The position numbers and the translations under genes are program-made. A DNA stretch of 64,000 nucleotides from the NCBI GenBank assembly GCA_963082975.1, contig OY720348.1, positions 55,455,564 through 55,519,563 on the forward strand, written 5' to 3'. Shown here piece by piece: positions 1-64,000 of the stretch. Numbering within the stretch: the first letter of the stretch is position 1; each line of letters starts with the position of its first letter. Source of the stretch: Labia minor (Eukaryota > Arthropoda > Insecta > Dermaptera > Spongiphoridae). A model generated the notes under the pieces. The model was not told the DNA's origin. It saw only the letters and a program-made list of their open reading frames with translations, and searched no databases.

Positions 1-997
1 TTAAGAGTCTGGAAATAGTGGCTCAAAAAAAGTTTTGAGTGATATTCTTTAATTTTTTTTTTTTTTTTATTATTATTATTATCAATCGAGGAGTTTACTT
101 TAAACACCAAAGTATAAAATATTCTTAAAAATTAAATTAAATTTATAGAAAGTATCGCTCATATTTAAACTCAAAAGAATCATCCTAACGATGCTAAAAT
201 TCATTGTTGAAATAAAGCGAAAATATGCTTAGAATCATAATAATATGAGTACGTAAATCTTAACAAGAAAAAAAAATAATATAAAAACAAAATTTAAAGA
301 GATAAATATATTAAAATATTAAGAAAAGAATACTAAAAATTTTTGAGACAATTTAGAGAAGGGTGAGAGGGGGCATGGTTAAAGTTCCCTGAACTGAACA
401 AAAACAATTTAATTTTCAATCTTTGAATAAATAAATGGATGAATGATTGATTACAGTTAATTGACAATTTAAACTCCACACATTCCAATTTAAAAACATA
501 AAAATTCTTATTCTTTTTTTTTTTTGACTTAAACGTTAGGAAAAACATTAAATCGGCCCATTTATTTTCTAGACCTATAAATATATTTCCTATAGTAAAT
601 CATGTCAATAAATATTAAAAATGACAGGTTGATAATCTGAAAATCTGTCAATCCATAATAATCAAAATCATTCCAGTCATTTAAACATTTATTTTTTATA
701 AAAAAAAAAGTTAATTTTTTTTACAAAATATGATTAGTAAAATTTATTTTTTTTAAATATACGTAATTTTTTCGTTGTTATATTTAAATACAATTACATA
801 ACAAGCAAAATAATTTAATTTATAGAATAATATAAGGGAAAATTATTATATCAATTAGTAATTTAATAATATTTATTTAATGTTTAAATAAATAAACATC
901 AATGACTAGTATGTAAATTTTACATAACTAAAACATTATCAATCAAAATCACTAACTATCATAAAATATGGAGTTACAAAACACATACACAGGCATA

Positions 998-1054
<57 letters not shown>

Positions 1055-1639
1055 CATATTCTATATAGCGTGAATCCAGGAAGAATTAAACAAACAATTA
1101 AATAAAATCTATCAATTTAAATAAGTGAATTTGATCAAAACAATATATAATGTCTATTATATTATTAATTAATTTTCAATTGAAACATTCCTTATGTTAT
1201 GTAATAGCAATGTTTTTTTATATTATTCTATTTTATTAATATTATTATTATGCAATTAATATATGTAATTATGCAAAAATGTATATATTTTATACTGAAT
1301 AATTTAAACAATATAATATATATATATATATATAGTACTTCGTAAACCGAATAGTTTTAAATTTGGCGCTTTATAAAGTGACAATGAGATAATAATTTAT
1401 TTCTATGCTACAATGGTACCAACGGTAAAAATGTAAAAATAAATTATAATTAACTTTATTTCTTTTAAAAATATGAAATTAGATTAAAATTTATAATTTT
1501 TAATTTCATTGTTTCGTCTCACTTTTATATATATTATCTTATAAAACAAGATCAATTATTAATAACTTACTTTATTTTTATTAGAGAGAAATCTTTATTT
1601 GCATATAAATGTAAAATAACACTCACAAATTTAAAAATT
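1..1639. other. AT-rich non-coding DNA
   Basis: No exon, transposon end or RNA gene is recognisable here. The stretch is AT-rich with poly-A/T runs and one long (TA)n tract at 1000-1051. By position it lies beyond the third recognised CDC14 exon and is probably intronic to that minus-strand gene. Confidence 0.5.
1000..1051. repeat. (TA)n microsatellite
   Basis: Uninterrupted TA dinucleotide tract of about 26 units. Similar tracts recur through the window, often next to transposon ends that insert at TA. Confidence 0.95.
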
Positions 1640-2121
1640 CGGGGGTCATTCAATAAGTAAAGAGACAAATGGATATAGCTAAAAAACGGATTATTTGACC
1701 CTTAAAGAATTTTTCAACATAATCACCCCCCCCCCCCCCTCAGATACGTACTATCCTATCTTTCTTACAGTTTCCTAAGCTGACCCATGATAAACTCCAA
1801 AAATTGGGTTGGGAGGTCTTACCTCATTCTCCCTACAGTCCCGACCTCGCCCCATCTGATTTCTACCTGTTTAGACCACGCAAAGACCCTCTACGTAGAA
1901 AAAGATTCGCCGACAATGAGGAAGTTAAGGAAGCGGTGCAAAAGTGGCTTCGGGGTAAAACGAAAGAATTTTTCGCCAAGTTGCAAAAATGATGGGATAA
2001 GTGCAAAACTGTGGGGAGGGGGGGGGGTCATTTTGAAAAATCGCCTGAATTTTGTAAGAATCAAATAAATCGTTTTTAAGCAATAGCCATTTGTCTCTGT
2101 ACTTATTGAATGTACCTCGTG
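1640..2121 (+). mobile_element. Internally deleted mariner element with terminal inverted repeats
   Basis: Left end CATTCAATAAGTAAAGAGAC and right end, read inverted, CATTCAATAAGTACAGAGAC form imperfect terminal inverted repeats of about 45 bp. Between them only the last part of a mariner transposase survives. The element is about 480 bp, against roughly 1.3 kb for a complete mariner, so most of the coding region is gone. The right end is followed by TA; the left TA is not preserved. Confidence 0.8.
1804..1992 (+). pseudogene. mariner transposase C-terminal remnant
   Basis: About 60 codons remain open. They carry the mariner signature PYSPDLAPSDFYLF, the third catalytic-aspartate region of the DD34D family, followed by RFADNEEVKEAVQKWL, which matches the usual C-terminal part. 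The first two catalytic aspartates and the N-terminal DNA-binding region are absent, so it cannot encode an active transposase. It could serve only as a substrate for a related enzyme supplied elsewhere. Confidence 0.8.
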
Positions 2122-3000
2122 TATGTGTATATATATATATATAGAACATTTATATGACAGATTATAGATATATATTTTTATATATAATCATAAATGTATT
2201 GTTTTAATTTTAACATGTAGAAGATCTTCAATTATATAAAATTGATTATTTTATACATGAGCATTAATATGGGTAAAATTATGAAAATAAAAAAAATCTT
2301 TAGAAATTTGGGTTCTAATCACATTAGAATGATAAAAACACATAAATTATCCATGCATTGTGTTTGTTTGAAGAAACCTTTTTGGTAGGTATTAAATAAA
2401 AAAAAAACTATTTACCTATTTATAGAATTTCTATAAAAATAATCAATAGTTTGTCTGATCTTAATTGAAACCTTTCTTAAAACATAGATTTCAATTTTCT
2501 TTAACCAAACCTTCAACAAAAATAATTGTAATTGTAAATTAATATATCGATGAGTTAGATGTCTTGTGGACTTATATGGACCTCGGTTACAAAGAGTATG
2601 CTCGATGATTCAGAATTTTCTAACATTCTCGTTAAATGAAGAGTCGTTTTGTTTATTCAGCAAGCATTGGGTGTTAAATGGCACATAATGTGTCGAATAA
2701 CATCTGTCATAATTTATGATATCATAATCGTACAAATTATGAATCAATTGAATGCCATTTTTATACAAATGGAAAGGATAAGATATTTATTTATATTATC
2801 TGAAATAAACATTAGGATAATAATATCATTCACTAAAAGAAATTGAAATAATTGAAAAAAAAAAAATTTTTGAAAAGGGTTCTTTTTGAAATTCAGATAT
2901 CTCCAAATAAACCAATTAATAATTTGGAATCTAAAAAGGGCAATAGTTTATGTTTATATATAAATATATTTGTTCGTTTAGATTTACATGAAAGATTTGG
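2122..3000. other. AT-rich non-coding DNA
   Basis: No coding or repeat structure recognised apart from short (TA)n runs just after the mariner end. Confidence 0.4.
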
Positions 3001-3183
3001 TTATTTTTACGTTTAATTGTGAAATTTGATTTTCGACGTTTTGGTGCCATTTTAAAGAGAGTTTATTTAGGAGGACAAAGAATACAAAAAAAAAATTCCT
3101 CCAAAATAAACTCTTTAAAATGGCGCGAAAATGAGCAAAGTAAAGTTGAGAATCAAATACTACAATTAAACTTGAAAATAACT
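3001..3183. repeat. Foldback repeat F (inverted arms)
   Basis: A left arm at about 3001-3075 is the imperfect reverse complement of 3097-3183. Matching blocks include GTTTATTT.GGAGGA against TCCTCCAAAATAAAC and GGTGCCATTTTAAAGAG against CTCTTTAAAATGGCGC. A single arm-like copy occurs at about 35560-35665 and again in the duplicated unit near 38081. The structure resembles a foldback MITE; its superfamily is not determined. Confidence 0.6.
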
Positions 3184-3234
3184 TGGAAATTTTTAATAAT
3201 ATATACAATATATATATATATATATATATATATA

Positions 3235-3325
3235 CAGGGCCGTTCCGACCCGGGGGTGCAAAGGGTGCGGAGCACCCGGGCGGCAAGCCTAGGGGGGGGT
3301 CGAGCCGCCTTAAAAGTACTTATTC
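3235..3325. mobile_element. GC-rich hAT-like terminal relic
   Basis: A GC-rich block starts CAGGGCCG directly after a (TA)n tract and contains CACCCGGGCGGC. This resembles ends of hAT-type elements found in many arthropods. No matching second end or 8-bp duplication was found, so it is a truncated relic or something else. Confidence 0.3.
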
Positions 3326-3340
3326 ATTTTATATGTTTTT

Positions 3341-3505
3341 ACCGACCGACGATAGTAAGGGAGGTATTGTTTTCACACCAAATTTCACATGTGGAGATTT
3401 TTACATATCTCCACGAATCATGCATTTTCTTAACAGAAAAAAGTATTTTTAGCATGATATCTGTCCGTCCGTCCGTCTGTCCATCCGTATAGATGTGTAC
3501 AGCCT
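3341..3505 (+). mobile_element. Family A (helentron-like), 5' part only
   Basis: Begins at the family A 5' end ACCGACCGACGATAGTAAGG and runs through the GTCCGTCCGTCC array to the conserved GTACAGCCTG. The rest of the element is missing. The 5' flank is a T run, as in other copies. Confidence 0.8.
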
Positions 3506-4447
3506 GTATTCTTCAAAATAAACAGAACCTTCAAAATTTCGTGAATATTTTCGAAAATCGCTCTACTAAATTTTTTAAATAAATCTTTATCTTGAAGAAT
3601 TCCTTGAATTTCGATTCGTGATGGCACACATTGATGATTTCATTATATTACTTAAATGTGACCAAAAAAAAACAAACGAAACAACTAAAAAAACAAAATA
3701 AGAAGTTATTATTAATTATAAATTGGAATAAATTCTTGTTGAAAATAGAAGTTTATTTTAAAGTTTAATTTTAATTAATTTTTTTTCTCTTCATGTTTTA
3801 TGGATAAACAAAATGGAAGGGATTGTGTGTGGTGCGAGAGGTCCCCAGGAAAATAAAGGAGAAACACAATAAAAGTGCCGAAAGAAAATTATAATTACAA
3901 TAAAGTAGTAAGAAAATTTTCTGTGTACAATGACATTTTAATTCCGATTTGTATATTATAGAAATATTTATTTAAAATGTTATTCATTTAGTATATTTTA
4001 TTATTATAAAGGAATTGCCAGAACATATGAATTAGTTGGAGGTGGCTCTTGATGCAGATGAACGATTGTAATTGCTGAAGTTAAGAATTTGCATTTGAGT
4101 AGGGTCAGGGCCGTTTGAAAATTGCATTACATAGAATTTTTATGAAATTAATGTATTAAGAATTAAGGGGTTTTTGGGGTGAAGAATCTATATCTATTAT
4201 ATATATATATAGGTATCATTTATGGAAAAATTTGATTTGATTTTTTTCTTCCTCTAAGTAATTAATAATAGGTGACAATAAATATTCAAATCAAAACATT
4301 ATAATTATTCAATGATGGCTTTGGAAAACATTATGCATATTATTTATTTTATTATTATTGTTTTCTTTATTTAGGTAAGATTTTTAAAGATAATTGTTTT
4401 AATTGATACTCATTTAATGGGATAATTAGAAAATATCTTAATTTTGT
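3506..4447. other. AT-rich non-coding DNA
   Basis: No exon or known repeat recognised. A slightly less AT-rich patch at about 4010-4125 has no open frame with splice signals that I could support. Confidence 0.4.
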
Positions 4448-5420
4448 TTATAATATTCAATAAATAAGATCTAATAATATTAAATTAATTAAAATGAGAA
4501 ATCTTAATAAATTAAATGATATACTTATATATGTTATTTGAGTATCAGAAATAAAAATAAAAATATATAGATTTTTCTTGCTAGATTTTATATTCACAGT
4601 TTTACTATCGCGCCAGAGATAGTATTGCGATCACGAAAATTTCAGATGTCGAGATTTTGATGTTTTTATACGTTTTGAAGGTCCCGAAGTCATTTTCACT
4701 AAGGTACATACCTAAATAAAGAAGAACGTGTGTGCAAGATTACTCAAAAACGGTTTGAGCTAGAATAATGAAATTTGGCATACGGGCATTATTCAAAATT
4801 CGTATTTTTTTTATCAACTTTTGAGAAAATAAGCAAAACCGAAAGAAGGTTTTTTTATTTTTTTTCCTCTAAACTCACCGTAAAAGTAAAGCTATATGTT
4901 TGATAGTTTTTCACATGATTAAAAATTGTATAAAACTGCTATATATAGAATTCCAGCTTGATTGAATAGCCCAAAGTACGGGAATTAATTTTTTAACACT
5001 GCAAATCACGCGCCAGCACGTGACGTGGTCCCATCAACAAAGAGTCAAACACACGCTAGTATAAATATTATTTATTGATTTTAATTTATAATTTAATTAA
5101 TTAGATTTAATTTAAATATAATATGTGTTACTTAATCTAATTCAAATTTGCGAGATAGTCAAGTGGAGACACCCAGATTTTTATATTTATTGTCGAACAT
5201 GTAAGGATAGGTTAGCATCGTTCTTTATAATATTAAAAAAATATGGTCTATTAATATTAAATTAATTAAAATGAGAAATTTTAATCAATTAAATGATATA
5301 CTAAAATGTTATTTGTGAGTATAAGAAATAAAAATAAAAATATATATTCGTGCTAGATTTTGTATTCACATTTTTATATTCATTGGTGAACATGTAAGGA
5401 TAGGTTAGCATCAAATGAAC
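4448..5420. repeat. Local tandem duplication split by a family B insertion
   Basis: The segment 4448-4600 plus 5177-5220 is repeated as 5221-5420. Both copies contain the poly-AT core with TTAAATTAATTAAAATGAGAA and the tail GAACATGTAAGGATAGGTTA. In the first copy the two halves are separated by a family B element at 4604-5176. The second copy is the empty version of the same site. Confidence 0.75.
4604..5176 (+). mobile_element. Family B (helentron-like) copy
   Basis: Starts ACTATCGCGCCAGAGATAGT after a T run and ends with the degenerate 3' hairpin region GTGGAGACACCCAG. The internal module GAAATTTGGCATACGGGC and the block CACGCGCCAGCACGTGACGT are present. No coding capacity. Confidence 0.85.
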
Positions 5421-5715
5421 AGGGCGGTTTTACATTAAATTTATTCTGATTAAATGATTTATACTAAAAATTAATTCCTGTTTTGTTTTTTTTTTAAATT
5501 GATTTATTATTTAATAAAAGTGATTATAAGATAAGAAAAGTAGAATGTAGTAATTTATAATAATCGATCCACCGAATATACTTTTATCTCCGAAAATACC
5601 CGCAATATTTTTTTAAATAATATTGTCAAATTAAAATAAGAAAATTTAAGAATAAATTTTTAAAACTACCAAACTTTTGCTTAGTAATTAATAACTAACT
5701 CTCTTCTCGTTGCAT

Positions 5716-6189
5716 GCACTGAACCGTCCAACGATTTGAAATAAATTAATTTCCAAACAACATTATATATATATAAAGTATAAAAAAACACATTTTTAAA
5801 ACTTGAATTAAAATGACTAAATTATATTATATTAGTTTTTATTTTTAGTTTAATTAATCAATTATTAATTACTACTATATTTTAAGTGAAATATTTTGGG
5901 ACAATGAATATAAAATTAATACTACCAATACCACTTCCGGTTTCCGGATATACACCAAAAGTTGATCAATTCAATCATACTGATGCATTAAGTAAATATA
6001 TCAAATTTTATCAAATTCCCTTAAGCCGTTCAAGCCGGACACACAATGGACAGACGGACGGACGGAGAGACATCATGCTAAAAATACTTTTTTCTGTTAA
6101 GAAAATGCACGATTCGTGGAGATAAGTAAAAATCTCCACATGTGAAATTTGGTGTGAAGACAATACCTCCCTTACTATCGTCGGTCGGT
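5716..6189 (-). mobile_element. Family A2 (helentron-like) copy
   Basis: Read on the minus strand it starts ACCGACCGACGATAGTAAGG, carries the CCGTCCGTCC array and the pieces complementary to CCACTTCCGGTTTCCGGA, and ends near 5716 in a diverged 3' end. Its middle (about 5790-5920) differs from family A and matches 35181-35440, defining a subfamily called A2 here. Non-coding. Confidence 0.8.
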
Positions 6190-6631
6190 AAAATATAAAT
6201 GTTATCAGTAAAATTTTAAGTAAGATAACAACGGACAATTTGATTTAAATTAAAATTTTTTTTCATGTTTTTGTAATAAAATGGAAGGAAGGAAATGAGT
6301 GGTAGCAGAATTTATAAAATTATTCTTACTTATCTAACCTCTAATCAATTGTATTCTTGTTTCAGGTGTTGTTCAACTCGGATGTTGACACAGAGCTCTC
6401 CCTCCCTTCTTCCTCCCTTCCCCCAATCAATTCATTTCCTCTGTTACTTGGACCAGAAAGCTCATAATTATTTCTAGTTGGTTTGCTTGAACTAGTATTA
6501 GTGAAATTCAAAGTTTGCAATAGGATACTCGATGACCGATACTTAAGATAGATTTAGTTAATTACGGTAAATTGTTTATTACAGATTTAACAACTCCCAC
6601 TCTCTTTATCATTTTCAAAATAAAAATAAAT
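6190..6631. other. Non-coding DNA with a C/T-rich patch
   Basis: A CTCCCTCCCTTCTTCC-type pyrimidine tract lies at about 6399-6422 after an acceptor-like TTGTTTCAG. It has an open frame of about 34 codons to a stop, but no partner exon or similarity, so it is not called as a gene. Confidence 0.4.
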
Positions 6632-7163
6632 CTGGAGTGTCTCCACTCGACTATCTCGAAAATTTGAATTGGATTAATAATAACATATATTTTATTTAAA
6701 TTAAATTATAAATTTTAAAATTAATATATAATATTTATTAAACCAGCGCGTGTTTGGCTATTTGTTGATGGCACCACATCACGTGTTGGCGCGTGATTTG
6801 CAATGTTAAAAAATTAATTCCGGTACTTTCAGCGATTCAATCAAATTGGAATTCTATATATAACAGTTTTATACAAATTTTAATGATGTGAAAAACTATC
6901 AAACATATATCTTTATTTTTACGGTCAGTTTAGAGGAAAAAAATGAAAACGTGGTAGGTAATGGTCCTTTTCCGGATACATTTCTTAAAAGTTGATAGAA
7001 AACTACGAATTTTGAATAATGCCCGTATACCATATTTCATGATTATAGATCAAACCGTTTTTGCGTAATCATTTTACTCAACCTTAGTGAAAATGACTCA
7101 GGGACCTTCAAAACATATAAAACCATCAAAATCTCGACATAGAAAATTTTCTGGCGAGATAGT
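6632..7163 (-). mobile_element. Family B (helentron-like) copy
   Basis: On the minus strand this copy opens ACTATCTCGCCAGAAAATTT and closes with GAGTGGAGACACTCCAG, preserving the 5-bp hairpin stem. The inverted internal copy of the 5' end (CGAGATAGTC) sits immediately before the hairpin. Confidence 0.9.
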
Positions 7164-7633
7164 AAAAAAACATCTGTTAAAAATATATATTACAGAAATA
7201 ATTGAGAGTTCAATTAATAATAGACTGGTGTAATCCATTTGAATGTTTTATTTATAAATGATAATTTAAACAAGATAAGATGTTCTTCTTAGTGATAAAA
7301 TATTCGAGAAGACATCTACGGTCTGGGAGTAATTTCTTTACAACCAACCAATAAAAACTTTAACATGCATTTATTCACCTAACATTATTTATTAAAATCA
7401 ATTTAAAATTAATTTTAATTAATACGTTAATATAAAGTACACAAATTAATTTTCTTTAAAAAAAAAATAAATAAATAATTATTTTTGTAATAACTTTTCT
7501 AATAGTTTATTCAGTTCTGGAGATATAAAAATAATGATAAAAAAACCATGTCAAGTAGTTTAAGATTCATTGCGTTTTCAAATGAAATGCAGTATTGATT
7601 TAAATATATATATATATATTTGTATGGACTCAC

Positions 7634-7726
7634 CGCATATGCACCGATAAGAAAAGCGGCGTTGACTCGTTTCTCCTCGAGCATCGTTGTGTAATGGACG
7701 ATTTTTTTCTTCATTAGATTAACAGA
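7634..7726 (-). CDS. CDC14-type phosphatase, exon 3 (internal)
   Basis: This 93-bp exon encodes 31 residues beginning [20 protein letters not shown] and ending [11 protein letters not shown]. This closely resembles the CDC14 segment KKIVHYT...[14 protein letters not shown] in the N-terminal phosphatase-like domain. CDC14 enzymes are dual-specificity phosphatases that remove phosphate from Cdk sites and act in mitotic exit, cytokinesis and ciliary biology. The exon is bounded by acceptor TTTTTTTCAG and donor GTGAGT on the minus strand, phase 0 on both sides, and follows exactly on the KLK that ends the 18.35-kb exon. The next exon (expected to continue with the YLKKTPEEAY-like part) and the catalytic HCxxGxGR region are not found down to base 1 and must lie to the left. 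The preceding intron is about 10.6 kb. Confidence 0.92.
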
Positions 7727-7939
7727 CTGAAAAAAAAATCGAAAATAGAAAATTAAAAACTAATTTATTTAAAGTTGTTTTAAGTTAAATTGTTCATTTG
7801 AAATTCTAGAAAAAATGATCGAAAAGGTGTGGTTTATTTAAAAATCTAAATTATTATATAATACGGTACGAGCTAGAGGTGTGTTAGTGTAAGTGCTGAT
7901 GCCCAGAATTTTTCAGTGTTTCAGAAGGCGGGAAGTCAA

Positions 7940-8095
7940 AGATTACCCACCCATTCAACCTTAAATTTTAACATTGGCTTTTGGATGCACAGACTAACAA
8001 TAAGATTCATAATTTTAAAAACTACCCCTTCAAAATTCTCTTGAAAATGGCGCCAAAGTGGGAAGGACACAAAAACACGTGACACAAAAACTCGG
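7940..8095. repeat. Possible foldback-F-related fragment
   Basis: Contains CTCTTGAAAATGGCGCCAAAGTGGG, similar in layout to the CTCTTTAAAATGGCGC part of the foldback repeat at 3.1 kb. Only one arm is seen, so assignment is weak. Confidence 0.3.
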
Positions 8096-8251
8096 AAATA
8101 ATTATATATATATATATACATTCCTTCCTTCCCTTATTTAGGTCTAGGAATAGAAATACTATTATTATATATGTATTTAGAATTTAAATGATTTAATGAA
8201 TAAAAATAATAACTAAAATAATATATATATATATATATATATATAATTTTT

Positions 8252-8678
8252 CCCGACCCACGATAGTAATGAAAGGTATTGTTTTCACACCAAATTTCAC
8301 ATGTGGAGATTTTTACATATCTGCATTTTGTTAATAGAAAAAAAGTATTTTTAGCATGATGCCTGTCCGTCTGTCCATGGTGTGTCCGTACAGCTCGAAC
8401 GGCTCAACGGATTAGCATGAATTCACAACTAAAACCGAAAGTGGTAGTTTACAAAGTATTAATTTTATATTCATTGTCAGAAATTTTTCCACAAAAAATA
8501 TAGTAGTAATTAATAATTGAGTAATTAAACTAAAAATAAAAATCAAGATAATATAATTTAGTCATTTTAAGTCAAGTTTTAAAAATATTTTTTTTTATAC
8601 TTTATATATATATATAATGTTGTTTGGTAATTAATTTATTCCAAATCGTCGGTCGGTTCTGTACCTAGCCATAGCTCA
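8252..8678 (+). mobile_element. Family A2 (helentron-like) copy
   Basis: The 5' end CCCGACCCACGATAGTAATG is a decayed ACCGACCGACGATAGTAAGG. The middle matches the A2 copy at 5716-6189. The 3' part has the inverted copy CGTCGGTCGGT followed by CTGTACCTAGCCATAG, a weak hairpin, and CTCA. This gives A2 the same asymmetric end structure as A with a different hairpin sequence. Confidence 0.8.
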
Positions 8679-9026
8679 TTTTTTAAAAGTTAGTCATTAA
8701 ATAATTTCTAATGTAAATTTATATGTAACCCTAAACCCAAATAAGGAAAGAGAACAATATATGTATATATATACATAGTATTAACTGATGAACCTTCTGA
8801 ATTTTCAATATTCAATGTAACTATTTAACCTTGAATTGCTAGATTCGTCACGTCGATAAATATCTCAAGTCCACCTACGAGGTGCTATTTTCTTAGACCA
8901 TTGGAGACCAGTTTTCCACCCCCTCAAAGCCCAATTAAGGTTTGTACAAAAGAAGGAAGATAATTCGATTGGAACGAATTATATAAAAAATCATTTGAAC
9001 GTATAATTTGTAGCTATAGGCCTCTC

Positions 9027-9064
<38 letters not shown>

Positions 9065-9474
9065 ATAGCAACGTAAACAAAACATGGTTTTAATCACACT
9101 CCTTATAATACAACAGAGATATTCCGTTTATCGTGTGGGAGGTTTTGAAGCAATAGTGTAACGATTGATTGCTGGAAAATCATATAGGAAATTAGACTTC
9201 ATGATTATTCATAGATCAAGTTTTTAAAAAGTTAAGAGAAGGTTATTCCAGAAATAAATAATAAGCAGGTACTGTAAAAAAATATTTTAAAAAATTATAT
9301 ATATATATATATATATTACTAATTTTATCGATTCATTATGTAAAATTTAAAAATATTTTATCATATTAAAGTTTCATGAAGTATAAAATCAAATAAGTAT
9401 ATTGTTTAAAATATTTTTCGTAGCTTCTAACTTATATATAAATACTCAATATATCATTAATTAAAATAAAAAAA
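8679..9474. other. AT-rich non-coding DNA with (GA)n
   Basis: Intronic DNA of the CDC14 gene by position. It holds a (GA)n run at 9029-9062 and a (TA)n run near 9297-9316; otherwise no feature is recognised. Confidence 0.45.
9029..9062. repeat. (GA)n microsatellite
   Basis: About 17 uninterrupted GA units. Confidence 0.95.
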
Positions 9475-9700
9475 AACCTCTGACTTTTGTACGTCCCACA
9501 CAAGGACTGCCAATCTAGTCGGTTATATCAATTAGGTGTCCTATGATCAGTAGAACGGGTCCTTTCAACCTCTACCTTGATTTTCTTAATCGGAGGCGCT
9601 ACTTTTTATCAAGTAGCTTCCCAATTTTGATCCCGGAGGCTGGATTGACTTCGTCTCATAGACCCCAGCTAGAGAAGTTCCATTGCCAGGCCCGGGAATT
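9475..9700 (-). mobile_element. SINE-like family E copy
   Basis: Carries the family E landmarks in this order on the plus strand: CTGACTTTTGTACGTCCCAC, GTCCTATGATCAGTAGAACG, ACCTTGATTTTCTTAATCGG, GACTTCGTCTCATAGACCCC and CCAGGCCCGGGAATT. The copy at 18.66 kb has a tRNA-type B box, so family sense is minus here. No coding capacity. Confidence 0.65.
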
Positions 9701-10210
9701 TATACTAAATATATTCTATTCTTCTATAATTATATTTCTAAATAGTTTTTATAAATAATATTGTTCATAGTAATCCCTTGTTTTATCCAAAATTAAATCA
9801 ATAATTCTATTTTTTTTCAAGTAGACATAATTTGAAACTAATTTAAGTTTACAAACACTATATATATATATATATATATATATGTTTTTGTTTTAGAAAG
9901 AAAAATTTCATTCCCATCTCCCACCCATAAAAAAGGAAAAAAACTATTAATTTAATAGAATAGAACATGTAGCATGGTGATTTCTTTTACCTAAAAATAA
10001 CTTTTGACTGTTTACTTCTTTTCCTCACCTTTATTAAGAATAATCAACCCTTTTTCAAAAGTTTCTTTAAGCTCAACATATAGCTAAATCAAAATTTAAA
10101 AAAAACCCTCTGACTTTTGTATGTCCCACGCAAGGACAACGCCTATCAAGTCGATTATATCAATTAGCTGTCCTTTGATCAGTAGAAGGGGTCCTATTAA
10201 CCTTTAATAG
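9701..10210. repeat. Block duplicated in inverted orientation at 18.8-19.3 kb
   Basis: The segment 9701-10090 reappears reverse-complemented at about 18930-19310. Shared landmarks are a TTATACTAAA start, ATTTCTAAATAGTTT, AATTTCATTCCC and GACTGTTTA. At 10100-10210 it adds a partial second family E copy. The arrangement suggests that E is one end of a larger element of roughly 650 bp. Confidence 0.7.
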
Positions 10211-10740
10211 AGGAATTTCATAGAATTTAAAATTAATTTAAATATTGGTATAAATAAACATAATGGGTAACGGGTAGATTTTTTTTCTTGTAATCTCAGC
10301 ACAAAAGATATCTACTTCAGGGATTAGATAATAAATGATATTCACATAAATTTACATTTCATAGATTGAGATTAGTTTGCTAGAACTAAATGTTCATTTT
10401 CTTTTTTATTTATTGATTCGGATCGTCTCTATTTCATCTTTATTTTGAATAGAATTGCTATATTTTAACATAGATATATTTTGTTAAGATACTTAATCAA
10501 CACCTTACGAGGCATCCTTCATTATAATATAGTACATGGAACACCGAGCTATGGTTCGACCCTTTAAAAAATATTGATATACAATTCTTTAATTATTTAT
10601 TACAATTATTAAATGTTACATCATCGCATCAATCTGATTGAAATGAATGGATCTTATAATATAATAATAATAAATAATAAATAATATTTTAGTGAAAAAA
10701 TATTAAAAATTATAAAACTATATAAAAATTAATTAATAAT
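10211..10740. other. AT-rich non-coding DNA
   Basis: The part around 10550-10640 (TTCGACCCTTTAAAAAATAT and following) is similar to 37284-37370 in the tandem duplication. No gene seen. Confidence 0.45.
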
Positions 10741-11401
10741 AAGTTGACCCGTGGCCAGGTCCGAACCGTCCGACGGTTTGAAGTAAATTAATTTCCAGCT
10801 ACAGAAACAATTTCAAATAATTTTAATATATCTATTAATCTAATAAAAACATATGGATACATAAATAATAAATATAAACATTTTTAATTTTATTTTATTT
10901 ATGTATATGTAAGACCAGGCTGTGACGTCATGAATGACTGGATGACGTCATATAATTTTAAATCAAGAAAAAACTAATAAATATGATTTTTCTCGAGGAT
11001 AAAACCAATACAAAGTGCACACACACACACACACATATGATTCGTGGTGATATACAAAAAAAATCTCCTCAAGTGAAATTTGGTGTGAAAATAACCCTTC
11101 CCTTCCTATCGCCGATCGCTAATACTACCACTTCCGGTTTCCGGAATTGCACCAAAAGTTTATCAATTCATCCCACTGATGCATTAAGTAAATATACCAA
11201 ATTTCATCAAAATCGGTTGAGCCGTTCAGGCTGTACACATCTATACGGACGGACAGACGGACGGACGGACGGACGGACAGACATCATGCTAAAAATACTT
11301 TTTTTCTGTTAAGAAAATGCATGATTCGTGGAGATATGTAAAAATCTCCACATGTGAAATTTGGTGTGAAAACAATACCTCCCTTACTATCGTCGGTCGG
11401 T
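10741..11401 (-). mobile_element. Family A (helentron-like), near full length
   Basis: On the minus strand it runs from ACCGACCGACGATAGTAAGG (5', near 11401) to the hairpin ACCTGGCCACGGGT and CAACTT (3', 10741). The inverse of the 5' repeat lies just before the hairpin. The centre has a (GACG)n-type array at about 11248-11280. Flanking sequence is T-rich. There is no coding capacity; the element would depend on an autonomous relative. Confidence 0.9.
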
Positions 11402-11852
11402 AAAAAACATAGAAAATTAACTAATATATATATATATATATATAAATTTATAAGAATTAACAAAAAATTAAAAGACAAAACAAATTAAAAATTGTTTTTA
11501 AAATATCATATAAAAACTTACAATGTTTGCAAGACAAATACTTTTTCAAACGAATCAATCGTCTCATTATATATATATAAACTTAAAAAATATTAATGTT
11601 CATATAAATATATACATATTATTCTAAAGTGAGAATAATAAACAATGAAAATATTCAAAAGTTTTGATTTTGATTTCTTTTGATATATATTATATATGGT
11701 ATTATTATTTTTATATATTATATTAAGATTAGATTTATATTGTTACACTTAATAATCTTAAAAATACTTTATTAATCTGCCAAAGCTTCTCTCTTTAAAA
11801 ACTTAAAAATATATAAAAAAAGAAATAAATTAGTGAATATAATTTTTTAAAC

Positions 11853-11886
<34 letters not shown>

Positions 11887-12654
11887 TAGATAAATAAATT
11901 AATTAAAATTTAAGTTGTACGCCTGATGGATAGGCAACCAGTTATTCACTTGTTTTGCATTTCTCGGTAAAAATTTATAAAACATGAAAACGCAGTTTTA
12001 TAAAAGAGGTTAATTGTTTTCATTTAATGGAGCAAATACGAAGGAAACATTTCTTGTATATTATAAAAATTAAAATTAGTTAATTAAAGCCTAAAAATTA
12101 TTTAATAAAAAGAGTAAGAATTATCAAAATCTATGTTGTTAATACATTTAAAATTAATTTACTCATTAAAAAATATAATTAAAACTGTTTTATATTATTC
12201 AAATTTGAATATTGCCTTTTAATAAATAATGATATGAATGAAAAAAAAAAGAATAAATAAATAAAATTCTATTACTATTCAATTGGAATATAATTGTATT
12301 TTAAATATAAAAATGTAATATGATGCATATATATTTTTTGTTTTCATTGTTCATATAAAAATTAATTTATTAAAATTATGTTTTAAGCTGAGAAAACAGT
12401 AAAACGCATGACAGAGTGCGGGAGGTTGTCGAGGTCTCAAACCATTCAGGCAATGAAAAAAGATAGTGGGGATAGACGATCTTTGCGGTTTTTAGTGGAG
12501 GTCTCGTGATGTAATTTGGGCCCCCGCTATGAACTATAATTAATTCTAGCATTTTATTAATTAATTAATACAATCAGAGCTACCCTTATTTTATAAACTT
12601 GATTCGATTAAAAAATAATATTTAATGTAATAATAAAAATATTCATTCTTTTTT
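11402..12654. other. AT-rich non-coding DNA
   Basis: Contains (TA)n tracts near 11423-11442 and 11858-11884 and a less AT-rich patch at 12390-12535 that I could not classify. No splice-bounded open frame recognised. Confidence 0.4.
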
Positions 12655-13261
12655 ACTATCTCGCCACTTGATTGAGATCACGAAAATTTTCGATTTTGAG
12701 ATTTTGATGTTTTTATACGTTTTGAAGGTTCCTGCATCATTTTCACTAAGGTTGAGAAAAATTATGTGTGTGTGTGTGTATGTATGTGTGTATGTCGACA
12801 AGATTACGCAAAAACGGTTTGGGCTAGAATCATCAAATTTGGCACATGGGTATTATTCAAAATTCGTAGTTTTCTATCAACTTTTGAGAAATTTAGCTCA
12901 ACCGGAAGAGGGTCATTACCTACAACGTTTTAATTTTTTTTCCTGTAAAGTGACCGTAAAAATAAAGATATATGTTTGATTGTTTTTCACATTATTAAAA
13001 ATGGTATATAACTGCTATATATAGAATTTCAGCTTGATTCAATCGATGAAAGTACCAGAATTAATTTTTCAATACTGCAAATATCACGCGCCAACACGTG
13101 ACGTGGTCGCATCAACAAAGAGCCGGTTTAATAAAGAGCTGGTTTAATAAATATTATCTATTAATTTTAATTTATATTTAATTAATGAAATTTAATTTAA
13201 ATATAATATATGTTATTTAATCCAATTCAAATTGCGAGATAGTCGAGTGGAGACACTCCAG
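12655..13261 (+). mobile_element. Family B (helentron-like), full length
   Basis: Runs from ACTATCTCGCCACTTG to GCGAGATAGTCGAGTGGAGA and CACTCCAG. The hairpin stem GAGTG/CACTC is intact, and the internal GCGAGATAGT is the inverse of the 5' end. A (TG)n run lies at about 12764-12793 where other copies have short GT repeats. Confidence 0.92.
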
Positions 13262-15002
13262 TTTATTTTTATTTTCACTCATGTATATATTATATGTATA
13301 TTATATATTATTAGAGATAAGTATATGCCTGAAATGTTATATTTTCTACTAATATCGGCTGACAGGTAGTGCTACTTTACATCATTTATTTGTTATTTCT
13401 TTAAAAACACCAATAATTTCTAATATTTAAAAGGAAAATGGCCATATTTCTTAAAATATCAAAAAAATTATTTCAAATAATTTTTAGAGAATAAAGATCC
13501 CCTCTCCCACCCACACTTACACCCTCCATCTCTCCTTTCAAGTTCATTTTGCTTTGAATGGCTAAATTAATTTTAATTTTTGAATAATACTAATATTCAA
13601 TTCCTTTTATAGATGTTTTTTAAAGTACTATTTAATTAATAATTATTTTTTTATATTTTAGTAATTTTTAAACTATATCATTTTTTCCCTTCCCTTCTCG
13701 CCTCAATTTCATTCATTCCCCAAGCAATTAATACCATTAATTTGACAATGATAATTTAAATTAAGTAAAATTTATAATTGCTGAAATTGCTTAAATCGAG
13801 TGAATGGGGGCTTCCATATATATTCAACTGGTTTTAATTAATAAAATAGCATAAAAAATTTTATTTTTAATTTTTAAAATTAAAAATTTATCAATAACTA
13901 TATTTAAATCATCTTATAAAAAAATTTTTATACTTATTATATTAAATTCTAGAAGAATTAGTATTATAATGATTAAATTATAAGTTTTAACCAGAAACAT
14001 CTGGGAATGCTAGGAAGCATTACTATCAACGAACTTTTATTCATATTTATCACTAAATTGCATAAATAATTCTAATTTATATGATCTTAATATATTGTGA
14101 GAATTAGATAAATAATGTAGAGAGCAACAAATATTTATAAATCGAAATTTATTTAAATGAAATAAAATTATTTAATTTAAAGAATGAAAATGTAATTTTA
14201 ATCAAAATAAGAAACAATGTTTTTAAAATGTTTTCAAGATTTATTATTTATATTAAAATTTATATTTATATATTGTAATTATAAATCTTCATAATTATAA
14301 TGATACGATTGAAGATGCGCTGAAAATATGGGAAATTTTCAACTTTGACCATGTTCCCAAAAGAATTTTAAAAATCCAAGACCACTTTACACTTATACTT
14401 TTTAAACTCTACTCGAATCCAAAATCAACATTTAAAAAATCGAAATTTTTTGGCGACAGACACACATATATATAGATTTTATAAACGAACTAAAAGTTCG
14501 TTGAAAATTCGATTTTAAATTTTCTAGTAAGTATTTTATTGAGAATGGGGATTTTAAGAATATCTTGTTATATAGGATGCCTCATTGCTACAACCACCAA
14601 ATGAATGATAAAATAACAATTAAATTTAAAAGAGATTAGCTTAGTTAATTTACTAATCCTTTTGTGGGTGGGATAGGACATGTGCTATGCTTCTAATACG
14701 GGAGGATTTGTAAGGGTTGCATTAATTGTATGTTTGGCATCTGTCATTCTCTGTGGGTGATTGAGGGTAGCTTCTAGGAAGGTAGTCCAATAATATTCCA
14801 TAAGGATGATGGGGTAATGCCTATCCAATTTGCTTTGGTGGTGACTAAGCGACTCCCTCCTTCAACCATAAGTAGAACGTTATTTGATCGGATGACCCAT
14901 TTGGAACTTTTATTCCAAAAATCAAAAAAGAATTCAAGCAATTTTTTTTTACATCTATTTATTTTCTATTTTATTCTATTTTTTATTTTATGTGAATTCA
15001 AG
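13262..15002. other. AT-rich non-coding DNA
   Basis: No exon or known transposon recognised. A less AT-rich stretch at 14650-14920 lacks a convincing open frame. It leads into the LINE relic that follows and could be degraded sequence of the same insertion. Confidence 0.35.
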
Positions 15003-15790
15003 TATTAGGTTACATAGACGACTTAAATATAATAGCAGTTTCGGCAATTGAAATTAAAGATAGTATAAACAATAAATTGGGGCAGGAAATAAGTGGGGCT
15101 TGAAATTATTAGTGATGAGACAAAATATTTAGTAACAGAGAGGAACAGTATTAACACACAGTCTTAATATACATTTGAAAATGTAGAAAAATTTAAATAC
15201 TTAGATTCTGTAATCACGAAGGATAATAATATTCGAGAAGAATTTAAATCGAGGTTACAATCGGGTAACGCCTGTTATCATGCAGTAAAGGGGCTTATTT
15301 CGTCAAAATTATTATCAAAGGGGGTCAAAATTAAAAAATATAAAACAATTATTTTGCTGGTTGTATTATATGGATGTGAGGCACACTCCATGACCTTAAG
15401 AGACGAGAGTGGATTTAGAGTATTTGAGAATAAGATTTATTGGCTAAAGAAAGATGAGGTCACCGGGGAATGGCGGAGACTGCATAACGATCAATTGAAT
15501 GAACACTATGCATCTCCAGACATTGTTATGTTTATAAAATCGAGGAGGTTGCGATGGGCAGGGCATGTGGCTAGAATGGGAGAGGAAAGAATGGCAAAGG
15601 GTATATTTGTAGGGAGACCGATTGGGAAACATCCACTTGTAAGACCAAGGACGCGGTGGGTGGACACGTGAGAGAGATGGGAGAGGTTAGAAATTGGATG
15701 GTTGTGGCTCAGGATAGGGCCAATTGGAGAAATATGGTTGTTGCGGTCAAGAACCTTCGAGTTCAGTAGAGCCACAGAGATAGACAGATT
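15003..15790 (+). mobile_element. LINE (non-LTR retrotransposon) 3' part, decayed
   Basis: The translated order fits a reverse-transcriptase C-terminal half: GYIDDLNIIAVS (the YADD-type box with its first residues changed), then F.YL.SVITKDNNIREEFKSR, a thumb/connection part, and the terminal domain. Premature stops are visible at about 15102 and 15165, and the frame shifts near 15668. After the shift the tail continues NWMVVAQDRANWRNMVVAV to a stop near 15769. The 5' half of the element is missing, as expected from incomplete reverse transcription. Confidence 0.85.
15354..15671 (+). pseudogene. LINE reverse transcriptase C-terminal remnant
   Basis: About 105 codons stay open. They contain YGCEAHSMTLRDE, VTGEWRRLHNDQLN, RRLRWAGHVARMGEERMAKG and RPIGKHPLVRPRTRW. 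These are the hallmark motifs of the C-terminal domain that follows the polymerase in many arthropod LINEs. The catalytic core lies upstream and is broken. The family is clear; the clade (RTE, CR1, jockey or other) cannot be settled from this part. Confidence 0.88.
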
Positions 15791-15799
15791 CATTTAAGA

Positions 15800-16106
15800 C
15801 AGTGATTCTCAACCACTGTGCAAATTGCAAATTCTACAAATGTAAAGTTCAAATTAAGAAAAAATACTTATTTATTTTATATGTAGGTGGAAAAAAAAGT
15901 AAAATGTTTTTGCAGTCAGATTCTTAAACATTTTCGACTTCTTTTCAATATGGTTCTAAAAGAAAAAGAAAATGTAAAATGTTTTTTTCAATATGGTAAA
16001 TAGGTAAATAACTTTTAAATTTATCTTTTTCTTTGTGTGCAGCCAAATTTTTTAACCGTTAAAAGTGTGCCGGGGTAAAAACAAAAAAAAAGGGTGAGAA
16101 TCACTG
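15800..16106. mobile_element. hAT-type MITE inserted at the LINE tail
   Basis: Ends CAGTGATTCTCAACC and, inverted, CAGTGATTCTCACCC form terminal inverted repeats. They are flanked by ATTTAAGA (15792-15799) and ATTTAAGG (16107-16114), an 8-bp duplication with one change, which is diagnostic of hAT elements. The 307-bp interior has no coding capacity. It resembles the MITE at 54098-54365 in ends and in its TTTTTCAATATGGTTCTAAA segment. Confidence 0.88.
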
Positions 16107-16114
16107 ATTTAAGG

Positions 16115-17198
16115 TGACATTACTATATGAGAATCTAATTCTTAATAAGAAAATGTCCTGATAAATATTCCATTGTAAATAAGAAAATAATTGAATATCA
16201 GGTTTAATTCTTTCTTATATAATTTTTCCTATTTTTCTTCTATTTCCAAATATATAAATCCTATTCATTTCTTTTATAAGAACAAACTGCAATTATATTT
16301 TAAATTTATCATGTTATTATGATATTCAATTACAATATCAAGGAAAAAAAATGGATACCTTTCATTATATAAGAGTTCTTCTTTTGTAATTTTAAATAAA
16401 CCATTCATTTAAAAAAAAAATAATAATTCATATTTGCTTAAGTTAAAATATTAGACATAGATTGTGTAAATATGGTATTTTATAAAATGAAATTTAAAGG
16501 CTAATAAGGGAGTGTATAAAGAGCATTCGTGTTAAAATAGTAATTTGTTAGTGCCTGTGTACATGACAAACAAAGTGGATTTTATAATTAATTCCTAATT
16601 GCTATATATATATATATATATATTAGCTATTGATTATTTAGAATAAACATTGTGGTGCTTCTACAAATTCGAATTTGAATTAGACTCGCTTTGATTTAAG
16701 TCAATTAATCATTAATTACATTTAGTGAATATTTACATCTAAATTTTAATTTTGTTGAAAACTAATAATAAAATGCGAGTTTGAGAAATGTCATTAAAAC
16801 AAAATTAAAATTTTAAAGTATTAGGAATAAATGAAAGTTTAAATATTGTTTTGATAGTATTTGAATTTTCAAAGATGTAATTGAGCACGGACATTAGTTT
16901 TAGGAGATAGGATCTAAGTAAAGTTTGGCTTGGTTAAAGGAAGAGGAAAGTATGGATGAAAGGACTGGTTCAACCCTTAGAATGTCAAAGGGATGCGGTA
17001 TAGCTCGTTTTGCATTCACTAATATGATTAATACCCAATTTATGTTGGGTTATGGCAAACAGTTTAAATCAAAGAAATTATACTGTAGGTTTATTTTATT
17101 GTTATTGTTGTTACTATTTTTTTTTTTAAGAATATATGAATATATATTTTATATTTCATATTATATCATATATATTGTTTATAATAATAATAATTTTT
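16115..17198. other. AT-rich non-coding DNA
   Basis: An open frame at about 16925-17100 looks unlike known proteins and runs into T-rich low-complexity sequence. It is not called as a gene. Confidence 0.4.
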
Positions 17199-17614
17199 AC
17201 TATCTCGCCAGAGATAATATTTCGATCACGAAAATTTTCGATATCGAGATTTTGATGTTTTTATACGTTTTGAAGGTTCCTGAATCATTTTCATTAAAGT
17301 TGAGAAAAATGTCTGTCTGTGCGTATGTATTCGTTGGCGCGTGATTTGCAGTGTTAAAAGAATAATTACGGTACTTTCAGAGATTCAATCAAGCTGAAAT
17401 TCTATATATAGCAGTTTTATACAATTTTTAGTCATCTGAAAAACTCTACCTCAACTCTAGCTCAAACCGTTTTCGCGTAATCTTGTCTACATACACACAT
17501 ACATTTTTCTCAACCTTAGTGAAAATGGCTCAGGATCCTTCAAAACGTATAAAAACATCAAAATATCGACATCGAAAATTTTCGTGATCGCAATACTATC
17601 TCTGGCGAGATAGT
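17199..17614. mobile_element. Family B foldback: two 5' ends in opposite orientation
   Basis: The left part, 17199 to about 17335, is the plus-strand 5' end of family B (ACTATCTCGCCAGAGATAAT). The right part, about 17336-17614, is a minus-strand copy starting at 17614 with the same 5' end and reaching the CACGCGCCAACG region. Both 3' ends with their hairpins are missing. The result is an inverted repeat with arms of about 130 bp. Confidence 0.85.
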
Positions 17615-17964
17615 AAAATGAAGAAAAATGCAATATTTTCATTTGTTTTCGAATACAAATTAATGTAGTTATGTGAATTTTTTTAATTGATGTTTTTAAA
17701 GGAATTAATTAAAATTATAATAATGGTATGTTCAATTTTATATAATTTAATTTTACAAGGGATAAATAGAATGATTGTACTCAAAGTTCCATTTAAGCTA
17801 CGCTATTGGCTGCATGTAGTCTGTAAATTATTTTATTTATTTTTTTTTTTTGTTTTCGAAAATTGCGCAGTCGTTCTTATATCTTGCACAAGTTTTTTTA
17901 TTGTTTTTTTTTAAATTTTATAAAAGAATTAAATATAAAAATTTAACAAAAATTGACTTCAAAT

Positions 17965-18125
17965 ACAGATAATTGGTCAAAAAAGCTATTGACCACGGGT
18001 TCGATTCATGGGCGTTGAAAAGGACTTTTTTATTTTTCTAGGGTCTGGTGCATGGTTCACCCAGCGTAGATGATACAAATTGAGAACCTATATGAAATAA
18101 GAATAGCTACCTCCTAAGAAAATGC
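17965..18125 (+). mobile_element. Possible tRNA-derived SINE fragment
   Basis: Contains CGGGTTCGATTCATGGG, a good match to the B box of RNA polymerase III promoters, and a moderately GC-richer tail (GGTCTGGTGCATGGTTCACC). No cloverleaf could be folded with confidence, so this is not called a tRNA gene. Confidence 0.35.
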
Positions 18126-18349
18126 TAAGAAAATCAAAATCAATGAGAGAATTTTGTACTGATCATATAATACATCTACCCGGACTTGGCAGGTTGTCAT
18201 TTTATAGGAGACTGAAAAGTCAAAGCTTTCTTTTTTACTTATATATTTTCAAATACAAGCATGGTATACCACTCCCTCCCAACTATTTTTACATTTGTTT
18301 TGACCACACAGATTTGAAAAAAAATAATGTCAACATTGAATGTACTTAC

Positions 18350-18522
18350 CTTTAATTTAGTATTCAGTTTTTGGCAATACCTATATAGCATTGCCAAATT
18401 AAGGGGCCCAAAATCTGAGGAAAAATTCTCATAGACGAGTTCATCGTCAATAGAAAAATAATGAGTGTTGAAGGTTGATTTTGGCCTAACTGATGTCCGT
18501 AAGGTGACGAAATAGAGACGAT
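18350..18522 (-). CDS. CDC14-type phosphatase, exon 2
   Basis: A 173-bp exon whose product reads [20 protein letters not shown] then [20 protein letters not shown] and ends [17 protein letters not shown]. It matches CDC14 proteins nearly residue for residue (for example [39 protein letters not shown]). This is the start of the N-terminal dual-specificity-phosphatase-like domain that shapes the substrate groove. Acceptor TTGTTTCAG and donor GTAAGT are clear on the minus strand. The exon takes one base from exon 1 to make the Asp of DRLYF and ends in phase 0, joining to SVNLM in the 7.6-kb exon. A two- or three-residue insertion (TSV before RPKST) relative to the vertebrate form is seen. Confidence 0.95.
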
Positions 18523-18659
18523 CTGAAACAATAGATAAAAAAGAAAATGAATATTTAGTCATACCAATCTATGAAATATAAATTTATGTGAAAATCATTT
18601 AAACATGAACATATGAAGAATCAGCAAATAAAAAAAGTTTAAAATGGGATTATATCTTG

Positions 18660-18905
18660 CTGTTCTCGTGGTCATTTGTTCAAGTCCCGGGCCTGGCAAG
18701 TGAATTTCTCTAACTGTGGCCTATGGGACGGAGTTAATCCAGCCTCTGAAATCAACTTTGGGAAGCTACTTGATAAAAAGTAGCGCCTCCGATCAAGAAA
18801 ATCAAGGTAGAGGTTGAAAGGACCCGTACTATTGATCATAGGACACCTAATTTATATAACCGACTTGAAAGGCGGTCCTTGCGTAGGATGTACAAAAGTC
18901 AGAAG
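18660..18905 (+). mobile_element. SINE-like family E, best-preserved copy
   Basis: Starts with a tRNA-like region holding a B box (GTTCAAGTCCCGG at about 18678), then the family body: GGGACGGAGTTAATCCAGCC, AAAAGTAGCGCCTCCGATCA, AGGTAGAGGTTGAAAGGACC and GTACAAAAGTCAGAAG at the end. An A box is not convincing. The family also occurs at 9.5, 10.1, 25.8, 26.2 and 44.7 kb. Confidence 0.6.
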
Positions 18906-19310
18906 ATTGTTTTATATTTTGCAAAAGGATTTAACTATCTGTTGAGCTTAAAAAAGGGTTGTTTTTTCCTGAAAAAAGTAAGGAAAAGGATTAAACAGTC
19001 AAAAGTTTTTTTTAGGTAAAAGAAAAACACCATGCTCCATGTTCTATTCTATTAAATTGATAGTTTTTTCCTTTTGTTATGGGTGGGGGATAAAGGGAAT
19101 GAAATTTTTCTTTCTAAAACAAAAACATATATATATATAGTGTTTGTGAACTTAAATTAGTTTCAAATTATGTCTACCTAAAAAAAAAAGAATTATTGAT
19201 TTAATTTTGGATAAAATAAGGGATTAGTATGAACAATATTATTTATTTAAACTATTTAGATAAAATATAATTATAGAAGCATAGAATATCTTTAGTATAA
19301 ATTCCAAAAA
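18906..19310. repeat. Inverted copy of the 9.7-10.1 kb block
   Basis: Reverse complement of about 9701-10090 with scattered differences, including a shorter (TA)n. It directly continues from the family E copy, as 10100-10210 continues from the other block, so the two together form one mobile unit. Confidence 0.7.
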
Positions 19311-19654
19311 AGTAGATTAAATGTAAAGATTGTGTGAACAAATTGGGACAGAAAAATTTCATCATTATTCTTTATCTTCAAATTCTATTCAAATTCTAAC
19401 CTTTTCCTCTATTAATATCAAATCAGCCCCAACGACGGTCTTCTTTTTATTCGTTCCCTCTATTTTTGAACAAATAGGTCTTTAGAGACAAAAGATATTT
19501 TTTTTTAAAGAGATGTTTTCATTCGTTATAGCTGGAGGGAAAATGTTTTTTTTATATGTGATTTGGTAAAGAAAGATATGCCTTTTAGAGACAATCTCCG
19601 GGAGATCATCAATAATCCCTCATTTGAATGCAAAAATATTCTGCATACCTCACA

Positions 19655-19788
19655 AATTATTAAATGGTTAAATATATAATTAAAATTGTATTTTCACTAT
19701 AAAAACATATAGAAATATATATATTTTAAGACATAATTAACTATCCATCTCTGTAACGCTAGCTTCTGAACTCCAAAGCTTGAAGTGT
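19655..19788 (-). mobile_element. LINE 3' tail fragment fused to mariner
   Basis: Read on the minus strand, GGAGTTCAGAAGCTAGCGTT resembles the LINE 3' coding end and tail at 15750-15780 (CGAGTTCAGTAGAGCCACAG). The adjacent 19655-19740 (TTAAATGGTTAAATATATAA and following) is repeated at about 20275-20345, next to a second tail. The fragment abuts a mariner remnant at about 19788. Confidence 0.65.
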
Positions 19789-20240
19789 TGACCGCCAAGG
19801 AAAGACTTGAGATGTAAGAACAGATGAAAGTCGCTAGGAGCGAGGTCAGGGCTGTACGGAGGATGGCTAAACACGTCCCAGCCAAATCCCTGTAGGAGGT
19901 TTTTCGTCACATTTGCAGTCTGTGGTCGTGCGTTGTCGTGAAGAAAAACAATTTCATCTGTTCTTACATCTCAAGTCTTTCCTTGGCGGTCAAGACTTCA
20001 ACGATGACGACGAGCTGAAAAAAACTGTTTCCAACTGGTTGAAGACACAGGCGGCAAATTTCTGTAAAGAAGGTATTCAAAAACTTGTGCCACGCTATGA
20101 CACATGCCTGCAAAATTTCGGCAGTTATGTGGAAAGTAGTTTAAGAGTTGTAGAATTTTGTGCAATAAATATTTTTTCTATATCTGTACACAATTTAATT
20201 ATATTACCAAACGGAACTTACTTTCTGGACATACCTGGTA
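19786..20240. mobile_element. Rearranged mariner with a perfect 41-bp inverted repeat
   Basis: On the minus strand 19786-19958 reads HDNARPQTANVTKNLLQGFG, then HPPYSPDLAPSDFHLFLHLK and FLGGQ, which is the second and third catalytic-aspartate part of a mariner transposase. On the plus strand 19952-20140 restarts at FHLFLHLKSFLGGQDFNDDD and runs on to GIQKLVPRYD and the C-terminus. The segments 19789-19829 and 19952-19992 are exact reverse complements. The right end ...CTGGACATACCTGGTA at 20240 is mariner-like. The N-terminal half is absent. Confidence 0.85.
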
Positions 20241-20264
20241 TTTATTAGAAATAATATACACTAT

Positions 20265-20480
20265 TTATTATTATTAAATGGTTAAATAGATAATTGAAAT
20301 TGTATTTTCATTAAAAAATCACACACAAATAGAAATATATATATTTTAAGTTTTATCTAGTTATCATCCTATGTAACGATAGCTACTGAACTCTAAAGTT
20401 CTTGACCAAAACAACCATATTCCTCTAACCGCCCCATCAACTTTCCCTCTAAGCTGGCTCGCTACTGAATTCCAAAATAT
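20265..20480 (-). mobile_element. Second LINE 3' tail fragment
   Basis: Minus-strand sequence includes TTTGGTCAAGAACTTTAGAG and TTCAGTAGCTATCGTTACAT, similar to the LINE tail at 15740-15785. Its downstream part repeats 19655-19740. Confidence 0.65.
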
Positions 20481-21465
20481 TTATTAGAAATAATATAAAC
20501 TATTTTTTTTATCATTGCAAATAAATTTGTCACCATTTTCATTTAAGTTATATTAAAAAAAACTTTTTTTTTTGTTAAAATTTATCCATTTTTATTTTAA
20601 TTTAAAAAATTTGCCCACATTTCCCAAAGATGGATTTTAATAATTAGAGGAAAGCTTGCGTCCTACTATATAAATTTCTTTTTCTTCTAAATCTCTCATA
20701 TTTTATATTATATACATCTAACTATGTTTGGTGATACATAAAGTCATGTTATTTAATCTCCACCAATCTTCTCTGTAATTTCGTTTTTGTTTAGTTTTTT
20801 TTTTCATAAATTTTACGAAGAATTAATTAATTAAATTTAAATTTAATTATATATAATCACAGTCAAATTAGTTTTCGTCTATCATATATTTAGTTTAATT
20901 GATGACTATACTGTTTGAATATTTGTATAATCATTCAGATATCAAATTATTTTGAATAAACTCTCTATGATATTTAGTTAATTATTGATCTTAAATAATT
21001 ATGCCGAAATAATTAATCATTTATTCCGATCTAAAATCTCATCCAAAAACTGAATATAATTATAAAAATAAATAAAATAAATAAGAAAATAATAATAATA
21101 ATATAATAAAAATAAAATAAAATCTACTCAAAATGCTAAATAAAGAGAAATTCAAAAATATTTTTGTTGTTATTATAATCACATATTGATTCAATTTGAT
21201 TGTGAAATATTTTATATAAATCTCATATATATATATATATATATATGTGAATTTCTATTAAAATAAAAGAAAATTAAATGCTAAAGCCAGGAGAAATTGA
21301 TTTTCATATGTCATAAAATAATAGTTATACTTAGTGTATGTGCTTAATTGAAATAAGATTACATATATATATATAAGAAAATTATATCAAAACAATTGTG
21401 GGAAATACTTTAAGTGAATGAGAGGCATTGTGAAGAATAAAGAAGAAAATCAAAAATCAACTTAC
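20481..21465. other. AT-rich non-coding DNA (CDC14 intron 1)
   Basis: No repeat family or exon recognised; (TA)n near 21225-21246 and 21363-21375. Confidence 0.45.
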
Positions 21466-21525
21466 CTTTAATATATTCTGCTGCACAGACGAGGACTTCA
21501 TTTGTGTCATCCATGGAGAAAGGAT
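21466..21525 (-). CDS. CDC14-type phosphatase, exon with start codon
   Basis: A 60-bp exon bounded by acceptor GGTTTCAG (21526-21527) and donor GTAAGT on the minus strand. It contains an ATG at 21514-21512 that opens MDDTNEVLVCAAEYIK. The final G joins the next exon to give the Asp of DRLYF, the usual position of the CDC14 N-terminus, where about 15-25 residues precede DRLYF. The upstream 12 bases of the exon would be 5' UTR if this ATG is used. The frame stays open upstream (PFS before the Met), so a longer N-terminus from an earlier exon is possible. No promoter could be identified; the 5' exon must lie at higher coordinates. Confidence 0.85.
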
Positions 21526-21527
21526 CT

Positions 21528-22379
21528 GAAACCAAAGAAATTGTACATTCATTAATAAAAAGATTCAAAATAAGATTTATAAATAATAATAAATATAATA
21601 ATAATAATAATAATAATAATATATATATATATATATATATAATTGATTGTTTTTTTTTATATATTTTTTTAAAAAAAAATCAGTGAAAAATGTATTTATT
21701 AAAAATAAATAAATTAATAAAAAAAATTATGAAAAGAGTTCAGAAATAAGAAAATGAAATAAATAAATTAAATAGCAGTCCTTCATTGAATTTAAATTAA
21801 TTAAGAATTTATTATTATATAACTATCATATCATAAAGATCATTTATAGTATTTATTTAATATATATTTAAAAAAAAGGATTCATTATTATTGGGTTTGG
21901 AGCCCAATTCATTTAACCATCCATGTTGCATAAGGCATCATAATTTCTTAACACTCCGTTTTTTAAAATTTAAAATAGAGGGAGACAAAGAGTTTCAATT
22001 ATATTCGAATAGTCTATATATTCTATATATCAGTATTTTTTTTTCTGTATTTAATACCAAGTTGATTTTCAAAATTTTCTATTCTTTATGCATATGATTG
22101 ATTACATGTGTTAAAATTTAAACAAATTCAAATATTCTAATTTTTAAATTTATATACAATTTAATATTATTTTTTAATAAAACATAAAGATTAGATGAAT
22201 AAATAATTTTAATTTTGATCTCATAATTGGATTCTCATTTTCAAGTAAGATATTATTTTACTGATTAAATTAAAATATATTAAAAGTAAGAACACAAAAA
22301 CAAATAAATGTTTTATCTAATATACTGATTGAACAGCTAGTATATAATATTTTGTATTTACTGAGTCGCTGTATAATAA
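21528..22379. other. AT-rich non-coding DNA
   Basis: Contains an (AAT)n/(AT)n tract at about 21590-21642; no exon recognised. Confidence 0.45.
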
Positions 22380-22570
22380 ATTGATGACGTCATTTAATTC
22401 TCCTATGTTTCGAATAAAAATAAATCTTAAATCATAAACAATTTCAAATAATTTAAATGTATCTATTAATGAAATAAAAAAACAAATATGAATATATAGG
22501 TGGCTGTGACGTCATATATATACATTTAAATTAAAAAAAAACTAATGAAGATGATTTTTTTCCAGACATG
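22380..22570 (-). mobile_element. Old family A relic
   Basis: The two TGACGTCAT-containing blocks (22383 and 22506), the segment ACAATTTCAAATAATTTAAA and the AAAAAAAACTAAT.AAGATGA block appear in the same order and spacing as in family A (for example 10810-10990). Both ends are lost. Confidence 0.6.
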
Positions 22571-22764
22571 TGTGATCAAGAAAACTCAATTATTCTTTAT
22601 AAATACTATCTCTGATGTGAATTTCAAAAAAATCGTTTCTGAGAACGCATTTACATATATATATATATATATATATATACAAACAAATATACAATTTCAG
22701 CTAGCATAAGATAAGATAAATAAGAGACATCTTTACTCTCCTGAAAAAATATGGAAATTGTTCA

Positions 22765-23277
22765 GATCAGTTTTCATTTTATGGATTTGGATAAAACTTT
22801 ACCAGTGGATTCTTTGTTAATTCCAAAGAAACTTTCCTTTTGCAATTTTTAGGCGTCTAGTATAGTTTACTGGATAAAAACTATTAAAATTTATATATAA
22901 ATCTATTGATATTCTATTTAACTACCAGGTTTTATTAATTTGACCAACAGAGGGCTCCATTAATTTTTTAAAATTTTTTTTTAGAAAGATATAGGAAAAT
23001 TAAAAAAATTAATTAAATAATTTTGCTATATCCAAACCGAACCGGAAAAAACTATAATTAATGAATAAGTGAATAATTAATGAATTAGTTAAAAACATTA
23101 CATAATGGCTGCACAATTTGACGTTCATAACCAGCTAATCTGTCAAACTTAAAAAATCTTTATTTATCTCGTAAACTATAGAAGAGACCGAGAAATATTG
23201 CATAAGGAAGTTTCTTTGGAATTAAAAAAGGAATCTATTGGTAAAGTTTTATACAAATCTATGACATGACAACTAAT
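22765..23277. repeat. Foldback repeat C, copy 1
   Basis: The left arm begins near ATGGATTTGGATAAAACTTT and the right arm ends AAAGTTTTATACAAATCTAT then GACATGACAACTAAT. The two arms pair imperfectly over well over 150 bp and enclose an AT-rich centre. Related copies lie at 40356-41069 and 46724-47206. No protein or target duplication was found, so the superfamily is unknown. Confidence 0.8.
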
Positions 23278-24117
23278 ATTTATATATGATTATATTTTGA
23301 GTATATTCGTAAAGATTCCTATATATAGTATTTAATTATTATTTACATTTGTTTTGTTGATAATTTGAAAATTTAAATTTTAAATTACAAATATCTTGGT
23401 TGTAGAAATCATGTCTCGGATCTAATATATATATAATGATTCTATTATATTTTAATTTAAGTACATTAGAGAGAATGGAAATCATTTGTAAATATGGAAA
23501 TAAATCTGTTCCTAAAAAAGGGGAAATAAATAAAATACAAACATGTATCAAAATTTCTTAATGAATAAATAAATAAATAAATAAAATAACCGTACTTCAG
23601 AGAATAAATTTAAGTACAAACTTTTCTATTTATGGTATATGTATTGTCATTATTTCTAATATTTTAGAAAGTCAAGCTTTTTTTTTGTTTTGTTTTTTTT
23701 TAAGAAATATAAATAATTATTATCAAATAAATTGAAATTACTAATATAATAATAATAAATGAGATTTCCATTTTATATTAAATTTATGTTGTTTGTTTTA
23801 ATAGATTAGTATTAATAATTTTATTGAAAATTAACTGTAGATAGTTTAAGATCAAGAAATTAAAAAAAAAAAATAAAAATAAAAATTAAATAAAAATTTC
23901 AAATCGAATTTCTATAACTGTAAAAAATTTAATTTAATTATATCTATAAAAACAATTTATATCTTTAAAACAATATAATATGTAATATATATATATGCAC
24001 TTAAAACTTCTTATTATACTATATTTGAATTCTGGAGTTTATGAAATTTAAAGATAATTAAAAAAATAAAATAAGCAATGCACATATAAAGGACATATAT
24101 CTATATATATATATATA
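23278..24117. other. AT-rich non-coding DNA
   Basis: No recognised feature; ends in a (TA)n tract that forms the Tc1 target. Confidence 0.45.
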
Positions 24118-24296
24118 CACTTGCGTGCAGCTAAATCGACTCAACCCAAAAGCGCGCAAAGTCTTATTTTTTTGAAATGGCTAAGCCAATATTTATAAAA
24201 TATATATATTTTTAAAGCTTATTTATTTAGCTTTACTTTGATATCAACATCAAGCAAATTAGTTGATTACTTTTTAAATTTCTTGATCTGAATGAC
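24118..24296 (+). repeat. Tc1 left terminal inverted repeat
   Basis: About 179 bp, pairing with 25578-25760 inverted. The outer 32 bases are identical in both arms. This is longer than the usual 30-50 bp of many Tc1 elements and is closer to the IR/DR type. Confidence 0.9.
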
Positions 24297-24394
24297 AATG
24301 AAAGTGAAAAACGATGTTAAGGAAAGGAAAAGTAGGAATGTTAAAAATTTAAATAAAACAATAATTTTAATCATAATAAAGAAAATTTATTTTC

Positions 24395-25424
24395 TTAATA
24401 ATTGGTGTTCCCCCCTCTAGCTTTAATGACAGCCCTCATGCGATCCCGCATCGACCTTATAAGATTTTTTATAAAATCTTGGGGGATGTTCTCCCATTCT
24501 TCTAACAAAGCTCTTTGGAGCTCAACAATGGTCGAAGGTGCGGGATTTCTTGATCGTACCCCTTGTTTGAGGTGGTCCCACATATGCTCTTTTGGATTCA
24601 TGACCGGGGTGACCGCTGGCCACTCCATGGTCTCGATACCAACTTCAGTCAAGTATTGCCGAGTGGACACCGCAGTGTGGCTCCTGGCATTATCATGCAT
24701 CAATAAAAAATTTTCGCCAATGAATCCGGCGTAGGGAAGAACATGATGCACGAGAATGTCCGCAATATATCGGTCAGCTGTTAGACCCCCTCCACGGCCT
24801 CCGCCAGGCACAAAAACAATGTCTGTTTTTCCGTCCAAGGAAATGCCACCCCAAATCATGCAAGAACCACCACCATAAGAGACTGTTTCAGAGAAACAGC
24901 ATTGGGAAAATCGCTCACCCGGACGCCTGTACACTCGACTTCTCCTATCACTATCATAAAGGCACACTCTACACTCATCAGTGAATAGAACTGCCCTCCA
25001 TTGGTCGATACTCCAATTGAGAGGCTCTCGAGCAAATTGAAGTCTAGATACAGGGTGGGTTGTGGTTAATTTCGGGCCAGTGGCAGGTCTTTTGCAAGTG
25101 AGGTTTGCTTCCTTCAAGCGTCTTCTCACTGTCCACTGACTGACAGCCACACCTCGAACTTCTCTCAGCTGCTGCTGAAGACTTACGACAGTGAGATGGC
25201 GATTTCGGAGAGACGTCGTAACGATAAAACGGTCATCCCTCGCAGACGTTGACCGACGGCAGCGGGTATTTGGTCTCCGAGTAAAGCCACCAGTTTGCTA
25301 AAACCTCCTGTAGATCCTTGAGACAGCACTGACTTAAGTTCAACAGTCGAGCGACTTCTCTTTGGCAATGACCCTGTTTTATCAAAACAACAACTTGAGA
25401 GGCAACCTCTGGATTTGTATCCAT
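24395..25424 (-). pseudogene. Tc1-like DD34E transposase, two coding breaks
   Basis: The N-terminus starts at the ATG at 25424 (MDTNPEVASQVVVLIKQGHC, then QREVARLLNLSQ, a paired-type helix-turn-helix). The frame shifts near 25340. The second frame (IYRRF, then QTGGFTRRPNTR and DRFIVTTSLRNRHLTV) carries a TAG at about 25298. From about 25290 the protein is open to 24395. The catalytic triad is present: D in LFTDECR, D in MHDNARSH, E in NPKEHMWD, with 34 residues between the last two. Total length is about 340 residues, normal for the family. The enzyme would cut and paste the element at TA sites. Two breaks should inactivate it unless they are sequence errors. Confidence 0.93.
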
Positions 25425-25577
25425 GATTTTCTGATAAAAATGGTTGTCAATTTGTGTAAATTTAATCCAAAAAACATATGAAATGCGATTAATAAGAATA
25501 ATTGGTTGTATGGAATTTTATAAGGCAATTGAAAATAAGCATTAGAGGCAGCTAGGAACAACATTTTTTCCAGTTCA

Positions 25578-25760
25578 GTCATTCAGATCAAATAATTTAA
25601 AAAGTAATCAACCAATTTACTTGATATTGATATCAATGTAAAGCTAAATAAACAAGCTTGAAAAATATATATATTTTATAAATATCGGCTTAGCCATTTC
25701 AAAAAAATAAGACTTTGTATTCGCGCTTTTGGGTTGAGTCGATTTAGCTGCACGCAAGTG
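25578..25760 (-). repeat. Tc1 right terminal inverted repeat
   Basis: About 183 bp, partner of 24118-24296. The extra bases are an ATA-containing insertion after GCGCG in the outer part. Confidence 0.9.
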
Positions 25761-25792
25761 TATATAAAGAAATTAGTAATTTGATAAGAAAT

Positions 25793-26052
25793 ATCTCAGA
25801 CTTTTGTACCTACTGCAATAATAAATGATTGATCCTATGAAAGTAAAGCGCCTATCAAATCGATTTTAAAGGAGTTTTATGATCAATACATCCTCTTAAC
25901 CTTAATCTTGATTTTCTTAATCGGCGACGCTACCAAAATTTAGATCACCTAAGCTGGGTGGACATTGTTTTCATAAATCACAGCTAAAGAGAAATTCGAT
26001 TACCGGGCTTGGGATTATAATCTCAGAACTTCGAGATTGTGAGTTAAGCTTG
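25793..26052 (-). mobile_element. SINE-like family E copy
   Basis: On the plus strand it shows CAGACTTTTGTACC, TTGATTTTCTTAATCGGCGA, CACCTAAGCTGGGTGGAC and a tRNA-like end near 25998-26045. It lies 30 bp from the Tc1 end. More diverged than the 18.66-kb copy. Confidence 0.55.
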
Positions 26053-26171
26053 TTACTGTATAGTGTGAATTAATTTAATAATAAATATATTTAAATCATT
26101 TATGTTAAATGTATGTTGTTTATTTTTATAAATTATTGTTTATTATTGTATTTCAAGCCATAATTAATTAA

Positions 26172-26290
26172 CTGTATTAAATTAATCAGTACATCCTCTT
26201 AGTCTTTGTCTTGATTTTTTTAATCGGTGACGCTACATTTTATATAAAGAAGCTACCAAAATTTAGATCACCTAAGCTGGGTGGACATTA
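26172..26290 (-). mobile_element. Partial second family E copy
   Basis: Repeats part of 25880-25970 (TACATCCTCTTAGTCTTTGT, then ACCAAAATTTAGATCACCTA and AGCTGGGTGGACATT) with a small insertion. It is probably a local duplication of the neighbouring copy. Confidence 0.55.
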
Positions 26291-26308
26291 ATAATCAATT
26301 TTTATACA

Positions 26309-26347
<39 letters not shown>

Positions 26348-27778
26348 TAGGACTAAAAATAAATTAGTTTGCTTAATATGATATTTAATTATTATGTAGA
26401 GTCAACTTGGATAATCCTATCTCTTTTCCCCTTTCATTTCCGCAGATAATAAAGGGTTGACAATTACTATATGTTTTTTTATTAATGCTTGTTAACGAAT
26501 TCCATACGAGCTAAAATGATATGATACAAGAGCATCAGATGACTTTCAATTAAACGTTGAAAAATCACCCACCCACACACACACACACACACAAAATACA
26601 ACGTATTAATATAAATAATTTAAAATTGTCTAAATTCATAAAATAACAAAAATTAACATTATTCATTTTATAGTTGAATTTTTCGAAAGTTTTTACATTT
26701 AAATTTTTTTTTTACTTTCCTATTTTTTTAAAAAAATTAACACCAATTATTTTAAGTTTGTTTTTGTTTAATTTGTTTTTTTTTTTTTTTTTTTGGTAAA
26801 AATAAAAAAACTGCATTTGTACAATTTAACAAAAGTTTTTGATTGAACAAACATGATTCCACTTCATAGTAAAGATAAGAAAATTATTGATGCCATCAGT
26901 TATCAGTGCAATCGTGTTATGAATGGTAATAGAAACTAAAATGTTCTTATCTTATCAGTTTTGTCTTCTACGAGTAGGTAAATGTCAATTGTTTAAGTCT
27001 AAGTGAACAAACTCTATTTAGTTAGAGGAATGACATTTAAATTTACCTGAAAATGTTATTAATATTACTAATATTAAGTTTTAATAAAAATAATTTATTT
27101 AAATAAGTGTAAGGGCTACTAAATTAAGCACGGGACTAACCGACTAATCTCGTTTCCCCACTCGAGGTATACCCACCTAACGACCATAAGTGCTCAAAAA
27201 TACAGACATACATTTCCCAATGATTAATCACTAAAAATATTGTTTATATTTGATTGATCTTGGGATAAATCCAGTATAACAGCCAAATCGTTCGAATTAA
27301 AAATCGAATTAATTTAATCATTACTTTTTAATAAATAAAATATAAAGTAAATTAATTTGTATTCGGGATTAGCGTTTTCAATTGAATGATTATGAATAGT
27401 AATTATGAAGTGAATCTTGATGCAACTTATCAGGTAGTTAAGGGAAAGTTTCGATTATAAACAACTTGAACATAGAGTTAGAAGGTCTGTGGAAGGAAAT
27501 AAGAACTTTGTGAAAGCTCTTTGTGAGTTCATGTCTCACACTAATCAGATTTTGCAGTTAAGAAAAATTTAATATTGATTTAAAATTAAATAGCTTAAAA
27601 AATTTAATAGTTTATTTAAATATTAATGTGGATATATTTAAAAACTTTTTATTTAATTTTATGTTAATTAATTTAATTATTATTTTTTAACACAAAGTGT
27701 GAAGCTTTTATCCATTATCAAATAGTTTAGTTTGAAAGAATGAGAAAAAACTAGGAAAGTGTTTCTTTAAACCGAATT
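26291..27778. other. AT-rich non-coding DNA
   Basis: (TA)n at about 26312-26346, (CA)n at about 26575-26594 and long T runs near 26777. A less AT-rich patch at 27125-27215 has no recognisable content. Confidence 0.4.
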
Positions 27779-27912
27779 GGGAAATGTATTGTAGGTGGTC
27801 CAAGGCCCGGTAGACTGACAAGATAAAAGTAGATATGAAGGAATTTGGAGAAGTCAAGAATTGGATGGAGGTGGTCCAAGGAACTCGAAATTCAGTGGCG
27901 CAGCAGAATAAT
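27779..27912 (+). mobile_element. LINE 3' tail fragment
   Basis: Sequence such as GGTGGTCCAAGGCCCGGTAG and GAAGTCAAGAATTGGATGGA parallels the end of the LINE at 15640-15770 (RPRTRW then GEVRNWMVVAQ), with an internal deletion after the Q codon. Confidence 0.65.
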
Positions 27913-29809
27913 AATTAAATTTAAATAATCTGCCAAAATATATTCCCTTCCATGTTATATATAAGTTAATTGTTTATATGATCATAATTTAAACTGGATA
28001 AATTAAAATTGAAAAAAGCTGATTAATATTTTGACAAAATCAAATATACATATATTTTGAGTTACTTTTGACACAGGTTATCAGAGAGTGGAGCTGGTTA
28101 GGGATCCTGTTTCTTAAATATTAGCCTAAATTACAAATAACAGGGTTTTCCAAATATATAAATTATTAAATAGAATATTTATTTAAAAAAAAATAATAAT
28201 AATTTGTTTTATCTATTTCTTGGATTTTTTGCTTTCAGTATAAATGAATGAATGATTTTGTTAATTTCTTTTGAATCAACTGAAAGCAAAAACAATTCTT
28301 ATATAACCAACATGGGATGGTAAAATAGCCAATTAAAATCGCGTGTCCTTGTCCAGGACCGCTGCGCAGATTTAAAAGTTAAACAGCTGATTGAGATTCA
28401 TTTGCTATGTTACCGAAGCCCGGTTCCGCTTGTCAAATGGATAACTTGAACGATGACATCATAATCACCTTATATTTGTAAACAAATATATATATATATA
28501 TATATATCAATATTCGCCCCCTTAAAAACTTATTATATGTTTTGAAATTAATGCCCAATAATTATTTAAATTAGTATGAAGGAGATAATTTTTATATTCG
28601 TTTATTTTAGTTGTATTCTTTGCATGGATTGATTAATAAATTTAATATATTTATTGATACTACATAAATATGTTATTTATATAATTTTTTATATAAAAAA
28701 AAAATTTGATAAAAATCACTAAAAAAAAAAAATAAATTTTTGAAATTTTCAATATTATTCATTAAAAATAAAATAATAAATTTCTTTCTTTCTGAGTAAA
28801 TTACTATATTATCTGTAGAGCATAGAACGGATAAATAATATCTAAGATGATAAGCAAAATTTAATGCATATTATATATATAAATTACTTTAAAATTATTA
28901 TGTTTTTTTTGTTTTTTTTTTTGTTTTTATTTTTTAAGCGAATTTTTGATAACCTTCATTTCTACTTATTTTTATAGTCAGAATGATATCACATAAAATA
29001 GAAATGTAAATAAAAGTAATAATAATAAATAATAAAGATAAATAATATTCTAATAAAAATTATATGATAATTTATATATGGAATTTAAATATTCATCATT
29101 TTTTTTTTTTTTTACATAAATTAAATATATATATTTTATTTATTATAAACGAACAAATTTTGTCTTATAAGAAAAAGAAATTTAAATTTAAGTGAATTTA
29201 ATTAATTTTGAATGATTTTAATGAACTAATCAAATATTCTTATCAATGGATATGTCCAAATGAATGATTGAATTCATTCATCTGATTGGATGATATTTTG
29301 GTGTGACATTCGGACTCATTTTCTCTGTCACTCCCTCGAGATCGACTTGTCAACTCCGTTTTTGCACTTGTGCCTTTTTAATTGACCTGTCTATCCTATT
29401 TAAAACAAAGTTTTAACTCGTTATGAGAATTTTTATTTATTCTTCAAACAATCACCTTCATGTTTTAATTATCAAACATACTAATCGGTGTCGGTGTCTG
29501 CATGTCGCATAGGACGTCATCAGTCTGAAGATAGCAAAGTTGAAATATTCAAATTCAAATATTATATTTGATTTATTATTAATTTAATATTAATTTAAAA
29601 ATCAATTTAATTCTAAATTATTATTTAATTTTCAAAACAAATTGATAATTATATATTTAAGTATTTAGTTATTTATTCTTTAATAAGTAAAATATATATA
29701 AACTAGAAGCCAGTCAAGATGGGTTTAATTTAATATTGAAATTTTGTTGTGTAAAGAATCAATTGTACTACTACTGATTGTACTAATAAATACACAAATT
29801 CGAAATTTG
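27913..29809. other. AT-rich non-coding DNA with two less AT-rich patches
   Basis: 28330-28475 (around GTCCAGGACCGCTGCGCAGA) and 29315-29400 (around CACTCCCTCGAGATCGACTT) are distinctly less AT-rich than their surroundings. Either could be an untranslated exon or promoter region, for example of the minus-strand CDC14 gene. I see no direct signal that proves this. Confidence 0.35.
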
Positions 29810-29881
29810 AAGCTGGGTCTTTTAGTTTTTGTTTGACATCCATTAATAGCAGGTCACGGACTTATTGACCTGCCCACGTAT
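29810..29881 (+). mobile_element. Mariner deletion derivative, 3' end
   Basis: GGGTCTTTTAGTTTTTGTTT, GACATCCATTAATAGCAG is joined directly to GTCACGGACTTATTGACCTG and CCCACGTA. The two parts are about 335 bp apart in the related copy at 31.3-31.7 kb, so the coding remnant has been deleted here. Confidence 0.75.
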
Positions 29882-30244
29882 TTTCTCCATCTTTTTATTT
29901 TCACTTTAATCTTCCTATTCCGGCTAATTCTTTTTTCTATGTCTTTAGCTAGGCAAATTTTATTCCAAACTTTTTTCCTTATCAATAATCTCAGATTATA
30001 CAACTTCAATTTTTTTAATCAATATAAAAACTGTCATATTCATGAGAAGTTTTTCCTTAATATTCCCAGTACTCATAAAATAAAAATAAAATATTTCATT
30101 ATATTTATTTTTTTTTTTTTACCTCTTTACCTTTTTTTTTCTTGCAATATATAAATAATAAATTAAAAAAAAAATCAAATCAATCAATGAGAAGAGAGTA
30201 TTTCCGATTAGATTATCAAATATTAATATAAAATATAAAAGTGG

Positions 30245-30279
<35 letters not shown>

Positions 30280-31239
30280 TCTATGTTTGTCAAGGGTCCT
30301 TTAAAATCCTCTCAATGAATATACGAAAAACATTCAACTATGATTCCGTTTCATTCTTTTATTAATATATATATAATTATATTTATTTATTTTAAAATAT
30401 TTATAAATTCAAGGGGAAAAAATATTATATGATAATATAGTCAAAAAAATTAAATCAAAGAGAAATTTTTTATAAATTATTAGGTACTTACTTCAAATAT
30501 ATATATTAGAGCAAATTTATGTGAAAACCAGGGTTATAATCAGTGGTGTATTGGGAGGGGAATGACGTTCCCTTATATATATACCTTTTTTCAGAACCGG
30601 AACGCGTCAAGTACTTTTTCATCACCCGACAACTCCCACTTAAATCTACTGTTAGAATTTCTTTTTTGTATTCGTTAATATTTTGTATAGTAAGAATAAG
30701 AATAAATAAAAACTTATATGGAAAAAAATAGATTGCTGGAAATAGGACTTTTTTTTGCTCCCACTACGCGTTCCTTTACTTCTTATTTTATTAATAGATC
30801 ACTGGTTAAAATGTATTGTAGAGGATATTATGACATCATTAATTGATATAGATGAGTATTAAAACAATTGATGTAAATTTTAAATGCATCTCGGGCATAA
30901 CGAGATGATAGATTCATGCATTTATTCAAGTGAAAGTTGATTGGAGTAAAAAAAAAAACAAAACAAACAATAATGATTATAGTATCGTTTTTGTTCCGAA
31001 AACTTTCAGAATTAATAAAAAGTAATTAATACTTCTCTAATGACAAGAAAAAATTATAATTTTTGCCTTTTATTTTTGTTTATTCAGCATATAAATTTAA
31101 TAAAAAATATCCCAGCACGTATACATCAAAAAAAAGAAAGATTTTCTGATTATTTTATAAATAAAATAAAATAATATTATAAGAGTAACTGTAGATATCC
31201 AAAAAAAATGTTAGCTAGGCTTGCACATACTACTTGAGG
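29882..31239. other. AT-rich non-coding DNA
   Basis: (TA)n near 30245-30271 and a T-rich block near 30106-30141. No gene recognised. Confidence 0.4.
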
Positions 31240-31683
31240 TTAGACTTGTGTCGTACCCATAATGACTCCTGTCGAAATTTGAACCAGCTGAGTCTTTTAG
31301 TTTTTCTTTGACATCCATTAATAGCAGACTACCTCGAGATTTAAGAAGAAAATGAAATAAATTGATGAAAATCCATGAATTGGGATACGAATTGCACCCT
31401 CATCCGTCTTATTCTTCGGGTTTAGCCCCGAGTGACTATTTCTTATTTCCAAACCCGAAGAAATGGCTTGGCGGGAAAAGATTTGACTCCAACGATGAAA
31501 TCATCTCACTATTTTGATATTATTGACAAATCTTAATTTTTTTTTGGAAGGGATAAAAAAATTGGAGAAACGTTGGACGAATTGTATAGAGCTCAAATGA
31601 GACTACGTTGAAAAATAAAATAATTTTTTATCCAAAAACCTGCGTTTCATTCAAAAAGTCACGGACTTATTGACCTGCCCTCG
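31240..31683 (+). mobile_element. 5'-truncated mariner with 3' terminal repeat
   Basis: Upstream piece TCTTTTAGTTTTTCTTTGAC is followed by a transposase remnant and the 3' end GTCACGGACTTATTGACCTG, CCCTCGTA at 31683. The other end is missing. It belongs to the same family as 29810-29881 and the 5' end fragments at 35553 and 38074. Confidence 0.82.
31365..31515 (+). pseudogene. mariner transposase C-terminal remnant
   Basis: Reads MKIHELGYELHPHPSYSSGL, then APSDYFLFPNPKKWLGGKRF and DSNDEIIS, the third catalytic-aspartate region of a mariner DD34D transposase. It becomes disrupted after this point by stops. The first two thirds of the protein are absent. The surviving stretch is enough to place the family but not to act. 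Confidence 0.85.
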
Positions 31684-32202
31684 TACATATATATATATAT
31701 ATTTGGTATCAACAATTTATATAATTGAAACATATTACTATCCCTATTATTACTCTAATATTTAACACACATTTAACAAAAACATATAGATTGATTATTG
31801 AATTTTGATTTTAAAATAAATCAGTATAAAATTAATATTCCCATTGGAAATCAACAAGTATAGAATATAATTTTTCGCTTATTAAATTTGGTAATGAAAA
31901 AAAAAATATTTTATACCAAGAATAGCTGATAATGACATTCATTTAATCTTCAAATAGCATTTGATTGATGTTATATTGTTATATTAATTGCGCCTCTATT
32001 TGTACTCTACTCCTCACCCTTTCATATTTTGTAAATATATGCAATCAATTAACATAGTATAATGTTTCAAACATTTAAATTTACATATTTCTATCATCAA
32101 GGTTTTTCATTAAAGACAATATTCTGTCTGGATATATTATATTAGATTATTTTATTTTAAACTTTATTGGATGATATATATATATATATATCATTAGGTT
32201 AT

Positions 32203-32240
<38 letters not shown>

Positions 32241-32464
32241 CCTAATGATGTGTAATGGATAAAAATTGGGATAATTTTCTATTCGTTATTCATTATTTTG
32301 GTATAAAATATATTCATAAATCATTCTTCATCATAAAAAGTAATACAAATTAGAATTTCTGACTTCCTTGATTGATGTGTTTTTTCTGTCGTTTATTTGA
32401 TCTTACTAACATATATTTTATTTATTTATTTTTATGAATGAGTCATTAGACCAAGATTGCCTCG
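31684..32464. other. AT-rich non-coding DNA
   Basis: Contains two long (TA)n tracts (about 32175-32191 and 32205-32239) flanked by ATCATTAGGTTAT and its inverse, forming a TA-rich hairpin. Confidence 0.45.
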
Positions 32465-33590
32465 TCTGAGATGTCGAGATTTTGATGTTTTTATACGTTT
32501 TGAAGGTCCCTGACTCGTTCTCTCTCTCGCTGTGTGTGTGTGCTTGAGCTAGAATAATGAAATTTGGTACACGGGCTTTATTCAAAATTTGTAGTTTTCT
32601 ATCAACTTTTGAGAAATGTAGCTCATTCGGAAGAGGACCATTACCTACCATGTTTTCATTTTTTTTCCTCTAAACTGACCGTAAAAATAAAGATATATGT
32701 TTGATTGTTTTTCACATGATTAATAAGTTGTCCTGTGGCCAGGTCCGAACCGACCGACGGTTTGAAGTAAATTAATTAGCAGCTACAGAAACAATTTCAA
32801 AAAATTTTAATATATCTATTAATAATAAAAAACAGATATGGATACATAAATAATAAATATAAACATTTTTAATTTTATTTTATTTATAATATATATGCAA
32901 GACCAGGCTGTGACGTCATGAATGTCTGGATGACGTCATATAATTTTAAATCAAGAAAAAACTAATAAATATGATTTTCCCGAGGGTAAAACCAATACAA
33001 AGTGCATGATTCGTGGTGTTTATAAAAAAATCTCCTCATGTGAAATTTGGTGTGAAAATAACCCTTCCATTCCTATCGTCGATCGCTAATACTACCACTT
33101 CCGGTTTTCGGATTTGCACCAAAAGTTTATCAATTCATCCCACTGATGCATTAAGTAAATATACCAAATTTCATCAAAATCGGTTGAGCCGTTCAGGCTG
33201 TACACATCTATATGGACGGACAGACGGACGGACAGACATCATGCTAAAAATACTTTTTTCTGTTAAGAAAATGCATGATTCGTGGAGATATGTAAAAATC
33301 TCCACATGTGAAATTTGGTGTGAAAACAATACCTCCCTTACTATCGTCGGTCGGTAAAAATTGTATAAAACTGCTATATATAGAATTTCAGCTGGATTGA
33401 ATCGCTGAAAGTACCGGAATTAATTTTTTAAATCGACTACAAATCACGCGCCATCAGAGCCAAACACGCGTTGATTTATAAAATATTATTTATTAATTTT
33501 AATTTATAATTAAATTTAATTTAAATATATAATATATGTTATTCAATCCAATTCAAATTGCGAGATAGTCGAGTGGAGACACTCCAGCTT
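32465..33590 (+). mobile_element. Family B copy split by a family A insertion
   Basis: 5' part 32465-32724 lacks the first bases of family B. The 3' part 33356-33590 ends with the intact hairpin GAGTGGAGACACTCCAGCTT. The break falls inside the block CACATGATTAAAAATTGTAT that is continuous in other copies. A (TG)n tract is near 32533-32541. Confidence 0.92.
32725..33355 (-). mobile_element. Family A inserted in family B
   Basis: The minus-strand 5' end ACCGACCGACGATAGTAAGG lies at 33355 and the 3' hairpin plus CAACTT at 32725. Comparison with uninterrupted family B copies shows that the insertion adds the element plus two or three extra bases (TA or TTA). A short target duplication or a T-run target are both possible. 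Confidence 0.93.
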
Positions 33591-34463
33591 ATGTGTTTTA
33601 AATTTAAAGATATTCTTAAAAACCATTATCAATTTTATTTAAATTTTACCAAACAAAAAATAAATCGATTTATTTCTATATAAATTGATATTCAATTGAA
33701 CGGGAGTAGTTCTCGTATAGTAGTTGTGTAGGGAGGGTGGACTGAATAGTAGTTCTCTCATTGGGCGCCTGTTGTAATAGGCAATAGTAGGGTGATGTCT
33801 GGATTCGCAGATGATATATTAGATTGTGTTAGAATGTGTTAATTAATGTTATAGGAATGTTTGGGGTTGACCCACATTTCCAACCATTACTAAGAGGCAT
33901 CCGAAAAGCTATACTGTGACTGGAAACAGGAATGAGAGGGGATATGATCAACTATTGTCTGTCACCCCTCGCGGTTCAATGTACGGACTCAGGGATTTGC
34001 AAATTAAAATAATAAATATTATATATATATATAAGATACAATAATAATACCCGACAAATAAATAATTTTTGTTTTTAAATTTACTAGAAAAATGAAAATT
34101 TAATATGATTTCAAATTTATAAACGTTCATAATGTAGTAAAATTGAATGACAAGACATAAGGTTAATAAACAGTTAAAAATTAGTTATAATATAAATAAT
34201 AAACATTTTAAAAGATTTAATAAAATATATAAACACTTAATTGAAATAACTTATAATAATGAAGAAGTAAATGCAAAGACATTATAATATAAATAAATTA
34301 GGAGCATTATATAAAGAAAGAGGAGCTTTTTGCATAGTGTAGTCATTCAGAGCAATATCACCGGACTAAAACTATGAAGGAGGCAAAACATGGTCTTTCA
34401 GAATGTAAGATTTTAAATTTGAAAATATAAATGAATGAAATCAAAATTAAAAAAAAAAAAAAA
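33591..34463. other. Mixed AT-rich DNA, unclassified patch
   Basis: 33700-33990 is less AT-rich, but every frame is interrupted and no family is recognised. The rest is AT-rich. Confidence 0.35.
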
Positions 34464-34505
34464 ATGAGCTGTGGTCAGGCACAGAACCGACCGACAATTT
34501 GAAAT
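34464..34505 (-). mobile_element. Family A2 3' end, cut by family A
   Basis: On the minus strand: GTCGGTCGGTTCTGTGCCTG and ACCACAGCTCAT, with hairpin stem CTGTG/CACAG. It is the 3' end of an A2 copy whose interior resumes at 35181 after the inserted family A element. Confidence 0.7.
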
Positions 34506-35180
34506 AAGTTGACCTGTGGCCAGGTCCGAACCGACCGACGGTTTGAAATAAATTAATTTCCAGCTACAGAAACAATTTCAAATAATTTTAATATATCTAT
34601 TAATGTAATAAAAAACAGATATGGATACATAAATAATAAATATAAACATTTTTAATTTTATTTTATTTATTATATATATATGCAAGACCAGGCTGTGACG
34701 TCATGAATGACTGGATGACGTCATATAATTTTAAATCAAGAAAAAAACTAATAAATATGATTTTCCCGAGGATAAAACCAATACAAAGTGCATGATTCGT
34801 GGTGATATATAAAAAAATCTCCTTTGGTGTGAAAATAACCCTTTCCTTCCTATCGTCGATCGCTAATACTACCACTTCCGGTTTCCGGAATTGCACCAAA
34901 AGTTGATCAATTCATCCCACTGATGCATTAAGTAAATCTACCAAATTTCATCAAAATCGGTTGAGCCGTTCAGGCTGTACACATCTATACGGACGGACAG
35001 ACGGACGGACAGACGGACGGACAGACGGACGGACAGACGGACGGACAGACGGACGGACAGACATCATGCTAAAAATACTTTTTTCTGTTTAGAAAATGCA
35101 TGATTCGTGGAGATATGTAAAAATCTCCACATGTGAAATTTGGTGTGAAAACAATACCTCCCTTACTATCGTCGGTCGGT
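34506..35180 (-). mobile_element. Family A with an expanded GACG/GACA array
   Basis: Full-length copy with a perfect 3' hairpin (ACCTG-GCCA-CAGGT then CAACTT). The central array at about 34991-35061 consists of roughly nine alternating GACGGACG/GACA units, the longest in the window. Confidence 0.93.
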
Positions 35181-35440
35181 AAAAACTTGAATTCAAATGA
35201 CAAGATTATATTATATTGGTTTTTATTTTTAGTTTAATTACTCAATTATTAATTAATACTATATTTTTTTGTGAAAAATTTCTGAAAATGAATATAAAAT
35301 TAACACTTTGTAAACTACCACTTCCGGTATCCGAATATACACCAAAAGTTGATGAATTCATGCTACTGATGCATTAAGTAAAAATACTAAATTTATTCAA
35401 AATCCGTTGAATCGTTCGAGCTGTACACGTCTATACGAAC
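35181..35440 (-). mobile_element. Family A2 interior (also at 37702-37961)
   Basis: Matches 5800-6040 of the A2 copy at 5.7-6.2 kb: CTTGAATTCAAATGACAAGA, TTTAGTTTAATTACTCAATT and AATGAATATAAAATTAACAC. The 5' end of this A2 copy is cut off by the mariner fragment that follows. Confidence 0.75.
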
Positions 35441-35444
35441 ACAC

Positions 35445-35553
35445 AGTGAAGCATTCAGTTAATATAAGTTGCCTGCTGACAGGAGTAGAGTTGCCATTTC
35501 ATTTAAGAGACTGGAAATTCAAAAAATCACGAACATATTGACCTGCCCTCGTA
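35445..35553 (-). mobile_element. Mariner 5' end fragment (also at 37966-38074)
   Basis: Minus strand starts TACGAGGGCAGGTCAATATG, the terminal repeat of the mariner family seen at 31.68 kb, followed by 5' leader-like sequence with CAGGCAACTTATATTAACTG. No transposase remains. The second copy results from the tandem duplication. Confidence 0.75.
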
Positions 35554-35780
35554 ATTTCCTAATAATTTTGATCGTTAGATTTGATTCTAGACGTTTTCGT
35601 GCCATTTTCAATGAAAGTTTATTTAAGAGTAATTTTTTGGGGATTCCATGTTTTAGATGATCATTATATATATATATATATATATATATTAATAAAAATA
35701 ATAAAAAATAAAAATAGAAATAAAAATAAATAAATTTCCTTGTGGGTCAGTGGTAGGTAGTAGAATAGACCCATCCTATC

Positions 35781-36620
35781 TAGGGTGACCATATTTTGAA
35801 AATACCAAACCGGGTCAAATTGTTTACCTTTTTATACCGACCGACGATAGTAAGGGAGGTATTGTTTTCACACCAAATTTCACATGTGGAGATTTTTACA
35901 TATCTCCACGAATCATGCATTTTCTTAACAGAAAAAAGTATTTTTAGCATGTTGTCTGTCCGTCCGTCCGTCCGTATAGATGTGTACAGCCTGAACGGCT
36001 CAACCGATTTTGATGAAATTTGGTATATTTACTTAATGCATCGGTGGGATGAATTGATCAACTTTTGGTGCAAATTCGGAAACCGGAAGTGGTAGTATTA
36101 GCGATCGACGATAGGAAGGGAAGGGTTATTTTCACACCAAATTTCACATGAGGAGATTTTTTTATATATCATCACGAATCATGCACTTTGTATTGGTTTT
36201 ATCATCGGGAAAATCATATTTATTAGTTTTTTCTTGATTTAAAATTATATGACGTCATCCAGCCATTCATGAAGTCACAGCCTTGCATATATATTATAAA
36301 TAAAATAAAATCAAAAATGTTTATATTTATTATTTATGTATGCCTATCTATTTTTTATTACATTAATAGATATATTAAAATTATTTGAAATTGTTTCTGA
36401 GCTGCTAATTAATTTACTTCAAACCGTCGGTCGGTTCGGACCTGGCCACAGGTCAACTTATTTTTAAGAACCTAATTGAAAAAATTTTGAAAAAAAGTAC
36501 TAAATGTCCTATATATTTAAATAAAAAACGGGACAACAGGCTGTCCCGAAGACATTTTTCGAGACGCCGAGACAGAGCACCTAAAAACGACAATCCCGGA
36601 AAAACGGGATGGTCACCCTA
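35781..36620. mobile_element. hAT-like MITE carrying a nested family A
   Basis: Ends TAGGGTGACCAT and, inverted, TAGGGTGACCAT are flanked by ATCCTATC (35773-35780) and ATCATATC (36621-36628), an 8-bp duplication with one change. Without the family A insertion the MITE is about 216 bp. GACAACAGGCTGTCC and GGAAAAACGGGATGG are typical of this widespread GGTGACCA element type. Confidence 0.85.
35836..36459 (+). mobile_element. Family A nested in the hAT-like MITE
   Basis: Complete copy from ACCGACCGACGATAGTAAGG to the perfect hairpin ACCTGGCCACAGGT and CAACTT. The array is short (GTCCGTCCGTCCGTCC). Confidence 0.93.
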
Positions 36621-36628
36621 ATCATATC

Positions 36629-37617
36629 CCTATATTAGTCTTAAACCAATCACTGAATAAGAGTTCTTGTTTCCTCATTGGTTAGATAGATGAGAGATTA
36701 GATGAGTTGTATGATTAAAAGAAAGAGAGATGGTACAAAGTATTAAGTAATTTCAATAATAAATATAATTATAAATTATATATATTAATCATATATATAA
36801 TATTAAGATAAAAATCTCAAGAAGCAATCATTTAATCTATAAATATATAATAATTTCCGTGAATATATCATATAGAGATAATAAACAATAAATTGAATTT
36901 ATATTGATATATCTATAAATATATTAAAAATCAACGTAACGTTCCACTTTATGATAAATGAAAGGATAAAAATTTAATAAAAATAAATAAAAACCGAAGG
37001 AGATTAACATCAAACAACTTTGTTGACTCGGTTTCAAATTTATAATATTTCATGGGGATAAAATCAGTTTTTTTTTATATTTTTTGAAATCCTCATTGAA
37101 TTATTATAGGTGTTTTTTTTTTATGTATAAATGATTTTCCATGAGATTGAATTTAAAAAGATAAAAAATAAAAAAAAAACATCCAAAAAAAATTTGCCAA
37201 AATGAAATTATATAAAAACTTGAAATATATATATCAATAAATAAATATATATATATGTATAGTACCTGGGATACCGAGCTCTCGCTTGACCCTTTAAAAA
37301 ATATTGATATACAATTCTTTAATTATTTATTACAATTATTAAATATTACATAAATGCATCAATCTGATTAAAATAAGTGGAACTTGGGGTCATCAATAAT
37401 AGCCAGCGAGCCACATAAACAAAATGATTCTTTATTACCGGGTTTGGCTGGTAATATTAATACCGTTCCAATAATTTAAAAAATCTTAAATGACTAATAA
37501 AACATATACTCCTTAAACGTATGAATTAATGCATTGAAAGATAGAAATGTAGACCTGTCGATATAAAATATATATATTTTCGTAAATTTGATTTATTTGT
37601 ATGTATATATAGATAAA
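36629..37617. other. AT-rich DNA inside the duplicated unit
   Basis: No gene recognised; 37260-37400 is similar to 10545-10640. Repeated at 39152-40140. Confidence 0.4.
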
Positions 37618-38303
37618 TGCATGATTCGTGGAGATATGTAAAAATCTCCACATGTGAAATTTGGTGTGAAAACAATACCTCCCTTACTATCGTCGGTCGG
37701 TAAAAACTTGAATTCAAATGACAAGATTATATTATATTGGTTTTTATTTTTAGTTTAATTACTCAATTATTAATTAATACTATATTTTTTTGTGAAAAAT
37801 TTCTGAAAATGAATATAAAATTAACACTTTGTAAACTACCACTTCCGGTATCCGAATATACACCAAAAGTTGATGAATTCATGCTACTGATGCATTAAGT
37901 AAAAATACTAAATTTATTCAAAATCCGTTGAATCGTTCGAGCTGTACACGTCTATACGAACACACAGTGAAGCATTCAGTTAATATAAGTTGCCTGCTGA
38001 CAGGAGTAGAGTTGCCATTTCATTTAAGAGACTGGAAATTCAAAAAATCACGAACATATTGACCTGCCCTCGTAATTTCCTAATAATTTTGATCGTTAGA
38101 TTTGATTCTAGACGTTTTCGTGCCATTTTCAATGAAAGTTTATTTAAGAGTAATTTTTTGGGGATTCCATGTTTTAGATGATCATTATATATATATATAT
38201 ATATATATATATTAATAAAAATAATAAAAAATAAAAATAGAAATAAAAATAAATAAATTTCCTTGTGGGTCAGTGGTAGGTAGTAGAATAGACCCATCCT
38301 ATC

Positions 38304-39143
38304 TAGGGTGACCATATTTTGAAAATACCAAACCGGGTCAAATTGTTTACCTTTTTATACCGACCGACGATAGTAAGGGAGGTATTGTTTTCACACCAAA
38401 TTTCACATGTGGAGATTTTTACATATCTCCACGAATCATGCATTTTCTTAACAGAAAAAAGTATTTTTTGCATGTTGTCTGTCCGTCCGTCCGTCCGTAT
38501 AGATGTGTACAGCCTGAACGGCTCAACCGATTTTGATGAAATTTGGTATATTTACTTAATGCATCGGTGGGATGAATTGATCAACTTTTGGTGCAAATTC
38601 GGAAACCGGAAGTGGTAGTATTAGCGATCGACGATAGGAAGGGAAGGGTTATTTTCACACCAAATTTCACATGAGGAGATTTTTTTATATATCATCACGA
38701 ATCATGCACTTTGTATTGGTTTTATCATCGGGAAAATCATATTTATTAGTTTTTTCTTGATTTAAAATTATATGACGTCATCCAGCCATTCATGAAGTCA
38801 CAGCCTTGCATATATATTATAAATAAAATAAAATCAAAAATGTTTATATTTATTATTTATGTATGCCTATCTATTTTTTATTACATTAATAGATATATTA
38901 AAATTATTTGAAATTGTTTCTGAGCTGCTAATTAATTTACTTCAAACCGTCGGTCGGTTCGGACCTGGCCACAGGTCAACTTATTTTTAAGAACCTAATT
39001 GAAAAAATTTTGAAAAAAAGTACTAAATGTCCTATATATTTAAATAAAAAACGGGACAACAGGCTGTCCCGAAGACATTTTTCGAGACGCCGAGACAGAG
39101 CACCTAAAAACGACAATCCCGGAAAAACGGGATGGTCACCCTA
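38304..39143. mobile_element. hAT-like MITE, second copy by duplication
   Basis: Identical layout to 35781-36620, including the nested family A, so it arose by duplication and not by a new insertion. Confidence 0.88.
38359..38982 (+). mobile_element. Family A nested, second copy by duplication
   Basis: Copy of 35836-36459 with one noticed substitution near 38470. Confidence 0.92.
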
Positions 39144-40355
39144 ATCATATCCCTATATTAGTCTTAAACCAATCACTGAATAAGAGTTCTTGTTTCCTCA
39201 TTGGTTAGATAGATGAGAGATTAGATGAGTTGTATGATTAAAAGAAAGAGAGATGGTACAAAGTATTAAGTAATTTCAATAATAAATATAATTATAAATT
39301 ATATATATTAATCATATATATAATATTAAGATAAAAATCTCAAGAAGCAATCATTTAATCTATAAATATATAATAATTTCCGTGAATATATCATATAGAG
39401 ATAATAAACAATAAATTGAATTTATATTGATATATCTATAAATATATTAAAAATCAACGTAACGTTCCACTTTATGATAAATGAAAGGATAAAAATTTAA
39501 TAAAAATAAATAAAAACCGAAGGAGATTAACATCAAACAACTTTGTTGACTCGGTTTCAAATTTATAATATTTCATGGGGATAAAATCAGTTTTTTTTTA
39601 TATTTTTTGAAATCCTCATTGAATTATTATAGGTGTTTTTTTTTTATGTATAAATGATTTTCCATGAGATTGAATTTAAAAAGATAAAAAATAAAAAAAA
39701 AACATCCAAAAAAAATTTGCCAAAATGAAATTATATAAAAACTTGAAATATATATATCAATAAATAAATATATATATATGTATAGTACCTGGGATACCGA
39801 GCTCTCGCTTGACCCTTTAAAAAATATTGATATACAATTCTTTAATTATTTATTACAATTATTAAATATTACATAAATGCATCAATCTGATTAAAATAAG
39901 TGGAACTTGGGGTCATCAATAATAGCCAGCGAGCCACATAAACAAAATGATTCTTTATTACCGGGTTTGGCTGGTAATATTAATACCGTTCCAATAATTT
40001 AAAAAATCTTAAATGACTAATAAAACATATACTCCTTAAACGTATGTATTAATGCATTGAAAGATAGAAATGTAGACCTGTCGATATAAAATATATATAT
40101 TTTCGTAAATTTGATTTATTTGTATGTATATATAGATAAAAAGGTTTTTCTCTGCACATTGCTGTGAATTTAAAATTTTTGCATACCTTCGCGTTTCATG
40201 ATCTCTAGAATCCAAGAGTGATTTGAGAATTTTTCATGACTGTCTGTTTGGAAATTTTGACGTTATAGAGTCAAAATTGGTTGAACCGGTTTCGATGAAA
40301 TTACATACCTCTATTTTTTCAATATATATTCAATAACCACAGAAATTAAGTCTTT

Positions 40356-41069
40356 CCTCATTTTCGTGGATTTGGATAATACTTTACCAGTGGGTTCCTT
40401 TTGCATTCCAAATAAACTTTTATTATGAAATTTTTTCCGGCATCTTATAGTTGTCAAAATAAAAATAATTAAAATTTGCATATGAATCCATTGATATTTA
40501 ATTTAGCTACCATGTTTTATCAATTGACCACTAGAGTGCGCCACTAATTTTCAGTTTTTATAAGTTCTGTTTGGATTTATGAAAATTAAAAAATTAATTA
40601 AATAATTTTCCTATATCCAAACCGAACTTATAAAAACCGAAAAGTAATGAATAAGTAAATAATTAGTGAATTAGTCAATAAAACATTACTTAATGCCACA
40701 TTTCGACGTTCATAATACTAAGGTGTCCAACCGTCCAAGAGTCCTCCATTTGTTCTTCTTATGTAAGTGTCCTCCTAACTGTCTTCTTTTTGATATCTGT
40801 TTTTTGAAATATTTAGGACATTCGTACTTTTTTCCAAAATTTTTTTCAATTTGGTTCTAAAAAAAAAAAAGGTAAAATGTCTTGATTTGGTGTTTTCAAA
40901 AAAAATGGTCACCTTAATAGTACTAATCTGTCAAACTTAAAAAATCTTTATTTTAATAATTTCTATCTCGAAAACTATAAGATGCCGGAAAAAATTTCAT
41001 AAGAAAAGTTTATTTGGAATGCAAAAGGAACCCAATGGTAACGTATTATCCAAATCCACCAAAATGAGT
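40356..41069. repeat. Foldback repeat C, copy 2 (interrupted)
   Basis: Left arm starts CCTCATTTTCGTGGATTTGG and right arm ends CCAAATCCACCAAAATGAG, paired over the outer part with GGGTTCCTTTTGCATTCCAA against TTGGAATGCAAAAGGAACCC. A 197-bp hAT-like element is inserted at 40720-40916. Confidence 0.82.
40720..40916. mobile_element. hAT-like MITE inserted in foldback C
   Basis: Ends AAGGTGTCCA and, inverted, TAAGGTGACCA are flanked by ATAATACT (40712-40719) and ATAGTACT (40917-40924), an 8-bp duplication with one change. It is related to the MITE at 35781 and shares a CAATTTGGTTCTAAAA segment with the MITEs at 15.8 and 54.1 kb. Confidence 0.78.
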
Positions 41070-42582
41070 TTATCTGAATAATTATATCTATTTTTTATTA
41101 TTATTATATTATTATTTTTTATTAAATTAGATTTTTTTATTGGTTTGTTTTATATATATAAAAATAATAAACATATAGTATTGTGTTCAGGTTACTCTAG
41201 ATGTTGAAAAGGTTGGCCGATGGCGAGACACATAACGGAACGATGTGCGGTCACCGCAGTCGGTCATTCTACTGACAATTAAAAATCGCTATAATCTTCT
41301 TACGATATACCTCCATTCTTAGCTTTGAAGGCTTTTCTAGCAAATGAATCTTGTCATTATGAATTATCTATCTCAATAATCGATCTTTGCCTTAAATCCT
41401 TACAAATTGTCATAAATAATTTGTAGAATTAAGGGGGGAGAGGGTGTTCTAGTGTTAAAAGAGGAAAATGTGCAGGGAATAAAATAAGGGATGTTATGTG
41501 ATGTGTTATGTAATGTTAGAAAGTCGAGATAGATTACATTTTTTTAAAATTTTATATTATATTATCAAGGCCAAAATAAACTTAGAATGTGTTTGATATT
41601 CAGCACAGGGGCGCCGTAACTTAAGGGGCGCCACGAATGTAAAGATGAAGAATTTTTAAATATGTTTAATTTAAAAATGAAATTTAGGTTAACGGGATAT
41701 TCAATTAAGAAAATAATTTTATTTATAACTGCAATGAAATATTAAAATAAAAAATAATAATTAAGAATTTTAATGCCCAGGCCCTAGGGTCTTAATTGGT
41801 TTATAGTCCAGGGGGCTAAAATTGATATAAGAATGATCCTGTATATTTTATATTATTATATTTACAAACTAAATTAAAAATAATTATTATGTGATGGTGG
41901 ATTTCTAAAGATCATTTGATTAACCATTCGCGGTTTAGATCAAATATATTTATAGTATGAATTTCAGCTTGTTTTAATTAAATCCGAAAAATGTTATTTT
42001 AATGGTGAAAAGGAAAACGTCAAAAATTCTAATTTCTAATGAAGTCGTGTAGTACAAACTTTAAAATTTAGTACAATAAATTTCAAGTGCATGAAATTAA
42101 TTAGACTCCAAATAATCTACCCAAAGATGAATATTCGGTTAATTGACATAAAAGATCATACTTCAATACATATATGTATCATTCCAATCAATTTACAATA
42201 TCAATATTCCTCCGGTAAATTATGACAAAGAGTATATATTTTTTTGGAGACCAAAAAACAAAAACATTTGAAATGATTTAAACCTATTAGAATTGAAATA
42301 TAGTATTGTCGATAATGGGGTGAATTAATTAAATTTTTTTCATTTATTTACTAACGTGACATATATTTATCTTTTTGATCTTTTAAAAAGGCTCTAAAGA
42401 ATTTTATCAATTTGAAATATAGTGTATTAGGGATGTTTGAGATTAAGATTTATATATATATATATATATATATAATTTTACATATTAAAAAATAAATTAA
42501 TCCACTTTGATTATAAAGAATAAAAAAGATCAGTGTATTTCATCCTTTTGAATAAAAGGAAGTTTATTAATGTATGGTTTAA
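41070..42582. other. AT-rich non-coding DNA, two unclassified patches
   Basis: 41195-41280 (around GGCCGATGGCGAGACACA) and 41600-41640 (GGGGCGCCGTAACTTAAGGG) are GC-richer, without an open frame or a paired end that I could verify. Confidence 0.35.
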
Positions 42583-42665
42583 CACGTTCCCGCCGGCATG
42601 TACCACCGGTGGCTCATGCCGCCACATAAAATAAATAGACAAATTATTGACCCGGCGGGAACGTG
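42583..42665. mobile_element. Tiny piggyBac-type MITE
   Basis: An 83-bp element with ends CACGTTCCCGCCGG and inverse CCGGCGGGAACGTG. It is flanked on both sides by TTAA (42579-42582 and 42666-42669), the target used by piggyBac transposases. Just inside the left end GGCATG..CACCGGTG..CATGCC forms a second hairpin. Confidence 0.8.
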
Positions 42666-42706
42666 TTAATCAATTTCAGATATGAAAAGAGTTTTGCCAT
42701 TAGCAC

Positions 42707-42743
<37 letters not shown>

Positions 42744-43067
42744 TTCAGTGCTATATATTTATATATACAAAAAGGAATTCATTCGGCCTTGTTTTGTCTT
42801 TAAAAGAGTCGAAAGGGTGGGAGGGCATTCATCGAACTGTTGTCGGGTCGTGGGTAACGAGGACCAGGCACACAATTACAACTCGGAAAAAAGGTCACAA
42901 AAGTTCATTGAATTTGAAAATATATATATATATATATATTAAATTTTTTTCATTTATTTACTAACGTGACATATATAGGAATGGTTAAATAAACAGTACA
43001 TTTATTTTTTTTAATTGATAAAAATAAAATAATGATTAAATATTATAAAGATTTATTCTTAAATAAG
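42666..43067. other. AT-rich non-coding DNA with (TA)n
   Basis: (TA)n at about 42711-42740 and 42921-42939. The segment around 42790-42865 is GC-richer and unclassified. TAAATTTTTTTCATTTATTT and ACTAACGTGACATATAT are repeated at about 42330 and 42940. Confidence 0.4.
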
Positions 43068-43630
43068 CTGGAGTGTCTCCACTCGTCTCTCTCGCAAATT
43101 TGAATTGGATTAAATAACATATATTATATTTAAGTTAAATTTAATTAATTATAAATTAACATTAATAAATAATATTTATTAAATCAGCGTATGTTTGGCT
43201 CTTTGTTTATGGCACCACGTCACGTACTGGCGCGTGATTTGAAATGTTAAAAAATTAATTCCGGTACTTTCAGCGATTCAATCAAGCAGAAATTCTATAT
43301 ATAAAAGTTTTATACAGTTTTTAATCATGTGAAAAACTATCAAACATATATCTTTATTTTTAAGGGCAGTTTAGATGAAAAAAAATCAAACGGTGTAGGT
43401 AATCGTCTTTCGATTGAGCTACATTTCTTAAAAGTTGATAGAAAACTACGAATTTTGAATAATGCCCGTATACCAAATTTCATGATTCTAGCTCAAACCG
43501 TTTTCTACACACATAGACATTTTTCTCAGCCTTAGTGAAAATGATTCAGGAACCTTCAAAACGTATAAAAACATCAAAATATCGACATCGAAAATTTCCG
43601 TGATCGTAATACTATCTCTGGCGAGATAGT
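43068..43630 (-). mobile_element. Family B (helentron-like), full length
   Basis: Runs on the minus strand from ACTATCTCGCCAGAGATAGT (43630) to an intact hairpin GAGTGGAGACACTCCAG (43068). The palindromic 5' end TACTATCTCGCCAGAGATAGTA-type hairpin is well kept. Confidence 0.93.
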
Positions 43631-43783
43631 AAAGAGATTCTGCAGACTCTGAATGTCAACTAATAAATATTTCAGTAGAAAAATTTGTAACTTAAATTGG
43701 CATCAAAAGAATAATAAAAAAATAATTGTTTTACGTTATAATGAAATTCCAATAAAATATAAATATAATTATAAATAATATTC

Positions 43784-43818
<35 letters not shown>

Positions 43819-44727
43819 CCATGACAAATTTCGATTATCACTTTAGAATGGTAAGTTAAAATATTAACTGATTCTATGTCAAGAAAAGAGACGGCCATCT
43901 GCTGCTGTACAATTGTTTTTTTTTTTTTTTTTTTTATCAAAAGGAACAGACAGAAGACATGCTGAATACTAAAAAAAAGTTCAGAATGCATTATTTTATT
44001 TATTTATTTTATTTTTTTTTTTTTTTCATTTCAATCTGAGAAACAAATATTGCATTCAAATATAAGTACACTGCCGGTGATTTGAAAATTTATATGTTGT
44101 TTTCAAATTTATTTAATTTATATGGCACAATGTTAAATGAATAAATTAGAAGAATAAAAAAAAAGAGAAGACTTAATTTGAATTATAAATAAGAAGATAT
44201 CTTCAACATAGATTATCAGGATCGTTTTTTTTTTTTTTTTTTTTTTTTTTTTTGTTGTTTATTGCAATCTGTTAAAAGCCCTTTTTTCCAATAATTTCAA
44301 TGGAATCTCTTAATTCAGAGAGAAAAAGAGAGAGAGAAGCTGATTGAAATTCTCTGATTTCCAAAGATTGAATTGAATATCTCGTAAATGAATAAATAAT
44401 TAGAAGATTTAATTAAATTTATTATATTTTGAATATTAAAATCAAAAGAGGATTGGAATTTTATTAAAACATTTCGTTAAACAATTAAGAAAGAAAAATT
44501 GGGGAGAAGTGGACGGGGTCGTTTTTTTTTAAATTCTAGCCAACCATTATTTAGGAAAATTAAAATAAAGAATAAATATATGATATTAATTTTTAAAAGA
44601 ATAACTAATATTTGTATATAGTTGCTGTTAAAAAATAATTTCTTACCCCCCTATTTTTATTTTCAATTAAGAAAAGTGTTTTATTATTTATTGTTTAGTG
44701 TTTATCTTGACTTTGAACATCATAAGA
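43631..44727. other. AT-rich non-coding DNA
   Basis: (ATT)n at about 43786-43816 and a 28-base poly-T at about 44226-44253. No gene recognised. Confidence 0.45.
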
Positions 44728-44897
44728 AAGGGGAGTACCCATCAGGTCGGTTGATACATATGCGGTAAATGTGTTCTATGATCAGTAAAACAGATTCTTT
44801 CAACTTTTATCTTGATTTTCTTGAACGGAGGCGTTACTTTTTACCAATTTTAATCCCGGGTTATTGATGGACTTCGTCCCATAGACCCAACTAATCG
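44728..44897 (-). mobile_element. SINE-like family E, partial copy
   Basis: Contains GTTCTATGATCAGTAAAACA, ATCTTGATTTTCTTGAACGG, AGGCGTTACTTTTTACCAAT and GACTTCGTCCCATAGACCC in family order. The tRNA-like end is missing. Confidence 0.6.
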
Positions 44898-45712
44898 TGC
44901 CAAAACTTATATCTGGAACCACCAGAATGTATGGCGTCTTTCAAAATAATAATAATAAAAGACATAAATCTTTATTCAATCAATTAGAAATATTTTTTTT
45001 ATAAATATAAATTTATTTTCAATTAAACATTAAAGGAAAATATTTCGAAAAAATATTATTTTTAGATTTCTAGGTCTTAGACTGTGTGATCAATTGTAGG
45101 TTGAATTGTATGAATAATAATTTACTTACTCACTTTCGATAACAAATTTTGACCAAAGATGAATTCCTGGTCCAAAATTTCCTTTCCAAAACTCTCTTGA
45201 AAATAGCTCCAAAATGGATGCCGAAATGTCAAGATTCAAATGTTATTATTCAACTTAAAAACAAGCTAGAATTAAATTTTTATTTTATTTTATTTATTTA
45301 TTTTATTTTATTAAAAACGAAGAACAAGAGTTCATGTAATTATCGATACAAAGAATTTTTAAAAAATAATGATAAAATATTTTTCAAAATAGGTAGAAAT
45401 GTCAATGGAACATTCTATATATATAGGAAAGTGAATAGTGAATTCCTTTTTTAAATAAAAATATCTCAAATGTAAACTTTGAATGAATGAATAGTCCAAA
45501 GAGACATCAAACTGAACATTGCATCCATTCCATTCCACTCACATATTCTATTTGAATATACTTGGAGGATATGTAAGGTAGAGAGTTGTTGTTTTTCTTC
45601 TATAAATAATATATTTATATCACACAAATGAGAAATTTTATTTACTTTTATAAACTCGAATATATATATATATAAACTAATAGACACCTAACACAAAAAT
45701 GCGTATATTTTT
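44898..45712. other. AT-rich non-coding DNA
   Basis: 45165-45265 (CTCTCTTGAAAATAGCTCCA and following) is loosely similar to foldback repeat F. The long open frame there is probably accidental. Confidence 0.35.
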
Positions 45713-46101
45713 ACTATCTCGCCATATTTTTTTTCATAGTATTGCGATCATGAAAATTTGAGATTTTGATGTTTTTATACGTTTTGAAGGTCCGTAAAAA
45801 AAGATATATGTTTGATTGTTTTTCACATGATTAAAAATTGTATAAAACTGCTATATATAGAATTTCAGCTTGATTGAATCGCTGAAAGTACCAGAATTAA
45901 TTTTTTAACACTGCAAATCTCACGCGCCAACACGTGACGTTGTGCCTTCAACAAAGAGACAAACACACGCTGGGGGGGGGTTAATAAATATTATTTATTA
46001 ATTTTAATTTATAATTGATAATCAATTGAATTTAATTTAAATATTATATATGTTATTTAATCCAATTCAAATTGCGAGATAGTCGAGTGGAGACAATCCA
46101 G
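45713..46101 (+). mobile_element. Family B, internally deleted
   Basis: The 5' end ACTATCTCGCC and the 3' end with GCGAGATAGTCGAGTGGAGA are kept, but about 200 bp from the middle, including the ATGAAATTTGGTATA module, are missing. Confidence 0.88.
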
Positions 46102-46723
46102 CTTATTATTTTCAATATCACAAATACTAATTATATTCTCATATATAACTATTAATTCATCCAATTAAATAAAATAAATAAAATCAATATATCATTTAAT
46201 ATGAAAAAAAATCATATTTTTTTAAAAAGCCAATTGAAATTAATATTTGATTTTAGGTTCAATTTATCTTTTTATTTAAATAAATAAAAATAAAAAAAAA
46301 ATTCAACTAACGTTCAGTAGGTTATCATCAATTTGAAAATAGCATTTAATTACAATTCTATTTATATTTATAAATAATATAATAAACCTTTTTTTTTCCT
46401 CTTCAAACTAAATTCAATATTAAATTCAATATTATCTTCTCTTATCATGGATGTTAAAAAAAATACTAATATTAATATTACTATTATAATTATTTTTTAT
46501 TTGATTAATATATATATATATATTTAAAAAACATTTTTAAATAATTTAATGAGAATGCGAGAATAATATTGAAAAATATATCAAAATTTAAATTAATAAA
46601 AAAAACAAATAATAATAAGTATAAGTATAAATATAATTTTTAAATGATTGATCATCATAATGAATATCTTGAGTTGATATTTTTCTACATATATTGAATA
46701 ATTTTATATTTTTAATTCTTCAG
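46102..46723. other. AT-rich non-coding DNA
   Basis: No recognised feature. Confidence 0.45.
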
Positions 46724-47206
46724 ATTAGTTGTCATGTGATGGATTTGGATAAAACTTTACCAGTGGGTTCCGATATGTAATTCCAAAGAAAATTTCCTTA
46801 TGGGATTTTTACGGGTCGCTTCTAGTTTACGGGATAAAAATTCTTAAAAATTATTAAAATTTGAATATAAATCCATTGATATTCTATTTAGCTACCATAT
46901 TTTATTAATTTGACCACCATAGGGATCCTCTAATTTTTTAAGTTTTTTTTTGTTCGGTTTGGATATAAGGAAATTATTTAATTAATTTAATATTTCATTA
47001 GTGGATCCCTCTGCTGGTCAAATTACTAAAACATGGTAGCTAAATCAAATATCAATGGATTTATATGCAAATTTAAAATAATTTTAATCATTTTTATCCC
47101 GTAAACTAGAAGCGACCCGTAAAAATTGCATAAGGTAAGTTTCTTTGGTATTAAAAAAGGAATCCACTGGTAAAGTTTTATCCAAATCCATGACACGACA
47201 ACTAAT
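46724..47206. repeat. Foldback repeat C, copy 3 (near-complete palindrome)
   Basis: The 483-bp sequence is almost one long palindrome. Left arm begins ATTAGTTGTCATGTGATGGA and right arm ends TCCATGACACGACAACTAAT. Pairing continues inward through GGGTCGCTTCTAGTTTACGG and CTAGAAGCGACCCG to a centre near 46965. It is the best-preserved member of the family. Confidence 0.88.
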
Positions 47207-47274
47207 ATGAAAAATTACCTTTTTCCCTTTGAATCCATTAATACTTATAATAAATTATGTTTCTATTTATCAAT

Positions 47275-47345
47275 CTATCTCTGTGGCTCTACGGAACTCA
47301 AAAGTTCCTGACCGCAGCAACAACATTTCTGAATGAACCTACTTT
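47275..47345 (-). mobile_element. LINE 3' tail fragment
   Basis: Minus strand reads TTGCTGCGGTCAGGAACTTT then TGAGTTCCGTAGAGCCACAG, close to the LINE tail at 15735-15780. Confidence 0.7.
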
Positions 47346-48076
47346 TATAAGCTACAAAGATTCCATGTTCCTAATCACTCTGTAATGTGGTTTTTTCATG
47401 AATATTTTTTTCTTTTTGTGGAGAAGAGAAATCACCTCTTAGTCCAACCCCCAATTGGACGAACAACTGTAATGGAGAAAATTTAAGATTTACATTTAAT
47501 TATAATAAAAGAAGAGGCAAATAAGAAAAATGTATATTAAAAATACGGTCAATTAATTAATTAATTCATCATCTAACTAACCGTACACAAAATAAATCGC
47601 TAAATAAAATCAAAATAATATTATTCAATATTTCATGCAACAAATTTTAGTGAAAAAAAAAATAAAAATAATTATAAAAAAATCAATGACAAATATATTA
47701 AAATATATAGAAATACGATATTTTCTAACGAAAATCCATAAATTCACAATCTAATAAAGTAATAACGAGCAAATAAGACAAAATGTCAAATTAAATTATT
47801 AAAGAGTAGAATCAAAAATAAATTCAGATTATTCATCAATTATTTATAAATTTTAAAATTTAATATTAATACTAATTAAGTTGGATTATATTAGTTTATT
47901 CGAACTATCTAATTCTAATAGATCCATTGTGTTTAATTATCTGACTTCCTTCCATATATTTCCGTATTTCTTGAACCAATTATAATGTTTTATATATTAG
48001 TCATATATATAATAATAATATATAAATTTTTCTTGTATTATATATACAATAAATATATATATATATATATAATAAA

Positions 48077-48112
<36 letters not shown>
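47346..48112. other. AT-rich non-coding DNA with (TA)n
   Basis: Long (TA)n runs at about 48053-48112 lead directly into the foldback mariner. No gene seen. Confidence 0.45.
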
Positions 48113-48113
<1 letters not shown>

Positions 48114-48606
48114 TACATAGGCTGAAAAGTCCCGGGATTTTTCAATAGGTGACGCCACTAAAAAATGAACATGACTCATTTCGAGAGGCCCATCTGTCAC
48201 TAGTTTATGTAGGAAGTATCATGACATTTCGTCCATTCGTTTACAAGTTACAGTGGTTTGAGTGACGCTACTTTCGTCTTCATAAGAAAAATGGAAAAAC
48301 AGGAATATCTCTTGATTAAACATTGTTCTCTCGAAGGAGCAGATGTGAGATAACATTCCTGCAACCACTGCAATGATTGTTCACAAGCTTTTCCCATTAA
48401 AAAACAATGTTTAATCAAGACGCGATATTCCTGTTTGTCCATTTTAAGTGGAGTCACTCAAACGACTGAAGCATGTAAACGAATGGACGAAATGTCATGA
48501 TACTTCTTACATAAACTAGTGACAGATGAGCCTCTCGAAATGAGTCATGTTTATTTTGTAGTGGCGTCACCAATTGAAAAATCCCGGGACTTTTCAGCCT
48601 ATGTAG
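48113..48606. mobile_element. Foldback mariner: two inverted 5' ends
   Basis: The 494-bp element starts CTACATAGGCTGAAAAGTCC and ends with its exact inverse, flanked by TA. The arms (48113 to about 48340, and about 48395-48606) each hold the terminal repeat, the leader and the start of a mariner transposase. The plus arm reads MEKQEYLLIKHC from 48291; the minus arm reads MDKQEYRVLIKHCFLMGKAC from 48442. This is the first helix-turn-helix of mariner transposases. Nothing of the catalytic part remains. Confidence 0.9.
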
Positions 48607-48684
48607 TATATATATATTTATGACAAATGACTAACAAAATTTTTTTAAAAATATAAATAAAACAATAAATTTACATCGAATATA

Positions 48685-49835
48685 AGGTAAAACCCCCAGT
48701 GGTTGACACTCAACCAATAGTTGACACTTTTTTCAAAAATTCTAAATAATAAGAAACTGGAGGAAAGGAATCAAATTAAACTAGCAGCTTCGTCAAGTGT
48801 CTCTTCCTGGCAACTGAACTGGAAACTATGATCCGCAATTTGCCGGCAGTCACCCACGTGAGAAACGAAAAAATCGGTGGCTGTTTGTGAATTTTTAATT
48901 TCGCTTGTTTTCCTTAAGAGTTGAGTTAAGCATCGCATTTCAAAGTAAGTATTGAAATCACTTATTAATTCACCATTTTGGGGGATGTTTTGATTGATTT
49001 GGGGTTTGAAATGTTAAAGAGTTATTATTCTGTGAACTTGGTACATAAATATTCAAAAGATCATTCTTAGCGTGGGGTGTCAACTATTGAAGCTGAATGA
49101 ATGGTATGTATTGAGTAGTTGACACTAGTTGACCTGCCAGTTGAGAAGACCTTCCTCAGTGAAACTGATCCAGCTTCTAGTCAACCAGGAACTTCTACAG
49201 CTCATACAGTCACTGACATACCCAGTCCATTCAAGAGACACTTGTTTTTTAAAAAACAAACTAAATTCCCCCCAAAAAGAGGACTACCCAAGAAAAAATT
49301 CCTGCCATTGTATCAGGACATAACTTCCAGCAATATCTCAAGAAGAAACAACAGAAAAAGGAGGAATCAGAAAAGGCTACATTTGAGCGTGTTGCTGAGA
49401 GGGAGAGAAAGAGAAAAGAGAAAGAACTTGAAAAGGATTTGAAAAAAATAGCAAGAGAAGCAAAGAAAAATAAGCTATCTTGAATAATTTATTATTGTGT
49501 AAACTTTCTGTATTAAAAAAATAAAATAAAACCAAATTTTTCATGAATTAAGAGCCTTTTTATCATGTGTCAACTATTCATCCAAAAGTGTGTCAACTAC
49601 TAAGTTTTCATTCTTAGGTGGGGTGTCAACTACTAAACCAATTTCATTTTTATGTAGAAAATTAATATAATTTTTACCTTGAACTTTTAGAATTATTGGC
49701 TTTAGGAACTTGTTAGAGGAATATTTATAGACTCTATTGTTGATGAAATTGTTGCCATAAAGTGAATGAACTCTGAGCAAAGTGAGTTGAAAGCCGAAAA
49801 TTTTGTTAAAGTGTCAACTACTGGGGGTATTACCT
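48685..49835 (+). mobile_element. pogo-like transposon, internally deleted
   Basis: Ends AGGTAAAACCCCCAGTGGTT and, inverted, AGGTAATACCCCCAGTAGTT form 27-bp terminal inverted repeats flanked by TA (48683-48684 and 49836-49837). GTGTCAACTA or its inverse recurs at least seven times, at the ends and inside. The interior keeps only the C-terminal tail of a transposase. TA target, tail type and size together suggest a pogo/Tigger-like (Tc1/mariner superfamily) element. Confidence 0.75.
49119..49483 (+). pseudogene. pogo-like transposase C-terminal tail
   Basis: Reads IPSPFKRHLFFKKQTKFPPK, RGLPKKKFLPLYQDITSS and then, after a frame change near 49335, QYLKKKQQKKEESEKATFER with a long Lys/Glu/Arg-rich helix ending KKNKLS and a stop at about 49483. 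A Ser-Pro-Phe-Lys box followed by a basic, charged coiled tail is typical of the extreme C-terminus of pogo/Tigger/jerky-type DDE proteins. The DNA-binding and DDE domains have been deleted. Exact family is inferred from the tail only. Confidence 0.6.
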
Positions 49836-49837
49836 TA

Positions 49838-51258
49838 AATTTAGAACTATGTATTTGTTAATAGAAAATAATAAAAGAGAATTAGTATCATTTTGGGGTA
49901 GTTTTGTTAATTTGAAAATTAGCTTAATAATAATATCATTGGACTATTTATTTATTTATACAATAATATAAGAGAATATACTATTGATATAATTTTTCCC
50001 CATTTAATTATTTATTTGAAATTATATATAATTTTAACTTTACTTAGTCTAATTTAGTAATTTAAGAACTGATCAATACATGCCAATGTGAATGAAATCA
50101 ATTATATATATATATATACTTCATATTAAAATAAGAATTGTATTTTATTGAGTACTAATTGAAATATTTTTCAGATTAATTACTCTACTATAAATTTTTT
50201 CTATATCAATATAAATACAATATTTTTTTTTATCAATTTTTAAAAATTTAATTTAATTAAGCAAACCAAAATACTATTTTTTTTTTAATTAAAAATTTTT
50301 TCAGATGAAATAATAAATAAATAATTTTAATAATATATATATTTATTTATTTATTTATTAAAAAAAAATCGAATTATACAATTAAAATAAAATTATTAAA
50401 AATGTAGCTTAAAGCTCCTATTTTCATTAAAAAAAATTATGAAAAATAAATAATTATATATATATATATATTATCCAATTACTATATTCAAGTGAATTGA
50501 AATTGGTAAAATAAAATAAAAATATATAATATAATATTTATAATAAAAAATAGGTATATTTTAATACTATAGCTAAATTTTATATATTTATTTAAATAAT
50601 AATCAATAAAATTTCAAATATACTTTATTAGTAAATTTAAAATATTAATATATATTATAATGTTAGTATGATTTATGTGAGTTTCACTTAAAAAAAAAAA
50701 AATAAATAAAAAAAATTTGTTTATAAATGTGAGCAGGCAAGCTTTTTTTATGGATTGCCTTGATTTTAAAAATAAAATAAATAAATAACAAAGTAATAAT
50801 AATAATTTTAAATAATATATATATATGCACGTATGTGCATCAGATAGAAAAATATATTTTTTTTTTCATTAATAAAATTTAAAAAAAAAACTAATCACAT
50901 CAATTCAAGGTTAATAATCACAAAATATTAGAATAATAAATAAATAAAATAATAATAATAAATGTCATCTCGATTATAAGAGGATTGAGTGTTAAATTGG
51001 TGATTTCTGATTTAAGTATAAGTACTATATATAAGATAGTATTATTATAATGCATGAGAACAGGTCAGATGTCAATATATCTTACAAAGTAACAGAAAAC
51101 AGTTCTGTTTTCTTTTCATTTAAATGAAAAGTTCTTAAGTAAACGATTTAAATTTAAAAAAAAAATTGTTTTAATTTATCAATTCATTTATTTGTCATAT
51201 TTTATTTAGTATCTCATTAGTTAACTTAATTAATCTCCTGTAAATTAATTTTTATTAA
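49838..51258. other. Very AT-rich non-coding DNA
   Basis: (TA)n and poly-A tracts; 50560-50695 is the first copy of a segment repeated at 51297-51425 and 51770-51895. Confidence 0.45.
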
Positions 51259-51900
51259 TTAAGAGACCATCCTGCATTTATTTATATATATATATACTTT
51301 AGCTAAATATTATATTTATTCAAATAATAATAAATAAATTTCAAATACTTTATTAATGAAATTAAAATATTAATGTATGTAATGTTAGTATGATTGACGT
51401 GAGTTACACTTAAAAAATTTTTTGTATTTATATATTAAAAAGGCAGGATGGTCTCTTAATTAAATAATAAATAATAAATAAATAATTAAATGAAATTTGA
51501 AATCCCAAATGAAATTAAATTGATAATTGTAAATGAAATGTGATAATTTTAATAATAATTATTTATTATTTTGAAAGAAAAATAATAATTGTAAATCAAA
51601 TGTGATAATTTTAATAATAATTATTTATTATTTTGAAAGAAAAATAATAATAAGAATTTATTCATTTACAATTATCAATTTAATTTCATTTGGGATTTCA
51701 AATTTCATTTAATTATTTATTTATTATTTATTATTTAATTAACAGACCATCCTGCCTTTATATATATACTCTATAGCTTAATATTATATTTAGTTAAATA
51801 ATAATAAATAAAATTTCAAATATACTTTATTAATGAAATTCAAATATTAATATATGATATATCAATAGTATCATTTATGTGAGTTACACTTAAAAAAAAT
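51259..51900. repeat. Compound inverted and direct repeats
   Basis: AGACCATCCTGC occurs at 51264 and 51746 and its inverse at 51442. Segments 51438-51545 and about 51655-51757 are reverse complements (AAATTTGAAATCCCAAATGA and inverse). The loop holds a tandem pair of about 75 bp (TGATAATTTTAATAATAATT unit). Outside, a direct repeat of about 130 bp (AATTTCAAATA..TTTATTAATGAAATT) lies on both sides. Confidence 0.75.
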
Positions 51901-52489
51901 AAATAAATAAAAATTTGTTGTATTTTTATATATAGTTTCAATAATTATTAAAATAAATAAAAAAATTATTATTTATTATTTGGATTGATTAACGATACAT
52001 TTCATTTACAATGATCAATTTCATCTGTTTATTTTCATTTATTTCTTTTAATTTATTCTCCGATAAGTATTTGCAAAAATTGAATTCACCAAAATATATG
52101 AATGTCATCAATTGGGGGGGGGGGAAATAAGTAGACAATTTTAAGAAAGATTAGCATTTTTGTGACCAAAATGTGATTTTATCACAGTAAGCTATCTTTA
52201 TTAATGATAATTTCATCCCCCCTCCCTCTCAACCCCCCCAAAAAAAGACACGATTCAATGTAAACAAATGGTAACAAGTTCAATCACTTAAAGTGGGAAG
52301 TAAAAAAAAAAATAAAAAATAAAAAAATCTCCCCGGTGAAAATTTGTTTAGTGTCGGCTAAAAAAGTCATTCCCAATTGTAAGTTAAAATATATCATATA
52401 TATATATATATTATTTTATTTTATTTTTTACCTTTTTTGTAACTCCACTTGGATCAATTGTTCAATAATCGGCTGTACGTATCCAAAGA
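51901..52489. other. AT-rich non-coding DNA
   Basis: A G run near 52115 and C-rich tracts near 52218-52240; no gene. Confidence 0.4.
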
Positions 52490-52860
52490 TTTCAAGTTGG
52501 TGATTTTTTTCTCTCTCGTTATACTAAACTAAAAATAACGGAGAACAAGGAACGTCTGCCGTTTGCTGTTCACATATTTTCGATTTGCCGAGTGGCCCAG
52601 TCGAATGAGAAATCAAAGGAGTATGCAGGGGGTGCTACCTCGCGATCCGGGACAAGTGACGATCGGATTGTACGGTTGCAAAGCTCTCAGCACGACTGCA
52701 CGCCAACGTACTTTTCAAAATTCACTTTGTCGAATGGAAACCCACAAGACGCGGGGCCCCTAATCCGAGAGACATCACCGCCATCTAGGTGTCGACATTG
52801 CAACTAAATTTGACATCCCGCCATTTTAGATTGAAAAGAGAGCACAAAACAACAAAAAAA
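52490..52860. other. GC-richer island, unclassified
   Basis: 52590-52800 is the most GC-rich non-repeat stretch in the window (for example GCTACCTCGCGATCCGGGAC and AAGACGCGGGGCCCC). Short open frames of 66-71 codons overlap, but neither resembles a known protein. CACCGCCATCTAGGTG and TCCCGCCATTTTAG resemble sequences near transcription starts. A promoter plus first exon, or a fragment of an unrecognised repeat, are both possible. Confidence 0.4.
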
Positions 52861-53010
52861 AAACTAAATAAAAAAAAAAACAAAAACGAAAATATAAATT
52901 AGATTCGTCTTAGATTTATATATTTTTTTTTATTTTTGTTATTATAAATCTGTCAATACCGTGACAATTATAATTACAATAGATACAAACAATAAAAAGA
53001 GAGCATATAT

Positions 53011-53195
53011 GGGTTGTTTATTTTGAAAGTGGCCTAACGTCATTTATCTTCAAATCGAGATATTTAAGGGTTTGTGTTTCAATGAATTTAAAAATATACG
53101 TCTAGGATCCTAATGAGTCATACTGCTTAAGTGAATCGAAGGGTGTTAAATTTATAGTTCCTATTCGAGTTAGGCTACTTTCAAAATTAACAACC
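53011..53195. mobile_element. Short MITE with 28-bp terminal repeats
   Basis: GGGTTGTTTATTTTGAAAGT, GGCCTAAC at the left pairs with GTTAGGCTACTTTCAAAATT, AACAACC at the right. A third, isolated copy of this end lies at about 55090-55120 in the opposite sense. No coding capacity. Superfamily uncertain; a TA precedes the left end but is not duplicated at the right. Confidence 0.7.
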
Positions 53196-53760
53196 AGATT
53201 CATTATAAAATTTAAAAAAAAAAAACATTACTGAATTTATTTTATATATCTTTAATAACACTTGGGAAAAATAATTTATGCGGTTCAAAACATTTCTTAA
53301 TTATACAAAAATACAATATATATTTCTTGGACCAATTATAATGTTTTATATTAGGCATAATAAAAATAATAATAATAATAATATATCAATTCTTCTTGTA
53401 TTGTATATATAATAAAAAAATGAATTGATTAATTAATATTTAATATTTATAAAATAAATTTAATAAATAAAATTGAAATATAAAGTAATTGTGATAAATA
53501 AATTTGAAAAAAAAACAAATTAATTTCAGAGAATAGACATATAAATATTTAAGCATTATTTATGCGATTCAAAACATTTTTTAATTATACAATAAATTAT
53601 TACAAACATACATTTACAACAAAACAATTTACTATTCATTTATATTTTGCACATGTGAAAGGGATTTGAAGAAATCATGATGGTGGTATATAAAATTGAA
53701 TTTTGATGTTGTATTTGGTATGAGAATTTTATAGAGTGGTGTCAATACAAAATTTCTTTC
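53196..53760. other. AT-rich non-coding DNA
   Basis: 53325-53400 resembles 47965-48040 (TTGGACCAATTATAATGTTT against TTGAACCAATTATAATGTTT). No gene. Confidence 0.4.
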
Positions 53761-53769
53761 TCTACCCTG

Positions 53770-54092
53770 ACGTGGTAATAAAAATTAAGGACTTTAAAAA
53801 ATTTCATTCTCATTCATTGATGTCTTATAGGAAATTTTATGTGGTTTATTTCTGACAAAACGCATCCGACATATTTTTAACCAGTTTACTGATTCTCCAT
53901 CAGAATTCTTAGCCTGTTTAAAAATTGCGTCTTCTAATACTTTTGTGAAACACAATCTTCTTGTCTCATTTCATTTACAATAAAATTATTACCTTTCCGA
54001 CAATTTTTAATAATCTTGTAGTAATCTTGGGGAACAAAGAGTAAATTATTTTTTTTAATGACATTTCCAGCACTCTTCCAATAATCTTGATG
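53770..54092 (-). pseudogene. Unidentified protein-coding relic
   Basis: Two successive minus-strand frames give protein-like sequence: HQDYWKSAGNVIKKNNLLFV, PQDYYKIIKNCRKGNNF, NEMRQEDCV, then VLEDAIFKQAKNSD, SVNWLKICRMRF and KPHKISYKTSMNENEIF. Composition and the Trp/Tyr pattern look like a real protein and not random AT-rich translation. It is broken about once and lacks a start. I do not recognise the family; a mobile-element protein is more likely than a host gene given the setting. Confidence 0.45.
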
Positions 54093-54097
54093 TAAGA

Positions 54098-54365
54098 CAG
54101 CGATTCTCAACTTGTGGGGCGCGCAAGCATACTTCAGGGGGGCGCGAGCATATCCAAGAGAAAATTCCCGACTTTTTTCCTATAGAGTTCTAAAAAAAAA
54201 AAGTAAGATGATTTTGTGGGCAAACTTTTGAACATTTTCGATTATTTTTGAATTTTTTTCAATATGGTTCTAAAAAAAGGTTTTTGCGATGCACTGAAAC
54301 ATTTCCGATGGGCGGGAGGGGCTGATTGAAAATTGGGACGTGAATACTAAAAGATTGAGAAACTG
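54098..54365. mobile_element. hAT-type MITE
   Basis: Starts CAGCGATTCTCAACTTGTGG and ends with GAGAAACTG, resembling the MITE at 15.8 kb and the common CAG.G.TTCTCAA ends of hAT elements. Flanks ATGTAAGA and ACATTAAA match at only 5 of 8 positions, so the target duplication is decayed. Confidence 0.68.
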
Positions 54366-54500
54366 ACATTAAACTACACGGTTTAGTAATTGAATTAATT
54401 CTGATGTGTCAAAAATTTATTGTATTTGCTTGGAATAAAAATAATCTGAAAAAATTCACTGATAAATAACATGTACATGTTGCCATAACCGGCAAAAAAA

Positions 54501-55071
54501 CTGGAGTGTCTCGACTCGACTATCTCGCAAGTTTGAATTAGATTAAATAACATATATTATATTTAAATTAAATTTAATAAATTATAAATTAATAAAAAAA
54601 TACTTATTAAACCAGCGTATGTTTGGCTCTTTGTTTATGGCACACGTCACGTGCTGGCGCGTGATTTGATGTTAAAAAATTAATTCCGGTACTTTCAGCG
54701 ATTCAATCAAGCAGAAATTCTATATATAGAGGTTTTATACAATTTGTAATCATGTGAAAAACTATCAAACATATATCTTTATTTTTAAGGGCAGTTTAGA
54801 TGAAAAAAAATCAAAACGGTGTAGGTAATCGTCTTTCGATTGAGCTACATTTCTTGATAAAAGTTGATAGAAAACTACGAATTTTGAATAATGCCCGTAT
54901 ACCAAATTTCATGATTCTAGCTCAAACTATTAATCTTGTCTACATACACACAGACATTTTTCTCAACCTTATTGTTAGTGAAAATGACTCAGGGACCTTC
55001 AAAACGTATAAAAACATCAAAATCTCGACATCGAAAATTTTCGTGATCGCAATTCTATTCCCAGAGATAGT
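54501..55071 (-). mobile_element. Family B (helentron-like), full length
   Basis: 5' end ACTATCTCTGGGAATAG (55071) is slightly decayed. The 3' end GCGAGATAGTCGAGTCGAGA, CACTCCAG is present with one stem mismatch. The body is close to 43068-43630, including ATGAAATTTGGTATACGGGC. Confidence 0.92.
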
Positions 55072-57294
55072 AAAAATCAAAAACGCAGTTAGGCCACTTT
55101 TAAAATAAACAGCTCATATATGATTTTGCTTGTCATTATATCAAATCTTTAATATAAACTTTTTATACGTTTTTAATTAATAATAAAAAAATAAAGAGAA
55201 AAAAATAATAATAAATACTCTAGGATAATAAATAATTTAATCGATATATGGTATATATATATATATAGGGATTTACCATGAAGCTAATGGGGCTCATGTC
55301 TTAGAGCCCCCAACACTAAGGATTAGAGATTATTCAAAAACTTTGAAATTGTTTTTTTTTTTAAATTTATTTCTAAATATCTGTACTGGTATCTTGGTCA
55401 AAATTATTTTGTAAACAATTTTAACTCGTATAAGTGTTTTATGAGTTTTTATTTTTGTTTAACATGAAATTTCCCATAAGCAATATCTGCCTTACCGGCT
55501 CCGCAATATCACCTTCCCGAAAAGTATTTATTTGTAAATTTTAGTAATTCTTCTTTTAAGAATAAATGTTTAATTTTTGCTATGAATACCTAATAATCAT
55601 AGGTACTGTTAACACCAATAATAATGCCATAATAGATACTAATGTTTGAGATTTGGAAAAAACCCGAATTGTACGTGATATCCCTGGTTTTACCTTAAAT
55701 AAATATATAAAAAATTTTTTAATATATTAGATGATTATTGAATTTGATTTAAATTATTTTATAAAAGAAAAAACATTTTTTTTAATTTTTTTTTTTTATT
55801 TTTTATCTGAAATAAGAATAATTGAATAATTATTATAATCTATTTTACTTTTCATTTGATTTCTGATTCTCTTAGCAAGAATATACGTTCTAGTGATAAA
55901 ATACTACCATCAATATAATAAATATTCCACCTTTTATTATTAATAATTAATTTATATCAGTAATTTTCATTTTTACTAGATGATTATTTTTGTTACATTT
56001 TAATAAAAAATTTTAAAATCTTTTCTATATTTTTAAATAATTAAATTATAGTTCAATAATATTATCATTATTTAATTTAATAATTTTTTTTTTCAATATA
56101 TTTTATTTGTGATAAATAATATTTGATATTTTTTTTAGAATTTTTAATAAATTTAAAATTAAAGTTGCCATTCTTTTAGAAAATATTTGTTCTAAATCTA
56201 GAATTCCTCTCTCTCTCTGCCCCTCTTTTATCTTTTTTCATCATTGTGCGCCTTTCTGATCTTAAAAGTGGATTAACAATTTTTATAAATATTTAACCAA
56301 TTTATCATCTAATTTTTGTGCAAATTCATTTTATTTGTTTTTTTTTAATCAGTAATCAATTACAGATACTAATTAAATATCAAAGAACTTCAAGAGTAAA
56401 ATATAATTGCACAATTCAGTATTCGGATAGTGGTAAAATATTTTATAATTTTATAATATAATTATTTTAATTGAAATTGATCAAATGTATATAATAATTA
56501 ATTTTATATTATGTGATTAATTAATTATCTTTGTTTATTTTTTTATTTTATATTATTTGACTTTTTTATATCATTCATATATTCTTTAATAATATGAAAA
56601 TAGTAAGTTTATTATCAATATTATTATAATTATAAATATATTATTATTATAAAATATTAAAATAATTAATATATTTAAAAAAAATGTATATTTGTTGCCT
56701 AACTAAAGTTATCGTTCTATCGTTAAATGGTCTGTGCGTTCTACTCGTTCTACTTAATATTATTTTGGTCTGACAGATTTAAGTGATGGTTTTTGATCAA
56801 TGACAACTGATGACAACCCAATAGTTTTGACAGACGCGGGACAGATGGCGTACTAAGCTTTGGAGCCAAGATTTAACTTGGAGTGAAATTATCTATTTAA
56901 TGATGCTAGTGTTTTATTTGTGTTGAAATTTATGTTAAGATCAATAGATAACACGTATTCTCGTTCATTTGTGTTTTATGGAATGGATGGAAAGGAGTCA
57001 ACGGGTAAAGGACATGATTCCCCTCCTATGCAAGAAAGGAATCATGAGCTCACGTGAGGGCAGGGACGCTACACCCTGAAGTAGAAATCTTTTCTATTGG
57101 GATCATAGAAAAGAGACTACCCCGTTACCCATCAAAATCTTTCTAATAAATTTCATTATATATCTTTTCTTTTGAATAGATATTTTTAAGAAATAATAAT
57201 TATCTTCCATTTTTGAAATTTAATTACTCTTCAATTCTCTACCAACTAAAAGTAAGTTTTCATAAAGAATATTTTTGAATATTAAAATACTATA
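55072..57294. other. AT-rich non-coding DNA
   Basis: 55090-55120 is an isolated end of the 53.0-kb MITE. 56700-57130 is less AT-rich and contains an inverted pair (CAACGGGTAA near 57000, CCCGTTACCC near 57120) but no recognised gene or element. Confidence 0.4.
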
Positions 57295-57635
57295 TTTCAT
57301 CAATTTTTTCCATTAATTTCTTTCATATTTATTTATATATTATTTCAACGAGATAACAAAATATGTTATTATCATAACTCTTCTTTTTTTTATTATATTT
57401 CGTTATAATTTATATAAAATTGGACTAATTTTATTTTTTGAATTTTCAGATATCAATGAGTAAGAAAAAGGAAGGAAAAGAAGGGGGAGATGGAATTTTT
57501 CAAGAAATATTCATCAATTTTTATTTATTTATTTGTATATAATTATAATATGTGACTTTCTGTAATTTATGAAATACTACTAATAATAAAAAAAAACAAA
57601 TTTAAATAATTTTGAAATATTTATTTGAAGTTAAA
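57295..57635. repeat. Local duplication, copy 1
   Basis: Matches 58085-58440: TATTTATTTATATATTATTT, an acceptor-like TTTCAG, ATCAATGAGTAAGAAAAAGG and ACTTTCTGTAATTTATGAAA occur in the same order. Copies are diverged by roughly one position in six. Confidence 0.7.
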
Positions 57636-58084
57636 TTTCCTGTCCATTTCTTTTAAATTTCTAATCATAAATATACTATAGGTAGAAATATCAATAAAAT
57701 TTTCGAAATAATAATAAATAAAGTGTAATATTTTCATAAGTATCTTCTCTCAATTAAAGTTATAATTATTATTATTATTTAACTCTCTTAACATTTGATT
57801 CATTGGAAAGTATAAAATTTGGATGTTGTTATCCATGGGTTTTTGATTGGAGATGTTGCTTCCGAAACATTTCTTGTCAAAATGACTGTGTAAGACCTCA
57901 CTGCAGCTTAAAAAAAAAATATTAATATATTAAAAGATTCTAATGCGATACTTGTCCTATTTTGTTATTTAAAAAAAAAATAGAATAATTTAAAAAAAAA
58001 TAAAATTATTTTTACAATAATAGTAAATATTAAATGTCAATCAGTTAATCAATCAATTATTGATTATTTTAATTCTTTATTCAT

Positions 58085-58440
58085 TTTAAATTAAATTTCT
58101 TTTCTCTTAATTAATTTCATATTTATTTATTTATTTATTATTTCAATAAGATGTCAAAATATTATATTATCATAATAATTATTTTTTTATATTTTCTAAT
58201 ATTATAAATATTTAATTTACTTAACAAAAATTGGTCTAATCTTAATTTTTAATGTTTCAGAAAGATAACTCCATACATCAATGAGAAAGAAGAAGGAAAA
58301 ATAGAAGGGGAAGATGGGATCTTTAAAATATCAATTTTTATTTATTTATTTATATATAATTATACCATGATATGTAACTTTCTGTAATTTTTGAAATACT
58401 ACTATTAATAAAAAAAAAACAGATATAAATAATTATAAGT
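58085..58440. repeat. Local duplication, copy 2
   Basis: Partner of 57295-57635 at an offset of about 800 bp. It has the same purine-rich ATCAATGAGAAAGAAGAAGG block after TTTCAG. Confidence 0.7.
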
Positions 58441-58449
58441 TTTTTTTTT

Positions 58450-58905
58450 GAAGTAAATGGGAAAAATCCTGATCCTTCTATTCCTACGGACACCACCCCC
58501 ACAGACACAACCACTTTGGATCCTAACGAAGTGCCCTCTACCTCTATCAATATCAACTAAGCGGCTTACGTTGCCGGTTATCTCATTAAAAAATTACTCA
58601 CATATGAATGTCTTGTCAACAATACTTGTGCTCTGCAACGTCTACGGACGTTCATATGCTGATAAAAATGAAGCAATATGAGTGAGATGGCAATATTTCA
58701 CAATGTGTATTTATCGAAAGAGAGATTGAAGAATTTTTTAAAAATATCCCTAAAATTATATATCTTTCCTTCACCCAACCATTTTTACTCAACTTTTGTG
58801 ATGCCCATAGTGATGATCTCACTAAAATTAGTCACCGAAACGAATTCAGGTCCAGAAAACATGTTCCAATGTGTGCCAGTTCCAAGTTATTTGTGTTAGA
58901 CTCTA
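58450..58905 (+). pseudogene. Unidentified coding relic, transposase-like
   Basis: A plus-strand frame reads NPDPSIPTDTTPTDTTTLDP, NEVPSTSININ, a stop, then AAYVAGYLIKKLLTYECLVN, NTCALQRLRTF and further stops, followed by IFHNVYLSKERLKNFLK and KLVTETNSGPENMFQC. The YVAGY.IKKL pattern is seen in several DNA-transposon proteins (P/THAP9-like and others). Family assignment is tentative. Multiple stops rule out function. Confidence 0.35.
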
Positions 58906-60399
58906 ACATTTTGTTTATGATAGAGACATTGTAATTATATAAAAACCATGGTTTGGAAATCGATGACACGTTTCACTTTTTGTGAATTTTTATCCAAATG
59001 ACCATATATTATTATATAATATTTTCCTTCACAAATCAATTGATCGATCATTTAGTTCAATTATTATTAGTTTCTATCTGATATAATAATGTGATTTGAA
59101 AGAAACAATGATCTCATTCATTCTAAAAGATAAATAATATTCATTTTTATTTAATATATATTCAGATTTTAATATCAATATATATCTACATATAAATATT
59201 TTTATATATACTGTAATAAAAAAGATGATATTTTAAAAAATAGTTTATTTATGATTACAAAACTAAATAAATTAATTCCATAAAACTTGGAAGGAACTTT
59301 AATATTAATAAATTAATATATTCACTGGTTATGAAATAATTTTTAAATTAGGATATCATTTAATGTCGAATTAATTATAATATATTTTACAAATTTTTAA
59401 CTTATATTTAAAAAAATTAAATAATTTTATTTTAAAATTATATCGTGAAATTATTCCAATGTTATTGGTTTAGATAATTAATGATATTAGGTTTATGAAT
59501 AATTTTTTAGAAAGAGTTGAATGATATTATGATCGAAAACATATATATATATATATTGTTCGTTCAGTGAAAGTTTTATTATTTAAACGTATTTCTGTGT
59601 GATTAAAGTCTCGACGTTTCGGTGCTCATTTCAGAGCGATTTTCAAGAGAATTTTGAGAATTTTGGGATTTTGGGATTCTGGGTCTTACTTAGTCTGCGT
59701 GATCATGAGTTATTGAGTTAGTTTTGAAAACCCTCAGATCGGACAACATTTGATAGTGTCATAATATCAGTACCAGGAATATTCCCTGCTTCAAGGAACA
59801 AAAACCAAAACAAAATATCAACGATGACTTTTGGACCAACAGACTAAAACTTGAAACGTCAAGACTTATATCCACAAAAAAAAAAACGTCGAAATATCTT
59901 GAAAATAACTTTATATTTATGTATCTATATATATAAGATAAATGCAAAATGAATGAAGGACCCACCAAAAATAATGAATTCTTTAGCCTAAAAAAAATCA
60001 TGAAAAATTAATTTAATTTATTAAATCATCGTGGCTTGACTAATTTGAAAGAATATATTATATATATATATATATATTATATATATTATATTTCTGTTTC
60101 AATTTAATATAATAACATTTTAAATATTTCTTGGACTAACGAATTCATAATTTTTGGTGGGTAATATAAAATAATAATGAATTTTTTAGTCCAAGAAAAA
60201 TCATGAACAATTAATTTAATTTATTAATAAATTGACTAATTAGAAGGGATATTTAAAATCTTATTATATTAAATTAAAACAAAAATAGTATATATATATA
60301 TATAGCGATTTTAAATTTACTATTCTAAATATATATACATATAAATTAATAAGAGATTTATAAAAGATTGATAATTTCGATCCTTGTTTTTATTTTTTT
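58906..60399. other. AT-rich non-coding DNA
   Basis: 59580-59905 is GC-richer with a part (CGACGTTTCGGTGCTCATTT) loosely like foldback repeat F. 59945-60040 and 60145-60240 share TAATGAATT.TTTAG.C and the AAAAATCATGAA block, an inexact direct repeat. Lies downstream of the stop of the next gene. Confidence 0.4.
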
Positions 60400-60465
60400 T
60401 TATCGATTTTCAATTGCCATCATGTCCCCGAAAATATTCTCGTAGGAGAGATCATCATCGCCATT
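60400..60465 (-). CDS. Terminal exon of an unrecognised gene
   Basis: After acceptor TACTTTTTAG on the minus strand the frame reads NGDDDLSYENIFGDMMAIEN, R and TAA at 60402-60400. It joins in phase to the exon at 60537-60736, across a 71-bp intron. The peptide is acidic and has no motif I can name. The neighbouring coding exons on the same strand belong to a vitellogenin-type gene, so this could be its alternative or truncated 3' end, or a separate small gene. Confidence 0.65.
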   Translation of the reverse strand, partial: NGDDDLSYENIFGDMMAIENR

Positions 60466-60536
60466 CTAAAAAGTAAAATACCCAAATTTATTAATATAAT
60501 TAATTTCTTCTAATATGATTTTGTAAGGTGACTTAC

Positions 60537-60736
60537 GAGGGTGACGTCTGGGGATGTGGGGTATTCACAGAGTAAACATTCCATGTAACTATTGCCATGT
60601 TCATCGGTTGTACATTCACAAGATTGGCAATTTTCAGGTTCAGCTGTTTCAGCAATACGTTTGGTAAACGCAGTGAAAAACTTTTTCTCAAAACCTGGTT
60701 TTTCAGGCTCGATTTGTTTTGCAGTGAATACAGTTC
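60537..60736 (-). CDS. Penultimate exon of an unrecognised gene
   Basis: A 200-bp exon with acceptor ATTTTTTAG and donor GTAAGT on the minus strand. The frame that joins to the terminal exon reads TVFTAKQIEPEKPGFEKKFF, TAFTKRIAETAEPENCQSCE and CTTDEHGNSYMECLLC, then EYPTSPDVTL. Six cysteines lie in about 25 residues (CQSCEC, then ECLLC), suggesting a small disulfide-bonded or metal-binding segment in a secreted protein. It needs one carried base at its start, but the next known upstream exon (63071-63186) ends in phase 0. Either an exon is missing in between or the two sets are different genes. No family recognised. Confidence 0.65.
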
Positions 60737-60738
60737 CT

Positions 60739-61042
60739 AAAAAATAACATTAATATACTTAATTAAAAATAATTTTTAAATATAAAAACACATTTAAATT
60801 ATTATATCATTTTATGAAATAATTAATCATATTTATCATGAATGTTTTACCAAATTTTACTTTATTTTAGAATTTTTTAAATTTAATTTAAGAATTTCAA
60901 TATATATAGATATAGACATTCAAAAATATTAGAAATTAATTTTTATGATAAAACTAATAGAACTATTAACGAAGTTTCCATCGGTTAAGAGGCAAAGAAT
61001 ATAAAAATATTAATTCTATAAATGTTCACAATTATTTAAATA
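60739..61042. other. Intron-like AT-rich DNA
   Basis: Nothing recognised between the exon acceptor and the mariner end. Confidence 0.45.
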
Positions 61043-61698
61043 TACGAGGACAATTCAATAAGGAAGGAGGCAAATTCTATAATTTTAAAACTATTTAATG
61101 AATGTGTGTACAATCTTTTCAGGGGTATTAGTTGGTAACCTTGGGGTATGCTCTAATCAGCTGTTTCATCATTTTATGGCAACATAACCTCAAAATTTTC
61201 AGTTCATCATGGCAAGTCCACTAGAGGATTGCACCATAGAAGAGCAGCGCTGTCATTAGTTTTTTAGTCGTAGAAGGTGTAAAACCAAGTGAAATTTCTT
61301 TTAGAATCTTGATTCAATACGGTAAAAGTTGTATGAACTGTGCAAAGTTTTACAAGTGGGTTGATCGGTTTAAATGTGGCCGAACAAGTGTAGCAAGCAT
61401 TACGGTGTTGTTTTTGGCCAACGAACAAGCAATGATGTGTGTAGCTGGTGCATTATCGGGATGCAGAATCCATGATTTGTTTTTCCACAATATTTTTTTT
61501 TTAAGTAAAAAACCGAAGAACACACAAAACGTGTTTAACATTTTCAGTTGTCAAAAACAAACTACTAATCCAAAATGGCTGATAATGTCATCATATGAGA
61601 AATATATGTGTACCAATATAACAAAAAAAAATTTCATTGATCGAATGTACACGACCTGCGAAAATTCAAAATTCACCATTTCTTTTGATCAGACCTCG
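61043..61698. mobile_element. Two truncated mariners, head to head
   Basis: The left unit starts at TACGAGGACAATTCAATAAG (61043) and, on the plus strand, encodes a decayed mariner N-terminus: MASPLED, EEQR, then IQYGKSCMN, KFYKWVDRFKCGRTSV up to about 61393. The right unit starts at 61698 on the minus strand with TACGAGGTCTGATCAAAAGA, a different mariner end, and encodes SWILHPDNAPATH and SLAKNNT, the second catalytic-aspartate part. They meet near 61395. Neither keeps a complete gene; the open plus-strand frame across the junction is accidental. Confidence 0.78.
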
Positions 61699-62327
61699 TA
61701 TATCATAATAAATATTAAAAAACGAGTTACAAAATTACTTTGAATCATTGTCATATTATTTGATTTAATAACATTTGATATTTAATAACGCTTGTTATTA
61801 TTTGTGTTAATTAAAAAAAGATTGAATTATTTTACCTAAAAAATGAGACATTAATACAAATAGATTTTTCATCACAAAACACAAAGAATATAAAAGTATT
61901 AATTCAAAAGATTTTCGCAAATATTTAAATAAATAATTTCTAACAATCGATACCTAATATACGGAAATTTCATTTTCAAAGATAAAAAGACATACCATAC
62001 TTATGTTCATAATATAATTTTTGTTCTTAAAATATAATAAGATTAGAAATCCAATCTCAAATGGTAGAATTAAATTGATAAAAAATAAAGAATAAATTTT
62101 AGGTATATTTTGACATACCTATATTAGCATATATATATAAAGGATTTTGCTTGTATATATATAATGCAATATTAATAAAGTCCTATGTTTTATAAACTTT
62201 CAATAAAATATTGACTCTTTTACTATTTAAAATGAATGTTTAATTTTTTTATAGTTTTATTCAATAACATTTTCTTTTAACATTATTTGTTGCACGACAC
62301 CAAATTTTTTTAAAAATATATCTCATG
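61699..62327. other. Intron-like AT-rich DNA
   Basis: No feature recognised. Confidence 0.45.
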
Positions 62328-62329
62328 TA

Positions 62330-62453
62330 CAGAGAGGGAAAAAAGTAAACACAATGGAGGCGCTGCTGTCGGGCTAAAATAATGCACCCTCTCAACTGAT
62401 TGATTGCCCGATAACAACGCCCTCCCCCTGGTGTTTACTTTTCTCTCTCACTG
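62330..62453. mobile_element. Tc1-type MITE
   Basis: A 124-bp element flanked by TA on both sides (62328-62329, 62454-62455). Ends CAGAGAGGGAAAAAAGTAAA and, inverted, CAGTGAGAGAGAAAAGTAAA are the CAGTGAGGG-type ends common in Tc1-like transposons. No coding capacity. Confidence 0.8.
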
Positions 62454-62455
62454 TA

Positions 62456-63068
62456 TAAAAAGTTTGAAAAATACTGATATACATATAATTTAGGTTTATA
62501 TCTTACTAATAATCTGTAGTGGTAACACTCAAAATTTGCTGTGTAACCTACTAATTGTAAGATAGATTTACAATTTTATATCACAAATTATAAATGAATT
62601 GTGAATTGTGAAATTTTAATTCATTTCTATTGAAAAGAGAATTATTGAAATAATGATTTTGTGTTTGTGCGTGACATCAAATTTTTCAAACATGCCATGG
62701 ATTCGCCATCCCCGTCCAAATACCTATCTACCTATATTTATATTTTCAGCTTTGAAAAACTCTATATAATCAAACTACTCACTAACTTTACTTCACTCAT
62801 AAATGACTCATTTCCCATTCAACTTCTATTTTATTATATTATACTAATAAAATTTGGGAATGCATAAATATCGTATTTCTCATTAAGTAATTTCTATTAA
62901 TTTCATTTAATTTCGTTCAAAAAATCTTATTGTCAATTTTACTGAAACTATTCTCGTTCTTTAAATTGATAATCCACGCCTTATTATTATAAATAAACCG
63001 AAAAAATAATTAATTTTATAGATCTATTAATAATAATATAAATAATAAAATAAATAAATAAATCTTTT
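62456..63068. other. Intron-like AT-rich DNA
   Basis: 62661-62730 is less AT-rich. A minus-strand frame there follows an AG and looks protein-like for about 25 codons, but no donor or similarity supports an exon. Confidence 0.35.
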
Positions 63069-63070
63069 AC

Positions 63071-63186
63071 CGAATTATATTTACACATTTGTTTTATAAG
63101 TTCCCGGGCTGTTTTAAGTTCACCCGATAATGGTTTTGGTGTTAAATCATGATCAAAAAGAAGAGAATTTCGTTTTTCAATTTTCT
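63071..63186 (-). CDS. Vitellogenin-type lipid-transport protein, N-terminal-domain exon 3
   Basis: A 116-bp exon (acceptor TTTCTAG, donor GTAAAA on the minus strand). It takes one base from the previous exon and reads EKIEKRNSLLFDHDLTPKPL, then SGELKTARELIKQMCKYNS. The LTPKPLSGELKTARELIKQ.C pattern fits the N-terminal lipid-transport (LPD_N/vitellogenin N) domain of large lipid transfer proteins such as vitellogenin, which load lipid and, in vitellogenin, deliver it to oocytes. Ends in phase 0. The following exon with the helical part of the domain is not found in the next 2.3 kb, which contains a mariner pair. Confidence 0.72.
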
Positions 63187-63302
63187 CTAGAAATCAAGAA
63201 ATATATATATTATTAAGTTTATCTAGGTTTAAAATAAAAAATAAATAAATAAATAAAAATAAAATAAAATAAAACTCATAAAGAATTTTTATTTTTAATT
63301 AC

Positions 63303-63532
63303 CTTCTTCAGGTGATTTTGTGTAAGTCTCTGTTTCAGTTGGATTATTGTTTTCTTTTGTATATTCAGCTTGTAAAATGAGAACCTGATGAATTTTAGTT
63401 TGGGCTCCATTCTCTCCATTGGAAAACGGGTCAAAAATGTGCTGTTCCTTACAATCAATTTTGTTGTAAATTCGATGGTCCACTGTGAAATCACTGACTA
63501 AAACTCCTTATCAAAGGAGCCGCTTGGAATTC
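63303..63532 (-). CDS. Vitellogenin-type lipid-transport protein, exon 2 (frame break)
   Basis: A 230-bp exon with acceptor ATTTCAG and donor GTAATT on the minus strand. In phase with the upstream exon it reads EFQAAPLIRSFSQ and then meets TGA. Shifting the frame near 63490 gives SDFTVDHRIYNKIDCKEQHI, FDPFSNGENGAQTKIHQVLI and LQAEYTKENNNPTETETYTK, which continues in phase into the next exon. The C.E.H.F.PFSNGE.GA block is a strong hallmark of the vitellogenin N-terminal domain. The break may be a one-base sequence error or real damage to the gene. Confidence 0.75.
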
Positions 63533-63595
63533 CTGAAATTGCAATCATTCAATTTCCATTTTGCTTTTGTTTTAAAGTTCAATTAAATTACTTAC

Positions 63596-63748
63596 ACTTC
63601 TGTATTTATAAGGTGTAGATTGTAGAATTGAATGATGTTTATATCTTGAATTACATGTTGCCATATTTTTTGTTCGTCTGATTAATAGACTCGTTTCTAA
63701 TGGACCAATCAGCTGATATTTAGTTTCACATTCTCCATTAACGTCCAC
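63596..63748 (-). CDS. Vitellogenin-type lipid-transport protein, exon 1 of those visible
   Basis: A 153-bp exon (51 codons, phase 0 at both ends; acceptor TATTTAAG, donor GTAAGT on the minus strand). It reads VDVNGECETKYQLIGPLETS, LLIRRTKNMATCNSRYKHHS and ILQSTPYKYRS. This matches the D.NG.C.T.Y and K...C..RY...SILQ.TPY signature of the N-terminal beta-sheet part of vitellogenin-type lipid-transport domains, including the conserved cysteines. The signal peptide and earlier exons lie beyond the right edge at base 64000. Vitellogenin is the likeliest member; a lipophorin- or clotting-protein-like relative is not excluded. Confidence 0.8.
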
Positions 63749-63750
63749 CT

Positions 63751-64000
63751 TAAATAAAAAATTCGAAAGATTGAATAAAGAGAAAGAAAATCAATTGTTT
63801 TCATTCACATCCTTTATTTTAAGGATTGTAAAAAAAACTTTATACATGATTAATAATTTTTTTTAAAATAATATGAGAATTTAAAAAAAAAATTAAATAT
63901 TATAAATAATATCTTACTAAACACAATAAAGGATAAAAATAATATATTAAAATTACTTGACATTGGATTCCTAATGAATTGCAATTTTAATAATTATTGA
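63751..64000. other. Intron-like AT-rich DNA
   Basis: No further exon is convincing before the window ends. Confidence 0.45.

Follow-up and report, generated by a model that had tools for sequence, protein, structure and literature searches.

We analysed a 64,000-nucleotide stretch of the Labia minor genome (hereafter, the window), in which two short non-coding repeat families, A and B, occur in many copies. Both families are very probably non-autonomous Helentron-type rolling-circle transposons (HINEs), B being most likely a derivative of a Helentron in this genome, and both most likely belong to an already known kind of element. An earlier note, made from the letters of the window, had proposed a helentron/DINE-like end plan for A and B. 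As both families match this plan in structure and B also shares its end with an enzyme-coding element, the proposal is most likely right. End structure read blind predicted the transposon class, and the rest of the genome bore the prediction out.

End structure of families A and B

A2 is approximately 635 bp long. It starts with ACCGACCGACG, carries a GTCY array and ends with CGTCGGTCGGT, a hairpin and CAACTTA. The termini read ACCGACC at the 5' end and CAACTTATT at the 3' end, giving the outline ACCG...CTTA, and the subTIR is 11 bp long. The hairpin, previously given as ACCTG-GCCA-CAGGT, is present, but its stem in A2 is 6 bp long (GACCTG-GCCA-CAGGTC; none of 200 shuffles was as stable). No 5' inverted repeat was detected in A (z 0.19). 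With at most one mismatch, ACCGACCGACG matched the window 15 times versus 0.06 expected. The 3' subTIR was exact in five of the eight A 3' ends of the window, one duplicated copy included, and showed one, two and one changes in the other three; five of the eight had a stem of 4 bp or more without interruption. Family A comprises two subfamilies with different 3' ends, A2 and A1 (6189, 8252 and the remnant at 34464-35460). In addition, A2 carries a tandem 3'-truncated unit and a TGACGTCA pair, and some A copies are taken in by a 2.52-kb tandem duplication that is 99.9% identical.

B is approximately 590 bp long and starts with ACTATCTCGCC, which was matched 12 times in the window versus 0.11 expected; it ends with GCGAGATAGT, a hairpin and CCAGCTTA. 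The termini are ACTATC and CCAGCTTATT (outline ACTATC...CTTA), and the subTIR is 10 bp long. The 5' inverted repeat, ACTATCTC-GCCA-GAGATAGT, is strong (z -4.24; 0 of 200 shuffles), whereas the 3' hairpin is weak, with a 5-bp stem (z -1.14; 28 of 200 shuffles as stable), and most copies keep the stem. Among seven B 3' ends in the window, the subTIR was exact in five and had one and two changes in the others, and in six the stem was unbroken over 4 bp or more.

The motif positions reported previously were correct and the motifs were far above chance frequency, although the range given, 4604..55071, leaves out the start of family A at 3341 (Table 1). A and B together were also described as the dominant force in the window; this wording is strong, since with the spans set here they cover about 14.5% of it.

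Table 1. Copies and fragments of families A and B in the window.
Feature	Position	Strand
A family 5' fragment (T-run, subTIR, GTCY array)	3341..3506	+
A1 copy, 3' end decayed	5700..6189	-
A1 copy, both subTIRs and A1-type 3' end	8252..8690	+
A2 copy, full length	10735..11401	-
A2 internal fragment; no ends recognised	22433..22565	-
A2 copy within B copy; empty site from other B copies	32723..33355	-
A1 remnant 3' end, hairpin CTGTG-CCTGAC-CACAG	34464..34502	-
A2 copy in A1 remnant; longest GTCY array of the window	34503..35180	-
Internal part of the A1 remnant of 34464-35460	35185..35460	-
A2 copy, full length	35836..36462	+
Duplicate of A pieces, from tandem duplication	37615..37981	-
A2 duplicate of the 35836 copy	38359..38985	+
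B copy, full length	4604..5178	+
B copy, full length	6630..7163	-
B copy, full length	12655..13266	+
B 5' end, head to head with B copy 17333..17614	17199..17330	+
B copy without 3' end, head to head with 17199..17330	17333..17614	-
B copy split by A2 at 32723-33355; 5' tip unrecognisable	32449..33586	+
B copy, full length	43062..43630	-
B copy, internally deleted	45713..46110	+
B copy, full length	54496..55071	-

A detector pattern consisting of a T-run with a 10-bp arm, followed by the inverse arm, a hairpin and TT, matched the window six times; 60 shuffles gave a mean of 0.03 and at most one match. The matches were B at 12655, A2 at 35836, its duplicate at 38359 and three overlapping matches at the A2 copy at 35180, one of which borrows the 3' arm of the neighbouring A1 remnant.

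The earlier note called A and B unrelated in sequence. Both contain ATGAAATTTGGTATA 3' of the tetranucleotide tract, a common word of 15 nt that only one of 1000 shuffles equalled in length, and the two families may be related to some extent. Gapped local scores were indecisive: 64 and 70 of 500 shuffles were as good for A2 against two B copies, and 0 and 19 of 500 for A1 against B, where a reverse-complement control scored about equally; the alignments were AT-rich. Of 11 papers listed for the core word ATGAAATTTGG, none had a title on transposons. Exact-pattern scans of viral and genome contigs for relatives outside this genome were empty, and one A2 copy used as a query against plasmids returned nothing.

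Ends and insertion sites across the genome

In the 604-Mb genome, a first look gave 4126 candidate copies of A and 8425 of B, with 40 scored for each family, and 20 A2 and 20 B copies were fetched for end analysis. All 20 A2 copies start with ACCGACCGACGATA and have the 3' subTIR-hairpin block, and 19 of the 20 B copies have both ends when up to five of 19 letters may be changed at the 5' end, which was not found in the remaining copy (L039). The T-rich flanks noted previously were also seen: at least three Ts precede 18 of 20 A2 copies, 17 of 19 B copies and, duplicated copies left out, 14 of 15 5' ends in the window. One of the 20 fetched B places (L037) holds two B sequences joined head to tail, the 3' end at the junction being complete.

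Insertion sites were compared with empty sites where A2 had inserted into B. Such insertions occur at three B positions, one shared by the window copy (33355) and L010 and the others in L011 and L013. At all three, the filled site equals the empty site plus two Ts and nothing more, the L013 site fitting only with one C-to-T difference from the window B copies; a TT target duplication and no duplication are indistinguishable at these sites. When the boundary offsets were varied over a grid, flanking duplications of 5, 6 or 8 nt appeared, at the best offsets, in at most one of 20 A2 copies and in 3, 2 and 0 of 19 B copies. Duplications of 2-4 nt were slightly above cross-pairing, e.g., 6 of 19 versus 2.6 for 3 nt in B.

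A Rep/helicase element and family B

Pfam detected no Rep/helicase among 120 ORFs of the window (120 of the 122 left after length, complexity and A/B-overlap filters). Elsewhere in the genome, an element of roughly 12 kb at C1:47.86 Mb contains a 2181-aa Rep/helicase ORF, and its 3' terminus is the last ~40 bp of B. A second copy (L075, C1:44.69 Mb) terminates at the same place: across their last 249 bp the two show 99.2% identity, they diverge just after CCAGCTAATTTTA into different flanks, and neither has the rest of the 3' part of B. The earlier note had proposed to look for a long Rep/helicase element sharing the last 30 bp; one was found for B and not for A. Three matches to the element recur in all 21 B copies tested: near base 1 to ~477 of B with the stretch starting near base 1 of the element, B ~270-504 with element positions 510-746, and the last ~40 bp with positions 12129-12167 (89-100% identity). 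A B-like 5' end with the terminus ACTATCTCGC lies upstream of the ORF in the same orientation. Most likely, B arose by internal deletion, as a HINE, from a Helentron that is still present in the genome. A degenerate copy (L076) had no B 3' end within the 2.2 kb fetched. A search with the 3' non-coding DNA of the partner was swamped by an unrelated repeat of ~715 bp.

For A, ten 20-kb Rep/helicase stretches yielded no element combining its ends with a Rep/helicase, nor were its ends found in the 1.4 kb, about half of it still open frame, after one related ORF. With no autonomous partner found, A is assigned by structure, and its end plan and TT target fit.

Pfam assigned DUF6570, Helitron_like_N (1.1e-23) and PIF1 (1.6e-31) to the 2181-aa ORF. 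Its Rep motif, VEFQMRGSPHEH (GSPHEH), has S and not the Helitron L; S in this motif is a mark of Helentrons in the part of Thomas et al. (2014, PMC4067079) consulted, which also gives (F/Y)(w/l/y/k)R before the motif as a second mark. The latter is only partly present, as YER. Of the eight Rep ORFs read, five have S and three have the Helitron L. Helentrons have an AP endonuclease fused to the helicase on its C-terminal side, and often an RPA ORF. A 289-aa piece gave a weak Exo_endo_phos_2 match at the expected place (1.2e-4; 22.3 bits versus a cut-off of 27.4). In a joint scan of 1979 aa the match missed the 0.001 threshold, and the piece had no PDB match (best E 1.9). Peptidase_C48 (Ulp1) matched at 7e-4, below the Pfam cut-off. 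It is possible, though doubtful, that the Helentron of B encodes one protein with Rep/helicase, AP endonuclease and Ulp1-like (C48) cysteine protease parts. The protease domains named for Helentrons in a passage of PMC9741609 are OTU and VTD, and no case of Ulp1/C48 was found in that passage or in literature listings, which mostly exclude subscription papers. If the domain reading is true, Helentrons would have recruited a SUMO/ubiquitin-type protease also as an Ulp1-type domain.

Alternative readings, mechanism and known systems

The C1:47.86 Mb element might not be the partner of B, having B pieces around it by chance or having inserted into a B copy. The B-like 5' end was seen at this copy only, and a partial copy (C60), which shares 97.7% identity across 2.9 kb of coding DNA, lacks B sequence throughout the 5.4 kb upstream; therefore, a separate insertion of B could account for this 5' end. 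Isolated 3' fragments of B also exist, e.g., 118 bp near another Rep/helicase on the opposite strand (R10). However, the two copies end at the same place in the last ~40 bp of B, although their flanks differ and the remainder of its 3' part is absent, whereas other B 3' matches in ten Rep/helicase stretches are at least 118 bp long, and the ORF has the Helentron-type HUH motif. We consider this reading improbable.

It is very unlikely that A and B are MITE-like cut-and-paste elements moved by a DDE transposase that duplicates a 2-bp TT target. Such a duplication is possible at the three sites and a Tc1/mariner-like ORF lies at 24398-25297 of the window, but in neither family does the inverse of the first 20 nt make up the last 20, the repeat lies subterminally on one side with a hairpin after it, and the 3' end of B is the terminus of two Rep/helicase-element copies. 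Symmetric terminal repeats and consistent target duplications, which the earlier note named as evidence against its reading, were looked for: the former are absent from A and B, and no target duplication was found beyond the ambiguous TT. The terminal inverted repeats with a fixed duplication that mark DDE MITEs were not found, although a 2-bp TT duplication is possible. A SINE-like or other retroposed origin would suit the many candidate copies (4126 and 8425); it is hardly credible, as no tRNA and no Rfam family at the gathering threshold were found in the window, and the repeats have no poly(A) tail, a fixed 3' hairpin end and TT insertion.

Under the preferred Helentron-type reading, a Rep/helicase from an autonomous element would nick beside the 5' subTIR in the T-run, and one strand would be peeled off. 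The 3' subTIR and hairpin may serve as the stop signal, as shown for the hairpin of the Helitron Helraiser (PMC4778049). The freed strand would be joined between Ts of another T-run without a longer target duplication. B would join the initial 500-750 bp or so of the roughly 12-kb Helentron to its final ~40 bp, and A would be mobilised through the same end plan and target, probably by a related Helentron. The abundant non-coding family B is thereby linked to a probable enzyme source within the same genome. HINE-like elements are easily annotated as MITEs; therefore, the link to a Rep/helicase corrects annotation. The A2 insertions nested in B, like the TGACGTCA pair in A2, pose questions of dating and regulation.

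The following comparisons draw on parts of the cited papers. Canonical Helitrons (PMC4778049) share the rolling-circle plan and the hairpin as terminator, and Rep/helicases with the Helitron-type motif also occur in this genome (R1-R3). Assignment of A and B to them was rejected, as the outlines ACCG...CTTA and ACTATC...CTTA in T-runs differ from TC...CTRR ends inserted between A and T. Cg_HINE of the Pacific oyster (PMC7492417) is similar in its subTIR of 11-12 bp, GTCY/GTCC microsatellite and 3' palindrome, but A and B have no satellite-like central array. DINE-1/INE-1 of Drosophila (Yang and Barbash 2008, PMC2374699) likewise has a subTIR, a GTCY-rich 5'-block microsatellite, a 3' stem-loop and TT preference, and B resembles it in the partial inverted repeat beside the 5' subTIR; it differs in sequence, in its subTIR of 13 bp versus 10-11 bp here and in its long central repeat region, which A and B do not have. 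Compared with HINEs and Helentrons (Thomas, Vadnagara, Pritham 2014, PMC4067079), whose subTIRs measure about 11-15 bp, the subTIR of B (10 bp) is one below the family criterion of 11 bp, A has no 5' inverted repeat, and the putative C-terminal protease matches Ulp1/C48 instead of OTU. In common with them, A and B have a subTIR at the 5' tip and within the 3' end, a 3' palindrome and a T-rich target without detectable target change; HINEs are short deletion derivatives of a Rep/helicase/endonuclease element with a GSPH.H motif, and B most likely has a comparable origin.

Two repeat families with a common end plan

The earlier note had described two families of short repeats, A and B, with a shared end plan, and this observation stands on the excess of start motifs, the hits of a structural detector and the kept ends. 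Window copies mapped by blastn and then aligned showed that both families are dispersed repeats with fixed ends; their start motifs were strongly enriched in the window (15 vs 0.06 and 12 vs 0.11 expected). A2, the main A form, is ~635 bp in length. It begins with a T-run, followed by ACCGACCGACGATAGTAAGG and a GTCC/GTCT array from position 119–120; the middle contains the core TCAACCGATTTTGATGAAATTTGGTATA, a second 5'-like unit and one or two TGACGTCA sites, and the 3' end reads CGTCGGTCGGT-TCG-GACCTG-GCCA-CAGGTC-AACTTA. B (~590 bp) consists of a T-run, ACTATCTC-GCCA-GAGATAGT, a variable TGTG/TATG-rich tract, ATGAAATTTGGTATA and the 3' end GCGAGATAGTC-GAGTG-GAGA-CACTC-CAGCTTA. Counting against a helentron-type assignment, the subterminal inverted repeat of B is 10 bp, and A has no 5' inverted repeat. 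The detector gave six window hits, all within A or B elements (60 shuffles averaged 0.03); one joins the A2 5' arm to the 3' arm of a remnant of A1, the subfamily with a different 3' end.

The TGACGTCA palindrome, the CRE/ATF consensus, was present at least once in 20/20 fetched A2 copies and twice in 16/20; in window A2 copies with two, they lie 20 bp apart. At window 40140–40400, GACTGTCTGTTT is followed by GGTTGAACCGGTTTCGATGAAATT, which has 7 mismatches to the A core (mean of 0.005 per shuffle at that level). This stretch is a possible remnant of a third family resembling HINEs, the short non-autonomous relatives of Helentrons.

Features located in the window
Feature	Position	Details
TGACGTCA palindromes in A2 copies	10923, 10943, 32911, 32931, 34696, 34716, 36250, 38773	perfect
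Further TGACGTCA palindromes	22385, 22507	
CDC14 phosphatase exon	18242–18568	DSPn 4.7e-25; closest PDB chain named CDC14A; indicates that the host is most probably an animal
Tc1/mariner-like transposase ORF	24398–25297	300 aa
MITE-like repeat with nested A2 copy at 35836	35780–36625	ends AGGGTGACCAT...ATGGTCACCCT; by eye
MITE-like inverted repeat	40370–41065	~100 bp flanking ~500 bp; by eye

A Rep/helicase element sharing the B terminus

Helitron_like_N had 104 genome matches. Ten 20-kb Rep/helicase stretches (R1–R10) were fetched and eight Rep ORFs were read, of which R1–R3 carried the Helitron-type motif GLPH and R5–R9 the Helentron-type GSPH. R8 (contig C1, Rep match 47868109–47868492) encodes DUF6570, Rep and PIF1 helicase in a single 2181-aa ORF. 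Weak AP-endonuclease and Ulp1/C48 matches 3' of the helicase were both below Pfam cut-offs, the former visible only when a 289-aa piece was scanned alone; no PDB relative of this piece was found. R8 is probably an old copy, because it contains an A2 fragment and an unrelated ~715-bp repeat 3' of the ORF. Open 1652-aa Helitron-type Rep/helicases occur at five places in the genome, G000 (C9:43365333, C10:14925745, C9:45506044, C1:82181971 and C5:81088381); two compared loci were 99.9% identical over 8.4 kb, and we interpret this Rep/helicase as a recently active Helitron.

The 3' end of the R8 element is the last ~40 bp of B, and the B 5' end starts ~4.3 kb upstream of the ORF in the same orientation; this match pattern was repeated in 21/21 B copies tested. 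With the endonuclease part of R8 as query, a further copy (97%) was located in the genome at C1:44694842; ~3 kb upstream of it, a Rep match lies on the same strand. The two copies are 99.2% identical over the last 249 bp and their flanks diverge directly after CCAGCTAATTTTA, indicating that the element's own 3' terminus is the B terminus. Against this partnership, a partial copy (C60; 97.7% identity to R8 over 2.9 kb of coding DNA) lacked B sequence throughout a fetched span of 9 kb, of which 5.4 kb was upstream, and a degenerate copy (L076) had no B 3' end in 2.2 kb. The 5' link of B to R8 therefore rests on one locus.

The helentron-type interpretation is upheld, for B by the 3' terminus shared with a Rep/helicase element and for A by structure: B is most likely a HINE of the R8 Helentron, and A is very probably a HINE. 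The long Rep/helicase element with the same end that the earlier note envisaged exists for B as R8, but an autonomous partner of A was not found in the ten 20-kb stretches or in 1.4 kb after one related ORF.

Genomic copies, target sites and tandem arrangements

The survey covered 604 Mb in 71 contigs. First-look candidates numbered 4126 with the A2 query and 8425 with the B query, which are not copy counts because 40 of each were scored. We sampled 20 of the best places for each family, with a bias towards window copies; both ends were kept in 20/20 A2 and 19/20 B copies. A2 looks younger than B, because median pairwise identity was higher among the fetched A2 copies (97.3%) than among those of B (91.7%). 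The nesting of A2 inside B, seen in the window and at 4/20 fetched A2 places (L004, L010, L011 and L013), agrees with this; L004 and L010 were favoured in sampling, as the A2 query included 25 bases of B flank.

Other B copies supplied the empty site for the A2 copy at 32723–33355. The filled sites (this copy, L011 and L013) read ACCG...CTTA plus two extra Ts, and L013 additionally requires one C-to-T difference; L004 matches the first site at the 5' side, while its 3' side consists of A2 sequence and was left out. The extra Ts reflect either duplication of TT or bases of the element itself, an ambiguity also described by Thomas et al. 2014 (PMC4067079) and Yang and Barbash 2008 (PMC2374699). 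No longer recurrent flanking duplication was found among fetched A2 and B copies; duplications of 2–4 nt, taken as the best of many offsets, were slightly above cross-pairing.

At L037, two B elements abut in head-to-tail orientation with the junction CCAGCTAATT|ACTATC, as expected of a rolling circle overrunning its stop. The 5'-like unit of A2 begins at position 261–281 in 20/20 fetched copies. In the four window copies compared, the part of this unit that is homologous to the true 5' end starts right at the terminus (TTA or TA). A2 thus resembles a head-to-tail tandem of two units, the first of them truncated at its 3' end; the second unit was not seen in A1 copies in the window alignment. 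Two B 5' ends without a B 3' end face each other at window 17199–17614. They are 91% alike over 117 bp and no closer to one another than to other copies, and two insertions appear more likely than one inverted duplication. A 2.52-kb tandem duplication (window 35094–37614 and 37615–40136; 99.9% identical), which starts within an A element, is either very recent or an assembly artefact.

In our searches of an open-licence library, we found no published match for families A and B and no published case of an Ulp1-type domain in any Helentron. The element class of A and B is already known, and for Helitrons, part of PMC7492417 reports tandem elements with 3'-truncated inner copies.
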